A stretch of 64,000 nucleotides of DNA from Prostheceraeus crozeri (taxonomy: Eukaryota > Platyhelminthes > Polycladida > Euryleptidae): contig CAJQUW010008614.1 of the NCBI GenBank assembly GCA_907163375.1, positions 186,001-250,000 of the forward strand, given 5' to 3'. The position numbers were made by a program, and so were the translations under genes. This document shows positions 1 to 64,000 of this stretch, in pieces (within the stretch, counting starts at the first letter, position 1; each line of letters starts with the position of its first letter). The notes under the pieces were generated by a model. The model worked only from the letters and a program-made list of their open reading frames with translations. It did no database searches and had not been told where the DNA came from.

Positions 1-995
1 GTGCACTTCATCAGGCTAATGATAGAAAAACATATTCTACCAATTTTGTAGCACATTATATTTCGTCCATCAATCAGAAATATAATGTGCTTTCAAAATT
101 TTAACAGTAATAACTATAATATCAGCGCAAATTGTTTTAGAATACAAAGTTGGCTTGATTTACCAGTGCCGGTCGCCTGATGAGAAGGTAATGATAATGG
201 TATTGAGTAAGTGACCACTAAAATGAGAACTAGCGAAAACTCAGAACTAGTCCCAAAACCAAGAAATGATCCTATTTCTTAATAAGAAAGACAGCTTCAT
301 CGAACCACCATAAAATTATTTTCAAAAATTATAAATTCAATTCAAAAATTGATAAACAATTCAAGTTTTGACTGTTTAAAGAAATTAGAATTAAAACTGT
401 TGCTCCGAACTAAACCCAAACACTGCGAACCACCATTAAAGAGCATCACTAAATGCTCCAGATTAATCCAAATAAAATGAACAACCGCGCTTACACTCGG
501 AGAAAGCATAAACAAACCGAAACTTTTTACTTCCTTTTTTCTGCAGATTTTTTTCACTTTTAATTTTAGTACATATTTTTATAGTGATAAGATGCAACTG
601 CTTTATTACTAAGGTAAAAGGTTGATTCCAGTTTTGGGACAAAGATATAGTTGTTCTGAGTTTTGGATAATTCTCATTTTTATGGTTGGAGATGGGTAGT
701 CTACTGTAAATCTGCAAATAGCATTCCATGGTTATATTGTATAACCATGGTTATATTCTACATAAATTTTTTCGTTTGTGATTCACCTTCCGATATTTAA
801 GTGAACAGATGTAGGCCTTCTGTGTATTCTGATGAGTCAGAATACGAAGGTGCCGTTAAAGCTTCATGTTTTATAGCAACAATATTTCTTTATATTTAAC
901 AAATGGAGAAGTAATATGAAGAGTCAATACGACATGCTCATGCTGGCAATCATCCCAAAGTTTGATCGGCAAGGATCAATTTTCATGATGCTATA
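1..995. other. No gene recognised
   Basis: AT-rich sequence. The short open frames here are not supported by any recognisable domain, and I see no convincing repeat structure. Confidence 0.5.
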
Positions 996-1425
996 TTTAA
1001 GACGTAGTTCTGTGTTTGGCAGGTGATTTCAACGCACACATTCGGAAGCAAATGTTGGGAGAAGAGAGGAGCGTGGGCAAGTTATGACGAGGAGAGAGAA
1101 ATTCAGAGGGAAAGAATAGGTGTAATTGGTGGAACGAAACGGTTCGGCCATAGTGCAGACTTTTTACCTGAGATAACATGATAACATGAGATTTCTGAGG
1201 TAACATTCAGAAGTGGAGGACATAAGACGGAGATTAATTGGCTGATCATGAGACAAAATCAGAAATGGAGGGTTAAGGACTGCATGGTGATTGCTTGGGA
1301 GCATGTAACCACTCAACACAAACCGCAAGTATGGACGTTAAAGTACTCGGAGAGACCAGAAAAGGAGCGGAAAAGAAGAAGAATCATAAGTTGGTGGAAA
1401 TGCACTAGTAGGGATCACAAATCCC
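996..1425 (+). pseudogene. LINE endonuclease C-terminal fragment
   Basis: Plus-strand translation shows the remains of an apurinic-type (APE) endonuclease of a non-LTR retrotransposon. A GDFNAHI motif, the metal-binding Asp/Asn block of the family, lies near 1020-1045. After a shift, about 1195-1425 reads RSGGHKTEINW, VKDCMVI and ISWWKC, the pattern found just before the reverse transcriptase linker in such elements. The frame is broken by stops and shifts, so it is inactive. It probably belongs with the fragment at 2396-2662, which carries the next stretch of the same protein type. Confidence 0.55.
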
Positions 1426-2395
1426 TGACTATTTCTGATCCCGTGATCCCGACCGAGATTAGGGGGTCAATCCCGGGATCCTGAAATTTCTTTGGTGTTC
1501 AGTATATTATTGCATTGTAAACCACATGTCATGCATATCAGTATTGTGGATGCAGTGCACATGCGTGTAGGCGCTTATCACTTGCTCACAATGTCGATAT
1601 ATTTGCTGTCTTTGTATTGTTCTAGCATAATTAAATACGTCTGGTAACATGAAAACATAATCTAATTGATCACATTGCATGAATTCGCAACTCAAAAGTG
1701 GCAATGATGCAATCTGAATGCATTGTTTATCCAAAAAACATGAAGTACAAAGTACAGGTAAAATGATTGCAAGTTGTCGCTTAGGATAATAAATTGCTAA
1801 TATAGGCTACATTATTGTATACTTTATAGTACAGTGGACTTGTGCATGCATATCTCCAACAAAACAAGTTAAATGAATGGATTGAAAGTGCTAATGACAT
1901 ATGGCATAATTAAAAAAATAAGATTTGAATATTTTTTTTTCGTACATGAAGCATTATCAAGAGAAATGATTGTATTATCGAATGTGTGAAATTTCCTTCG
2001 CTGTGTACCTGAGTTCAATGCATTCACACTTTTATACATGTTTTTAAGACTTCAACAACTAACTACACATTCGATGGCCTTGTACTTTAGATTATGATTA
2101 GACCTCATCAGACCAGCATGATTGAAGTGCCTCATGCAGACCTAGATAAAAGGAAGATGAATTATTGATACAAAGATTAGTGGCGGGTTTCACTCTTATA
2201 AATATCTTATTCATTTTTTATGATCAGATAATGCACAGTTCTTGGGTTTCCTATTTGTACAGCATATGTTGATCGTAAAGTCGAATGCGAACTGTCACAC
2301 TTTTGATATGAAAGGTAAATAAATTTGATTAACTGTATTAGGTTTGTATTCACGTTTTTAATCTAGCATTACGAGCTAGGCAGTAAGACGGTGCA
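1426..2395. other. Spacer splitting two LINE fragments
   Basis: About 970 bases separate the two LINE pieces. The left edge is rich in gatccc/gggatc motifs (about 1436-1483). No transposase, inverted ends or target duplication was found, so it may be an insertion or simply diverged LINE sequence. Confidence 0.35.
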
Positions 2396-2662
2396 CATTA
2401 TTCTATAATCCAGGGAGTCCTTGATTACCTGAGTGATCCAACGGAGATCGAGAAAGAGTGGAAAATGTTTAGAGAAGCATTCATCGAAGCTGCAGAAATG
2501 ATGGTAGGTAGAACAAACGGCAAGATTGGAGCCCGTCGTGAACAGGAATGGTGGTGGAACGAAGAAGTTGGAGAAGCGAGAAAAGAGAAAAGAGAAGCTT
2601 GGAAGGCAGTTGAGAGTGTGCAAGATGACGAATGCAAGAGAGAAGAATCGAGGAGAAAATAG
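2396..2662 (+). pseudogene. LINE linker fragment between EN and RT
   Basis: The translation contains EKEWKMFREAF followed by EWWWNEEV and a Lys/Arg/Glu-rich stretch. A WWWN motif before a charged helix is typical of the endonuclease-RT linker of APE-type LINEs. It stops at 2662, just before the decayed mariner element. No RT motifs follow, so this is a short relic. Confidence 0.5.
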
Positions 2663-2851
2663 AGATTCTATTGACCGAATGACATGTAGTAAAATTGACA
2701 TACCAACAATGTATCTTAACATGTAAAATTTAATGATAAACTTTTCCCTTTATTTCCCCCACGTCTTTATCAATAATGATCAAAAAGAATTAAGATAAAT
2801 GTCATAGAAAACATTTATTAAATGAAAAACATAAGAAAAGAGTGTTAGTAG

Positions 2852-3840
2852 TCATCGAACTTCAATGTGTCCTCCTCCATTCTCGAGGACGGATTCGAGT
2901 CGCTTTTGGTAGGCCACAGCAGTTTCTCGACACATCTCAGTTGTCACTTCTTGAAATACTTGTATGATGCGTTCCTTCAGGTCTTGCATGGATGTTGGCC
3001 GTGTATGGTATACCTTGGACTTGACAAAACCGCACAAGAAGAAATCGCAAGGCGTCAGGTCAGGTGAACGCGGTGGCCAGGGCATGTTAGGAGATCCACG
3101 TCCCATCCATCTGTTAGGCATCTTCTTGTTCAACCACTCACGCACAGGAAGTCCCCAGTGTGGAGGTGCACCACCCTGCATGAATATGATGCTCCTGCCT
3201 CTTCTGTCCGACTGCAGCGCTGGCCAAAATTCCTCCTGTAGCATCTTGAGATACCGATCCTTGTTGACGGAGGTGTCGAAGAAGAACGGTCCGTAGATAC
3301 CTAATTGGCTGATTTCCGCCCAGACGGTGGTGCGTGGCGAGTGCATAGACTCTTGCTTGATCCAGTGAGGGTTCTGGTTGGCCCAATAACGACAATTGTG
3401 GCGATTCACACCACCATCCAGATTGAAGTGAGCTTCATCGGACCAGGTTAGTTCCACTAAATGGCTCGGGTTGGCTTGGATGCGCTGTAGCTCCTGTTCT
3501 GCGAACTCCATTCGGTTTTCCAGATCTTCTTCGTGTAATCGCTGCACCACCTGGACCTTGTTCGGATGCCATCTATAGTCATGGAGGATGCGCTGGATAG
3601 TGCGGCGACTCACTTGAAGACATTAGATGCACGACGGGTAGATGTGTTTGGGTCTTCCTCGAAGTGCTGCACAACTCGTTCCACATTCTGCTCCGTTCGT
3701 TCAGAAGATGACCGGTCCCGCTTGACAGTCACCACACTACCATTGATCAACAGGTTTGTGTGCCACCACTTTATGGTACGAGCATCCGGTGCTCTCGCGT
3801 TCTTGCCATACTCTGAATGATAAAGCCTTTGTACCTCCAC
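2852..3840 (-). pseudogene. Mariner-family (DD37D-like) transposase, frameshifted
   Basis: Two overlapping minus-strand frames make one transposase. The N-terminal part (3840 to 3610) is a helix-turn-helix region; the C-terminal part (from 3613) carries the DDE/D catalytic core: TWSDEAHF (first Asp), MQGGAPPHW where the family has an Asp in place of the first Gly, and PPRSPDLTP (third Asp). By my count 37 residues lie between the second and third positions, matching the DD37D branch of Tc1/mariner. A one-base shift near 3611-3615 separates the two parts. The missing second catalytic Asp and the shift mean the copy cannot transpose. No matching pair of terminal repeats was found. Confidence 0.85.
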
Positions 3841-4228
3841 TGGACTCTTGAGCCATTCCTACCAAGCCGCGCATTTTGCTCGTTCTGCAATCGAATAATC
3901 ATGCATTCTTCTATGTTCGATTCTTTTCAGATAGTGATTTAATCGTCGAATGGTATTTTATATGACATGGAAGTAACTGAACAATATTCACTTCAAGACT
4001 GCGCACAATTCGTTGTGCAGAATACGATTCATGTTAAGTTAATTAACTTGATCTAGATTTTTGATGTCAACAAAATGAGTACATGTCATTCGGTCAATAG
4101 AATCAGAATTTTCTGATAATTCTCAGTATAACAGGTATAATCACCATAAATCCTATACTCCAAACTAGTATGAGTCGAAATTTCATGACGATCGGATGAA
4201 TATTTGAGGAGTAATAAAAGTTTAAAAT

Positions 4229-4255
4229 CCGGCGGTTTACGTGCGCCACCCTGTA
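4229..4255 (-). repeat. Candidate mariner terminal repeat end
   Basis: Read on the minus strand the stretch begins CAGGGTGGCGCACG, the form of a Tc1/mariner end, and is bounded by TA. It lies about 390-415 bases upstream of the transposase start at 3840, a plausible place for that element's 5' end. The other end was not found. Confidence 0.35.
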
Positions 4256-4256
4256 C

Positions 4257-6964
4257 TTTAGAAATTTTGAGTGAGTGACAATTGAATGCTGTCTTAAAGT
4301 TGTCATGTGTAAGACTATTATGCAAGTTGTAGTCTATTGCGATGACCAGTAGGTAACTGATATATGGCATTGATTCAACCAGCCTATGCGTTCAAAAGAT
4401 CTTCTGCGGTTAACGGTTGGTTACGGTTAAAATTTCCACGGTTGCGGTTGGCTGCGGTTAAGAAATTAATCTAACCTCACATCACTATTTAGAGTACAGA
4501 TTACAGACATGTCACACACATGAATGTTATTATTAAATTGTCAAAAATGTGAGATATTATCACCTCAACGCGATAAGTGTCCCTTAAATGTCTGGCCAAA
4601 AAAATTCTTGCCCATTTATCGCACAGTGTCATCAAAGTAAATATCGATCGGTGGCTTCAATGTCGTCAGCGTGAATTAGGAAAAGTAGTTCATCTGTTCC
4701 ATGTCTAAATCTATGTTGCTGTCACACGGCGAGGCATTGCTCATAAAGTAAATGGTTAACCTAAGATATCTATGAACAGCAATGGAAATTTTAGATTACA
4801 AGTTATACAGTACTCTTCTGGTTATATATGGTTCACTTATATGGTTTCATTCTCTTACGTACATGTACTTTTCTGGCTGAATCTACACATCAACCCGGAA
4901 AATGGTAGCCGTGAGGATCTACCTCAAAATTTTCATATCAAATCGCACAGGACTGACATAATACTCGCACATGGTCAAGTGAAAAAGCTCGCACTGAAAA
5001 ATCTAGAAGTCTAGAAATCTTCTGATTTACGTTCTCTTTAGTACACTGCTCCTACGGAAACGAGTTAAAGCGTGGTAAAAGAAAGCGTTCTTTAGATCAT
5101 TTTGAATAATTATTCAATTCGTAGTTGATGTATACAAAACAGTAATCTAAACCAGCGGAGCTGGAGAATAGGCCTATATTAATTTCATTGTTTCAGATGC
5201 TGCTGACCAATTCTGTGCATTGGATGCTGTTTGTCTTATCTTAGCATTAATGTTGATTTCTTAAAATGCTCTTATTATCGCCGGAGGCCAAAATTGATTT
5301 TCACGTTTTTCTGGAGCTCAATATTTAAGGAGAGGGTACTTTCTTGACAGAGTAATAAACTTAATGGTAATTATTGTAACAGTAAAACCATACGGGACAG
5401 TAATTAGTAAGAAGGCGATAATTTGAATATTGTAAGTAATTTGGATCTACAATAGAAGTAGAAATACTTGGTTTAACTCTATTTTACTCTACAATTATTA
5501 GAATGTTACATGCGAAAAATTTATCTATCGTCTGAAAGATATTTATACATACATTCTGAATATTATCAATAAAATTTGTAAATTGGTAGGTCAGATGATG
5601 GCAATGAATTCATAAATTTCCAAAAATTTCAAAGTTAAGCAATTGACAAAATACAGAAAGGTCTAAAAATTTTCTTTCATATGATATTTTAATTGTTGAT
5701 ATTAGGCTAAGTATAGTGAAAATGAATATATGAAAAAAGGAAGTATTAAATACAGGCGACGTACTCTGCAGCAACGAGTAATTTCGAAAATCATCTATCA
5801 TATGTTTCATATGTTTATATATCTATCATATGTTTATACCTGTTTTCTCACATAGGCCTTTATTGTTATTCCACCACATTCTTTAGTTAAGTTTTTCTGT
5901 ACTGTTATTCTTTTCTACTTTGTTAAACCAATCAACTTTTATCTCAAATCTGGGAATATCTTCATTTTCTATTAATCATATTTATGTAAATCATGTAAAG
6001 TCCTTGCATGCGAAGTAATTGAATTGGTGTTTTAAAGTGATTTTTACGAGTTTTCAGATTGAGTCTGCTACGAGTATATCATACAAAAGATAGAGTAGTG
6101 ACAGCACTTGTTTTCACTTTCCCTGTCGACATGTACTTTTCTATACGCGTTTATTTTACTCTTATCTGGTAATTGCAATTTAAATGTTGGATCCGTTCAT
6201 CATAAGAAGTAAACATGTCCGTTTGAAGGTCCGTGTTAACATAAGGCGGTATGGTGTATGGGCTATGTGAGTAATCCACTCGCACGTGACGTTGAAAGTC
6301 AGAAATTGATCTTTGATAGTGCTATTACAATTGCACTGAAAATGGGATGAAGTTCATGTTTTCATTGAATGACCAGAATGATCACTAGATGTAACTGTTT
6401 GACCAGTGATCATACCGCTGCGAAAATAACGACTTTAATGGGTGAACGAGGTAAAAGATAACATTGTGCGTAAATTTATTTGATTCTGATTCAGTTTCGT
6501 GAAAGGCACGCCATTACATAGATAAATTTTAAGATCTAATGGCGAGTTTTGTTGTCATCATAGCGACCACCGCTGCGCTATTGTGACACTTTCCTATGCG
6601 CTCTTTTTACAAACCATTAGTCTATTCTATTAACAATCAGAAATTCCCATTACATATTTCTTAGATCCGAAGGTGTGCATGTTCATGGTCAGACTTATTA
6701 TTAGTTTTTATTCAACTCTGATTATTTGCATTTAACGTATTTCTGGTAGTCTATTCGCCTAATAAACATTTCTTCGTTTTGATTATTCTCACTCTTTAGT
6801 CTTATCCGTATTTACTTCAATAGTCAGTTTATATTTCGATAGGTAAATAGACTTGTTTGTTTTTTTCAGAATTTTCCTATTCGATTCAGATTTCAAGGTA
6901 GCGATTTATATCTTTGGACCATTGTAGGAATAATTTTGCAAGATTAATGGTTGTATTATGGATC
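4257..6964. other. No gene recognised
   Basis: Noncoding AT-rich DNA. About 4405-4460 is an iterated GGTTA/GCGGTTG-like stretch. One TAGGCCTA octamer lies at 5169. No domain-bearing frame was seen. Confidence 0.5.
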
Positions 6965-6972
6965 ATTTAGAC

Positions 6973-8696
6973 CAGTGGTTCTCACCGATTTTTTTAGCCG
7001 ACCCCATTTCCGCCATAGCTCATCTAATCGCGACCCCATGGGCTTTAAAAGAACTATATTTCAAAAACAGTCAATTATCGCTATACATGTTATATTACTG
7101 AAACAGACTTGAATTAAGTCGGACTCAAATGATAATTACAACACATAACTATTAACTAATAACAAAAAACATTATTTCGATAAACGCACGATGTGCTCGT
7201 AGCGAAGTTCATAAGTTGTTAGAGAACAAACCAAACAGTCAAAAATATGGGCATCAGTAATGCGTGATCAGTACTTAGTCTTTGCTTGCACCATATGTGA
7301 GAAACCTGCCTCGCACACGTAGGTAGTACCAAACCGAACAAGAGTTCTGCGGGCTTCATCAATGAGTTTCGGATACTTCTCGTCATCAAGCGTGAACCAA
7401 AATGTGACGGTATCACTAGTCTTGAACATTATTTTAGCATCATTGTCCTTTTGAAGTTCTGCAATTTCCAGCGCTATTCTGCCATCGAATTTCGTCGCAT
7501 CAACCTGGAACGGTGACTTGATATGGTAATATTCGGCCTGCATGTCTGGAAATCTCTCTACAAAATTGTGTTGTAACTTTCCGATGTATGTCAGAAGTTC
7601 AGTGATTTGATTCGGAAAATCGTCAAATTCGCACGCTGTTATTGCGATATACTCGACAAACATAGGAAAATTGGAGAAATCCTGTCGCTTTATTTGCTCT
7701 TATAGGACATCAAGTTTTCTCATAAAGGTTCTCAGTGAAGAATGAAGGTCAAAGATCGGTTTTCCGCGTCCCTGTAGTTCTGTGTTCACTGAGTTGACGT
7801 GATGAAGTATATCGACCAATAGTGCTAATTCGGACAAGAATTGTTGATCACCAAATTTGTCTGCATGTTGATGGCCTTTCTCTGAGAAAAATTGAGAAAA
7901 TACCTTGATTTTTATCGAGTTACTAATTTTCGCGCGCTGACTAACTTTTTTAGTTTTGAGAACCTTAAGGTGGCATGAATAGAAGAAATGATGCTCTCAC
8001 CCTGAATCATCAGTATTTCAAATATGAAATCAATCGGGTAGGTGGTTCAAAAGATAGAGCCATTCATGTACAAATACTTTCATTTTCTCCCGTTCATATA
8101 ATGCGTTTGCATGTGCCTACTGTTGGTCACAGCTGACAGAGGTGAAGCGTCCTTCTCCTTCTAGTGGTTCATGCTCACACACATATAACGAAGGTCACTG
8201 GAAAGATTGAACCACTGATGTATCACGGAAGACTTAAGGAAATATTCGATGATCAGAGACCGGTTGCAGAATGCGATAGTTTAAATTTAAAAAGTCTCGC
8301 TGAGTTAGCGCAAACAGCAACCAACAGCGTCACACGTACGAACAAAGTTATGAATATACCACATCAGCTGATTTACTTATAGGCCTACATTGTTTGTGTG
8401 AGTGAGTAAACTGGTGTCTATGCGGTGATATTTTGAAAGAAATCAACTGGATTGGAGATGCTCGCATAGACACACCATTTGAAGCAGTGCTGCAACACCA
8501 GAACTGATAATAATATCAGCTCTTAATTTCATGAGAACGGATCCTCATGCAGCATCGGTCGGGCCTGCAAAGATTATATCATTAGCTACAGAAATTCACC
8601 CCGCGACCCCCATCGACCCCAAGCGTATCTCGCAACCCCACGAATTGGTCACTGCGACCCCACTTGGGGTCGCGACCCCGCATTTGAGAACCACTG
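6973..8696 (-). mobile_element. hAT-Charlie transposon with intact TSD
   Basis: The element starts CAGTGGTTCTCA (6973-6984) and ends TGAGAACCACTG (8685-8696), a perfect 12-bp terminal inverted repeat of the hAT-Charlie type. Both ends are flanked by the identical 8-bp duplication ATTTAGAC (6965-6972 and 8697-8704), the hAT target-site length. Subterminal GACCCC-rich repeats lie just inside both ends (about 7000-7040 and 8595-8680), again typical of Charlie elements. At 1,724 bp it is shorter than an autonomous element and retains only the C-terminal half of a transposase. Confidence 0.95.
7268..7875 (-). pseudogene. hAT-Charlie transposase C-terminal half
   Basis: Minus-strand translation gives the end of a hAT transposase of the ZBED5/SCAND3-like type: a DILHHVN helix, ELQGRGKPI, then a C-terminal dimerisation segment with FGTTYVCEAGFS and QAKTKY. 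One in-frame TAA (about 7700) interrupts the frame; downstream of it 131 codons remain open to 7268. The BED finger and the N-terminal catalytic region are absent. It lies inside the element with intact ends, so the copy is a defective derivative. Confidence 0.85.
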
Positions 8697-8704
8697 ATTT
8701 AGAC

Positions 8705-10184
8705 GCTCTGCTACCAAAAGATGCATGTAAAAGAAATTAATTGTTTTCAGCCAATAGAACTTCGGATTTTCAATTGCGGTACTACCAAGTTCAGCGTTAC
8801 GAGCGTGATGTTCACAGAAACCCACTGTGTCAGCAAAAATACTCATTGGTCATCCAGAGTTGATTTAATTGGACTTCCACATGAATTGTAGATAATCGAT
8901 TTTATACCGTAAATCCTCGTGTGGGCGTAAATGCTGTAATCTGATGCGATTGAGGAAATATTATATTGCAATATGATGCGCGCTCTGAATCTGATGCAAG
9001 CATCGAATTCTGATGGCTATGGATGACATTTCTCCCATTTCTAGGTACAAATAGAAAACTTTGACTATGTATTGACTATCATGAAGCTAAACAAATGAGG
9101 TAGAAGTAATATTGATGAAACTGATCATTTCCAACATGGAGATTTTTAAATTTAAATTTTTAGTCAACTTTCACTGTAAATGTGATGCGATATCAAATTT
9201 CATCAAGACATGAACATGCACTTTATTGATTTAGGTACCAAAAACTGCTTAATGTTACGTGTATCAAATATTTTTTCTCAGCATCCAAAAATTTGTAATG
9301 GATTGTCAGTAAAATGAATATGTTATAAAAATACAATTTTTTCATTATAAATGCCAGGGAATATACGAAATGGGCAAAATTATTTATAAAAACATTTAAG
9401 ATCGTTGCAATAATAAGTTATTATCGTTTCACCGAGGAATAGTTCAATAAGACATGTGCTACTCTATATGAAATATTATCTCAAACTTCAAATTATTTCC
9501 AGTGGTTGAAATCATACTCTAAATGCATTCAATATTTATTGCATCAACTTTAAATATTTTTGATTTATCGACTGTTTCAATCCAGTTAACATGATGTTGA
9601 TTCTGAACGTTAGATTTCCTTTACTGTTATGAATAAAGTCATCTGTTATATATTACATATTGTAATGATAAATAAGAAATATTTTGTATTCAATATTGTA
9701 ATGATAAAATAGAATTATTTCATATCAACCTGATCATTATTTTAATATATACTTGATGTAACTTATTGTAAATGACAACAGTGACAACAGCCAAAATTTA
9801 TTAGAGGGGGGCATACTAGGTCTATAGTATTTGTAATTCGTTACTCATTACCTATTAAATACTGTATAGAAACGGATGTATTATGTATACGCCCATGTAC
9901 TCTTGTATATTTATTATGTATTTTCGTGTTTTTATTATTTTTGTTGAATTCTTACATTTGCGTTTCATAATTACAATAATTAGGAACATAATTTTAAATA
10001 TGAATCATTTTGTCGATATATAGGTAGCTTAGATTTTAGATTCTGAAGTAATACATGTTTTTGGGAATTATCAGTGTAGGTTATATTTTACTGTCTTTTT
10101 GAAAAATTGAAATATAGCAGATTTATTATTCAATAGAATTTATTCAGTACTTACATGAACAAATCATCTGACTCACCGTCACTG
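8705..10184. other. No gene recognised
   Basis: AT-rich DNA with many TATT/ATTA stretches (for example 9640-9960). No protein domain, structured repeat or terminal repeat pair was seen. Confidence 0.5.
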
Positions 10185-10390
10185 AATCCTCATCTTTGGT
10201 GAGTGTTTACGAGCGTACACTTTCATGTATTCATTGTAGTCTGACCTAATTTCTTTGTGAATAGACATCAGTGCTAAAAGAAATGGCTTCATTGTCGAAC
10301 GGAGATAGGTTTTTAGTCTCTTCATACAACTGAATGAACGTTCTTACGTTGAATTGGAAATAGGAAATCTTGCGAAGAGTTTTAGAAGTT
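10185..10390 (-). pseudogene. hAT dimerisation-domain relic (ZMYM1-like type)
   Basis: On the minus strand the stretch reads ERSFSCMKRLKTYLRSTM followed by an IHKEI helix, the conserved hAT C-terminal dimerisation signature. A TAA codon directly precedes ERSFS, where the family normally continues. The rest of the transposase is missing. It differs from the Charlie element at 6973-8696 and represents another hAT lineage. Confidence 0.65.
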
Positions 10391-10986
10391 TTTAGATATT
10401 CGGATACAAAGATTTATCACATAAATTTGAAATGTGGATACCACGAGATTGAATAGGCCTATATATAATAAGGCATTTGATAGAGGTCTTTAGTTAGCGA
10501 ATTCGCTAAGGTTTGACAATGGCCAGCAGTACTGGTCGAAAACTTCAGCATTAAAAAGAAGTTTTCATACTAACAATGAAAATTGGGTGAACTCCGGCAA
10601 AAATAACTATATGTTTAATTATGAAGTGCACGTAAATCAGTTACATTCAGTCAGTTGCGATCAATGCAATCAACAATAGTTTATATTTTATACCATTCTA
10701 TGTTACATGCTAGAAATATATGATCTTTTTGTTGTAACATTAATTTTTGTCTATTGTCAGATGAGAAAAGCAAAGGAATTAGCGATAAAGAACATGCTCG
10801 TTTTGAAGACAAATAAGAGGTAAATCAGATGTGTATAATGTACCTGGTAGTACATTTGTCAATTATGTATGCCTACTATATATTTTGAATTTCAGTCTTT
10901 AAGTTTGTAAGCCTATTTTATCTGAAATCGATTCGTTAATAGAGACCGAAATCCAATGTTTCGTAACTGTTTTGATATTACTGTTA

Positions 10987-11619
10987 CAGGGTGTATGCGG
11001 TCAGATAAAAGTCAGATATATTTTTTGGTCAGATAAAAGTCAGATAAAAGTCAGTTAAATTCACAAAAATGGTCAGATATTTTTTTACATCTACATAGTA
11101 GTAATGATGTTGTATTATATTGTCCTTGTCAACCTGTGGGGGGGGGATTCCGCAGGGAAAAGGAAGGCGGCGGAAAAGCTTTCTGAAGTTAAGGAAAGAC
11201 GAAAGCGAGCTAAGCTGTAGCTTGACAGGGTAACTCAAGAAAAGCAATCTTTGCAAAAGTGATTTTGTTTTTTCTTCTTACTATGTTCTTAAATCTCAGT
11301 AAATTTACGATGACCGAATCTGACTTGATTCATGCACAATTGTTTTGTATTTGTTTTTAATTTTCAAGTTATAATCGTGATATAAGCCAAAAACTTTATG
11401 TAATTGTTAAGATTATTAGATGCTGACTTACATTATATGCAAATAGTTGTTTTCACTCAAGTCACTATGTACTTATTATATGAAGCAAATTCACATGTAT
11501 TGTACGATGTGCATACTTGTATAATGTCATATGATGTGATCAACAAAGGTCAGATAATTTTGTAAATCAGTCAGATAAAAGTCAGATAAATTTCCCGATA
11601 AAAAACCGCATACAACCTG
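10987..11619. mobile_element. 633-bp element with GTATGCGGT inverted ends
   Basis: The left end reads CAGGGTGTATGCGGT (10987-11001) and the right end is its inverse with one difference, ACCGCATACAACCTG (11605-11619). Inside each end are iterated copies of GTCAGATAAAA in opposite orientation (about 11002-11070 and 11549-11600). No unambiguous target duplication was found. A G-run lies near 11140. It is a non-autonomous DNA transposon of unassigned superfamily. Confidence 0.7.
11142..11220 (+). CDS. Possible lysine-rich C-terminal coding fragment
   Basis: Inside the 633-bp element a plus-strand frame ends AAEKLSEVKERRKRAKL before a TAG at 11218. A basic amphipathic tail like this resembles a nuclear-localisation or DNA-binding C terminus, perhaps the end of the source element's protein. 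It is too short to identify and could be chance. Confidence 0.2.
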
Positions 11620-11741
11620 TGTAATAATAATTTAGCAGTTTGGCTTACATAATAACAAATATTAATGGCTTACATAATAACAAACACTAACTTTGTTATT
11701 ATGTTTGAAGATGCTGATTAAAACAAATTATACTATGTTGT

Positions 11742-11821
11742 CAGGGTGCCCGCACATCCGGAAAATACGTGAAATCCGGGAAAAATACGGGAATTTTTTT
11801 TCTCGCTCAGCGGGCACCCTG
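11742..11821. mobile_element. 80-bp MITE
   Basis: Perfect 12-bp inverted ends CAGGGTGCCCGC (11742) and GCGGGCACCCTG (to 11821) enclose 56 bases containing ATCCGG and AATACGGG motifs. Both ends are flanked by GTTGT (11737-11741 and 11822-11826), a 5-bp duplication. It is a miniature non-autonomous transposon with no coding capacity. Confidence 0.85.
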
Positions 11822-12218
11822 GTTGTCATTATTTTCTCTTGAAATACTTTGACTGGAGTAATCTCTAAAATCTGTTAAACTACAAAGTATTATATTTTTA
11901 GTAACTTTTAGTAATTATGTTTATACGTCTACATTTTTAGCATGGTTTACTATTTTTATATGTAGGTTCACTTTTCATCATTCTACTTTCAATTATTGTA
12001 GATCTCCACTTGGTAAGTCATACGTTAAAAATGTTCAAACTGGCTACTAAGGGTCATATTAACCACTCGTACCGATAGTCGATAATGCCGATAATCAATA
12101 GCAATTGCATTCTTTCAAAAGTAGAAAACCGATCTACCTGAAATCAATCACGTTTCAATATTTCGACAGCTTTATGACCATTGCACTCACAGAGTTGATC
12201 ACTCAATTGTTGACTTGT

Positions 12219-12491
12219 TTACTCAAAAAATGCATTTTGGATTTCAGCTACAAAGTCTGACTCACGTATGTTCACAACTTTGGATTTGACACCATTCGCG
12301 ATTTTATCTTTATAATTAAAATAATTTTTTTGGATCTTATCAGCTTTAAAGACAGGGACAATTTTAACCTTCTCGGAAAAATTATCATTATCACGTTTGA
12401 TATGATTCCTAAATTTATTGCTTTTCTCCTCGATGTAAGGAACAGGCCAGTACACAATTCGAATCTCAATATAAACATAATCATATGTCAT
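12219..12491 (-). pseudogene. Possible Penelope-like element RT/linker relic
   Basis: The minus-strand frame reads VPYIEEKSNKF, KIVPVFKADKI and YFNYKDKI, resembling the region between reverse transcriptase and GIY-YIG endonuclease in Penelope-like elements. It stops before the expected Cys-containing endonuclease start. The match is by pattern only. Confidence 0.35.
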
Positions 12492-12847
12492 GTTTTATTG
12501 GTTTACTGTGGTGAAATCGATTTGAAAATATATTCGATGTTTTAATATGACCCATGTACATGCATTTGTTCCGGTGTTAAATTATTTGCGTTTGAGATGT
12601 TCATGTTATAGAATTGTTGTTAAAAAGAGATTCTCGACACAACAGTTCGAGTGTTACATATATTCACACTCATGATTTAGTAACGTCTTTTTGTTTATGA
12701 CTGAAAGATAAAATCAATATTTAGCTTATGTCTTATTTGTCTGATTTAAGTGCATAAAATATAATATAGAAGATATTAGTGTTAAGTTTGCAAATTGTTA
12801 AATGTGTTGCAATGCTTGAAAATGGAATATAAATGAAGTTAAATTTG

Positions 12848-13072
12848 GTGGTAGGATGGCTCAGTTGGTAAAGCGACCGACACTTTGTCACATAGTACAG
12901 AAGGTCGAGGGTTCGAGTCACCGTCTGAGGAGGTACCACCGCTCTCACCATAAGGGTTACCTATAAGATTTATCTTGAGGGTAGCCTGGTGGGAGTTGCC
13001 AGTTGTAGAAGGATACCGCATCTCTAGTTTCGGCTAGTATGGCCTTTTGCCTTGGATGCGGCATGAGAGGTT
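12848..13072 (+). repeat. tRNA-derived SINE
   Basis: The 5' part carries RNA polymerase III internal promoters: A box TGGCTCAGTTGG (12857-12868) and B box GGTTCGAGTC (12910-12919), with tRNA-like spacing. It cannot form a full tRNA because the 3' acceptor arm is replaced by about 150 bases of unrelated body (ATAAGGGTTACC, GATGCGGCATGAG) ending in an A/T-rich tail. This head-body-tail layout is that of a SINE. It would depend on a LINE partner for reverse transcription. Confidence 0.85.
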
Positions 13073-13423
13073 AAAAATATACATTGGAAATTTCAAAACA
13101 ATTTGGATGCAATTCTGTTGTTCTGGATTTTAATCTTATCACTAATTGAATCATTTTTCTTCATATTACTGTCAGTTATAATGGTAGTTATCGTAAATAA
13201 ATCAACGCCCGTTAGCGCCAGGTCAAACAGAGCCAGTCAGTAAGGCTTTGGTGAATTTGAATGATTAATAAATTGATGTTCTATCATTGTTTGATAAATA
13301 AATCAAGATTCAAGTTATATCAAGGGTAGATACATTTTCTTGCAAAAAATTGATGTCGTACTAGCATACCTCTTTTCTCTTGTATGTTTATGCATAAATA
13401 GAAGTTTTCTCATTCCATTTTAG
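13073..13423 (+). other. Upstream intron or flank of the recombinase-domain gene
   Basis: No coding signal until a pyrimidine-rich tract ending CATTCCATTTTAG at 13423, which is a good 3' splice site directly before the open frame. The stretch is therefore probably intron sequence; an upstream first exon was not identified. Confidence 0.45.
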
Positions 13424-15486
13424 CAATAGCAAATGTGGACCTCGACTCTGACAACGTTGTATCAGAAAGTGATAATTCTCTGGATGAAACTGCAGAATTT
13501 CCGATCTTCGATCCCAGGAAAAGAAGAAAAAACTACGATGAATCTAATCTTCTGTCATGTTTCAAGAAAAGCTCAGATAAAAAGAATATAGTGGGTGGCC
13601 ATCCTGAATCAGCTTGTATCATTAAAGACTCAGATGGAGAGAATGATGTTGATACACATTCTGAATCATCAACGTCTACTTACATCATCAAAGAGTCGGA
13701 TGACGATAGTAAGATGGACACGCACTCCGAATCATCTACATCTACTTGGTTCTTTAATGGTTCTGATGAAGAAACACTGAAACATTCTCGCCCGAGGTCT
13801 ACGTCAAATATTACTACGGAAGCTTCTTCTCTTCATACCGAGGAGGTATCTTTTCAGATACAGTCATCTTCAACGTCGAATAGGCCCAATATCTTGGAAG
13901 CTTCTTCTCTTCAGACCGAAGTATCTACTCATCAGACCGAGGAAGTAGGTCTATCTTCTCATGTGCAATCATCCTCATCGTCGAGTCAAGTTTCATATCA
14001 AGGGAACGTTTCCCGGTGCCCAATGGACACGAAGTTGGAAACAGCTTCAAATTTTTCTTTGGTTGTAACTGGTACAAACCAAAAGGGAAATAAAAGAGTA
14101 TGGGACAAGATCGACGTATGCTTCTTCTGTAAAATGCATCTAAGGACAGCATCTTTCGCTGAACACCTATATCGAAAGTATAATTCCGAAGATGAAGTCA
14201 AGGATGTTATGACTCATCCTAAGAATACAAAACAAAGAAATAATGCGATCCAGGTGATTCTCAACCTGGGTAATTACATCCATAACTGTGAATCCATTCG
14301 TTCTGATGGCTTTGTGATTCCTGTAAAACGACCTGCCAGAGATATTGACATAACAAACTGTATCGGGTTATATGTTTCTTGTTCTAACTGCTTCGGATTC
14401 TATGCGAAGACTGACTTTTGGCGGCATCGATGTCCTGCGCTGATGAAACCCTCCATGAAGAAATCCACTTTGCCATCGCTGTCATTTGCCAATACTCCAG
14501 GATTGAAAGATTTCTACAATCGGTTGTCATATGACGTAATTGGGACGCAAGTTGCTGAAGATGAAACGATAAGAAAATACGTCATATGTGAAGTGAGCAA
14601 CAGAGGTAGCACGCAATACAAAACAATTTCATCTAATGCCCGATTACTCGCAGAATTTTTGATTCACTGTAATAAAGAGGGTACTAAGCTACCTATGATT
14701 GAATGGTTGAAACCAGAAAATTTCGAATCCATGTATTCAAAGCTAACGAATATGTTTTTATATGACGATTCAACACCTACATGTCCGTCAATGAACCGTC
14801 CGTCAACTTTACGAAAATTGATTCAAATCTTGACGAAATTGAATTCGATCATTCGGGTCAATTATCTTATTGAGAAACAATTTAGAGAAGCTGAGAAGCA
14901 AAAAGCGATGGATGAAATTATTTCTGCAAGACTTCAACCATTGAGTTTCAATGCGTTCAAGACGATGTCATGTTCAAGTTCAGGTGTTCCCCAAAAATTA
15001 CCTTCGTCTGATGATATGGTCTTATTCAAAGAATTTCTGTCAAGCCGGTTGAATTCCGCATTAATGGTACCAGAAAATAAGCGTTGCATTGCTGAGCTGA
15101 CTGTCGCACGTTTGATTTTCTTTAATAAACGAAGAGCGGGTGAAGTTTCTAATGTAAAAGTATCCCACTGGAAGCAACGATCTGAATGGAAGAATGGAGC
15201 GAAAGATCAGAGACTTTCAGATGATGAGCAGCAGCTTGTGGAAGAAATGGAGCTACTTTATGTTATTGGAAGGGGACGGAAATTTGTACCAATAATTTTT
15301 CCCAAAGAGTGTGTAGCGACAACTGAGTGGCTGTGCCAGGACAAAGAAAATAATGATTACATTTTCGCAAACAAAAACGGAAATCCACTGCGAGGAACGG
15401 ATGTGCTTCGTTCACTTACAAACGAGGCTGGACTGGAGAATTTGCGATCAACGAAGTTTCGCAAGTTTTCTGCAACAACTTTACAG
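13424..15486 (+). CDS. Exon 1 seen: tyrosine-recombinase-domain protein
   Basis: A 684-codon open exon. It begins after an acceptor (AG at 13422-13423) with no in-frame ATG near the start (the frame opens at a GTG, 13435), so an earlier exon is likely. The first ~200 residues are acidic, Ser-rich and contain degenerate repeats (DTHSESSTST). Then come Cys/His groups (CFFCKMHL...H near residue 230; CSNCFGFYAKTDFWRHRC near 310-335) that look like zinc fingers. The C-terminal part resembles tyrosine recombinases of the Crypton/YR-derived kind: FNKRRAGEVSN holds the first catalytic Arg and STKFRKFSATT the second. It ends in CAG|GTAAAT and joins the next exon in phase 0. This could be a domesticated gene or part of a transposon. 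Confidence 0.7.
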
Positions 15487-16035
15487 GTAAATTGTTTTTA
15501 TCAGTCATATTCTTTAGTTAAATTGGCAAATAAAATCATCGTCTTGATGCTGCTTTTCATCATGATCGTACATGATAGATAGATGGATATTAGCAACTTT
15601 ATCTGTTTTTCAGTGAGAGTATTTTTATTTTATGTAGGCCTACGTGTAAAGTCTCTCAATCAATATCACGGTGTTGATAGTGCAACGAACACTGGTTTCA
15701 ATATACATGTATCTTTCCCATAGGCTCTTTGCAATGTTTCATGGTTGAAAATTTAATCAATGAAACATGAATACTGCGATTACTTACGGTACTCATTTCT
15801 TTGTGCATGTATTCAATTGTGATTAAAATTTCAAATATCTTTGAAGATCTTACTCGGTGTATTAAGGGAGTACAATATAATCTTCGCATTTATAAAGCTC
15901 ATTGGTCAATGAGTATTTTTTCCTAGTCTGACATAATACATTGAAGGCTATATTTAAATGAATGCTTTATTTGATGTTCTAGGGAATGACGCGATTACTA
16001 TTAAGATAATTAAAATTCTGTTCGTTGAGTTTCAG

Positions 16036-16181
16036 TCCGAAGATTATACGGATACGCAATTGCGATTACTTTGTCGACACTTAGGACATTCAGTGGATGT
16101 CCACGGCAGGTATTACAGGCTCCCCGATTCGTCGATAACATTGGCCAAAGTCAGTAAAATGTTAATGCATGCAGAAAACAA
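16036..16181 (+). CDS. Exon 2: C-terminal tyrosine-recombinase core
   Basis: The exon starts after TTGAGTTTCAG and reads in phase 0 from the previous exon. It encodes LCRHLGHSVDVHGRYYRLPD, which supplies the GH motif and the catalytic Tyr of the recombinase fold, followed by a LAKVSKMLMH helix. Together the exons give Arg, Arg, His and Tyr, but the His expected two residues after the second Arg is Phe. The exon can end at 16181 (donor GTAAGT) or the protein can stop at the TAA created by reading through (16183-16185). Confidence 0.75.
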
Positions 16182-16236
16182 GTAAGTCAATTGATATCAA
16201 AGTCTTCCAAATGCTAAAACGGACATGCTATTTTAA

Positions 16237-19212
16237 CCCTTTCAGCACGAAATCATTAAGATACCTGTCCTAGTGACACGCACAGTGTGTCATGCAATAA
16301 TTATTCAACGTAACAAAATTTGAAAATTAATCATTGTTCGATGTTACGATGACACACGATGCGTGTCGTTACTATCATTGTCCACTGTTACGGTGACACG
16401 CCAGAGGTGTCAAATAGGTATATTTTCTATATTTTATTTGTCCATTTTATGTGATTTCGAGGTGTTATTGCAACAGATAATAGCATTAGATCTTGTCATG
16501 ATGCACATGTTTTCTCCGGAAGAAAAGACGGAGAAAACTGCTACAAGGAATGCAAATAGGTGTTCTCAAAATCTTTGGGAGTTTTAGAGTTGACTTGACT
16601 AATAAGTACAGTACTATGCGATGATAACACCGTAAACAGTTTTCCTTAATTTCTCATTTCACACAGTAATAATTCTCATTACGACCACAGTAAATAATTC
16701 TACACATTTTTGCTAATCTTTTTAAAACAACACAATCTATTTCGAGCTTGTATTATACACATTATGGGAACCAAACATATAAGACATATAGGCTTATATG
16801 CTTGGTTCCAATTTCCCAATCGAGTGTGCCATGAAAGCTTTTTGAATAAGACTGAATAAGATATACCTCTTATGTTTTCCTAGAAATTGTGCAATTAAAA
16901 AAGAACCGATTACCAATTACCAATTACCGATCATATAAATTTATAAATATTTTCGAGCGTATAATTTTTTATGTTTATTGCAATGTATTTGCACATCTTT
17001 TATTTACAGTCCACTCAATATTAATCACTCATTTTTCATTTCAATTTTATATTTACTCTTTTAATGTTACTTTACTTTTAATTACTTCTGCTTTTGCACC
17101 TCGAATGTAACGGAAAATCAAAAGCCATTTACTGCTATTACTACAAAATATATTCAACGCAATAAACCCATAATACGTTTCGAAAAGTTTCAGGTTTACT
17201 CATGATATTTTGAAAAACAAGGAGCAGCACATAGACCAGGTTGTCCAGGGCAATCAGCACATCGGAAGACAGTTTCTTTCCGCTTTCCGGCTTGGTAGCA
17301 AACACGGCATCTCTTGTGAGGTCGAGGTTCTCCTTCCCTTGCTGGTATGCGTTCAAGTTTATGTTGTGGATTCCGTTCCTCCAAGCATCGATTGTTTGTT
17401 GATCGTGGTACCAGGCGAGGTCTTCCGACAGGATTTCGTCCAATACCTGTTTGTAAGACCAAACGATTGACAGATTTCATGCAGTAATCTAGGTAGTTCA
17501 TTTTACCATCATTCTTCCTGTAGAGAATCCATGAATTGTAATGCATGATTTGAATTAAGTGCAAGCAGTACTTTACAAACCATGTATAATTTTTCCGATT
17601 GATATCGTAATGATGAAGTGCGGCATCCAACCGGTCGACACCGCCCATATGGGCATTGTAATTCAATACAGATCGTGACTTCTTCACCGTTTCGTGGTGT
17701 CCACCTTTGACTATGCGGCTGACCTCAACATCTTCAGCAGCAGCAAACGTATCCATCAAGTAAACCGTCTTCTTTCCAGACGACTTTTGATCCACAAGTT
17801 TTACGCAAAGAACTTCGCCGTTGCGGGAATAAGCTTGAGACTTAACAGGCAGATTTAAGTGCTTTAAATCGCTCGGAACGCCCCGGTTCGCTTTTACAGT
17901 TCCAGTCATAAATGTACCATTGCGAAACAGATATCGGGCTAATCTACAGGAAGTATAAAAGTTATCAAGATAAACGTGGTAACCTTGATTAAACAGGTCG
18001 TGTGATAATTGTATCACAATTCGTTCCGTAACTGATAATGTTTCAGCACCACGATGAGACAATCCGACTGCCCGATTTTCAGTACTCAGACCATGAAGCA
18101 TAATCTTCCAAACGTAACCCGACTCGGATTCTGCCAATACATACGACTTTATTCCATACCTCCTACGCTTGCTTGGGATATATTGTCGTATTCTTAAACG
18201 TCCTTTGAACAGCATGAGTGTCTCATCTATAGAAATCTGACGGTTTGGTAGGTATGTATTTTGGCATATATTATTAACTTTTTCCAGAAATGGTCGTACT
18301 TTTGCTAAATAATCATTTTCCAAATTTTCTGGGTCTGCAAAGCGAATATAGTTCAAAATTAACTGAAATCTGTCACGGGATAGAGATTCAGGTGACGAGA
18401 ATATCTCTTGACGAAACACCAAATCGCCACTCCAGTATGATGCAAGCGTAGGCTTCTTGTTCAAAGCCATTAAAAATTGCAATCCAATAAACTTTCTGAT
18501 TTCATTGACTGTAACTTGTCTGCTGTTTTGTAATTTCTGGCTTTCAGGATTATCAACTAATTCTTGCCAAAGTCTGTTGTTTGTGTAGTCGCATATATCT
18601 TGCATTAAGTCGTCAGTGAAAAAGTGATTTAAGAAAAACATATCATCTTCTAATTCATTTGGAATCTCTAAGCGTGGATGTAGTCCTGTAGTTCCAGTAA
18701 ATTCTGGTCCACGTCTGACGGAATCAGTACCACTTTGGACAGTTCGCCATTCACCAGTGCTGCCACCTGCATCTTCGTCAGAGCTGCTACTTGAGTCGTT
18801 ATCTCGCAAGTCATTATCTTGTATTTCATCTTCAATCTCACTGCCTGAACTGCCATCTTCGTTTGTATCAAATCCCATCAAATTCAACGCATCTGTCATG
18901 GCAGAACGCCGGGGATACCGCCGACCACTTTGCGTGCTCATTATGATATGAATGCGCAATTCGAACAGCAACAACTATCAACAAATTCTGTCGGTGTGAA
19001 TGATATTCAAAGATCTGTTCAATAAACGAAATCTTACGTAATAATTCGGTGAACCTGTCCTTTGAGAGTGATCATAATTCAGAAACATTCACCGATGGTT
19101 TTATGACAGGCTCTGCGTGTCACGGTATAATCGTACTATTGCATTGATTCTAATTCCGTTAATTTGTTAATAGATACATGACACGTACAGCGTGTCGTCC
19201 GTACTGAAAGGG
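16237..19212 (-). mobile_element. piggyBac transposon, complete with TTAA sites
   Basis: Both ends abut the piggyBac target TTAA (16233-16236 and 19213-19216). The left end begins CCCTTTCAGCACG and the right, inverted, CCCTTTCAGTACG. Subterminal inverted motifs built on GACACGC/GCGTGTC recur near both ends (about 16273-16400 and 19105-19200), likely transposase binding sites. It is 2,976 bp, the size expected of an autonomous copy, and contains one long transposase frame. Short, nearly matching ends and an open transposase point to recent insertion. Confidence 0.95.
17196..18941 (-). CDS. piggyBac transposase
   Basis: A 581-residue open frame from the ATG at 18941 (MSTQSGRRYPRR); the frame is open a little further upstream but without an ATG. 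The N terminus is acidic and Ser-rich, typical of PGBD proteins. The DDE-type core has its Asp residues in SIDETLMLFKG, VYLDNFYTS and HMGGVDRLD, in the expected order. The C terminus carries a Cys-rich finger (CRVCYQAGKR...CADCPG...LCAAPC) that binds the element ends. No stop or shift is visible and the length fits the family, so it may encode active enzyme that cuts and pastes at TTAA. It lies inside intact terminal repeats. Confidence 0.93.
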   Translation of the reverse strand: MSTQSGRRYPRRSAMTDALNLMGFDTNEDGSSGSEIEDEIQDNDLRDNDSSSSSDEDAGGSTGEWRTVQSGTDSVRRGPEFTGTTGLHPRLEIPNELEDDMFFLNHFFTDDLMQDICDYTNNRLWQELVDNPESQKLQNSRQVTVNEIRKFIGLQFLMALNKKPTLASYWSGDLVFRQEIFSSPESLSRDRFQLILNYIRFADPENLENDYLAKVRPFLEKVNNICQNTYLPNRQISIDETLMLFKGRLRIRQYIPSKRRRYGIKSYVLAESESGYVWKIMLHGLSTENRAVGLSHRGAETLSVTERIVIQLSHDLFNQGYHVYLDNFYTSCRLARYLFRNGTFMTGTVKANRGVPSDLKHLNLPVKSQAYSRNGEVLCVKLVDQKSSGKKTVYLMDTFAAAEDVEVSRIVKGGHHETVKKSRSVLNYNAHMGGVDRLDAALHHYDINRKNYTWFVKYCLHLIQIMHYNSWILYRKNDGKMNYLDYCMKSVNRLVLQTGIGRNPVGRPRLVPRSTNNRCLEERNPQHKLERIPAREGEPRPHKRCRVCYQAGKRKETVFRCADCPGQPGLCAAPCFSKYHE

Positions 19213-19219
19213 TTAACAG

Positions 19220-19251
19220 AGAAAGCGACAAACGCGGTACGTCTACTAAAA
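19220..19251 (+). CDS. Possible exon 3 of the recombinase-domain gene
   Basis: Directly right of the piggyBac TTAA the sequence reads TTAACAG and then 32 bases that stay open in the phase left by exon 2 and end at AAAA|GTGAGT. Removing the transposon would leave a 58-base intron with its acceptor built around the TTAA. The exon is very short and its sequence is not recognisable, so the call rests on splice signals and phase only. Confidence 0.35.
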
Positions 19252-19364
19252 GTGAGTCACGATAATAAGGGCTAGTCAATAAGTCTTGCACATTTGTTTG
19301 CAAAATTCGTTCAAAAGCACTTTCAGCGATCACAATAAAATCACTCATCCAAATAAAACATACA

Positions 19365-20030
19365 GACAGATTGCAGTTATCGATTTCCTACATAAACAGC
19401 AAGATCAGTAACACACTATGGTTCTGTATTTCTTCAGAAACAAGTAAAGGAGTCAGATTGTAGTTATGGATTTCCTTGCGACAATCGTTTCATCTTTCCT
19501 TCAGAGACAGGTGGAGACGGAGTCATGTTGTCGTTAAAGATTTCCTTGCGGCAGTCGCTTCATCTTTCCTTCAGAGACAGGTGGAAAAGGAGTCAGATTG
19601 TAGTTATGAATTTCCTACAGAAACAGCGAGATCATTAACACACTATGGTTCTGTATTTCTTCAGAAACAAGTAGAGGAGTCAGATTGTAGTTACGAATTT
19701 CCTTGCGATGATCGTTTAATCTTTCCTTCAGAGACAGGTGATAAAGCAGTCAGATTGTAGTTATGGATCTCCTTTCGATGATCGTTTCATCTTTCCTTCA
19801 AAGACAAGTAGAGAGGGAGTCATGTTGTCGTTAAAGATTTCCTCGCGGTGGTCGCTTCATCTTTCCTTCAGAGACAGGTGGAAATGGAGTCATATTGTAG
19901 TTATGGATTTCCTACAGAAACAGCAAGATCAGTAACACACTATGGTCCTGTATTTCTTCAGAAACAAGTAGAGGAGTCAGATTGTAGTTTTGGATTTCCT
20001 TGTGATAAACGTTTCATCTTTCCGTAATAG
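19365..20030. repeat. Minisatellite, higher-order repeat block 1
   Basis: Tandem units of two related kinds: B units of 70 bp (GATTTCCTTGCG...TTTCATCTTTCCTTCAG...GGAGTCAGATTG) and A units of about 87-89 bp (GATTTCCTACAGAAACAG...CACACTATGGTTCTG...). They alternate as A-B-B in three rounds. Unit lengths are not multiples of three, so coding is unlikely even though partial frames stay open. Confidence 0.85.
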
Positions 20031-21444
20031 TTGAGTCGGAAAGAGTCAGGTTTTTAAAGATCTTAATTATTGTTTTTCTTATGTACAAAATTATTCGATC
20101 GCCATCCAGCAATCATCTTCAGGTACAAAAGATTAGAAGTTTAAACTATGAGGAATTTTAAAATGATATTTACAATGAGATGACATGATGATTTACAATG
20201 ATATGATATGAAGGAATGTAGATATGAACAGGTTGTACTGGATTACATATCTTTACCAGTAGCAAAAATAAATTGACCTGACAGGATGGATGAATTCTAT
20301 GTTAGATGATGTAGTGAAGAAATGATAAAGTTATTAGTAAAAAAGGAAATCATGGTAGCTGTCAAGTTCTGTTCTACACTCTAAACCAGCACCTCCTAAA
20401 TCAGACACTGAAGCGAGACACTATTCGTAACTAATAAAAAAATCCTAAAGCAAAGCGTTTTAGGAGGCTAGCGCACTAGTGTTATTGTTCTCTTTAGTAT
20501 GTCAGCATTCTATTTCACGCAACCTCCTAAAATTCTAGTGTGTCGCGCTTTAGGATGCAGATTTCTACGATTTTAGGAGGTGACAGTTTACAGAGTACTA
20601 TTTATGGTTGGTTTATATTTGTTAATGATGAATGCTTCACGTAATCTCAAATTTGTGTTGTCATGATCGTGGGCCAGAATGTCAATATTGATGTCCAAAT
20701 GTTGTACTTTGCACGTTTGAATATGTTTAAACACGGAAGATGAAGGGCTTGTGGTATGTTCCTTGAAGCGGGCGTAGAGAGGTCGTATGGTACTGCCAAT
20801 ATAAATTTGATCACATTTGTTACAGTGGATCTTGTAGATAATGTTTTTTCGGTTGCATAATTCTTTGTTTCTCATTTTACAGTTGGCAAGAGAGCATAGT
20901 TGTGTTGTACCTACTTCATTTCGTTTCAGTTGTTGACGAAGTGTTTTATTGCGTCTTGTAAGTCGAACATTAAGTTTGTGTTTTTGGAAAACGCGTTTTA
21001 TCCGTGAGTCAGTATTATCAGAGATGTATGGAAAAGAGAAATATAGAACATTTTTATTAGTCCATTGATTGCTGCTTCGCTTTAGTTTTGTTGATTTTTT
21101 GTGCTGTTGCATTTTTCTCTCCGAAGATTTCATAATTTGTTCGCTATATCCATTTGTACGCAAAAGATCGTCAAAATCCTTCTTGTGCTTCCTGCGTGTT
21201 GGTTCTTCTGAGCATCGATCAGAAATTCTCTTCTTTTCGTTTATAATGAAATTAATTTTAGTCTTAGTTAGCATGTGAGAATCAGAGTGTACAAAAATGT
21301 TCTTTTTAGCTGCTTTTTTGTAGAATTCAAATCGTGCTTCATTGGATGAAGATATTGTTATTGTAAAGTCGAGAAGACTTAAAGATCTTTGATTTTTTGG
21401 ATGCTCAAAGCTGAAAAGAACATTTTCCTTGTTTTCGTCAAAAA
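20031..21444 (-). mobile_element. Truncated Penelope-like element in the minisatellite
   Basis: A segment with a GIY-YIG endonuclease frame on the minus strand interrupts the minisatellite, which resumes at about 21445. The 5' part of the element (most of the reverse transcriptase) is missing, the usual result of incomplete reverse transcription. The 3' region (20031-20587) is noncoding and holds a small nested inverted-repeat element. Confidence 0.65.
20390..20582. mobile_element. 193-bp nested inverted-repeat element
   Basis: Ends are CACCTCCTAAA (20390-20400) and TTTTAGGAGGTG (20571-20582). A second inverted pair of CCTAAAGC/GCTTTAGG-like motifs lies inside, with AGGAGG repeated four times in both orientations. 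It sits in the 3' noncoding part of the Penelope fragment, immediately after its stop codon. No clear target duplication was found. Confidence 0.5.
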
Positions 21445-21450
21445 GATTTC
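20588..21450 (-). CDS. Penelope-like RT end plus GIY-YIG endonuclease
   Basis: The frame gives a lysine-rich linker (SLLDFTITI near the start, then basic helices) followed by a GIY-YIG endonuclease: YKIHCNKCDQIYIGST, then RPLYARFKEH and an ALREAFIINKYKP-like end. The preceding CKMRN...CNRKN Cys pair is the zinc-binding motif usual in Penelope elements. The catalytic RT motifs are absent. The N-terminal ~15 residues are read from minisatellite sequence and are not real element coding. The endonuclease region itself has no stop, but the element cannot move without RT. Confidence 0.8.
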
Positions 21451-21905
21451 CTTGCGGTCGTCTTTTAATCTTTTCCTCAGAGACAGGTGGAGAAGGAGTC
21501 ATGTTGTAGTTAAAGATTTCTTTGCGGTGGTCGCTTCATCTTTCCTTCAAAGACAAGTAGAGAAGGAGTCAAGTTGTCGTCAAAGATTTCCTTGTGGTCG
21601 TCGCTTCATCTTTCCTTCAGAGACAGGTGGAAAAGGAGTCAGATTGTAGCTATGAATTTCCTACAGAAACAGCGAGATCATTAACACACTATGGTTCTCT
21701 ATTTCTTCAGAGACAAGTAGAGACGGAGTCAGATTTTAGTTATGGATTTCCTTGCGACAATCGTTTCATCTTTCCTTCAGAGAGAGGTGGAAAAGGAGTC
21801 AGATTGTAGTTATGAATTTCCTACAGAAACAGCGAGATCATTAACACACTATGGTTCTGTATTTCTTCAGAAACAAGTTGAGGAGTCAGATTGTAGTTAC
21901 GAATC
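21445..21905. repeat. Minisatellite, higher-order repeat block 2
   Basis: Continuation of the A/B array on the other side of the Penelope fragment: three B units, A, B, A. It ends abruptly at about 21903 where the sequence changes to the zinc-binding exon. Confidence 0.85.
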
Positions 21906-21925
21906 ATCAACACTGTCCCCTTTAC

Positions 21926-22124
21926 CTTTGTTCAGTAATAGCATGTGACAACCTCCACAAACGCCACTGGGAAAATCATGATTGTCTATGTCAAAGTGTT
22001 CAATTAAATGTTTTAGTACGATAGAAATTTCTTTAGCATAAAGATTTCTCGTCGCTTTCCGGTAACAAACGATGCATACTCTCTCCCGTAGTTCTTCGTG
22101 TGTTTCATCTAACGCCGTTGCCAT
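21926..22124 (-). CDS. Possible first exon, zinc-binding protein
   Basis: From the ATG at 22124 the minus-strand frame reads MATALDETHEELRERV followed by CIVCYRKATRN and, 35 residues on, SGVCGGCHMLLL. The two CxxC groups suggest one zinc site. A good donor follows LLLNK (AACAAAG|GTAAAG), so this may be a first exon spliced towards lower coordinates, through the repeat block. I do not recognise the family with certainty; similar N-terminal Cys motifs occur in transposon-associated proteins of invertebrates. Confidence 0.4.
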
Positions 22125-22199
22125 TTTGATCGTAAATGAAATCAAAAATTTACCAGTGAGCGACAATTCAATTCCTATGTTATATTTATGCCATAACAT

Positions 22200-23801
22200 A
22201 CATGTGAATGACTATGGATATCGAATCAAGACACGACACGGTCAAAAAAATTCGAAGGATCCAGGAAACGGAAGATGCCAAAGTTAAACAATTATCCTAG
22301 TGGAGAATCCTGTAAATAATTAGGTAATTAAAAGTCACGAACGAATGAATATAAAAATATCTTTGGTATGACTCATCAATCAGTTTCAATCAATCACGAA
22401 GCACTAGCAGTTTAATGAAGAAATCGAACAATGCTATTACCGCACGCAACATAACGAGTCAAGACAATAGATATTTTATGGCTTCTATATCTTTATAGAA
22501 GTAAAGAATATAATAAATAGAAGTATGAAGCGGAGAATTCTTTACCCTCTAAACCCCTATATCACACTCGCATGTTATATGGTGGCTTTACTAATGACTT
22601 TATGTAGCCGGTAATCTGAAACAATGAGCCTTTTCCGAGTCTGCTATAGACGTTGAGAAAAATGATCTTGTTGGTCTATTATGGTGACAAAACATAACAT
22701 GAGATGTGAAGATAAGACATGTCATAGAAAAAAATACGATGATAGAATAAATGAGATGACAAAAGACGCTCGAGATTTCATTTGATAGCTATAAAGGATA
22801 GGTTTTGAAGATCATTATCTACATTTGTAAATTCTTAGATTCTGAGCTTCAATTACTTTTGCAATTTCAATAGCTGCGGGAAATTTCTGATTTAATAAAT
22901 GAATGAAATTATTTTCTATTTTTGCAAAATAGTGGTAAAACTAGCACGTACTACTCATAAAATAGATATGTCACCTATGCAGACAGTACTTGACAATTCC
23001 TTCAAGTATTTTATGGATGCATTACAACAATATATAGTGTTATGACGGCTACTTTGTCTTGGAAATGCGTTGAGTTGAAAAAAAGAGGACACACAACGAA
23101 AATAGCCGCCATTTTGAAAATTGGCCATTTAAAAAAAAATCTGAGCATTAAAAAATTTTCCTTTTTGCGATTATACACTTCAAATGGGTCATGGATCATG
23201 AAAAAACAGGTTTGGCCGATGGTATATTTTTTGAGTCTGAATGTTGAAATGGGGACACCGTGAGCAATGTCTTCCGACACCTCTAGAGGCTCCAGATCTT
23301 CTTGGATATAGGCTTGCCAAGTCTTCCAGGTGGTCGGCGACCATTGGCGGTAATGCACATAAATGAACATCAAATCATTTATCTTGGAAAGACAACGGCA
23401 ATTTTCTCCTTCTGGTGATTGTTGAATATGCTTTACACTGATATACCTCGTTTCGATCTCCCCATTTTTCTACTTACATAGATGATCATTTTGATATATA
23501 GGCCTACATGATGTATTAAGCAGTATTCCATTTTTCAGCTAGATGTCAAGGCGTAAGAAGTACGATAACCCTAAACGGCGCAAAATGATGATTCAGTTAC
23601 AGGATCTACATGGTGACTGATATGTTGTGTCTGTCTTCAAGACTGTTAGTTGTGGCGTTCATGTTGCAATATGGAATTTGTGAAACTGTATTATTCGACA
23701 TGTGTTCCCCCTACCCCTTTGCAAGGGACCATGGGGTTGTTAAAATAAAATGAAAATAAAAATTATCTTTCATTTATATCCAAGACCTTGCAATTACATG
23801 C
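22200..23801. other. No gene recognised
   Basis: AT-rich DNA. A 120-codon minus-strand frame (23011-23373) has no recognisable domain. One TAGGCCTA octamer at 23499. Confidence 0.45.
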
Positions 23802-23809
23802 ATCTATAG

Positions 23810-24921
23810 CAGTGGCGGCTCTATGGATTTCTGTTAGGTCATGCTCATCAATTTTTTCGCATCATGAGGAAAAAAGTATGTGTGACAGCTATCATACGAG
23901 GATTTTTAACCATGCAACTGATGTAGCATAATGTAGCTTAATATCATGCAACTTAAGAAACAGTTGCGAATTCGATGAACAAAATTTTAATCTCATTCCA
24001 TTTGCATTTGCCCTTTCCTAATTATAATTCAAACATGCAAGCCGCCTACTTTTCACATCAGGTAATTCAGTGAATATGGTGTAGGGCTAGGCATAATTCT
24101 AATGATCTACATACTGTATCAGCCAAAATACGCTTAAAATAAAATTCCAGGCGTAGGCTACATGATTTGTATGTTTGAGTACATCCGATGATAATCTGAT
24201 GCATGCATAGCCTATTATACTATTTGCTCCTAGACATATCTACATATGCAAGCATGTAGAAGACCACGGCTAAATTTAATCACCAGATAATGTATATTAA
24301 ATAATATTCAAGTTCTAGTTATTTGAAGCATGCATTTAAGATAATAAAAACACCGTCAATCGCACAAAATCACAAGCTGTATTAACATTGGAAGATATTG
24401 AATTACTTATAAAGGAAGTCAATTCGATGGGGTTTCAATCGTGCAACTGAGACTCGAGACATCTCATGATCTCACTACACCGATAAAATCAGCAGATTGC
24501 CGTCCAATCAGCTACCGTTAGTTGGTTGAAACGAGCTATACGTATCATTTGTGCTTCCCGTCCACGGCATGAGATGGAGTATGAAAATCGTCATCCGCAG
24601 ATTTTGCTATTGTTCTCCCGTCAGATGATCCGGCCAATAACAAATGAGGTATGCTCGAATTGACTTGCGTTCCCCTGAATTTTTTAGAACAAGTTAGCTA
24701 CTTGATAAATCTTAATTGAGTATGACCTTAATGTCACAGCAACATGATCTGACATAGTAATCAAATGTTGTCAAATGTAATCAAATGATGTTGGAAGTTT
24801 TTTTGTTGATTCAAAACTTTCCCTTTCTTGTGGTTGACATCGTTGATTTGTGTGGAGGAAAATTAGACAAAATACTTCGTCATGCTGAGCATGAAGGGCA
24901 TGATCGCTAAAGCCGCCACTG
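23810..24921. mobile_element. Non-autonomous hAT element, 1,112 bp
   Basis: Ends are CAGTGGCGGCT (23810) and AGCCGCCACTG (to 24921), a perfect 11-bp inverted repeat of hAT type. Identical 8-bp duplications ATCTATAG flank it (23802-23809 and 24922-24929). No transposase frame lies inside, so it would need transposase from another copy. The ends differ from the Charlie element at 6973, implying a different hAT family. Confidence 0.93.
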
Positions 24922-25170
24922 ATCTATAGTATGTTGATGACACATGTTATATGTTCTGTGTTACCCCATAACCGTGATTTTTAAGTGTTAATGACCATAT
25001 TATCATAGCCAATTAAAAAAATCTCGTTGAGTTAAATGCAGCATTATTGAAGTCATTGAAATTGTATAACTATTTAGAAATTGACTTTGATAACCTATCA
25101 AAATGGTTAAGGCTGCGTGTTTCTGTTTGATGGTTTTATGTTTCTTTTTTTTACTTTGTAGTCAGCAGAA

Positions 25171-28104
25171 GATGGATCAACCAATCATATTTCGACCAGT
25201 TCGTACCTCTTCGCCCATACCTTTCGATGAAAGCGAATCAAGTGAGGCATCAGTTGATATCGATATCGATGATAGTTTTGAATCATCGTCAGACGAATTA
25301 TATAGTGGTGGGAACATTTCAGCATCTGCTTTCGAAAGTGAAATAGCTTCACTTCAGTCAAGACATCGTTTATAATTATCTGATGCCACAGTGAAAGTCT
25401 TCCTCTCGTTCATTGCGTCAATACTACCACTACCAAATAGGTGTCCTTCCTATTCCTTTACCATTTGCAAACATGTTGCAGAACATCGTTTCCAGAAATC
25501 CTAATATAACTGTCAAACCTCCTCAAAGCAGCAGTTTAGTTGATATCATTGGTGGAGAACGACTACCTTGCCTGGAGGATAGAACTTTGTATTTTGCAAT
25601 CAATACGGATGGAATCTCTCCGATTAATTCAAGGGATCTTCATGTATGGCCGGTTATTCTCTCGCTTATCAACTTGGAAACAAAGATCAGGAGGGAGATG
25701 TGCAATTTGGTAATGGTCTCCTTGTTTGTTGGACCTTTTAAGCCACAATGGTCCGAGATATTGCCGCATATTATTACACAACTTGAGGCTGGTGTAGATA
25801 TAGAAGGCGAACATTACGATTGTAAGGTTATCTGCCTTATAGCTGATATGCCGGCCAAAAGCAGCATCATTAACATTCAAAGTCACAACGCAAAGTGAGT
25901 TTTCTTAATCCCATTGTTGTACGTTGAGACATTCGTTTACTTTCATTCGTCAACTAGCTCCTCACAGTGTACATGTACATGCGCAAATGATGGTTGGAAT
26001 CCAAGAACCGAACCGGTTCCGGCTCTAAGTTTTGAAGATCGGCCGGCTAACCGGTTATATTATTTAGGCCTATTTATACAGTTGAAGACATTCATTCTAG
26101 AATAAAAGATTTTGTGTGTGGTGAATCATAAGAATTACAAAATTTTGAGAGTGTATAAACGTTACTTAATGTGATAATTTCCTTATGTTGTGCGATACAA
26201 AAAATTGCGAATCATCCCTTTCATGCCTAAAGCTACTAACTTTATTAACGTCTGCATGGAATGTAATTTCAAACTCTGCTTTATCTAAAACAAAGTTTTT
26301 TGAATCTGACATTCTAGCCTTAAAGAATTTTTCAAGAATTGTGTATTCTTGTGTATCTCTATTGTTAATTTATTCCACTATCTTGAATAATTTCATTGCA
26401 TGGAATAGTGTATATAGCCATTAAATTAGGAGATTTGATAGGAGATTAGGAGATTTGTTCCACAAGTATTGAAGACTTAGCTACTTATATCCTCGGTGAG
26501 ATATTAAGCTACTTTTTTTGGCAACATGCCTTCACTGTTCATTAAATAAATTATAAATGGATGTGTCTAGCATTAAACAGTATTTGAGGTAGATTTTAAG
26601 CGTAAATTTATTTCGGCTATATGGATATAGCCGAAATATGTTTACGCTTAAAATCTACATCAAATACTGTTTAATACTTGACACTTCCATTTATAATTTA
26701 TCTTAAGCAACTTTTTGTGGCGGTTAAGAAGCTTATCTTATATAAGATATATACATCTCATCATGTGACTATTTGTGCACTTTCGAGGGAAAGAGATTAA
26801 TTAATTATTAACTTGCTATTGTGAGCGATAAAGTGTTCTGAAAAAGGCGGTTGATCTATATAGTAGTAGTACTAGGATTAAGAATTTCAGAACTTACCTT
26901 TTGGTGGGATTAAAATCCAAGCTGCAAATGGTTGATGGATTTATGGAAGACAAGTTCCTAACTTTTTACATCCTACATGAATAATGAAACGTATTAGAGT
27001 TGTCAGTGAGGCAATTATTACTTGGATAATACTGTACTTCCCCTGCATATTATGCAGCATGGTAAATAACGAACTAACTAATCATACAGTGTAATGACAT
27101 TTTGACATCTTCCATCTGTGTATATTAATGTATCTCGTGAATCTTTCATATTTGGTTGCCGTATCTGCCTTGTGGAAGGAGCGTACAATCAGACCTACAG
27201 AAAAGTTGTGTTTCCTTGCTTAGAACATAATCCTCCCCGTTCTTCTTCTACTCATCGTCGTGATGTTATGGCTGCTGAACAAACTGGTGTTCCATCTAAT
27301 GGTGTTAAAGGCTACAGTCATATGAACAAAATTTTGTGTATTCCTGAGGATATCCCTTTCGATCCGATGCATCTCATTTACCTTGGAGTAAATAAGTAAT
27401 TTCTATCAACAATTCTGAAATATAAGCTGGTCGACGTCGAAAAATTATCCACTCTTGTAGATGGTGTCAAAGTTCCTCATTACTTCCGGAGACAACCGAG
27501 GAGACTAAATACTGAATTGAAGTTATGGAAAGCTCAGGAACACCGAATGTTTGTATTGTACTATGCTCCATGCATTTTTCTCAGCTGGCTCGATTCTTCA
27601 TATAATGGACATTCAGAAACGGTCTTTATTTTGTACCTTATTCTATGATCAGGTATATATCTAATGCGCAAAGAGGGAATCAGGGATCAGGACATACAGG
27701 ATGCTGGTATTTGTATAACTGCTTTCCAATCTGGCCTCACTGAGCTATTTGGTGAATCTGTCAAAACACTAACATTGCACTCACTGAAGCATTTGCCTGA
27801 TCAGGTCCGCAAGTATGGTCCGTTGCATTCAGTTTCTGCGATGCCTTTCGAAAATTTGAATAGGCAGTTGAAGAAAAGTGTCACTGGAACTCGGGGAAGT
27901 GCTGCCCAAATGGTATATCGCTATTTAACTGCACAGTCAAGTAAATCACCGAGGACTCCCTGCCCTACTGTGACCATCCTGGGTAAGTTTCTTCCTTGCA
28001 AACGATTTATGGTTAACAATAATGTCTTTCACACAGCTGATCACGCAAAAAATCTCAAATCTTCCTCCTGTTACGCTTTTTTATCTGATGGAAAAGTGAC
28101 ATAA
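25171..28104 (+). pseudogene. CACTA/tnp2-type transposase, decayed
   Basis: Several plus-strand pieces form one transposase of the Transposase_21 (En/Spm-like) kind. 25171-25375 is an acidic Ser/Glu-rich N terminus ending at a TAA, after which the same frame continues (SDATVKVFLSFI). 25413-25898 holds FAINTDGISPINS, HVWPVILSLI and an ICLIADMPAKSS segment. After about 1.2 kb, 27118-27399 gives FGCRICLVEGA and HLIYLGVNK, and 27664-28104 gives LHSLKHLPDQVR and MPFENLN. The order matches the family. Stops, shifts and the 25899-27105 interruption make it inactive; 25898 also looks like a splice donor (AAA|GTGAGT), so part of the gap could be intron. Confidence 0.75.
26546..26701. repeat. 156-bp foldback palindrome
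   Basis: Two arms of about 70 bases are near-perfect inverse copies around the centre CGGCTATATGGATATAGCCG (about 26611-26632). The arms include AAACAGTATTTGA and TAGATTTTAAGCGTAAA with few mismatches. It lies between the two halves of the tnp2-type transposase. It would extrude as a single hairpin and is probably a foldback/MITE insertion. Confidence 0.85.
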
Positions 28105-28230
28105 TAAAAGTTCCACCTGCAGAATTTCAGCATCATTCAATTGTTTTTAAGCATTTCTGTTCTATGTATGGCGTGAAAATTGTGAACTCATATGAGCATG
28201 AATGAACGACATGTCCTATTTGGAAATTAA

Positions 28231-28695
28231 CACCAGAACTCACAGAAAAAAGTTTACTTATAACTACAAGTCAAAGTCCTTCTCGCACTTTCGCTGTATA
28301 GGGCAGCTCTCATCTCTGTTTCTATTTCATTCGAGCCAGACGGCTGCAAAGCAGTGAGCTTTTCAGCAGGTAGCTAATCTACTGGTAAAGTCTTCTGTTT
28401 AGCTTCCACTACCGTTCTTAAGTGCTGAATGTTAAACAAGAACGATTAGGAAGTGCATCCGGGCTAAGAAGTATCACATTGCCCTTGAAGCCTGACTATG
28501 TCAGCACCGTCTAAGCTCCCAGTAGGGGGGAGTAGTGACGTTAAAGATTCATTTTTCCTGATTAAGCAAACAATTGTGATTTACTTTGATATGATTTCAT
28601 GAAAAAATGATGTTGAAAATATCTCATTCTTATTTCACAAAGCAGAAAATATAAACCAATCCACCGGTGAATTGACCGGCTTGGGAGTTCTGGTG
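28231..28695. mobile_element. 465-bp TTAA-flanked MITE
   Basis: The sequence CACCAGAACTC (28231) and its exact inverse GAGTTCTGGTG (to 28695) form the ends, each bordered by TTAA (28227-28230, 28696-28699). TTAA duplication with short ends suggests a piggyBac-superfamily non-autonomous element. The ends differ from those of the full piggyBac at 16237, so a different transposase would be needed. Confidence 0.75.
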
Positions 28696-28900
28696 TTAAC
28701 CCTTTGTTCTACTCAAAACTACATATTTTTAAAAGACGGAAAACCTTCCTATCTATACATGGTGGAAGATAGGAAACAATTCATTTTTCCTTAATGAAGA
28801 TATCAAACCATATTTATGCACTGTGTGATTGAAGATACCTTGGATATTTTTTGTCATCATAGAAATGTTTGATTTCCTACTTTTGATGTATTTTGCAGTC

Positions 28901-29029
28901 AGGGATCGCAATTTTCCGGCTTTTCCGTTTTTTATTGAAACTATTCTAATACAAATATGAAAAATCCATGCATTCAAAGCTGAGATATTACGGCTTTTCG
29001 GTTTTTGATGATATCTAATTGCGATCCCT
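28901..29029. mobile_element. 129-bp MITE with 10-bp target duplication
   Basis: Perfect 13-bp inverted ends AGGGATCGCAATT and AATTGCGATCCCT bound the element, and the decamer TTTTGCAGTC occurs directly before (28891-28900) and after (29030-29039). Both halves also share an inner CCGGCTTTTCCG/ACGGCTTTTCGG motif in the same orientation. The duplication length is near that of Mutator-like elements. Confidence 0.88.
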
Positions 29030-29039
29030 TTTTGCAGTC

Positions 29040-30159
29040 TTAACAATTTCCAGTGTCTTTGGCTCGCAAATGTCGAACGATATGTTAACGTTTCGGAGGT
29101 CGAACTCATACGTGCTCAGTTGAGGCCGGAGTTGAATTATTACAGCGTCCGAACTAATAATTTTTTTCGTCGATTTTGTTCAACTTTTGGAATATTATTG
29201 ATACGGTGTGTCCTGATTTCTTGAATCAAAAATATAGATCTCTTATGATTCAGGCGTTTTTCAATCGAAGCTAAAAGGAAGAAGACTAACCTTAGTGTCC
29301 CTCAGCGGAAATAAGTAAGGTACAATTATATCCATCAATAACCGATTAAGATACTACATTAATCATGGTTAACTTATTAAGTTGACCAGGAAATACTGAA
29401 GAAACTTCATAATCTACGGAACTAGCAGGAGAAAATCTAGTAAGTCGACGTGAATGTACAGGTGACACTTAATAAGTGTCTGAGTTGGTCGTCATTGGTA
29501 AGTACTCAGCAAGTTTTTAGTCTGTTGACGTCCGACGACTTAGTAGGTTAATCTAGTTTTTATTTCTCGGGTGATGCTTCCTATATTTGTCTTTATGCAT
29601 GTATGTTATCAAGCATGCGTGATCCATTAATGTATTATTGAGATTAAATATGTACTAGCCATGATTCCCCTTTCTATGTTATTTCCATGCTACAACTCCT
29701 ATCAAACTGAGGTGACCAACTTTTCAAAGAAACAAAGAAGAGAATCTATTCATAAGGATGATGAGTTCCTCTCTAAATAAGCATGTATGGACCAACTCTA
29801 ATGACAGAAATCTAATATCACTGCCACCACAGTATTTTAATTACCTATGAAGCTTGAATCCATGGTCCATAATTTTTGAAACTATTTTTAATTTGTATTA
29901 AAATTAAAATTTATATTTGAATTTTAATACAAACATGATGCTCACCCTAATAAGCTTAACCTCTTTCGTTTCATCTGATGCGGTTTTAGTAGGTGAAAGC
30001 TCAGGCGCATAAATCTTATCAATAATAGCAGTATTTTTAATTCTAAAATTCTACCAGCATCGCAATATGCTTACAAAAAAGTTAGAAAAGACAATAACTT
30101 TGCATACATGCACCTTGAATACGCGCATGCATGCATGGAAACCAATATAATGTTCCATA
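29040..30159. other. No gene recognised
   Basis: AT-rich noncoding DNA. A short palindrome of ATTTGTATTAAAATT-type sequence lies at about 29889-29933. Confidence 0.45.
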
Positions 30160-30517
30160 AAGTTTCATTCTACTTGCTTATTGTCAAAAGCGCGTTTCAT
30201 CTTCTCTCAGTAGGTGTGACACGCAGAATGAATCAAACTGATTGAAACATGACTCCTGCCAGAATATCGTTCAAGCTATGGACAGTCACTGGACAAGCAA
30301 TCACGAAATGAATAAGTAGTAGCTAAAAAGTACATATACAGAAAAATTACTAATATGAGAAGTAGTGCATCGACAACTTGAATAAAAAGAAAGGACCATT
30401 GTTTGATCGATATTCTAGCAGGAATCATGTTTCAATCAGTTTGATTCATTCTGCGTGTCACACCTACTGAGAGCAGACGAAACGCAGTTGTGACAATAAA
30501 CAAGTAAAATGAAACTT
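30160..30517. repeat. Foldback element with ~105-bp arms
   Basis: The left arm (about 30160-30266) and right arm (about 30411-30517) are inverse copies; the inner 65 bases, from CTCTCAGTAGGTGTG to GAATATCG, differ at only about two positions, and the outer part is more diverged. The 145-base loop is unrelated AT-rich DNA. No coding content. Confidence 0.85.
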
Positions 30518-30519
30518 CT

Positions 30520-31190
30520 GGCGTATTTTTCATCTGCAAGATCACAGCGGGGCGCAATTGCTTTATTATGCTGTAATCCTATACAAATAATATAAATCTC
30601 CAATACAAGAAACATAGCAATTATCAAATATTCTTCAATTGCAATATTTTGCATCATTTTTCACTTAAATGAAGTTTATCTGCCTATATGCAGAACGTCT
30701 ATGTTCTATCATCAACTTATCATTTATCGCATATTTATCATTTATTTCCCGTTTGTTGCAGATCAACTTCAATTACATTTCCCAATGGATGAGAAAGAAA
30801 TATGGAGAATGATTTCTTAAAACTTTTCATCGAAGCAAGTGTTCAAAAGACTTAAAATATAGAGAAGATATTAAAAATCATTGGCTGTTTTTTGAATTAA
30901 TGGCGTTTTGTGAATGATCATGAAATTAGTCAAAAAATAATGCTCCATAGTGTGTGCTCCATAATTCCCAAACTATTTTTTTGAAATCTGGGCCAGACTT
31001 TCACCGGCATGTCAAGGGGATCTAAAGTAAAAAGTGCAAATACCTCATGCATGTTGTTGTCTTTATATTGACATTATCACAATTGCTAAACTAAACTGAT
31101 TATTCTTTACAATCATGATCACATAAAGCGTCAGTATGTCGCGGAAAGGGTTAGACACGCTGTAGCAATAGGAGCTGCCATGAACGCTGA
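30520..31190. other. No gene recognised
   Basis: AT-rich DNA without a supported coding frame or structured repeat. Confidence 0.4.
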
Positions 31191-31350
31191 ATTTCCCAAA
31201 ATTTTATGGGACAGGATTTCCAGAAGATCGATAGGACAGGATTTCCCGAAAATCGATAGGACAGGATTTCCCACAAGTCTATGAGACAAATTAGTCCAAG
31301 AGGCAATGGGATCAAAGTTCCCCAAAATTCAATGGGACAAAACTTTCCCA
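31191..31350. repeat. Degenerate tandem repeat, ~29-bp unit
   Basis: About five units related to ATAGGACAGGATTTCCC with GATCGAT or ATGGGACA variants follow one another. The units remain open in two minus-strand frames, but no domain is evident, and the degeneracy suggests a decaying minisatellite. Confidence 0.65.
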
Positions 31351-31839
31351 CAGTGCCATAGAATAGAGTTCCATAGCAATAGCACTACCCGCTATAGGAA
31401 AATTACAATAATTCCGTAGTACGTTTCCTACAGGAGTGCCATACATTTTGGTTAATCGGGAAGAAGCACTGCACAAGACATTTTAATGCATCAAAATTTC
31501 AAAGCATGTGAGTGGCTGACCGGCCGTGAGAAACACAGGAAACCGTTGGCCTTGCCTCCTTTTTTCTCGAGATAATGTGGTCTCAGCTCCTTGAGTAAAG
31601 TGGTTCAGCGACATGAGCAATCACTTCTAATGTGCACATTCACGTGGCCTTAAATAATGTTAGGGATGTTATTAGAAATTCATTTAAATTCATGAAAATT
31701 AATTTTGTAACATAAAAGTGTTTTGTACAGAAATGGTATTCCAATGCCGAGTGAAGGCCTATGGTCTGGGGGCACGCGACGTCACTGTCAAATAGGCTCT
31801 ACCAAATCCCGGTGTATCCGTGGGAAAGTAGTGTACAAC

Positions 31840-32140
31840 ATCGTAGCAGTCAAGCTACCGATTGACAATGTCAAGGTTGCGCAACTGCTCGTGCAACAGT
31901 CACATAGTCTTGCGATCGGTTGTACGATTGACTCAACCATCGAACAATGCAATTGTTAGGTCGTGCAACTATCGCACGACCATGCGAGGGGTCGCACGAC
32001 TGATCACACGACTGATCGTACAACAGTCTCCTTCGAGCATACGACTGTTGTGCGACTAGATTTTTCACTGCGACTATTTGTGCGACTGACATTGGATCGC
32101 TTCTGAGCGCACGGTCGCAAGGTCGCATCTGTCGCACGAC
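31840..32140. repeat. GTCGCACGAC-rich cluster
   Basis: Some twenty copies of motifs such as GTCGCACGAC, TGCGACTG and CACGACTG occur in both orientations, often as overlapping imperfect palindromes. The stretch is much more GC- and CpG-rich than its surroundings. It is a degenerate short-motif repeat; no protein is evident. Confidence 0.6.
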
Positions 32141-34640
32141 TATTGTGATACCCCCTTTAGCAAAATGATAGCAATGATCGCTGGCCCCAGACGAGGGATT
32201 GTCGGCAGACTCAACAGCACCTGTTGACAAACGATAGCATTATTCACACAGTCTTGTCAGATGCCGGCTGCCGCTGCTATGAACCTTGTCCGATAAATGG
32301 ATCAAAAAGATTTCGCAGTCATTGAGAAGAAAAGGTCAAACCACAGAATTTCACGCACATTCGCCTCACACGCTGAATAATCAAATTGATTGATCAATAA
32401 GGTTTTTAATCCCGGGATTAGTTAACCAGGATTCCGGGATTCGCTAGCATCTGTTTTTAGGCAGTTAAGCTGTATGAAGATGAAGTAACAAGGAAGTAAC
32501 AATGAAGATTAACGTGTTTCATTGTTGCAAATTGCAACACTGTTATATTTGAAACTTCCTTTTTCATTATAATATTAGACTTCAACTATCAACTTAACTA
32601 TCAAGAATACCACAGACACGATAGTCTTGTAATTACATATAAGTGTGCATTACTTATTCATACATTTTATCATATACTAGAAATAATTTTAGCGTATGTT
32701 TGTGCAGTATGCCAAAAATTTACTTTCATTGATATTGATTAACAAATAAAACTGTTCAGGCAGCCGAGAGAAAGAAAGAGCATTATGCATGACAAGCGTA
32801 TTAATATTTAATGAATTTTTAAAGCGATTATTACAGAATATCGATCTTTTACCAGACATCACAAAAGTCGCGGTATTTGCATTTCGATTTGAAAATCACA
32901 TACCACAGTTTCAACATTGTGACTTGGAAAAGCACTGAAATAAGAGAAGCTATGAAATATTCTTCAAAAAAAAGATTCGTCATGAAAGTAAGGAATGCGA
33001 CACACTGTCTTTGCTTTCACAGAAATATACTTCACATGTCTAGTTGAAATGTGGTCAGTGACTCAAAAGGACAGATTAAGCCTGATTAATAACGAAATAA
33101 ACTTCAAGGAGTACCGTGTACATCTCGGGATCATTGTAGTCCGTGAAGATAATGCCGTGGTCCAGATCCGGATCGTGGTTCGGAGTTTGGGAACCTCTCC
33201 TCAGAATGTTTAGAAGAAGAAAACTGCTTTCTAATGGACCTCTTTTTATAGATCTTACTTCGGATAATTTATGATCACCAGTGACGAACTAGAGTGGGCA
33301 ACTTGATTCTTTATTAGCTTACTGGGCCTACACAGCAGTTAGCCTATTACTTAGCATTCACAACGCATTTGATACTGATTGCACATCATTTTCTGGCTAT
33401 CGTAGAATTGCTTTTCCACTAATGACATGAAAGCTAACCTTTCTCTTATCACCACATTAGGCTCAGCAGCAAAGCATCAATCCACATTTTTCCTGCAAAC
33501 TCTGTATACTAAGAATAAGCATTTATATCGGTAATTAGCAGAGCATCTGAAATAATCCAAATTTGTGAGACATGCATGCTTTTCATAGCGTCCATCAACC
33601 ATGAGATGAAAAATAAAGAACGTATTTGAACAGGATAAGAAACCTACTCTTACTTCGGTTTTCCCACATATGGGTTCTCCCTCCGAAAATATGAAAGTAG
33701 AAAAGCCAAAATCTCCAAATTGCTGACTTAATAGAATTTCATATTATATGCATAGACATTAGAGTTGATGGCCACTCATATCCTGTTGCAAGTAGTTTTA
33801 CAGACATCATTCCTTGTTCCTGTCCCCAAATCGGACGGACAGAAACGAAGACACGAAAGTAAACAAGGTCGAGTAAATAAATAAATTTGGAAATTCATAC
33901 AATTTTCACAAATCTCACCTTGTTTGAATTGCTGTGGAGGAGTTGCATCGATAGCTATGGTAATGAAACTGATAGTGTGGATACAGACTATGGTGTGCTG
34001 AGCATAAATTTGGCTTTTTTGGGTAATCGGCTGATTTCTGTGGCTTTTTTGGCTCTTTTGGAAATGATCATTAACCCAGCAAATAACTCTCCAAAATGTT
34101 TGTTACTGAAAGTGGATCGAGGGAAGTTCATGAAGTTTAGAAGCGAGAAGATCAGCGGACAAACCTGTAAAAACAATTGCAGCTGCAAAGATGATAGATG
34201 AAGATGGTTGATGGTATTGTAGTAATGATGATTGATAAAACCGAATATAAGTGATTTCTTGACGACGCCATCCACTGAATTCTGTTGGCATAATTCTCAT
34301 GGAACACCGGCTTGCCATGGAAGCGATATTTCCTATGGGATGGGAATAATAATATGCACTCGTACATGTGCATATCGAATGAATCTTGACACCCCATATC
34401 ATATGGACTATAGATTGAACTAGGTGATAGCTTTCTAGTAGTCCATGTACTCAATGAATTCGGGCTGAGGCTGATAAAGGAAGATTAAGGTAGACTGCTT
34501 TAGGAGTAGAAGCTCATCATCAGAATTTCATGAGACGGAGCTTATACATTGTTTCATTGGAGAATATAATTGAATTTCGCATTTAAACGTCTCTAAATTT
34601 TCCTTCCCTTAACCCCTGGAGGGTGTCCTGAAATGCCATC
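32141..34640. other. No gene recognised
   Basis: Mainly AT-rich DNA. A CCCGGGATTAG...TTCCGGGATT inverted pair lies at about 32409-32446, like the gatccc-rich stretch at 1436-1483. Overlapping minus-strand frames at 34103-34454 carry no domain. Confidence 0.4.
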
Positions 34641-35390
34641 TGATCGGGATGCTCGATGAAAGGGGAAGTCCATCCTGCTGCCTTACCGCGACAAGGGGGT
34701 GAACACCACATGGTGGCCAAAGCAGGTACTGGGACCGAGTCACGGCGGGATGACCGTACGCACAAGTGCCACCGGCTTCGGGCGTATGAGCGTGTGGGTA
34801 GGGCAGTTTTCTTTAGGAGGAACAAAACTGTCCTTGGTGGACCTTCGGGAAAATTCCACCTAAAAGTAGGGGATGGGTCTCAGCAATGCCGACGGTCAAG
34901 GTTATTTGGGCGGATGAGCGTCATGAGTCTAAGAATATCCTATTGGCTACAAGCTGGCTGCAGTCATTTTACATCGCGACTGGTAAAGAAAGTTGACGTC
35001 GGACGAGTTTTCGGTTGTTGAAATGGCAAGTGCATACGGTCAATGGTGTCCTCAATAAGGAAGTAAGGAATTTTCTTCTCCAAAACTTGAGGCGGCAGAG
35101 GAATCAAAGCACTAGACGCGTTCCATTCCACCTTACAAGGTTAGCCAAAGAAGGATCGTCATTGCATCATAATATCAAGAACAACCCTGACTGACACGGA
35201 TAGATGGAATTCGTTAGTCCTAACAGACAATCCATCTAGGAGACGGTTACTCCAAAATCACAACCCTCGCCAACCCGCAGTGCCAAGCGTGGCGAGTAAG
35301 GCAACCCCCTTCATATGATGAATTTAAGCACAACGAATAGGCCCTCAGTACCGAGCAGTTCTGGAGTCACCCTTCAAAGCAGCAACAGGA

Positions 35391-36128
35391 ATGATGAGAG
35401 AACAGAGGGTGCTTGCTAAGAATCACTGGGTTAAAAGATGCTGCAAAGGAAATAAGACGACAAACATCTCTGTTGCGACATACAATTGTCGATCGTTAAT
35501 AGACCAACCAAGTGGAGATTTTCGACTACACGAACTTGAAAGAGCCCTAGAATCTGTAAATGTAGATATTCTAGGCCTATGCGAAACCAGGAGAAATGGA
35601 GAAGAAATGATGAAGACCGAAGGAGGTAATGTTTTATGCTGGAGTGGATCAAGAGGCGCGAGAGGTACGGGATTCTGGGTGAGCAGGATGTGTAAAGACA
35701 ATATCGTAGATTACTATTCGAAGTCTGATAGGATATCAGTTCTGATCCTAAGAATAAACAGAAGAACAGCCATAAAGTTAATTCAAGTTTATGCACCTAC
35801 TTCCAACAGCGAGGATGAAGAAGTAGAGAGCTTCTACGACGATATTCAGGCAGTAATCGACGATGATAGATGTGGCAAGCCGATCGTAATGGGCGATTTC
35901 AACGCGAAAATTGGAGAAAAACAGGACAACGAACAATGCATCGGGAACTACGGTTATGGCAGAAGAAACATGCGAGGGGAAAGACTGATAGAATTTTCTG
36001 CTGCGACTAACTTGAAGATAACCAACTCCCTCTTTAAAAAAAGTCCAAATAGAAAATGGACTTGGGAATCACCCAATGAACAACCAAAAATGAAATTGAC
36101 TTCATCCGCTGTAGAGATCCCGATCTAG
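35391..36128 (+). pseudogene. LINE apurinic-type endonuclease domain
   Basis: The frame encodes ATYNCRSL (Asn motif), ILGLCETRRNG (catalytic Glu), VYAPTSNSE and IVMGDFNAKIG (Asp/Asn), the conserved APE blocks in order. The final His motif, FDSDHRLL (about 36150-36175), is in another frame, because a shift near 36090 diverts the open frame to a stop at 36128. The enzyme would nick target DNA for first-strand priming. A first region (35391-35480) is basic and of unknown role. Confidence 0.8.
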
Positions 36129-36223
36129 ATGTTAGAATTATTAACCGATTCGACTTTGACTCTGACCATCGTCTTTTAAGAGCAAAAATGAAAATAAATG
36201 AGAAACGAGAAAGATAAAAAAAG

Positions 36224-36955
36224 ATGAGGAAACTCGCTCCAGGTAACTTCATACTGGACAGGAGAAGAGAATTTCAATTGAAACTCTCCAATAGATTTGA
36301 GAGTCTTCACATTGAAGATACAGATGACCTAAATGTTGAATATTCGAAGTTCACCTGCGCTATAAAAGAAACAACAAAATCATTGAAAATTGAGAAAATG
36401 TCGAAAACAAAAAAGATAACAGACGGCGCAGTCAATCTGATTAATAAACGAGAGGAACTGCGGAAGAGAAGAAGAGAAAGTAACGAAGCACAGGTTGAGT
36501 TTACCATTGCCAGAAAATTGACTAAACAAAAGATCAAGCAAGACATTTCTGAATTCAACGAAAAGCTAATAGAAGAGGTCATGAAGAGGAACAAATCGTT
36601 GAAAAAAGCACAAGGGCTAATGAATCCAGGCAGAAAAATGATAAGATGTATCTCAAAGAATGGAAATGACGTTACAAATAGACGTGAAATACTAGAAGAA
36701 ATAACCAACTTCTATAGAGAGCTTTACAAAAACGATTTTGCAAATGTGATAATAGATGTAGAAATTAAAGAAGAAGAGAATGAAAATCCGACACCTGAAA
36801 TTTTGAAAGGTGAAGTACAACTAGCAATAAGGGAAATGAAGAATAATAGATCACCGGGAGAAGACGAAATAATGTGCGAAATGTTAAAAGCTGGAGGGGA
36901 AACCTTGATTGAGATGCTGAAAAAAATCTTTAACCGAATTTTGAATTGTGGCTAG
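36224..36955 (+). pseudogene. LINE linker and RT fingers
   Basis: A Lys/Glu-rich linker (residues 1-150) leads into the start of reverse transcriptase: EITNFYRELYKND, then IREMKNNRSPGEDEI, the motif 1 region of non-LTR RT. A TAG at 36953 ends the frame; the RT continues after it with EWRNADVVVIYKKG and NYRPINLLSHLYK (about 36965-37070). Confidence 0.75.
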
Positions 36956-37004
36956 ATACCCCATGAGTGGAGAAACGCAGATGTAGTAGTGATTTACAAA
37001 AAAG

Positions 37005-38277
37005 GCTGCAGTAAGAATATAAAGAACTACCGACCAATAAACCTTCTAAGTCATCTGTACAAAGTCTTCACCAGAGTTTTACAACGCTGGATTAAACAGA
37101 ATTTAGAATAGACAACCAAGAGAGCAAGCTGGTTTCCGGAAAGGCTACTCAACAATTGACCATCCACACTCGATAAATCAACTGATTGAGTAGTATACAG
37201 AGTATAACAGGACTCTCTATCCACTTATGATCGACTATGAAAAAGCTTTTGACTCTGTTAGCCACACAGCGATGCTAACTGCAGTAAGAAAGCAGGGAGT
37301 AAGAGGGAAAATCTGAAGAATTTTAAATGAGATATATAGTGATGCAACAGCTTCCATAAAGTTGGAAACAAGAGGCCCTAATTTCCTCATTGAACGTGGC
37401 GTTCGCCAAGGAGATCCCATATCCCCAGTCCTCTTTACGGCAACATTAGAAGACATATTCAGATCATGTCACTTCCCTACAGACGCAGGAATAAACATCG
37501 ACGGTGAACGTCTCATGAACTTGAGATTTGCAGATGATATTGCCATTTTTGAGGATGACGCGTCTTCCATGCAAATAATTGTAGATGAGCTAAATAAGCA
37601 GGGAAAATGTCGGTTTAAAGATAAACAACGAGAAAACAAAAATTTTGACAAAGGCCAAAAGAGTTTAATCCACATCAATGGACACGTCATAGATTATGTC
37701 GACGATTTTGTTTACCTTGGACGTACAGAATATCTCCTTTCAAGCCCGCCAAGAACAAAAAATCCTAAGAAGAACACAAAATGCGTGGAAGTCCTTTTGG
37801 AAACTCAAGCCCTACTTAACATCACGAGGTATAGAGATGAAGAACAAAAAACGTTTGTTCGATATGTGCATTCTGCCTGTCCTGACATACGGATCCCAAA
37901 CCTGGTCTCTAACACGATCACAAGAGAATAAACTCAGAACAACACAACGAGCGATGGAACGAAGGATGATTGGAGTCATTCTGAAAGACAAGGTTAGAAA
38001 CGAAGAAGTAAGGAGACGAACAGGATTAAAGGACGTTGTGATAGAAGCGAAACATCTCAAATGGAAGTTGGCTGGTCATGTCATCAGGCGACCCGATAAC
38101 AGATGGAGCCATAGAACGACAGTACGGATACCAAGAGAAGGGAAAAGAAACCGTGGAGGACAGAGAAAGAGATGGAGAGACGAACTCCCAAGGAACTGGC
38201 GACTGGCGGCGAACGATCGTGCGAAATGGATTCGTATCACAAGGGAGGCCATTTTCCGCAAGGATGATAACGGCTAA
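37005..38277 (+). pseudogene. LINE reverse transcriptase core and C terminus
   Basis: In pieces: MIDYEKAFDSV (motif A, about 37227-37262), then 37362-37931 with GVRQGDPISPVLF (motif B) and LRFADDIAI (motif C with the catalytic Asp pair). 37696-38277, in a shifted frame, gives LPVLTYGSQTWSLT, HLKWKLAGHVIRR and RGGQRKRWRDEL, the post-RT region common to RTE-like and related LINEs. Stops at about 37110, 37156 and 37190 and several shifts break it. Confidence 0.75.
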
Positions 38278-38300
38278 CGTAACACGTAAGACGTAAGTAA

Positions 38301-39533
38301 ATTTTCCTTCATTCAATGGTCACGAAATCTTGGCGCTCCATGCGCACCACGGACGTCTGCAGTATTACTCTGGTATAAACTATTCGGCAGCTCATACAGG
38401 CATCATTATTAATAATTAGTTACTGAATAATTAATACTGATACATAAAGAATTCACCAGAAATAAGTGCAGGCGAATCTCGCTAATAGAAAGGGATCCTT
38501 CAATCTCATTTTTTAACAAAATTCAACATAGCCTTACATAGAGTAAGCATACAAATATTAAGAGGAGTAGCAGCTCAGTATTAATTACATGTAAATCCCC
38601 AATGTGTAGGCCTATATAGTTTCGATTTTATAAAATAAACTCGAGTTGAACACAACTAAGTATTGATACCAAATGTGAGATATGCAAATTTTTGCAGATT
38701 TGAAGAAATTACCACGAAATTGACTGATCAAAACACGAATACAGAAGGAATAATGGTATTTTACAGATCGTCAGTGTCATGACAGCCTTGGAGAGGTAAC
38801 GTTTGTTAAATTAGCAATTCGATGGGTTGCGATTACTTTCAAGCTCAACCTCAAAAGTATTTTCTAAATTGTGATCAAATCACACTCAACCTGCCACTAG
38901 TAGAACAACATATCATAATCAAAGACATTGATCAGAATTTACTGACATGAAAAGATGTAAATGTATCCGCCATATTTACTATTCAGATTCAAGAAATGAA
39001 ACATAAATTTTGTGAATCATAAAATCATGCCGATGACGATGGAATTAAAAACTTCAAATTTCAGCTAGAAAATCACAATAAGATCTCGACCTTTTCATGA
39101 AGACTTGCATTATAGTGCGGTTCATGAAATTCCCATGATAATCAGTTTAAGCTCCGCTTAATTAAGATGCTTGTTAATAAATGTTCATTCCATATGATAG
39201 CCAACATGCTTCATACCACTTGTGTATTTGATTCACGTTAAAAGTATACAAACACATGAATAAATTGCAAAAGTTTAGCTTCATAAAAAAGAGATCAAAT
39301 AATTTATTGGACCGCAGGAACACAATCTCCGCAAAAAACTGAGTATTTCGATATATAAATTTTCCCTGTATGCATGCTGACACTTTTTCACATGTCGACA
39401 TTCTACCTAGATACTACTGAGCCTAACTGAAACATTTCAATCCTCGGTAATGACAATCCATCGTTAATCGCAGGCTAATTTCAGACCGTGACCGATACAA
39501 ATTTGCTATTGATAGCGAGGTTTGACATTACTA
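38301..39533. other. Flanking DNA between LINE and Polinton
   Basis: No gene seen. One TAGGCCTA octamer at 38607. The last six bases before the Polinton, AGGGTC (39534-39539), are its left target duplication. Confidence 0.5.
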
Positions 39534-39539
39534 AGGGTC

Positions 39540-40320
39540 AGTAATGGGCAAAAGACCGTTCCAGGACACCCCATTTTTCAATTTTTTTGCACCTTTAAAA
39601 ACGACTAAATTTATCAATTTATGTCATTATTTCAGGTTTTAAGACCTAAATTCTTGAATTTAGACCGTTCCAGGACACCCCATTTTTCAATTTTTTTGCA
39701 CCTTTAAAAACGACTAAATTTATCAATTTATGTCATTATTCCAGGTTTTTAAGACCTAAATTCATGAATTTAGACCGTTCCAGGACACCATAAAATTCAA
39801 AAAAATAGTATCTTTAAAAACGACATAAATTCATGAATTTGAACCCTTTTTCAGGTTTTTAAGACCTAAATACATGAATTTAGTCCATTCAAAAAGTACC
39901 ATTTTTTGAAAAAATGGTATTTTTAAAAACGACATAAATTCGTGAATTTGAACCCTTTTTCAGGTTCTGAAGAAAAAAATCGTTTTTAAAAATACCCAAT
40001 TTTTCACATTTTTCGAAATCTCAAATTTGTGATTATGACATTTTTCACCCCCCTTAAAATCATGACTGTTCCAGGACACCAAAAAAATCATAAAAGTTAA
40101 GAATCTCAAATTTGAGAATTACAATTTTTACCTTGAAAATCATGACCGTTCAAGGACACCGAAAATCATAAAAAAAGAATTTTTAAAAACGTCTTTTAAA
40201 TCCATTTTTCAGGTTTTTAAAATATATCATGTGTCTAAAAATATTTCTTTAAAAATGGAAGAAACAAAAATGGAAGAAACAAAAGTGGAAGAAACCGCAA
40301 GAATATATCCTTCGTTATCA
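39540..40320 (+). repeat. Polinton 1 left terminal inverted repeat
   Basis: It matches the inverse of 50287-50976. Internally it is built of iterated units starting GACCGTTCCAGGACACC, with palindromic AAATTCATGAATTT motifs; the first unit (about 118 bp) is present twice here (39553 and 39663) and once in the right repeat. It ends inside the 5' coding part of the membrane protein gene, giving a second, truncated copy of that start at 40288-40320. Confidence 0.92.
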
Positions 40321-40346
40321 TATGAACGTAGTTCTACTACCCCCCT

Positions 40347-40389
40347 CCCTTCTGACTTCTAGGGGTCCCTTCTGACTTCTAGGGGTCCC
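40347..40389. repeat. 20-bp tandem duplication
   Basis: CCTTCTGACTTCTAGGGGTC occurs twice in direct succession just upstream of the protease start. It is more GC-rich than the surrounding Polinton DNA. Confidence 0.8.
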
Positions 40390-40413
40390 AATAAGAAATT
40401 TTTTTATTATAAA

Positions 40414-40854
40414 ATGAGCAACATAAATGAGTTTTTAAAATTATATGGAACACAAACAACAACGAATTTTGATCTAAAGAAAATCGCAAATCAATTGAGA
40501 ATAAAGAATTTTCACATATTGATGAGAGACGAATTACAATTGATAAAAAATAAGCCAACAATAACTATAAATTTCATAACAAATCTTCATACGTCATATC
40601 AAAAAGGTGTACATTGGTCTGCATGTATGTCTAATAAAAATGGAGATAATTACTATTTCGACCGCCCGGAGGCTGAGAACTATTGGTTCGACTCTTATGG
40701 ACTTCCACCTACAAACGAAGTTAAAAAATTACTTGGCAATGGAACTTATAATACATTTCAAATTCAAAAACCAGGAACAACTTACTGTGGTCAATTATGT
40801 CTTTATGTTTTGTATAAATTACAAAAGGAGTACCATTTCTTGATATTATATTAG
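40414..40854 (+). CDS. Adenovirus-like cysteine protease (Polinton PRO)
   Basis: A 146-residue frame from an ATG at 40414. The maturation protease fold is shown by GVHWSA (catalytic His about residue 67), FDSYGLPP (acidic residue about 93), a Gln at about 118 and TYCGQLCLYVL (catalytic Cys about 125), in the adenain order. Proteases of this family cleave capsid precursors. Just before the acidic residue about ten extra residues (RPEAENYW) sit in a GC-rich stretch (40658-40690) flanked by similar TTTCGAC/GGTTCGAC copies, likely an in-frame insertion. A one-base shift at about 40825 replaces the natural C terminus; an open frame continues in another phase to 40889. Confidence 0.88.
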   Translation: MSNINEFLKLYGTQTTTNFDLKKIANQLRIKNFHILMRDELQLIKNKPTITINFITNLHTSYQKGVHWSACMSNKNGDNYYFDRPEAENYWFDSYGLPPTNEVKKLLGNGTYNTFQIQKPGTTYCGQLCLYVLYKLQKEYHFLILY

Positions 40855-40916
40855 AATTGAACAAAGGAATTTCATTCCCGAAACTTTAGTTCCAATAATA
40901 ATAATGATAATGATAA

Positions 40917-41753
40917 TTAAAAATCACTTCGTTGTAATTCATTTTGAAAAAATCGGCCTCTGATATCTTCATCATCTAAGTCTTTAATTTCATAAGTAAT
41001 CGGATAAGTTTGATTAATTTTAGAAACTTCAAATATTTCTTTAGTCCGGTAGCCAACGAAGCCTTTTTCAAATTTATTCTTATACTTAAATATTCTAACT
41101 CTATCTCCAATTTTAAATTTCGGCTTACGTTTCTGTAAATTCGGATTACTCTCATTCGAATAATTATTTTCGAATATTTTTTTTCTTATGAAATCTGGAT
41201 CGTCAGAAGCATTCTTTGGGGTTTCTTCAATACCTGAATGAACATTATTATTGTACTGCTCTACAATTCCTGGTAATATCTTCAACCATTTCTGATTTCT
41301 TTGCTCAGTAAATTTCTTGAATAATTTATTTTTTATTGAATCTTTCTATCACTACGGCCTTCCCTGCATTTTCAGTTGAATAAGCAGTTTCAAATAGTGG
41401 CTGAACGTTTCGGTTATAAAATTCCGACCCTTTATCAACAAACAATTTCTTTGGCTTTCTCTTAGTTTCTTGAAAGATTTTTTCAAACGCATATTTAACT
41501 GACAGACCACTTTTGTTTTTTAAAGGCTTTACCCAAGCGTATCGTGTATATAAATCCATAACGGTCAATGCGTACTTAAACCCTCCTTCATTCGGCATGT
41601 GAATAAGATCATCACTCCAAATATCATCTTTATTAAATACTTTTACTTTCAATAAATATTTAGGCCTTCTGTATTCCTTGTGGATTTCGGACGCGTAGGT
41701 TCGAGCGTTGCTCTCAGACAGCTTTGTTGTCGTTTCATTTAAACCCTGACCGA
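40917..41753 (-). pseudogene. Retroviral-type integrase (Polinton INT)
   Basis: Two minus-strand frames, 41326-41652 extended upstream to about 41753 and 40917-41285, form one rve integrase. The catalytic acidic residues are in IWSDDLIHM, LFVDKGSEF and VIERFNK (D, D, E). The C-terminal part has an SH3-like KIGDRVRIF and a chromodomain-like YEIKDLDDEDIRGRF. An A-run shift between 41285 and 41326 separates the third catalytic residue from the C terminus. The N-terminal part reads NETTTKLSESNARTYASEI and has no zinc finger that I can see; a hairpin-forming GAGCGTTGCTC (41703-41713) lies in it. The enzyme would join element ends to host DNA, making the 6-bp duplication. Confidence 0.85.
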
Positions 41754-41754
41754 A

Positions 41755-42200
41755 TCATATTTTAGCTTGTAAATCTTTCTTAACAAACATTCTTTCAATT
41801 TTTTCTCTAAATGTAGGATTTTGAATACTATCTAATTCTTGAATCATCTTCTTATCAACTGCATGTCGAGATCTTTGGTCATGATTTCGATATGCTAAAT
41901 CATGTCTTTAAGCGGCGGCATCTACTCTATTTATTGGTTCTTCAACTGGTTTCGGATTATTATTCTCATCTAGTCTTATATCTAATCGAGTTCCTGGACC
42001 GGTATATGAATGACCAGAAAGATGTTTTTCTTTCGAATATTTACTCCAAATAAATCCAGGAAAGTTTTCTATGTTTTTTGTATGTCGTTACCTTCATAAA
42101 TTTTACAATTTGAGGTTTTATGTCCTTTTTAGAGATAATTCAATAAATCTAAATTAGCAATTTTTAATTTAATTAAATTTTCGGAATTTGTAGAATTCAT
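41755..42200 (-). pseudogene. Parvovirus-VP1-like phospholipase A2 domain
   Basis: From an ATG at 42200 the minus strand encodes, with breaks, a short N terminus, then SYTGPGTRLDIRLDEN (calcium-loop-like YxGPG), RVDAAA, a TAA, and RHDLAYRNHD with the His-Asp pair of PLA2 enzymes, then a helix ending FVKKDLQAK. The pattern is that of the PLA2-like domain of parvovirus capsid proteins, which act on endosomal membranes. Stops at about 42138 and 41909 and a shift near 42080 break it. It directly precedes the integrase on the same strand and may once have been fused to it. Confidence 0.65.
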
Positions 42201-42231
42201 TTTAAAAGATAAAATAAAAGTTTTACCGAAT

Positions 42232-42247
42232 CGGACCAAAGGTCCTC
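42232..42247. repeat. Intergenic hairpin h
   Basis: CGGACC-aaa-GGTCCT, a perfect 5-bp stem with 3-base loop, in the gap between the PLA2-like and small-protein genes of Polinton 1. Confidence 0.6.
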
Positions 42248-42253
42248 AGTTCA

Positions 42254-42568
42254 TTACCTTATCATACTAGGACTTAAATATATTCCAGAACCATCTTTTG
42301 TTTCTTTAATTTCAATTAAATCATCAACATTGCGGAGAATATTTTTAAGAACTCGTTTTCCTTCATCAACCAAATTTAATTTACTAATAAAATTATCTAC
42401 TATTCCTTCACCCCTAGCAACTTTCTCTAACTCTCTATTATGACGTTTTTGTTCTTCTAATGCTGCCTTCTCTGATTTATTTTTATTTACTGCTTGGACA
42501 AAACCAGCTGTCCCGCCTGCAACACTTCCTGCTGCTGCTATGCCACCTATTATTAGTGGAATTAATGG
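42254..42568 (-). pseudogene. Small Gly/Ala-hydrophobic Polinton protein, 5' truncated
   Basis: The frame reads from the truncated start LIPLIIGGIAAAGS through a charged ELEKVARGEG region to YLSPSMIR and a stop (42254). It matches the frame at 58742-59038 almost residue for residue where they overlap, so both Polintons carry this gene. Here the first ~18 codons are lost at the internal deletion junction (about 42570-42590). The hydrophobic Gly/Ala segment suggests membrane insertion or an amphipathic virion peptide; function unknown. Confidence 0.7.
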
Positions 42569-42618
42569 GAGAATCCCGCTAAAATTCCGCTATGAAACTA
42601 AAAAAACCGATGAAGCTG

Positions 42619-42657
42619 TACATGGGACATCGGAGAAGTCTTCCAGGGTTCGCCCGT
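42619..42657 (+). repeat. Double-hairpin element a
   Basis: GGGACATC-gga-GAAGTC (one mismatch) followed by CCA and a GGG-TTCG-CCC hairpin. It lies at the ruined junction of zinc-finger and polymerase coding sequence. Confidence 0.7.
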
Positions 42658-42692
42658 GACAGATATAAAATATTTATTTAATGAATCGGTAC

Positions 42693-42730
42693 ACGGGACA
42701 TCAAAGATGTCTACCAGGGCTTCGCCCGTT
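42693..42730 (+). repeat. Double-hairpin element b
   Basis: GACATC-aaa-GATGTC (42697-42711) and GGGC-ttc-GCCC (42717-42727) within CGGG...CCCG. It is in frame inside the polymerase gene, encoding HGTSKMSTRASPV. Confidence 0.8.
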
Positions 42731-44255
42731 GAACATAATGAAACCGATGAAACTTTTTATAATGTATTAACCAACTTTTATAATATATTTAGAAAATATT
42801 TCAAATGTTATATGAATGTAGAAGTACTTTCTACAAAAAATGGACCTGATGGAATTCCTGAAGAAATAATACAAGGACATTTTACAAATTCACAAGAAAT
42901 TCATAATGTAAATGATATAAAACCCATATTTGAACAAATGATACTTAAATTAGAAAATTGTATAATTGAAGCCCAGTTACGTGAATCTGGTTGGAGATTT
43001 GTTAAAATACTATCTAAGAAAATAGTAATTGATAAATATAAAAATAATACTGGTGGTAGTTATGTTCCTTTGCCTTTCAGTTCACCACAAATAATCAACA
43101 TAAAAAATGAAGATGATTATTGTTTTCTGTGGAGTATTATAGCACATTTACATCCTGCAGAATATCATAAAGAAAGACTAAGTCATTATAATAAAGAAGA
43201 ATACATAAAGGAATTTGATCTCTCTGATGGCTTAGATGAATTTCCATATGATTATAATAGGTTAAAAAAGTTTCATAAAAAGACTAAAAATTTAATAGAA
43301 GTAAATGTTTTTGAATTAAATGTGAATTATGTTTCTATTAGTAATATTACTCCATTTTACTCAGATTCAAAAAAATTTTATTTGAATAATAGAAATTTAT
43401 GTCAATCAGAAATAGTTTATAATGATAGAGGAAATTACATGCATCATAATATTTTTTACCAAGGAAATATAATATGTACTGAAAAATTTCAAATTGTTAA
43501 AACATTATCACCAATAATGATTAATCATAATAATTATAAAGGACGTAATTATAATTATGATTATGATTCCGATTATTTATCTGTATTTTTAGAATATCAA
43601 CAAAAATTACAAAATTTAAATGAAAGTTTACAAAAATGTAAAACAGATTATCAACAACAAACAAAAATATTAGTACAAGAATATGGCCATAAATATCAAA
43701 ATAAGATAGAAACGATTCAAGAATCAAATAAAGACAATAAAGAATTAAATAATGAAGAAAATGAAACCAATCAAAAAATAAATGAATGTTTTAAACAATG
43801 TCAGCAACAATATAAAGAACAATATGACAAAGAATATATTTATCAGCTACAAATATTAAATCAAAATTTTCATCGAAATACATTTAATCTTACAAAAGAA
43901 ATTGATGAAACACATGAAATATATAAAGATAAATTTGAAAAATTAAAACAAACAAAGCAACCAGCACAAGCGAATATATTATATTATCAGGGTCATTTTA
44001 TATTGTGTAAAGATGTTTCTATATTTACAAAAACTTCAGATAATACAAATTTTCCTTGTCTTCAATGTATGACAAGTTTTAGAACTTTAGAAGAAATGAA
44101 TAGACATTTGGAGAATTGTCAACAAAATGAAGCAGTCAGAAACACATTTCCAAAAGATGATTATTTAGAATATAATAAATGGTATTTTAAAAATAAAGTA
44201 CCCTTTACTATTTATTGTGATTTTGAAGCATATAATTTTAATATGACACAAAATC

Positions 44256-44281
44256 GAACCGAAGGTTCTAGGGCTTCGCCC
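44256..44281 (+). repeat. Double-hairpin element c
   Basis: GAACC-gaa-GGTTC (44256-44268), then TA, then GGGC-ttc-GCCC (44271-44281). In frame in the polymerase exonuclease domain (RTEGSRASP). A near copy lies at 63899. Confidence 0.85.
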
Positions 44282-44591
44282 AATTCTCATAAATGTAAAT
44301 ATGAAAAAAGTGCACCTGAACAAAGTAAAGAAAAATATTTATTTGAACAAAAACCATTATGTTGGGGAATGTACATTCATTCAAATTATCCTGAATTATT
44401 TAAATCAGAATATTTTCAATACTATGGTGAAGATAGTTCAGAAATGTTTACAAAGAAAGTAGAAGAATTACAAAATTATTTTTCACAATTGTTTGAAATA
44501 AATATACCAATGATGCCATTAACAGAAAAAGAAAACTTAAATTTTATTAATGAAACAAAATGTTTTTACTGTGAAAAAGAATTGGGTAATG

Positions 44592-44618
44592 ATAAGCGAA
44601 GCGACGGCTCTGCCGACA
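44592..44618 (+). repeat. Hairpin-forming GC-rich insertion d
   Basis: AAGCGAAGCG followed by CGGC-tct-GCCG (44605-44615), in frame in the polymerase gene between the Cys and His parts of the zinc-like cluster (KRSDGSADK). Confidence 0.6.
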
Positions 44619-45313
44619 AAGTAAAAGATCATGATCATCTAAATGGATTATATAGAGGTGCAGCACATAATTCTTGTAATCTTAATGCTAATAAATTTAA
44701 ATATAACTTTGTTCCTTTATATTTCTACAATGGTTCTAAATATGATTTCCATTTAATAATGAAAGATTTATTTTCATCTGAAAAATTACAACAACAACAA
44801 AATAAATGTACTATGTAAAACAGAAGACGAATATTTTTCAATGCAATTAGGTTGTATTAGAATTTTAGATGCATGTAGATTTTTTACTCCTTATTCATTA
44901 GATGTTATGGGGAAAACTTTGAAACCTGAACAATGTAAAATATTAAATAAATATAATTTAAAACCTTTAAAAGGAATATTTCCGTATGAATATATAACTG
45001 GAGATTTTAATTCTGTGAATAAAATTATGGAAGAAAAACAACTTCCTCCAATAAATAAATTTAAATCAACATTAAAACAATCACAATTATCTGAAGAAAA
45101 CTATGCTGAAGCTGCAAAAAATTGGAGAGAGTTAAATTGTAGAACAATGTACGATTATACAATGAAATATCTACAGATAGATGTATTAATACTAGCTGAT
45201 CTTTTCGAAAACTTTCGTGACATGTGTTTAGAATATTACGGAATAGATCCATGTTATTGTTATTCTACACCAGGTTTAACACGGTTAGCAGGATTAAAAC
45301 ATACTGGTGTTCA

Positions 45314-45338
45314 AGCCGATGGCTCTAGGACAAAGTCC
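45314..45338 (+). repeat. Double-hairpin element e
   Basis: AGCC-gat-GGCT (45314-45324), CTA, GGAC-aaa-GTCC (45328-45338). In frame in the polymerase gene (ADGSRTKSV). Same two-stem layout as element c but with different, compensating stem sequences. Confidence 0.8.
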
Positions 45339-46817
45339 GTTAAACTTAAACATTATAAAGAAAATACATATGATAAATTATTTTTTGAATCTGGAATTAG
45401 AGATGGAGTTTCATCAGTTTTAGGTAATCGCTATGTACAGTGTTACAATAAAAAAGTAAATCCTGATGATTATGGAATAATGAAACCTTTATCTCCAGAA
45501 GAAAGTGATCAGTTTATAAAATTGTTTAATCAAAATATAGAAGGACTTATATCAAATGAAGATAGTCAAGCAGCAGTTGATGAAATCATGAGAGAAAACT
45601 ATTTGTTATATTATGATTTTAATAGCTTATATTCTTCTTGCATGATACAAGAATTACCAACAGGTGAAATGTCATGGTGTAATATTTTAGATTATCAAAA
45701 AACATATGATGGAAATTATAATCATGGTTATATATATGAAGTTGATTTAGTATACCCTGATGAAATAAAAGATAAAACAAAATATTTTCCTTTCTGTCCC
45801 GAAAACAAAATTCCCAATATAGAAGATTTTTCAGATTATCAAAAATCTATAATGCCTAAAAAATACAGACCAACAAAAAAACTTATGTTAACACAAAGTA
45901 ATAAAGGAAAGTATGTTGTTGAACGAAGAATACTAGATTGGTATTTAGAACATGGAATGATTCTCACCAAAATACATCGAAAACTATTTTATCAAAAATC
46001 TAAATGGTTAAAAAATTATATAGAGTTCAATATTGAAAAACGTAAAATATCTAAAAGAAATAAAGATGATTTTGGAAACGTGTTCTTCAAATTAATGAAT
46101 AATGCATTTTATGGTAAGACTTTAGAAAATGTGCGTAATAGACAAAATATTGAAATAGTTTATGATAAAGATAGGTTTCAAAATTTAACAAGGAAACCTA
46201 CATATAAAAGAACTACTAGATTTAGTGATGAACTATGTGCTGTACATTTGCGACGAATCAGCGTAAAACATGATAAGTTTAATTTTATTGGATTCCCTAT
46301 ATTCGAATTAGCTAAACTATTTATGTATAGATTTATATATGATTATTTAGCACTTGCTTATGGCAAAAACTATAAATTACACTTTACAGATACCGATTCT
46401 GTTTTCTTAGAATTAACAATACCGTATAATTCTTCACTTGATGAAGAAATTAATAAAATAAAAGATATCATCCATCCTTCAGAATTATGTAAAGTAAAAG
46501 ATGAATTAGAAGGAAATGAAGATTTCATAACAGAAGCTATATTTTTGAAATCTAAATGCTATTGTTATGATACAACTAATAATATTAAAACACATAAAAC
46601 ATTAAAAGGAATTTCAAAGGCATCAGTGGCTAATCAAATAACATTTCAAGATTATAAAAATGTATTATTTAATAATGAAATAAGAACAGCATGTAATTAT
46701 AGACTTAATTCAAAGAAACATAAAATGTATTTAAAAGAAGAACATAAATTAGCATTAGATCCATTTGATGATAAAAGAAAAATTTTACCTGATGGAATAA
46801 CTACTTCACCTTTTTAA

Positions 46818-47042
46818 AGTTTATTTATTATTATTTAAATCCGTCTAAAAAAATGTTATTATTTAAATCAGTCTAAAATAAAAATTTTATTATTTATTAC
46901 TCAGTATAAAAATTTTTTATTACTCAGTAAACAAATCTTCTATCGACTTTCAGTCGGGGCGAAGCCTAGACAGAGAACAATTGTTCGATAACTCTATCAT
47001 GAATTTTTTATCAATATTAATTGTGATAAATCCATAATCTTT
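46818..47042. other. Intergenic, convergent Polinton genes
   Basis: Short direct repeats of TTATTATTTAAATC(C/A)GTCTAAAA (about 46823-46880) and ATTACTCAGTA. A hairpin pair, CGAC-tttca-GTCG and GGC-gaa-GCC, lies at 46944-46966. This is where the polymerase (+) and ATPase (-) transcripts converge. Confidence 0.55.
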
Positions 47043-47700
47043 TCACCAAGCATTGTTACACGATTGTTTAAATTCATCTTTATTTCTTACACATAAATCT
47101 CTTAACAAATCACTTAAGTTTCTTGCATTTATTTCAAATAGTATAAATATATTTGCATTCTTTCTAATAACACTTCCGTCTAATGAATACATACTTTGTG
47201 TTAAATAAAAAACACTACAGTTATTATGTCTACCTCTTGTGAAATAATTTCTCTGAACTGACTGATTTCTATCATTAACACAATCATCAAAAATTACACA
47301 ATGCTTCATTGTTTTATCTAGTTTACTAGGATCTTGCATATTAACACTATCATCTATTAGTTGTATTTTTATATGCTTATTTTTATTGGTTTCTACTAAC
47401 TGATTATTTTTTGCTGCTTCTTCACACCTCGAACTTATTTCTTCTTCATTTTCAGATTCTGTTTTTTAAGACTATTTTCAAATCCATATTTTAAAAATTG
47501 ATAGACGGGTTGTTCTGCTGTTGTTGTATAAATTATAAGATTGTTATAATCCAAAAAATTTGTAGTCGTTAAAATTTTAAATAATAGATATGTTTTTCCA
47601 CATCCTGATCTTCCACAAATAACTGACAAAACTTTATTAGATAAATTTGGATGATGATTAAATTTAAGTTTTTTTTATTTAATGGTAGTACTTCACTCAT
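47043..47700 (-). pseudogene. FtsK/HerA-type packaging ATPase (A32-like)
   Basis: Minus-strand pieces form one ATPase. 47435-47629 holds Walker A in ICGRSGCGKTYLL; 47043-47339 holds Walker B in HCVIFDDCVND, then NCSVFYLTQSMYSLDGSVIRK (a sensor-like Gln motif) and a C-terminal helix. Proteins of this type pump DNA into capsids. The likely start is an ATG at about 47700 (MSEVLPLN). One-base shifts in A-runs occur near 47670 and 47465, so the present copy does not encode full protein. Confidence 0.85.
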
Positions 47701-47747
47701 TTTTTAATAAAAAAATTTTATTTTTAATTTTTTAATTTTTTGTTTCT

Positions 47748-47799
47748 AAAGAAGAAGAATAAGAAGAATAATAAGAAGAATAATAATAAGAAGGAAAAA
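47748..47799. repeat. AAGAAT/AATAAG microsatellite
   Basis: Irregular iteration of GAAGAA, AATAAGAAG and AATAATAAG between the penton-like gene and the ATPase. Confidence 0.75.
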
Positions 47800-47812
47800 A
47801 TTAAACTTCTCT

Positions 47813-47864
47813 AGCTTCGCGTGGGAGTTTATACCTCTCGAACTGGAGTTTATACCTCTCGAAC
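47813..47864. repeat. Tandem duplication over the penton-gene 3' end
   Basis: GGAGTTTATACCTCTCGAA occurs twice in direct tandem (from about 47823 and 47845). The second copy holds the stop and last codons of the penton-like gene. Confidence 0.7.
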
Positions 47865-48638
47865 CAAAAGATCTATCATAATCTCTTCACCTCCAGAATT
47901 TATTTCTTGTCCTTTTCCTGTCAGTGATTCTCATGTTTATGTTGTTAATAGTTTTTCTTGTAATAGGGAAATATATTAATGTTTGTGGAATTACATTTAA
48001 TCTATAAACAATGGGTACAGTAAAAGCTGGAAAACTGAATATTAAATTCGACAATTTACCATTTATATATCCTCCTTCAATAATGTCACAATGTACAACA
48101 ATTGAATTTATTTCAGTTATTTTGGAATCTTCTCACCTAAATGATAACCTTGACTATAGGTTTGTTTATTAAATCCTAATAGCTTTGACAATGATCTATC
48201 ATGATTAAAATCAACTTGATGATTTTCGTCTAAAGTAAGAGAAAATTTATTAACTGCCGGTTCAACTGCAAAATGTAATTGTTTCTTATCTTTAAATGGT
48301 ATACCTAAATATCTCTTAATTTCATTTGATATTGATTCAACTTCGTAAGAACCAGGAAGAAAAATTAGTATTTTCCATGTTTTGCCTTTATCAGTAGAAT
48401 ATCTAAATTGGTCATTCACATCTTTGATAACGTTTTGAATAGTGTTAAATGTGGAGAAATTAGTCAATGCAATTTGATAATTTTTATTTTGTTCCAAATG
48501 TAGAATGGGTTCTAAATTACAAGTGTGTGATGAAGTAGTTGTTATAATTTTTAACGTCGTACTAAATTTTGATGAACCCAAAATCTCTGTCAAATTTTCT
48601 AAATGATTATTAATTTTGTCTAAATCTGCTGAACACAT
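47850..48638 (-). pseudogene. Penton-like minor capsid protein (Polinton mCP)
   Basis: From the ATG at 48638 a 173-codon frame encodes NLEPILHLEQNKNYQIAL, NFSTFNTIQNV and IFLPGSYEVESI, the conserved start of the Polinton single-jelly-roll minor capsid (penton) protein. After a one-base shift near 48117 the coding signal continues in another frame (VHCDIIEGGYING, VYRLNVIPQTL), and after another near 47915 it ends with GGEEIMIDLLVREV and a stop at 47850. The total length fits the family. It would form capsid vertices with the major capsid protein, which this copy lacks. Confidence 0.8.
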
Positions 48639-48717
48639 TTTTTAGTTAAAATTTTGAATAAATGTCTTTTATCAAATATTTTTTTTATAAAAAATTAAAA
48701 ACAACAGCATATTTCGG

Positions 48718-48757
48718 CTACGGGCGAAGCCCTGGAAGACATCTCCGATGTCCCGTT
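48718..48757 (-). repeat. Double-hairpin element f
   Basis: On the minus strand CGGGACATC-gga-GATGTC-TTCCA-GGGC-ttc-GCCCG, nearly identical to elements a and b. It lies in the noncoding gap between the penton-like and coiled-coil genes, so the family is not confined to coding DNA. Confidence 0.85.
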
Positions 48758-48863
48758 ATACTTTTATAATCCTCTTCATTTAGAATCTTCTTTTCTAACA
48801 GTCTTTTCAATATAGCATGAATTTCATTGAAACTAGAATTATGTCCTTCTTTTATTGCAGATA

Positions 48864-49552
48864 TTAAAATATATTTAATCTATTTAGTAATTCTTGTGGA
48901 TCATCTGGTAAAAATACAGTTGTTTCTGTTTTAAAACCCTTTCCTACTTTAACTCCCGTTGATAATAAATTTTCTAATTGTTTATAACGTCTAAGAGATT
49001 TTACTGCACCAACTCTATCTAACATAGCTTTATATTTTATGAGATCTTCTACAGCATAATTATTTAAATCTGCTCCTCTTAAAAGATCAACAAAATTTCT
49101 ATCTAAATTAAAAGCATATTTATCTGGTGAAAAAATTAGACCTCGAAAAGGTTGTGGAAACATTTCTTTTTGTCCGAGATAAAATCTAGGTATTGTTTTC
49201 CATCTATAAATGAAATAGAATGTTCAAATTGCATAGATTTTGGTAATTTCTTATTAATGTTTGATTCTAGTAATCCATAGTCATCTAATATAGTTTGGTG
49301 CTCTGGATCTGTTATATCAATTTGTTTATCATTATTTGTAAGTTCTTTTTCAAGAGTTTTAAATGGTTTCATAGCTTTTTCAAAATCAGTTTTTACTTGT
49401 TCGGTTTGCTGCATTTTTTCAAACATATCAGATTGAATACCAGCTTTTATCATTCTATGTTGAAGATGATTTTCTTTCATAATATTTCTTTGTTTTATTA
49501 GCTCTTCTAATTGTTTCATTCTTTTAAAATTATCAGCTCTAATTTTATCCAT
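48864..49552 (-). pseudogene. Conserved-type Polinton coiled-coil protein
   Basis: From an ATG at 49552 (MDKIRADNFKRMKQ; the frame is open upstream but this is the first plausible start) the protein is charged and helical, with a KQRNIMKENHL coiled-coil segment and KTLEKELTNND, then SFIDGKQYLDFIS. A shift near 49140-49160 leads to a second frame, PFRGLIFSPDKYAFN and LLRGADLNNYAVEDLIKYKAML, ending at 48864. I do not recognise a biochemical function; its place between capsid genes suggests a virion or assembly role. Confidence 0.55.
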
Positions 49553-49821
49553 TTTTAAAATATAATATTTGAATTTTGTGGTAACATTGGAATACAGCAA
49601 AAACATTTTACTGAACAAATTATTTTTTTATTGCTTTGTTGTCTGACATCTTTTCGTTTAAAGTTTTCTCGTTTTAAGTTAGTGTTTAATAAAGTTTTGC
49701 ATAAATTTTCGCTTAAAGTTTTTAGCTCTTCTAAAAAAATTTTATCATTTTCTTCATTAGAAATTTTACCATCACCAGAAATTTTGCCATCCCGTTTATT
49801 CTTATCATCAACTTTTTCTGA

Positions 49822-50352
49822 CTATAATTGAAATGATATTTGATTTACTTCATTAGCTATTTGATCAAATTTTTCAATCTCATCTAACGTAATAACATTA
49901 TCATCACATACTCTTTGAAAGTAGTAATGTAGTTTATCATAGACTTCTTTAATATATAAATGCTTAGTTTTTAATGATTTTCGTTTCTTAGTTATTAAAG
50001 ATTTATCTAACATTGTAACAAGTGAAGTTGCAAAAACACCCGTACCTGTTGAAGCTGTAGCAACTACTGGAATTACTAAAACACCTGAAGATATAACAAT
50101 TGTTAAAGCACCTAAACTTATTGTTAAGAATATGCCAATTCCTTGTGTTACATTCTTAACTTTACTCCATCTCTTTCTTAATTTTTTATAATGCTCTAAT
50201 CTTAATAATAATTGAGATTCCTTATCTTTCATATAACGTACTCTATCTTTGTGTTTTTCTTTATTCAATTCACTTATTTTTAACTGTGATAACGAAGGAT
50301 ATATTCGTGCGGTTTCTTCCACTTTTGTTTCATCCACTTTTGTTTCTTCCAT
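49822..50352 (-). CDS. Two-helix membrane protein of Polinton 1
   Basis: Chosen start is the ATG at 50352, eight codons inside a longer frame that opens with GTG; the ATG heads an imperfect repeat MEETKVDETKVEETA. About 176 residues: charged N terminus, then two hydrophobic stretches (GIGIFLTISLGALTIVISSG and VLVIPVVATASTGTGVFAT, roughly residues 75-115), then a helical charged C terminus. The frame is intact. Its first ~20 codons lie within the right terminal repeat and are duplicated at 40288-40320. Function unknown. Confidence 0.65.
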   Translation of the reverse strand: MEETKVDETKVEETARIYPSLSQLKISELNKEKHKDRVRYMKDKESQLLLRLEHYKKLRKRWSKVKNVTQGIGIFLTISLGALTIVISSGVLVIPVVATASTGTGVFATSLVTMLDKSLITKKRKSLKTKHLYIKEVYDKLHYYFQRVCDDNVITLDEIEKFDQIANEVNQISFQL

Positions 50353-50976
50353 TTTTAAAGAAATATTTTTAGACACATAAGTTTAGTTATCTCATATTTT
50401 AAAAACCTGAAAAATGGATTTAAAAGACGTTATTAAAAATACTAACTTTTGTGATTTTTTCGGTGTCCTTGAACGGTCATGATTTTGGGGGTGAAAATTG
50501 TAATTCACAAATTTGAGATTCTTAACTTTTATGATTTTTTCGGTGTCCTGGAACGGTCATGATTTTAAGGGGGGGTGAAAAATGTCATAATCACAAATTT
50601 GAGATTTTGAAAAATTTGAAAAATTGGGTATTTTTAAAAACGGTTTTTTTTCTTCATAACCTGAAAAAGGGTTCAAATTCACGAATTTATGTCGTTTTTA
50701 AAAATACCATTTTTTCAAAAAATGGTACTTTTTGAATGGACTAAATTCATGTATTTAGGTCTTAAAAACCTGAAAAAGGGTTCAAATTCATGAATTTATG
50801 TCGTTTTTAAAGATTCTATTTTTTTGAATTTTTATGGTGTCCTGGAACGGTCTAAATTCATGAATTTAGGTCTTAAAAACCTGAAATAATGACATAAATT
50901 GATAAATTTAGTCGTTTTTAAAGGTGCAAAAAAATTGAAAAATGGGGTGTCCTGGAACGGTCTTTTGCCCATTACT
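50287..50976 (-). repeat. Polinton 1 right terminal inverted repeat
   Basis: Inverse of 39540-40320, with one fewer copy of the ~118-bp terminal unit. Contains repeated GGTGTCCTGGAACGGTC and AAATTCATGAATTT motifs. Extends into the membrane protein gene. Confidence 0.92.
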
Positions 50977-52494
50977 AGGGTCATTTAAAATTGAACATTG
51001 TTTTGGCGTAGAAAGAACGATTGAACGAGTGTTTTATGCCATGAACGAACAGAACGTGGGTGATAACTCATTTGAGTGGTGAACGAGCGAACGGGTCTGA
51101 AAGCCTATTGAACGGAAGATCGAACGAACGCGGAAAAATATGACCCTTCAAATGTCATCAAATGACCTTTTACATGTGACCTTTAGAACTAAAGCATGAC
51201 TGAAACATGTAATTTATTAAGACCCCGGTATGCCGCGTTATTTTGTGACATCTAATCATACAATTTCATCCTGCCTCTGCCAAATCAGCAATTCAATTAT
51301 TGCACGATAAGTGATAACTGTATGTGTGTGGCAGACAATGTTTTTCATTTCAGCAAACAGAGCATGAATTATCTTTTGCATCACGGAGATCAACAGTTTT
51401 CTAAAACCAATGTTGCATTTATGCTTTAAATGCTGGATTAGTGATGATCATAATTGTTGGCCTGCCAAGGCACTTCGAACTTCTTGCGGACGATTTTTAA
51501 ATCTTACTTTAATTTGTAAAAATCGAGAGCTGCATATTGACCAACAATGGTACATAGTATAAATGCTAGCACAAATGCAATCGAGATCCAGTGGCAATTT
51601 CTCAGGGTATTATTAAGGTAAACAGTGTTTACTGTCAAATTATCATGTTAAACCAAATTTTACCGTTTCATTCTTAATGATAGACCAATTTGTTACAAAA
51701 GCAAATTTTAGAAATTTAATTCTTATCATAGGTAATTATTATTATTTTTACTACTATATTTGAAGCTTATTAGCAACACATCACACAGTGGCGAAATCTA
51801 CATGGTGAAAGAAGATTCAATATTGAAAAGACAAACACACATCTGATGTGATTATGTATTGCCATGGAAACATCAGTTGTTGATAAATGTCATCCGGTAA
51901 TATCTCGAGTTGGCAGAGACATCAGGGTAAAGACTCCTCTAAAACATTACCTAGTGTTACGGGAATGCTATATCTGTCTTATCTCCTAATGATTTGTTTT
52001 GTTCTATCGATAAAGACAAGATGCATGTTTTGCCAAACCAATTGCATACTGAATTGCTTGTTCTGTATAAAACCTATGAGTTTGTTGGTATGACAGCATG
52101 TGCAGCAAAGTTTGAACCTGCTGATACATGATTTTTCTGATTTTTTCCCACGACTGAAAAGTTACTCAAACCACTCACCACGCTTAACGTGTCTTGTTGT
52201 TCTTCATCATCCTTCTCTACTCGCAAAAGAATTATAAGATTTTCTAGGACGAGTATGTCCGATGAGAGATTGCGTAGCTTGTCTTTTCTTTCGATTGAAA
52301 AAGAACTCATACCTGTATCATAAAAAGTTGCCTTGAAAAATGGCATTCAGATGTTATGGATCGACATTTTTGCAATGTCAGAAAGAAGAAAAGAATTGAA
52401 AAAAATGAATGTTGATTTGGAATGCTGCTTTTACTTTATTTGGAAGGTACAAGTGTACGGATGCTGTATATGCTCGCATGCATTTTGAAAAGAT

Positions 52495-52918
52495 ATGATA
52501 AAAGGCGAACAATTACGGTACATAATAGTTGGACCTGCGGTTTGCCTATTGATTCTAAGTTTAATAGGCTTAGGTATTTACCTGGGAATAAGAAACAATA
52601 ATCGCCGTTGTCGAGATAAATTTAATTCTGATGACAATCTTTGCAAGGAGATGTGAAAAAAACCCGCCATCGATGTATACGGAAGTGAATGCTCGACTAA
52701 GTGCCAATATGACTTCAGTAACAACATGCAAAAATCAAAATCATAAATTCAAAGCATATGACTGCAGTAATAGTCTTGAGACAATTACAGCAATTTGTTC
52801 AAAAGTCAAAAGGTTTATTTTCAAATGTTTGGATAAACGCATGAATGAAAAGGACAAAAAATATAAAAGAGTATATTTTGACAGCAACGAGGATCATATT
52901 GGAGAAGTTCCATCGTAA
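52495..52918 (+). CDS. Possible single-pass membrane protein exon
   Basis: A frame from the ATG at 52495 encodes YIIVGPAVCLLILSLIGLGI then basic RNNNRRC, the order of a transmembrane helix and stop-transfer signal, and ends at TGA 52654. A second frame (52631-52918) follows with SMYTEVNARLS and a Cys/Lys-rich tail, as if a cytoplasmic tail had shifted frame or been spliced. No family recognised; could be chance. Confidence 0.25.
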
Positions 52919-52994
52919 ATCAGAAATCATTGCCGGTAAGTACAAAGAAAAGGAAGGAGAGTATAGAAAATGAGCCATCTTTAGCAATGCCGTC

Positions 52995-53085
52995 GTAGTC
53001 GTAGTCGGAGTCTCGGAGTCCTATCATTTTTGCTGGAGTCGGAGTCCTATCAAATGATAGGACTCCGGACTCCGGCCTATAACTA
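52995..53085. repeat. GGAGTCCTATC repeat cluster 1
   Basis: Iterated GTCGTAGTCG and GGAGTC lead into a perfect-centred inverted pair, GGAGTCCTATC-aa-ATGATAGGACTCC. Confidence 0.7.
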
Positions 53086-53669
53086 GACCCGAAGTAAAAT
53101 ACAAACAAATTATCTATTCTCGTGTATTGATTGCTGTCACTGTCAACTTTCTTCGTCAAACAAAAGTACAGAGACAGCAGTACATGCAAAGCTTGTAATA
53201 GTTGAGGGAATGAACCGTGAAAGTGAAAAAGGATTGTCTTTTCATTCGGTGATTTAGTAGAGAAGACAAGCCTTCCTGGCCTCGATCACACTTGCGCATC
53301 AAAGGTCACATCAGAGACAAAAATGGAATATTAGTTTGTTTGAGAACATTATCTCTTACTATCACGTTAATCGCATGTGATGGGTACTCCAAAGCGCATA
53401 TTGAAATCGAAAGTGTAGTCATATTTTTGAAGAAGGGGGTATTTTCCTGTCTGGTAGAGACTCGAGAAAAACCGTGTGAAGCACACATATCAGCAAGATG
53501 GGAGGAGCCGAGTCGCATGCATCAAACTTAAAGCGACATTTGATAGAATCATCGAAACTGATTGATAATTGATACAGGAATGATCACTAAACATAAGTTC
53601 AGGTAAGCCTATAATGAACTATGATGTAGGTTACCAGTTTTTTCAAAAAACTACGCTTATATGCTTGTC

Positions 53670-53730
53670 ACCCGGAGTCGGAGTCCTATCAAAAGCCGAA
53701 GTCCTATCAAAATGATAGGACTCCGCATCC
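53670..53730. repeat. GGAGTCCTATC repeat cluster 2
   Basis: A second copy of the same palindromic module, GGAGTCGGAGTCCTATC ... ATGATAGGACTCCG, 600 bases from the first. They could be the two arms of one small element or two solo copies. Confidence 0.65.
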
Positions 53731-54421
53731 CTGGCCTCCATATACGAGCATGATTTGCAGGTAGGCCTATACATGTCAAAACGCCTGCATTTTCAGTAAA
53801 AACAACTTGTCAGAACACGTCCTCAATTATTTATCTTTCATTAAATGAGAAGAACGGTCAGACATACATAACATGGACATAGATTCGTTGATGTATTTAT
53901 AAAGAAAATCAGAAGTAAACAAAGAAAACTAAATATTCTCACATGCAATGATCGAAAAATCAACAACTTAAATTTTGGGTCTTCTCGGTTTATTCACTTC
54001 AGCATAATTTTGTGGCAAAGGCGGCTTCTTTCCTGCATTTTTGTTCATAATTCAACTCAGAAGACAGAAGAGTTCCCTTGAACATGCCAAGTAAATTCAA
54101 ATTATAGAAATCTCGTCTGATGCAAGAACATAAAAATCAATCCTAGAAATCTTGACCATCCTTGATATTTAAACCTATATCAATCGTGGATAAATGACTT
54201 TCGTAACTTGCATGCTGTGAACCAATTAGAACATAGCCTGATTGGAATAAACTAATTAGAGTTATGGTCGATGCCAAAATTTGATATCGGCTTATTAAAA
54301 AAACAACTTGTTTACCCCCTTCACGTCGACAGGGTTTCTGGGAAATGACGGAGACGTGTAGGCTACTACACGTCCAAGACTTCAAGGATCAACTGCCGAC
54401 TTTTGTGATGTATTTGTCCAA

Positions 54422-54890
54422 AATACTTTATTTATTCAACAACCAGTGATGAAACCATACCCAACATGATCAAATTACGGAACTGATTAACATTCTTTAT
54501 TAAGGGTCATCTGAACAGCCAACATTATATTCAACTTTTTTAAGAAGAGTTCATACCAGAGCTTCGACGAAGAAAATTGAGGAGTATCCATTTCCAACAA
54601 GGCGGAGCACCTGCTCACTCCGCCACAAACTCCGGTAGAGAAGTAGGTTTGTCCGGTTTTGTTTATGGTGTATTCCAAAATTTTGACATAAATGCATCAT
54701 AGCCAGAAATTCACTCATGAATCTATCGCCGACTGCGTCCCTGCGTTACATTGAGAGGACTTTAGGTAGATCCCTACGACAAATAATGTAATATATATAA
54801 TGTTTCAGTATCTTACAATTTAGTCAATCAGTTCCATAATTTGATCATGTTGGGTATGGTTCATCACTCGTTGTTGAATAAATAAAGGAA
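54422..54890 (+). mobile_element. Mariner-derived element with 65-bp inverted arms
   Basis: Arms at about 54422-54490 and 54824-54890 are inverse copies with few mismatches (TTTATTTATTCAACAAC, CCCAACATGATCAAATT). Between them the plus strand encodes LRSIHFQQGGAPAHSA, the second catalytic block of a Tc1/mariner transposase with Gly where Asp is expected. It looks like an internally deleted element. A target duplication was not resolved. Confidence 0.6.
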
Positions 54891-55154
54891 ACATACATGA
54901 TTTTTTTGACGCACTGCAGACTCTTTTGATGCCACTTACATCAGACATCCAAAAATTATGTTAATGGGGTGTGCTCAGCTTTAATGGCTCCTTACATGTA
55001 TTTCCCAAATTGAAGATTAAATTTCCCAAATTGGTTATATTTAAAGACATATAGGCCTATTACATTTTGTAAAAATAGTATTGACGACTAAAAGTATTGA
55101 AACAAGGATTAGTACACATCAATCCAATGTCATTCACAGTACGGAAACTATGAG

Positions 55155-55583
55155 TCAGTGTTGTAGTATACATTCTCGGAAAAGAACAAACTTAGTTACA
55201 AAACCTGTTCTACATATCAAAAATATAGAAAAACAAGGAATGGATTCACAAGCTGAGGTATGTAGTTCCTTATCAGAGTGACTGAAGAATTGAACGTTGG
55301 AGCGCTTCCATCCATGAAGTACAAGATGAATTTTTAAACTATGATGCACTACTGTTGACTTTGGAATATCAAGTTCATCGGATAGTCTCCTCACAGAAGT
55401 TTTCGCATCATCTTTCACGACAATCTCCACATGATCGATCATGTCTCCCCATTCAGTTGGTCTTCCACTCCTCGGTCTGTCAAACACACTTCTAGTCTCC
55501 AGTAAATTCTTATTCCAAGCCTTTATTACGAGATGTTCTGGTGGTTCAATATTACAGTACTTCGCACGGTCTGTCTCTAACAA
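55155..55583 (-). pseudogene. Tc1/mariner transposase DNA-binding relic
   Basis: The minus-strand frame carries FDRPRSGRPTEW, DDAKTSVRRLSDELDIPKST and LHGWKRSNVQ, the paired helix-turn-helix region with the GRP linker found in mariner-like transposases. After about residue 95 the family pattern is lost (CESIPCFSIF). No catalytic core is present. Opposite in orientation to the fragment at 54422-54890, so a separate insertion. Confidence 0.65.
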
Positions 55584-55929
55584 GCTTCATTAAATGTTTA
55601 TCTTGCTCACTAGCGGTGTAAAACGAAGCAGCATGAATTTCTATTCAGCCGTGTAGTCAATTGCATCAACCATCTTCAATGGACGAAATAAGTAATAAAG
55701 AAAAATGCAATCGCACAGTGTACTTCAAGGATTCAAAATTTTAGATATCTACGTGGCTGAATTTGAAAATCAGTATAGACATTCATAACGTTGTCCGAAT
55801 TGACGTAAGCGAAAACCGCAGTAATGCAAATAACAAAGAAAAATATTTCTGCATCAGAATATATAATCGAGAACATTGCAACGGTAGTAACATAATATTT
55901 TAAAATCAAAAAACAAAAGCATTGTGATC

Positions 55930-56340
55930 TTTTCAAACTTTCAAACATGACACGTTTCTTCTTAAAAGATTTCCATTTAACTCAATGAATTTTGTCTGGA
56001 GGGCCATAAAATGAGCAGCAAATCGCTTATGGTGCCTGTAAACCATAACATGAGAATTCTTGTTCGGCACATTAAAATGAAGCGCTCGAGGCTCCGTTAG
56101 ATTGCATAGTGAGTCAACCAATGAGTGTTCTCCCAGTTGAACGTTCCACTGACACGGCAAACGATGAACAAAACTAGGTTTCGATTTGACGATAGCATTA
56201 ATAATATCTTGATCAGCGTTTGAGGTTGACTTGGTAATTGGTAGCCAACGACGCACTGTCTGTCTCCAAACCGCATCCCATCCGAAAGCGCGAATACGAG
56301 AAAGGTACAGTAGCATCAATCCCGTATTGAAACCTCGACC
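55930..56340 (-). CDS. LARGE-like xylosyl/glucuronyltransferase exon
   Basis: The minus-strand exon starts after an acceptor (CTACCTGCAG at 56350-56341) and reads GRGFNTGLMLLYLSRIR, then NADQDIINAIV, FVHRLPCQWNVQLGEH and FIELNGNLLRR. This order and the QWNVQL/NGNLLRR motifs match the end of the first (GT8, xylosyltransferase) domain of LARGE proteins, Golgi enzymes that build matriglycan on alpha-dystroglycan. After NLLRR the frame runs only to a TGA (55933-55935); GT dinucleotides near AGAAAC|GTGTCA could be the donor. No other exons were found in the window; upstream exons would lie beyond the second Polinton. Confidence 0.8.
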
Positions 56341-56696
56341 CTGCAGGTAGTATGATAAAGCAATTAACACATATTCGATTGATCTTCAGTTGATGCAGAC
56401 CTACAATGCATCAGCTCAGCTTAGTAAAGTTGCTGTGGGAATGGGTTTTGGCTAGCGGGAATTCCCACATGCAGGAATGGTCAATTTCCTGGCTGCTGCC
56501 ATTTTCACGTATGGTGCTGGCGCCAGCACTGGCACCAGCAAAATTTTCATTTCAAATATTTTGCACATTTTTATACGTAAATATTCATTTATTTTGTTAC
56601 GTCGAATTTGGCCGAAACAGCACGCTTAAGCAATAAGTATTGACGTTCAATAATCACTCAATGATTTTTTTAACATCCTAAAAGATAGTTATCATG
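56341..56696 (-). other. Probable intron of the LARGE-like gene
   Basis: Noncoding upstream of the LARGE-like exon; the 3' splice site is at its left edge. A GGCGCCAGCACTGGCACCAGC stretch, palindromic in part, lies at about 56519-56540. The Polinton begins at 56697. Confidence 0.5.
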
Positions 56697-57155
56697 AGTA
56701 ATGGTCAAAAGACCGTTCCAGGACACCATAAAATTCAAAAAAATAGTATCTTTAAAAACGACATAAATTCATGAATTTAGACCCTTTTTCAGGTTTTTAA
56801 GACCAAAATTCATGAATTTAGTCGTTTTTAAAGATACCGATTTTTCAAAAAATGGTACTTTTTAAATGGTCTAAATTCATGAATTTTGGTCATTTTTCAG
56901 GTTATGAAGAAAAAAACCGTTTTTAAAAATACCCAATTTTCAAATTTTTCAAAATCTCAAATTTGAGAATTACAATTTTCACCCTTAAAATTATGACCGT
57001 TCCAGGACACCGAAAATCATAAAAGTTAAGAATCTCAAAATTTGTGAATTACAATTTTCTCGCTTAAATCATGACCGTTCCAGGACACCGAAAATCATAA
57101 AAGTTGAGAATTTCAAATTTGAGAATTACAATTTTTTCTCTCTCTCTTAAATCAT
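56697..57155 (+). repeat. Polinton 2 left terminal repeat, partial
   Basis: Four or five copies of GACCGTTCCAGGACACC-headed units like those of Polinton 1. The similarity ends at about 57155 (CTTAAATCAT), where foreign sequence begins. Confidence 0.85.
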
Positions 57156-57349
57156 ATCCTATAACAATATTCATCTATAGTGTATAACGTCTTTGTCCTT
57201 TTGTAGCGTGACATTGATCAGCTGAAAGGCAAAAGCATTTTTTAAGATATTGTTTCAAAGTTTCACTTGAAATTTACGGGATAATAGTTCTAGTTTCTAA
57301 CTGTAACTACTGTGGATATTTCTTAGATTTATGATTTCAGAAATGTCTA

Positions 57350-58343
57350 CACTGTAGATCGCTGGATACGAAAATTACATACAAACACATACCAAGTTTA
57401 CATACAATTTGAAACCAACATTTGATACGAGATTCTGGTATATATAAAGAAATCTGGTATGTTTTTCATACGAATGGCCATTTACTTTCGTATGTGATTG
57501 GTATGTAAACGATACGAACTATGCTAACTGTGATTGGCTGTTTTACGTTGAAATACGAATTCTTGGTATGTTTTATATACGAGACCCGATGCAAATTGGT
57601 ATGTGTTTCGTATGTCTTTCGTATGAATAGCTTTGTGTCATATGGCAAAAAATATGTTATACTACATACTACTTACAAATAACTTTTTCCAGTAATACCA
57701 GCCGTGAATATTTCTTTGTGAAAGTGTGGTATTTAACTAGATTAAATTTGTTGTGGAATTAAAGCCGCATGTCATCTTTGCAACTTGTCTTATAGCATTC
57801 ACAAGACTCATAATTAGCTCATTTCCTTGAACTAAATTGATAAACATCATTTCAATAAAACGATAACTTTTCAGCAACCATGTTGACTTATATATCTCAA
57901 ACATAACTATTTTTGCGTTCATGAATTATAATGTGTCTTTATTTTGGATTGATAATAAGCTTAGTTCCAAAATTACATAATGCATAATTGTTGATGGTCA
58001 AATACTTATTGATTATTTATGAAATGCCTCGGACTTACATGTATAAAAATCGAATTCAGTATTGTTAGTTTGACTATAAAATGTCATTATCTCACTACTT
58101 ACAAAGCAGTAGTAGCATTAGTGTGATCTTTATTGACAAAAAGCCTTAAATCAACATACTTTGGACATGATTGATGCTTTATTTTAACATTGTGCTGGTA
58201 TGGCTTTAGTATGTAAAGCATACCACACTTGAAATAACATGCGAAAAGCATACCAATATATACCAAGATCATACAGAAATATACCAAAAAAATATCTTGG
58301 TATGCATCCTTCGTATGTGATTGGTATTGAGCGATTTACAGTG
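57350..58343. mobile_element. ~1-kb TA-flanked element rich in GGTATG
   Basis: Ends CACTGTAGATCGCT (57350) and AGCGATTTACAGTG (to 58343) are inverse copies with one difference, each flanked by TA, the Tc1/mariner target. The interior holds roughly twenty copies of GGTATG or CATACC, in both orientations, concentrated near the ends (57361-57640 and 58197-58326). No transposase frame. It is nested in the interruption of Polinton 2. Confidence 0.75.
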
Positions 58344-58345
58344 TA

Positions 58346-58737
58346 CGTCCCATTGTTCGAAAAACGAACATGCAAAGCATAAATGTTCATTACGTATACT
58401 AAAACATTATCAACTCTTCTGCAAATGATACAATAATAATCTTTTTAGTCTACTGTTGCTATTACTATGATTCATTGCTACCTCTAACTCTAATTACCGA
58501 CATAAGCTTAGATTATTTGAAGCAAATGTGACTTACTGAAAAGTTCGTGACTGTCGACAACTCTTGCAGCAGCTGCAATTGTAAGAAGGCGTAGACGAGA
58601 CAAATGACTGCTGCTACGCGTTAGCACTGTTTATCAACTGCCTTGAACAGAGAGTCGAAATGAATCGATCAATGACGTAGTTGAATGCGGTTGATGAAAC
58701 CCATCTGTTCGAAAAACGAACAATGGGCCGTTATGGG
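58346..58737. mobile_element. piggyBac-like fragment ending at a TTAA in Polinton 2
   Basis: Its right edge is CCGTTATGGG followed by TTAA (58738-58741), i.e. an inverted CCCATAACGG end; TTAA is part of the native Polinton sequence, as the homologous site in Polinton 1 (about 42312-42316) shows. CCCATTGTTCG near 58349 and GAACAATGGG near 58729 are inverse copies, and TTCGAAAAACGAA occurs at both. The matching left TTAA end was not found. Confidence 0.5.
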
Positions 58738-58741
58738 TTAA

Positions 58742-59038
58742 ATCATCAACATTGTGGAGAATATTTTTAAGAACTCGTTTTCCTTCATCAACTAATTTTA
58801 GTTTACTAATAAAATTATCTACTACTCCTTCACCCCTAGCAACTTTCTCTAACTCTCTATTATGACGTTTTTGTTCTTCTAATGCTGCTTTCTCTGATTT
58901 ATTTTTATTTACTGCTTGGACAATACCAGCTGTCCCACCTGCAACACTTCCTGCTGCTGCTATGCCACCTATTATTAGAGGAATATTGCGTAATTTTAAT
59001 TCAACAGTTTTATTATTATTACTTTTCGCTTGCGACAT
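58742..59038 (-). pseudogene. Small Gly/Ala-hydrophobic Polinton protein, 3' truncated
   Basis: From the ATG at 59038: MSQAKSNNNK, then RNIPLIIGGIAAAGSVAGG (membrane-like), then a charged ELEKVARGEGVVDNF region. It ends at 58741 where the TTAA-bordered insertion removes the last ~20 codons (the open frame runs into the insertion as far as 58634). The complete 3' end is seen in Polinton 1 at 42254. Likely a minor virion or membrane peptide; function unknown. Confidence 0.7.
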
Positions 59039-59140
59039 TTTTAATAAAAAAATTTTAAGTTACGCAAATTTTTAATCTATTGTAGTTATGAAAAATTTTA
59101 AGTTATCAAAAATTTTAATCTATTCTAGTTATGAAAAAAA

Positions 59141-60475
59141 TTAATTAATCCTAGCCATCTTTCCATTAAGAATTTCAATAGAAAATTTTACATCTTCTAG
59201 CAATAAACCATAAGCCATCAATGAAGTTGTGGAATCTTTCTTTTCAATATTAATTGTTACATCACAACCAGTCTTGATAATATCTTCAGATTGTGCACTT
59301 AAATCGAAACAGAAAACAGGATATAAATGTCTCCAATCTCCAGGAGTTAATTGTGGTTCAACTCCAAATTCTATACAAAGATTTCGATAAGAATCATATC
59401 CTTCCATAAATTGATTATTGGTATCATCGAATCTTAATGGATCAATTGGATATCGGGTTTGATTTAATGAAACTTGTAAACTTCGAATTGTATTAATATG
59501 AAAAATATTGTTGTTCTTATCAAAACTTGGAGAATTATTTCTTTGAAATGTTAGTAATAAATATCTTGGAGTATTCGAAGTTCTAGTAAAATGCCAGTTA
59601 AATCTTTGTTCGGAAAAAGTTACTGAACTAGCAGTACGCTTTAGAAAATTTACTGGAATTGGTTTGTTAGTATTTAATCTTTTTGCAATAGCTGTTTCAA
59701 CCTCTAAACTAGGAGTAATATGCTTAATCCACCATTCAAGTCTATCAATTTTTAAATATGCTTTTTTTCCAGTTTTACCAAAAAAGATTAATTCATTATT
59801 TGCTGTACGATGAATTATTAATTTAAATTTTAATTGATGTGACATTTTGTCATAATCTAAATATCCGAATAATGGAGACAATGACCAATTAACTGTCTGT
59901 TTACTTTTCTTGTTAAATTCACGTCTTTCTTTGTATGCATCATTATTTGTTTTATTTAAATGTTTTGCAATATTTTCTACATCTTTCGCAATTCCTGCGG
60001 CATTTGTTCCAGCGTGAGTTAAATCATCAACAATTATACCATCATTAGTATCAGGAAACCAACCTTCGATTTCATACTTTTTATTATTTTCACCAATTGT
60101 TACAAATCTAAGCATTGTATCAATTACACCTGGAGAAACACTTATTGTTTCTATATTTTGAGTTGCAACATCTAAACGCATTTGTGTAAATAATCTTGGA
60201 AAGAAATTATTCTCTAGTGCAATATTATCGGTATCTGGTAATGGTGTTGTAAAATTGGCATCACTATATAAAGAATATTCACAGTGTAAAAATGAATCAG
60301 GTAAATATAAATAACTCTGCTGATTATCAACTTCAAAAATTAAATCACCTTCAGTATTTACTCTACTGGAAGATCCGGGATTCATAGCAATTCTTATATA
60401 GTCATTCTTTTTTTGATTGTAACTGACGAACGAAGGATCGTCTAATCTAAATTTATTTTCGATAAGCGAAGACAT
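59141..60475 (-). CDS. Major capsid protein, double jelly-roll (Polinton MCP)
   Basis: An intact 444-residue frame from an ATG at 60475 (MSSLIENKFRLDD). The region VDNQQSYLYLPDSFLHCEY, the mid-protein WSLSPLFGYLDYD, IDRLEWWIKHI and the C-terminal LYPVFCFDLSAQSEDI are typical of Polinton major capsid proteins, which form hexon-like trimers as in adenovirus and virophages. Length is within the family range (about 440-600). No stop or shift, in contrast to most genes of Polinton 1. It lies among other virion-type genes on the same strand with short gaps. Confidence 0.85.
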   Translation of the reverse strand: MSSLIENKFRLDDPSFVSYNQKKNDYIRIAMNPGSSSRVNTEGDLIFEVDNQQSYLYLPDSFLHCEYSLYSDANFTTPLPDTDNIALENNFFPRLFTQMRLDVATQNIETISVSPGVIDTMLRFVTIGENNKKYEIEGWFPDTNDGIIVDDLTHAGTNAAGIAKDVENIAKHLNKTNNDAYKERREFNKKSKQTVNWSLSPLFGYLDYDKMSHQLKFKLIIHRTANNELIFFGKTGKKAYLKIDRLEWWIKHITPSLEVETAIAKRLNTNKPIPVNFLKRTASSVTFSEQRFNWHFTRTSNTPRYLLLTFQRNNSPSFDKNNNIFHINTIRSLQVSLNQTRYPIDPLRFDDTNNQFMEGYDSYRNLCIEFGVEPQLTPGDWRHLYPVFCFDLSAQSEDIIKTGCDVTINIEKKDSTTSLMAYGLLLEDVKFSIEILNGKMARIN

Positions 60476-60584
60476 TTTTATAAAAAATAATTTGACTTTT
60501 TGTTTTTCTCACACACAGAAAAAATTTTACTGAAGAAATTTTGCTAAAAAATTTTACTAAAAAAATTTTTACTAAAATATAATT

Positions 60585-61088
60585 TTAGAATTTTGCTAGA
60601 CCAGCTCCGCTGCTCACGCCATTACCTCTTATTTCTTCAATTGAACGTTTTATGGCTACGCCTGATTTTTTCTCCTCTTTACTATCAGACGGAGCTCCGA
60701 TCCTCAAGGTTTCATCCCCCACAGCTATGTTAACAATTTTGCTTTTTGTTTCCTCTGAAAGTTTTTCTAATTTTTTTAGCTCTTCAGAATCATTCCTAAG
60801 TTTACGAATAGCTTCTAGTTGTTTTAATTCGTTTTGAGACTTAACAGCATTTGATATTGCACTAGCTGTACTACCTATAGCAGCTGCTCCTTTTGCAGCA
60901 GATGTAATCAAATCTTTATTATTTTTAATTAAGTTAACGATACTTCCAATACCAGAAAATATACCGGCTCCTTCTTTTTGAATTGTTTCTACACTGTCAC
61001 AATGGTAAACAGATTTCATAGATCGCTCATGAGCAATTTTTTGATTTGAAGGAAAATGTTTAAGATTGTGTTTATAAATCATAGGCAT
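60585..61088 (-). CDS. Minor virion-like protein with hydrophobic core
   Basis: A 167-residue intact frame (ATG at 61088). Residues ~40-80 read GAGIFSGIGSIVNLIKNN and AAKGAAAIGSTASAIS, a Gly/Ala-rich amphipathic or membrane-active segment, followed by a charged coiled coil (LKKLEKLSEETKSK) and a basic tail. Such layout is seen in minor capsid proteins of DNA viruses that breach membranes, but I recognise no specific family. Near the 3' end short hairpin sequences, GGC-gta-GCC (60651-60659) and CAGC-gga-GCTG (60602-60612, approximate), are read in frame. Confidence 0.6.
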   Translation of the reverse strand: MPMIYKHNLKHFPSNQKIAHERSMKSVYHCDSVETIQKEGAGIFSGIGSIVNLIKNNKDLITSAAKGAAAIGSTASAISNAVKSQNELKQLEAIRKLRNDSEELKKLEKLSEETKSKIVNIAVGDETLRIGAPSDSKEEKKSGVAIKRSIEEIRGNGVSSGAGLAKF

Positions 61089-61097
61089 TTTTTAAGA

Positions 61098-62016
61098 TTA
61101 AATTTGACTTTTGGGAAAAATATTTACGTTAAGATTTACGTGTGTGAATGTCCAACAACTTCGTGATAACTTTACTAATTTCCGTTGCACTTTATCTATT
61201 GCGTCAAGTAGCGTGTGATATACTTTAATTTCTTTTCTATTAACTTGCATTTTCTGCTGATTAATCTTCAATGCCGTTTTAAGTGCATTTAACTTAATTT
61301 TAAGAACATCTAATTGTCTTTTAACAGCATCTAACTGTTCTTTATTTTCTTTAGAGTTTTCTTGTAAATTTTTCTTTAATTCATTTTCTAAATTGATTTT
61401 AAGAGTTTTCATTTTATCAACTTTTTGATTAAGTGAGTTTACTTCATTTATTATTCTATTCATCTTTTTCATTTGTTGAGTAATTTTAGAACTCAATTCA
61501 TCAACATTTTTTTTGGAATGTAGTTTGTAACTGCTTTAAATTATTTTTAATTCTTTCAGGTAGATTTTCTATTTCATCTTCTAATTGTTCTTTTAACATT
61601 TTTATCTGATGTTTATATTTAATGACTGCAGATTTTAACTTTATAGAAAGTAATATTAAAATTTTTGATTGTTCTGAAATCTTTTTAAAACGTTTTGCTA
61701 TATCTACTTCTAGCTCTCTATCCTTTTTATCAAGTTTTAATAATTTTTCGTTTAATGATTTGTCATTAAGTTTTAGCAACTTTAATTCATTCATCAGTGG
61801 AACCAAAATCTCGTTTATATATTTTTCCTTTAAGTCATTGATTTGTGTATCAACATATTGTTTATTTGTTAACTCTGTGTTTTGTTGCGGAAGAATAGGA
61901 AGATGCAATGGACCAGATAAAACGTCTCCAGTTTTCATGATATAATTTTCTATTTCTATTTCTAATTCACGATTATTCGGGATATATGCACCTCCACCAA
62001 CACTTGGTAACATCAT
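61098..62016 (-). pseudogene. Fibre-like coiled-coil protein
   Basis: From the ATG at 62016 (MMLPSVGGGAYIPNNREL) the protein has an N-terminal module MKTGDVLSGPLHLPILP and NTELTNKQYVDTQI, the pattern of phage tail-fibre and adenovirus-like fibre shafts, then about 200 residues of almost pure heptad-like coiled coil, ending SRSCWTFTHVNLNV. An A-run shift at 61501-61510 splits it into frames 61501-62016 and 61098-61496; the second has no ATG start and continues the same coiled coil, so it is one gene. It is placed between virion genes. A receptor-binding spike is a reasonable inference; no head domain is recognised. Confidence 0.6.
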
Positions 62017-62118
62017 TTTTAAAACAATAAAAAAGTATTTTTTTATAAAATGAGAAAAAAATGAAATGTTTTCTAATAAAAATAAAAAAATAAAATTTTT
62101 TCTAATAAAAATAAAAAA

Positions 62119-63465
62119 ATGGATAAGGCAAATTTAAAAAAAATTATATTCGTCCGCATCATCCTGTTCTTCTTATTCGACGAGATCAACGGGATTTGAA
62201 AATAAATGTTTTGATAATAATAATAATCCATGTATAGATGTAAATATTTTATTCGAATTACAAGCAGAAATATTCAGAGAACAAACAAAAGGTTTACCTT
62301 CTATAGAAACTAACTATTGTATATTTCCAGGTGATCCATTTATAAAATTTATGGAGATTGTAAGCAAATATAATGATGTGGCTTATGTTGAATTAAATAA
62401 AGAAAATATGGTTATAGTAGGTCATAATAATGTTTATGGTTTTATTAGAGCAGTGTTACCAATTAGTAATACTGATTGGATAGAAATTAAAATTATCAAT
62501 TATATCAATATTAAAGAATTAGTTAAAAAATTAAAATCTTTTTCCAAAGAAAAAATAAGATTATTTGTTGATGAACAAAATCAATATAATATTGACATCG
62601 AAAGTAAAAAACATAATGAAGAATTATTATGCCAAGTTTATTATAGAGACACAATTTATAAACAAGAAACATTAGAAATGCCGCAAAGATATGATGATGA
62701 TACATATATAGGATTATATTCAAACTTAAATATTAATTTATTAAAATCTTACATAAATGGTTTAGCTCAACAAGAGAAAATTTATATGTGGACAACACCT
62801 TATACTATTAACAATGACCATAATCATAATCATAATATTTTTAAAGAATCCAATAATAATAATTTTAAAGAATCTTATAATAATAATAATGATAATAATA
62901 TAGATGATGATAATATAAATGATGATTCTGAAACATCTGAAAAAGGTGTAAATGGCAAAAAAGATTATAAAAATGTTAGTAATTATAAAAATGTAAGTGA
63001 AGAAAAATTTATATCTCATACTGATGTACATGATATTGATACTACATATAATCAAAATTTATCCAAATTTCATTTTCTTACAATTGAAAATAATAATGAT
63101 GGTATAGTTGAAGATACTGTTAGACAACTATGTGTCGGGTCTACAAAATTTAAATTAGGATTTATATCTAATCAATTTGAAATTTTATCATCTTTAATAA
63201 AAACTAAAAGTGATTCAGATTATGGTGGTGTTATTAAATTTTCTAATAAAGATCAAAAACCAGTTTTTTTTCCATTATATTATCATCAAATCATAAATAT
63301 AATTTAGAATTAGATATTCCCATCAGGGAATGGTATCCTATCAGGGAATGGCATCCTATACCAAAAAGTGTAACTTATGATGTTGAAGAATCAATTTATG
63401 ATGATGATGAAGAATCAATTGATGATGATGATGAAGAATCAATAGTTAGTGAAAAAAAATTTTAA
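62119..63465 (+). pseudogene. Polinton protein, possibly sliding-clamp-like
   Basis: Likely start ATG 62119, with a shift in the following A-run; the main frame is open from about 62150 through 62351 to 63307, and after another shift coding signal continues to an acidic tail ending at TAA 63463-63465. Early residues FPGDPFIKFMEIVSKYNDVAYVEL and NVYGFIRAVLP, and later STKFKLGFISNQFEILSSLIK with a PVFFPLYY strand, recall the order of strands and helices at the start and end of PCNA. An Asn/His/Asp-rich low-complexity insert (about 62810-63050) separates them. This resemblance is by eye and unproven. Its tail contains a duplicated IREW(Y/H)P and runs of Asp/Glu. Confidence 0.45.
63311..63359. 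repeat. 18-bp tandem duplication in Polinton gene tail
   Basis: ATCAGGGAATGG(T/C)ATCCT occurs twice in direct tandem, adding six in-frame residues to the reading frame of the acidic tail. Confidence 0.7.
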
Positions 63466-63645
63466 TTATCTTTTAATAAAACGTTATATGATAAAACTTA
63501 ATATGATAAAACTTAATATGACAAAGAAAATAAGATAACTTAACAACGTGAAATATATAATAATATATAATAACTCTCAAGACCTTGATATTAGAATGTC
63601 TATATCTAAAATTAAAACACAATTTTTTCTTTAAAAAATAAAAAA

Positions 63646-64000
63646 ATGGAAAATACCAAGTTTTATTGTGTCTTATGTAAAAGACAGTTGCAAACAAAAA
63701 GAAGTTATCAATCTCATTTAAATAGTAAATTGCATTTACAAAATGTAGATCGAGTTGATGAAGGAAATATATTAAAATTAAATAATTATATAAACTATCT
63801 AGAAACATTACCTACTGATATAAAAGTTAAAAAAATGTTTGATGATTATTTACATTCAGAATATAAAAAAGTTTTTAATAGTGAAGATGAACATGTACGA
63901 ACCGAAGGTTCTAGGGCTTCGACCGCACGAGATGGAAGATATTTATTTAGCGATACTGATGAATTTAACGAAATAGATGAATTTGATGAAACTAAAAAAA
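63646..64000 (+). CDS. Zinc-finger N terminus of Polinton polymerase gene (partial)
   Basis: ATG at 63646, open to the window end. Residues 6-30 form a U1/matrin-type C2H2 finger, YCVLCKRQLQ...SHLNSKLH (C-x2-C-x12-H-x5-H). A helical segment and an acidic tail DTDEFNEIDEFDETKK follow. The last bases (GATGAAACTAAAAAAA) match 42585-42600 of Polinton 1, just before its polymerase frame, so this is probably the start of the polymerase protein or a gene directly before it. A double-hairpin copy (63899-63911 plus GGGCTTCGACC) is in frame (RTEGSRAS). Confidence 0.6.
   Translation, partial: MENTKFYCVLCKRQLQTKRSYQSHLNSKLHLQNVDRVDEGNILKLNNYINYLETLPTDIKVKKMFDDYLHSEYKKVFNSEDEHVRTEGSRASTARDGRYLFSDTDEFNEIDEFDETKK
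63899..63925 (+). repeat. Double-hairpin element g
   Basis: GAACC-gaa-GGTTC (63899-63911), TA, then GGGCTTCGACC, whose second stem is imperfect. A 23-base near copy of element c in the other Polinton, in frame in a different part of the gene. Confidence 0.8.

Follow-up and report, generated by a model that had tools for sequence, protein, structure and literature searches.

GC-rich double-hairpin modules in the genes of two Polintons: a probable family of small insertion elements

Short GC-rich hairpin pairs recur in two Polintons within a 64,000-nucleotide stretch of DNA (the window), several of them inside genes. Do they belong to these genes, or did they arrive there as inserted elements? 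We find that they are modules of 21 to 37 nt, able to form two hairpins with loops mostly of 3 bases. They quite likely represent GC-rich, non-autonomous insertion elements with two hairpins each, a small family that spread within this Polinton lineage.

Polintons and their modules

Polinton 1 (about positions 39539 to 50980, no strand assigned) was delimited by self-BLAST and the sequence of both ends. Its inverted terminal repeats lie at 39540–40320 and 50287–50976 (best self-BLAST piece, 677 bp at 94%). Its termini read AGTAATGG, and AGGGTC on both sides is, by eye, an apparent 6-bp duplication. Polinton 2 is represented by its left end only (about 56695 to 64000, no strand assigned) and continues beyond the window end; it has the same terminus and related terminal repeats, and carries a double-jelly-roll capsid gene on the minus strand (59141–60475). 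The DNA polymerase B gene of Polinton 1 (plus strand, 42656–46817) is broken into two ORFs (42656–44818 and 44841–46817) and includes an Endonuclease VII–like stretch. Among solved structures, the first polymerase half had three weak unrelated matches only (E 0.27 to 0.3), and an NCBIfam search likewise gave only weak unrelated matches. No tRNA and no Rfam family at gathering score was found in the window. With the terminal repeats and apparent 6-bp duplication of the Polinton, and piggyBac and LINE-type sequences in the same DNA, the setting is not mitochondrial.

Four modules, named here by their first position, lie within the Polinton 1 polymerase gene. Module 44255 (44255–44281, plus strand, 27 nt) has an exact double hairpin at 44256–44281, in which GAACC/GGTTC (loop GAA) is joined by TA to GGGC/GCCC (loop TTC); it reads in frame as RTEGSRASP and has AAT on both flanks. 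Module 45312 (45312–45338, plus, 27 nt) is also in frame, has GTT on both flanks, and forms an exact double hairpin at 45314–45338 (AGCC/GGCT with loop GAT, CTA, and GGAC/GTCC with loop AAA). In the N-terminal part, the in-frame module 42692 (42692–42727, plus, 36 nt) contains an exact double hairpin at 42697–42727 (GACATC/GATGTC with loop AAA, TACCA, and GGGC/GCCC with loop TTC). Module 44596 (44596–44616, minus, 21 nt) is in reverse orientation in the gene; its first hairpin is full, and its second is 2 bp long and not predicted to form. Just upstream of the ORFs, in the same broken gene, lies module 42621 (42621–42655, plus, 35 nt), a degenerate copy of the 42692/48722 subfamily with a mismatched first stem and a lost frame.

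Elsewhere in Polinton 1, module 48722 (48722–48758, minus, 37 nt) occupies the 3' end of a minus-strand ORF, with GTA on both flanks and an exact double hairpin at 48722–48752 (GACATC/GATGTC with loop GGA, TTCCA, and GGGC/GCCC with loop TTC). Module 41702 (41702–41731, plus, 30 nt) is antisense to the integrase gene, in open frame N-terminal of the rve core, with GTT on both flanks. It pairs GAGC/GCTC (loop GTT) and, after TCA, GACAGC/GTTGTC (one G-T pair, loop TTT); when folded as single-stranded DNA, the module is predicted to have 5 bases in the loop of its second hairpin. Module 46944 (46944–46966, plus, 23 nt) is outside the polymerase ORF and consists of CGACT/AGTCG (loop TTC) followed by GGC/GCC (loop GAA). 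In Polinton 2, module 63898 (63898–63924, plus) lies in the polymerase N terminus, where it reads in frame as RTEGSRAST; its first stem is perfect and its second has one mismatch. A candidate half module at 42233–42245 (plus) is a single 3-loop hairpin, GGACC AAA GGTCC.

Modules occur in both orientations, and their ends were picked partly by eye. Three of the nine (42621, 44596, and 63898) are degenerate in one hairpin, and the predicted fold of each taken singly does not have the two hairpins. Folding energies of single modules are modest (z −0.10 to −3.15). In the well-folding modules, no outer terminal inverted repeat is predicted and the two hairpins fold separately. Module-type sequence strings are CCAGGGCTTCGCCC and GGTTCTAGGGCTTCG.

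The first-pass annotation had listed five clear double hairpins. Four are exact (in 42692, 44255, 45312, and 48722); the fifth, at 63899–63924, contains the mismatch noted above and is not predicted as two hairpins. Among its weaker cases, that at 41703 proved better than claimed, having two paired hairpins with a single G-T pair, and that at 46944 has stems of 5 and 3 bp. Those at 42619 and 44592 correspond to modules 42621 and 44596, neither with a full two-hairpin fold, and that at 42232 is one hairpin only. The region 60602–60659 was dropped, having one exact 3-loop hairpin (60602–60612) and no double hairpin above threshold.

Hairpin excess and module places in homologues

Single hairpins were counted with a stem of at least 4 bp, a G+C of at least 0.7, and a 3-base loop, against 12 shuffles each. 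An excess over shuffled sequence, which the earlier annotation had made a test of its reading, is present in the Polintons; the host part shows none of this kind. The 18,746 bp of Polinton sequence contain 10 such hairpins (shuffle mean 0.6, maximum 3): seven in modules, one at 42233, and two (42567 and 60602) not counted as modules. The 45,254 bp of host sequence contain 11 (10.0 in shuffles), with loop-2 hairpins in excess there (24 vs 10.1). At other loop sizes from 0 to 8, Polinton counts are slightly above the shuffle maxima for loop 2 (4, maximum 3) and loop 5 (3, maximum 2). With 5-bp stems, loop 3 exceeds expectation (4 vs 0.5), as do loop 0 (3 vs 0.4) and loop 8 (6 vs 0.8).

Double hairpins scoring at least 18 number eight in Polinton 1 (mean 0.83, maximum 3), of which six are modules and the remaining two AT-rich, compared with none in Polinton 2 (0.47) and five in the host part (5.03; 30 shuffles throughout). 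At a score of at least 16, the corresponding counts are 13 (2.93), 1 (1.97), and 25 (18.6). Polinton 1 (11.4 kb) has six double-hairpin modules with a score of at least 21; of the five host double hairpins, four reach this score too, in 45.3 kb, which is the chance rate. Because high-scoring double hairpins occur in the host part too, the modules are set apart by their rate and not by score alone. Between 40 and 50 kb, double hairpins of any G+C are not in excess (7 vs 3.64, maximum 10), and GC-rich exact double hairpins number three vs none in 100 shuffles.

Module places were compared with polymerase proteins from metagenomes. Since the comparison is by protein only, it is the structure of the modules from which their precise ends and the duplications are read. 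Identity to the Polinton 1 polymerase was 71% for P0003 (first half), 84% for P0004, and, for the two halves, 70% and 78% for P0005 and 52% and 65% for P0006. P0005 and P0006 cover all three Polinton 1 polymerase places (44255, 44596, and 45312), P0003 covers two of these plus the Polinton 2 place, and P0004 covers one; the modules are absent from all. This absence at the same places, where covered, supports the earlier reading of mobile insertions. The earlier annotation had named ordinary conserved coding sequence in homologues as a finding that would count against it, and the homologues do not have these bases as such sequence.

At 45312, homologues have a clean 10-residue gap, and the insert was in none of the 45 matches listed of 184 aligned relatives. 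There is a clean 10-residue gap in P0003 at 63898, and a clean 8-residue gap at 44596 in the two closest covering relatives, P0003 and P0005, with loop length varying in more distant ones. Module 44255, absent in P0003 to P0006, sits in a loop that is longer in some relatives than in others. The region of 42692 is also variable in length, P0003 being nine residues shorter. When 271 proteins were scanned as text for module-type peptides, the only hits were four short strings, all of them away from module places. On the predicted P0005 structure, one site falls at a turn linking two strands, another in a loop that precedes a strand, and a third where a helix ends; as modeled, the three mappable sites are turns or loops of the protein.

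Frame, flanks, and variation among copies

Six of the seven coding modules keep the reading frame (P = 0.007 at a chance of 1/3), without stops in the frame used. In-frame copies had been claimed earlier, and this holds for these six; the supposed zinc-finger gene at 63.65 kb is instead the polymerase N terminus of Polinton 2, which is 55% identical to P0003, a protein with a zinc finger.

Exact flanking 3-bp repeats are found at four of the nine modules (AAT, GTT, GTT, and GTA), compared with approximately 0.3 to 0.55 expected for ends picked partly by eye; at the other five, flanking 3-mers match at two of three letters. Overall, 22 of 27 letters match, compared with 13.0 when flanks are re-paired (P = 0.0011) and 8.5 to 13.7 when places are drawn at random within the Polintons (20,000 draws, P 0 to 0.00025). 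A 3-bp target duplication made on insertion is suggested. The upstream 3-mer is GT plus one further base in six of the nine modules, and part of this flank may belong to the element itself.

Modules form subfamilies with near-identical copies. Modules 44255 and 63898 differ at 1 base of 27. Between 48722 and 42692, 3 of 35 bases differ, and each of these three lies in a loop or a linker. Modules 44255 and 45312 differ at 9 of 27 bases: four in loops, four in two compensated pairs (A-T to G-C and G-C to A-T), and one that breaks the outermost pair. These compensated changes support the proposal that structure is kept while sequence changes. The recurring second hairpin, GGGCTTCGCCC, is found with at most two mismatches at seven sites in the window, all in Polintons. 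At the polymerase N terminus, 42621 and 63898 seemingly occupy the same place and belong to different subfamilies, so a hot spot or a replacement is needed.

Origin of the modules and comparison with known elements

Together, the 3-loop excess, absence in homologues, frame keeping, and flanks argue that the modules are inserted and probably mobile elements, with movement inferred from presence and absence in proteins. Spread would have occurred while Polinton genes were still under selection. A module copy could be exposed as hairpins while Polinton DNA is single-stranded in protein-primed strand-displacement replication, cut or copied out, and then joined to the ends of a staggered break at a further site, either in cis or on a different Polinton copy, with enzymes supplied in trans. 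Selection would have removed frame-breaking insertions, leaving the in-frame copies. The modules are most likely selfish or neutral DNA without a function for the Polinton. We are doubtful of a Polinton-resident family that moves between copies as hairpin DNA, with a 3-bp target duplication, and is mobilized by the Polinton's own enzymes, for example, the Endonuclease VII–like domain of the polymerase. A phage relative in the Endonuclease VII family cuts branched DNA. Under such a Polinton-driven scenario, viral proteins would acquire in-frame peptides from the elements.

The family might instead be a host genome–wide repeat with Polintons as one target, which is compatible with our preferred explanation and bears on the location of the family. 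An 11-base core is matched with one mismatch at single places in host DNA (22397 and 54556), but neither place has a double hairpin at score 18, the window's 45.3 kb of host DNA has no excess, and GGGCTTCGCCC is confined to Polintons within the window; we consider such a repeat unlikely, though worth keeping in view. Local birth, in which the Polinton polymerase makes palindromes in protein loops and selection keeps the in-frame ones, seems improbable to us. Short palindromes can arise by template switching or snap-back, and the loops at 44255 and 44596 do differ in length among relatives. However, local birth does not account for the same modules at distant places (44255 and 63898; 42692 and 48722), nor would it predict a loop that stays at 3 bases in most cases or the repeated return of one second hairpin.

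Translational bypass elements (byps), inserts skipped by the ribosome, resemble the modules in length range and hairpin shape. Yet the 81 inserts of Magnusiomyces mitochondria disrupt frames in 12 of 15 genes, as described in PMC5009743, whereas the modules keep frame in six of seven cases without stops; membership was rejected, and a byp-like nature is very improbable. Ordinary conserved coding sequence or chance hairpins are the least credible explanation. Single hairpins of this size occur in host DNA, and double ones at chance rate, but the modules are absent from homologues and the Polintons hold 10 hairpins vs 0.6 expected. Homologue gaps refute this explanation for 45312, 44596, and 63898, and largely for 44255; it may still hold for 42233 and 60602.

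As inserted elements, the modules are analogous to mitochondrial double-hairpin elements (DHEs) and GC clusters and, in their in-frame insertion, to Rickettsia palindromic elements; the first-pass annotation had proposed the DHE and Rickettsia parallels. DHEs are described from chytrid (Allomyces) and fission-yeast mitochondrial DNA, the latter intergenic or in rRNA genes (PMC10085805), and those of Allomyces are reported to be without flanking duplications (PMC2800124). Like the modules, they are short, GC-rich, dispersed pairs of adjacent hairpins with sporadic presence and some (near-)identical copies; unlike them, they are mitochondrial, whereas the modules lie in Polinton genes of chromosomal DNA, in frame, with apparent 3-bp duplications. 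In yeast mitochondria, the GC clusters, GC42 among them, are also palindromic GC-rich units in AT-rich DNA, and their units merge (as outlined in PMC4478555); one cluster lies in the var (rps3) gene. They are flanked by direct repeats of 2 to 3 bases (AG, ACT), a feature for which the four exact 3-bp repeats of the modules are suggestive only. They belong to an organelle genome and are mostly intergenic, and module sequences and flanks (AAT, GTT, and GTA) are, by eye, unlike GC42. Rickettsia palindromic elements, as presented in PMC10969869, are translated in frame in unrelated genes, but are bacterial, about 150 bp long, and carry a conserved peptide ORF, compared with 21 to 37 nt and two hairpins in a Polinton. 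Inverted repeats in functional coding sequence of Nematomorpha mitochondria encode conserved residues (as given in PMC6649704), whereas the modules add residues absent from relatives. The lack of terminal inverted repeats in the predicted folds of well-folding copies led us to reject a MITE identity.

With similar elements known mainly from mitochondria, the Polinton looks like a new home for this kind of element. How the smallest mobile hairpins (DHEs and GC clusters) move is still open, organelles being the main place studied. With module-free homologous sites, several subfamilies, and what look like 3-bp duplications, the copies inside Polintons open the question to tests on population or copy-to-copy data within one genome. 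The modules also show a way in which loops of essential proteins in virus-like elements are extended by in-frame peptides.

Literature on Polintons with hairpin, palindromic, nested, or MITE inserts, most subscription journals being outside its scope, named no such modules; they are absent from the accessible text of PMC5799277, and that of PMC3630166 has nothing on hairpins. Two module patterns had no copy in a viral collection, where queries with the polymerase half, P0005, the capsid protein, P0136, and P0179 gave no related Polinton DNA. Among bacterial and archaeal genomes, one 20-base module pattern had one match, a Fusobacterium site with a lone hairpin (CTAGGGCTTCGCCCTAG), with about 0.5 chance matches expected by our own estimate.

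Double-hairpin modules in the Polintons

The two Polintons in the window (Polinton 1, ~39539–50980; Polinton 2, from ~56695) carry GC-rich inserts of 21–37 nt that can form two hairpins. We call these modules and name them by their start positions. Judged by their bases, the modules are one family with subfamilies. Modules 44255 and 63898 differ at 1 of 27 bases, and 48722 and 42692 at 3 of 35, every one in a loop or linker. Modules 44255 and 45312 have 18 of 27 bases in common; four of the nine differences are in loops, four form two compensated pairs, and one breaks the outermost pair. These compensated pairs support the proposal of the first-pass annotation that structure is kept while sequence changes. 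The second hairpin GGGC-TTC-GCCC is found repeatedly across different subfamilies, and a window scan for its 11 bases with up to two mismatches gave seven sites, in Polintons only. At the polymerase N terminus, 42621 (Polinton 1) and 63898 (Polinton 2) are different subfamilies at what appears, by eye, to be the same place. Folded singly as DNA, modules 44255, 45312, 48722, 42692, and 46944 are predicted to form the expected two hairpins, and 41702 two with a second loop of 5 bases; the expected pair was not obtained for 42621, 44596, and 63898.

Every exact hairpin whose stem had ≥4 bp and a G+C of ≥0.7 was counted and compared with 12 shuffles preserving local dinucleotides. The Polintons (18,746 bp) hold 10 hairpins with 3-base loops (shuffle mean 0.6, maximum 3), an excess over shuffled sequence that the first-pass annotation had set as a test. 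Seven of these lie in modules, one is a single hairpin (42233), and two (42567 and 60602) are not counted as modules. The remaining loop lengths from 0 to 8 number 0–4 (0.8–1.2 in shuffles), with loops of 2 (4; shuffle maximum 3) and 5 (3; maximum 2) slightly above the maxima. With 5-bp stems and G+C of at least 0.6, Polinton 3-base loops number 4 versus 0.5, and loops of 0 (3 versus 0.4) and 8 (6 versus 0.8) are likewise above shuffles. Host DNA (45,254 bp) has 11 hairpins with 3-base loops versus 10.0 in shuffles; loops of 2 are above shuffles there (24 versus 10.1; at 5 bp, 12 versus 4.5), as are loops of 0 at 5 bp (14 versus 4.8).

Hairpin pairs scoring at least 18 (30 shuffles) number 8 in Polinton 1 versus 0.83 (maximum 3), six being the described modules and two AT-rich; Polinton 2 has 0 versus 0.47, and host DNA 5 versus 5.03. 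Four of the five host pairs score at least 21 when listed individually. Thus, a single pair proves nothing, and it is the rate and the family resemblance that count. Double hairpins irrespective of G+C are not in excess at 40–50 kb (7 versus 3.64; shuffle maximum 10).

Insertion places, flanks, and reading frame

At the polymerase places that homologues cover, the modules are insertions, as read from protein alignments. The evidence of absence comes from proteins throughout, the decisive ones from metagenome catalogues, and concerns polymerase places. Among the homologous polymerases, P0005 (70% and 78% identity to the two polymerase halves) and P0006 (52% and 65%) each cover three Polinton 1 places, P0003 (71%) covers two of the three plus the Polinton 2 place, and P0004 (84%) covers 44255 only. 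None has a module at any covered place, which argues against the alternative that the module bases are ordinary conserved coding sequence. The gap opposite module 45312 measures exactly 10 residues amid an otherwise conserved stretch (GLKHTG-VKLKHYKEN in P0005), and the insert occurs in none of the 45 aligned relatives listed of 184. At 63898, P0003 has a clean 10-residue gap, or 30 bases, equal to the 27-nt module plus 3. Module 44596 faces an 8-residue gap in P0003 and P0005; a longer loop of its own fills this place in P0006. Relatives lack module 44255, but the entire loop differs between them, so protein alignments do not reveal its exact ends; the sequence around 42692 varies as well, with P0003 shorter by 9 residues. 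Searches of the viral collection for related DNA found none. When mapped by residue number on a predicted structure of P0005 (mean pLDDT 82), 44255 falls in a turn between strands 328–340 and 344–358, 44596 in a loop preceding strand 429–433 of the Endonuclease VII-like part, and 45312 at the end of helix 645–657.

Module limits run from the base or bases preceding the first stem through the end of the second. Identical 3-mers flank 44255 (AAT), 45312 (GTT), 41702 (GTT), and 48722 (GTA), and the other five modules agree at two of three letters. Flank letters match at 22 of 27 positions versus 13.0 with downstream 3-mers re-dealt (P = 0.0011); random Polinton places give 8.5, or 11.7–13.7 with the start sliding 1–2 bases (P < 0.0003 each). 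Exact repeats flank 4 of 9 modules (0.3–0.55 expected; P = 0.0004–0.0015). This suggests a 3-bp target step at insertion, the match being only suggestive because ends were partly picked by eye, copies are non-independent, and the pattern GT. recurs (six of nine upstream flanks).

Several of the modules had been described as in frame. Of the seven in recognizable coding sequence, six keep the frame (44255, 44596, 45312, 42692, 63898, and 41702, the last in the integrase gene; P = 0.007 at 1/3), a count made without 48722 (at the end of a minus-strand ORF) and 46944 (beyond the polymerase ORF). The seventh, 42621, breaks the frame and is degenerate in structure too. The Polinton 1 polymerase today carries breaks at other positions, so modules kept in frame probably date from a period when the gene was still under selection.

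Known elements and a proposed route of movement

Fungal mitochondrial double-hairpin elements (DHEs) are like the modules in two-hairpin layout and sporadic presence (PMC10085805), but those of Allomyces are reported without flanking duplications (PMC2800124), in contrast to the suggested 3-bp flanking repeats of the modules. Rickettsia palindromic elements (RPEs) also insert in frame, but are ~150 bp long (PMC10969869). Nematomorph coding palindromes encode conserved residues (PMC6649704), whereas module residues are absent from homologues. Magnusiomyces mitochondrial inserts disrupt frames and are bypassed (PMC5009743), whereas the modules are mostly in frame. By analogy, the modules behave like DHEs or yeast mitochondrial GC clusters that share the RPEs' tolerance of in-frame insertion, yet they are not classed with any of these.

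The modules are far too short to encode a transposase. Most likely, they become exposed hairpins while Polinton DNA is single-stranded, are cut or copied out by some enzyme, and enter breaks staggered by 3 bp, after which selection would purge frame-breaking insertions. Insertion itself is shown and the flanks suggest the 3-bp step, while the single-strand route and the enzyme are inferred. Phage Endonuclease VII cuts branched DNA, which makes the polymerase's Endonuclease VII-like domain a candidate enzyme for module movement, and no more.

Polinton genes and neighboring elements

An Endonuclease VII-like stretch (PF02945) occurs in Polinton polymerases of this group (42656–46817), and module 44596 is located within it. 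The profile search listed it in four of five scanned homologues (P0003, E = 1e-05; P0005, 5.5e-05; and P0126, another homologous polymerase, 1.2e-08, among them), with none listed for P0006; in the window polymerase, E is 9.4e-05, narrowly below the cut-off.

Polinton 1 is the AT-rich stretch at 39.5–51.0 kb, with terminal repeats in inverted orientation (677 bp at 94% for the best piece by self-BLAST), AGTAATGG at both ends, and, by eye, AGGGTC directly outside each end. Its genes include one for DNA polymerase B, broken in two, and one with an integrase core (rve). Polinton 2 begins at about 56695 with the terminus seen in Polinton 1, has a double-jelly-roll capsid gene, and leaves the window within its polymerase N terminus. 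Over 117 aligned columns, this N terminus shares 55% identity with the beginning of P0003, a protein with a zinc finger followed by the polymerase. The "zinc-finger gene" previously said to host a module is this polymerase N terminus. The terminal repeats are composed of tandem repeats of ~80 and ~110 bp (39553–39973, 50443–50963, and 56953–57135). A 247-bp piece is common to both Polintons at 96% (42316–42562 and 58738–58984); it stops abruptly, and the Polinton 1 polymerase N terminus seems to have been lost there.

Elsewhere in the window, an open piggyBac transposase frame of 592 aa (17196–18974, minus strand) is matched in metagenome catalogues at 100% identity and 98% coverage; this element, or one almost identical to it, has thus been sequenced elsewhere. 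A 715-aa ORF (13435–15582, plus strand) with a weak tyrosine-recombinase match below the cut-off (PF00589, E = 0.007) is perhaps a Crypton-like or related element. An ORF with a GIY-YIG domain (20588–21502, minus strand) adjoins strongly repetitive DNA at 19364–21904.
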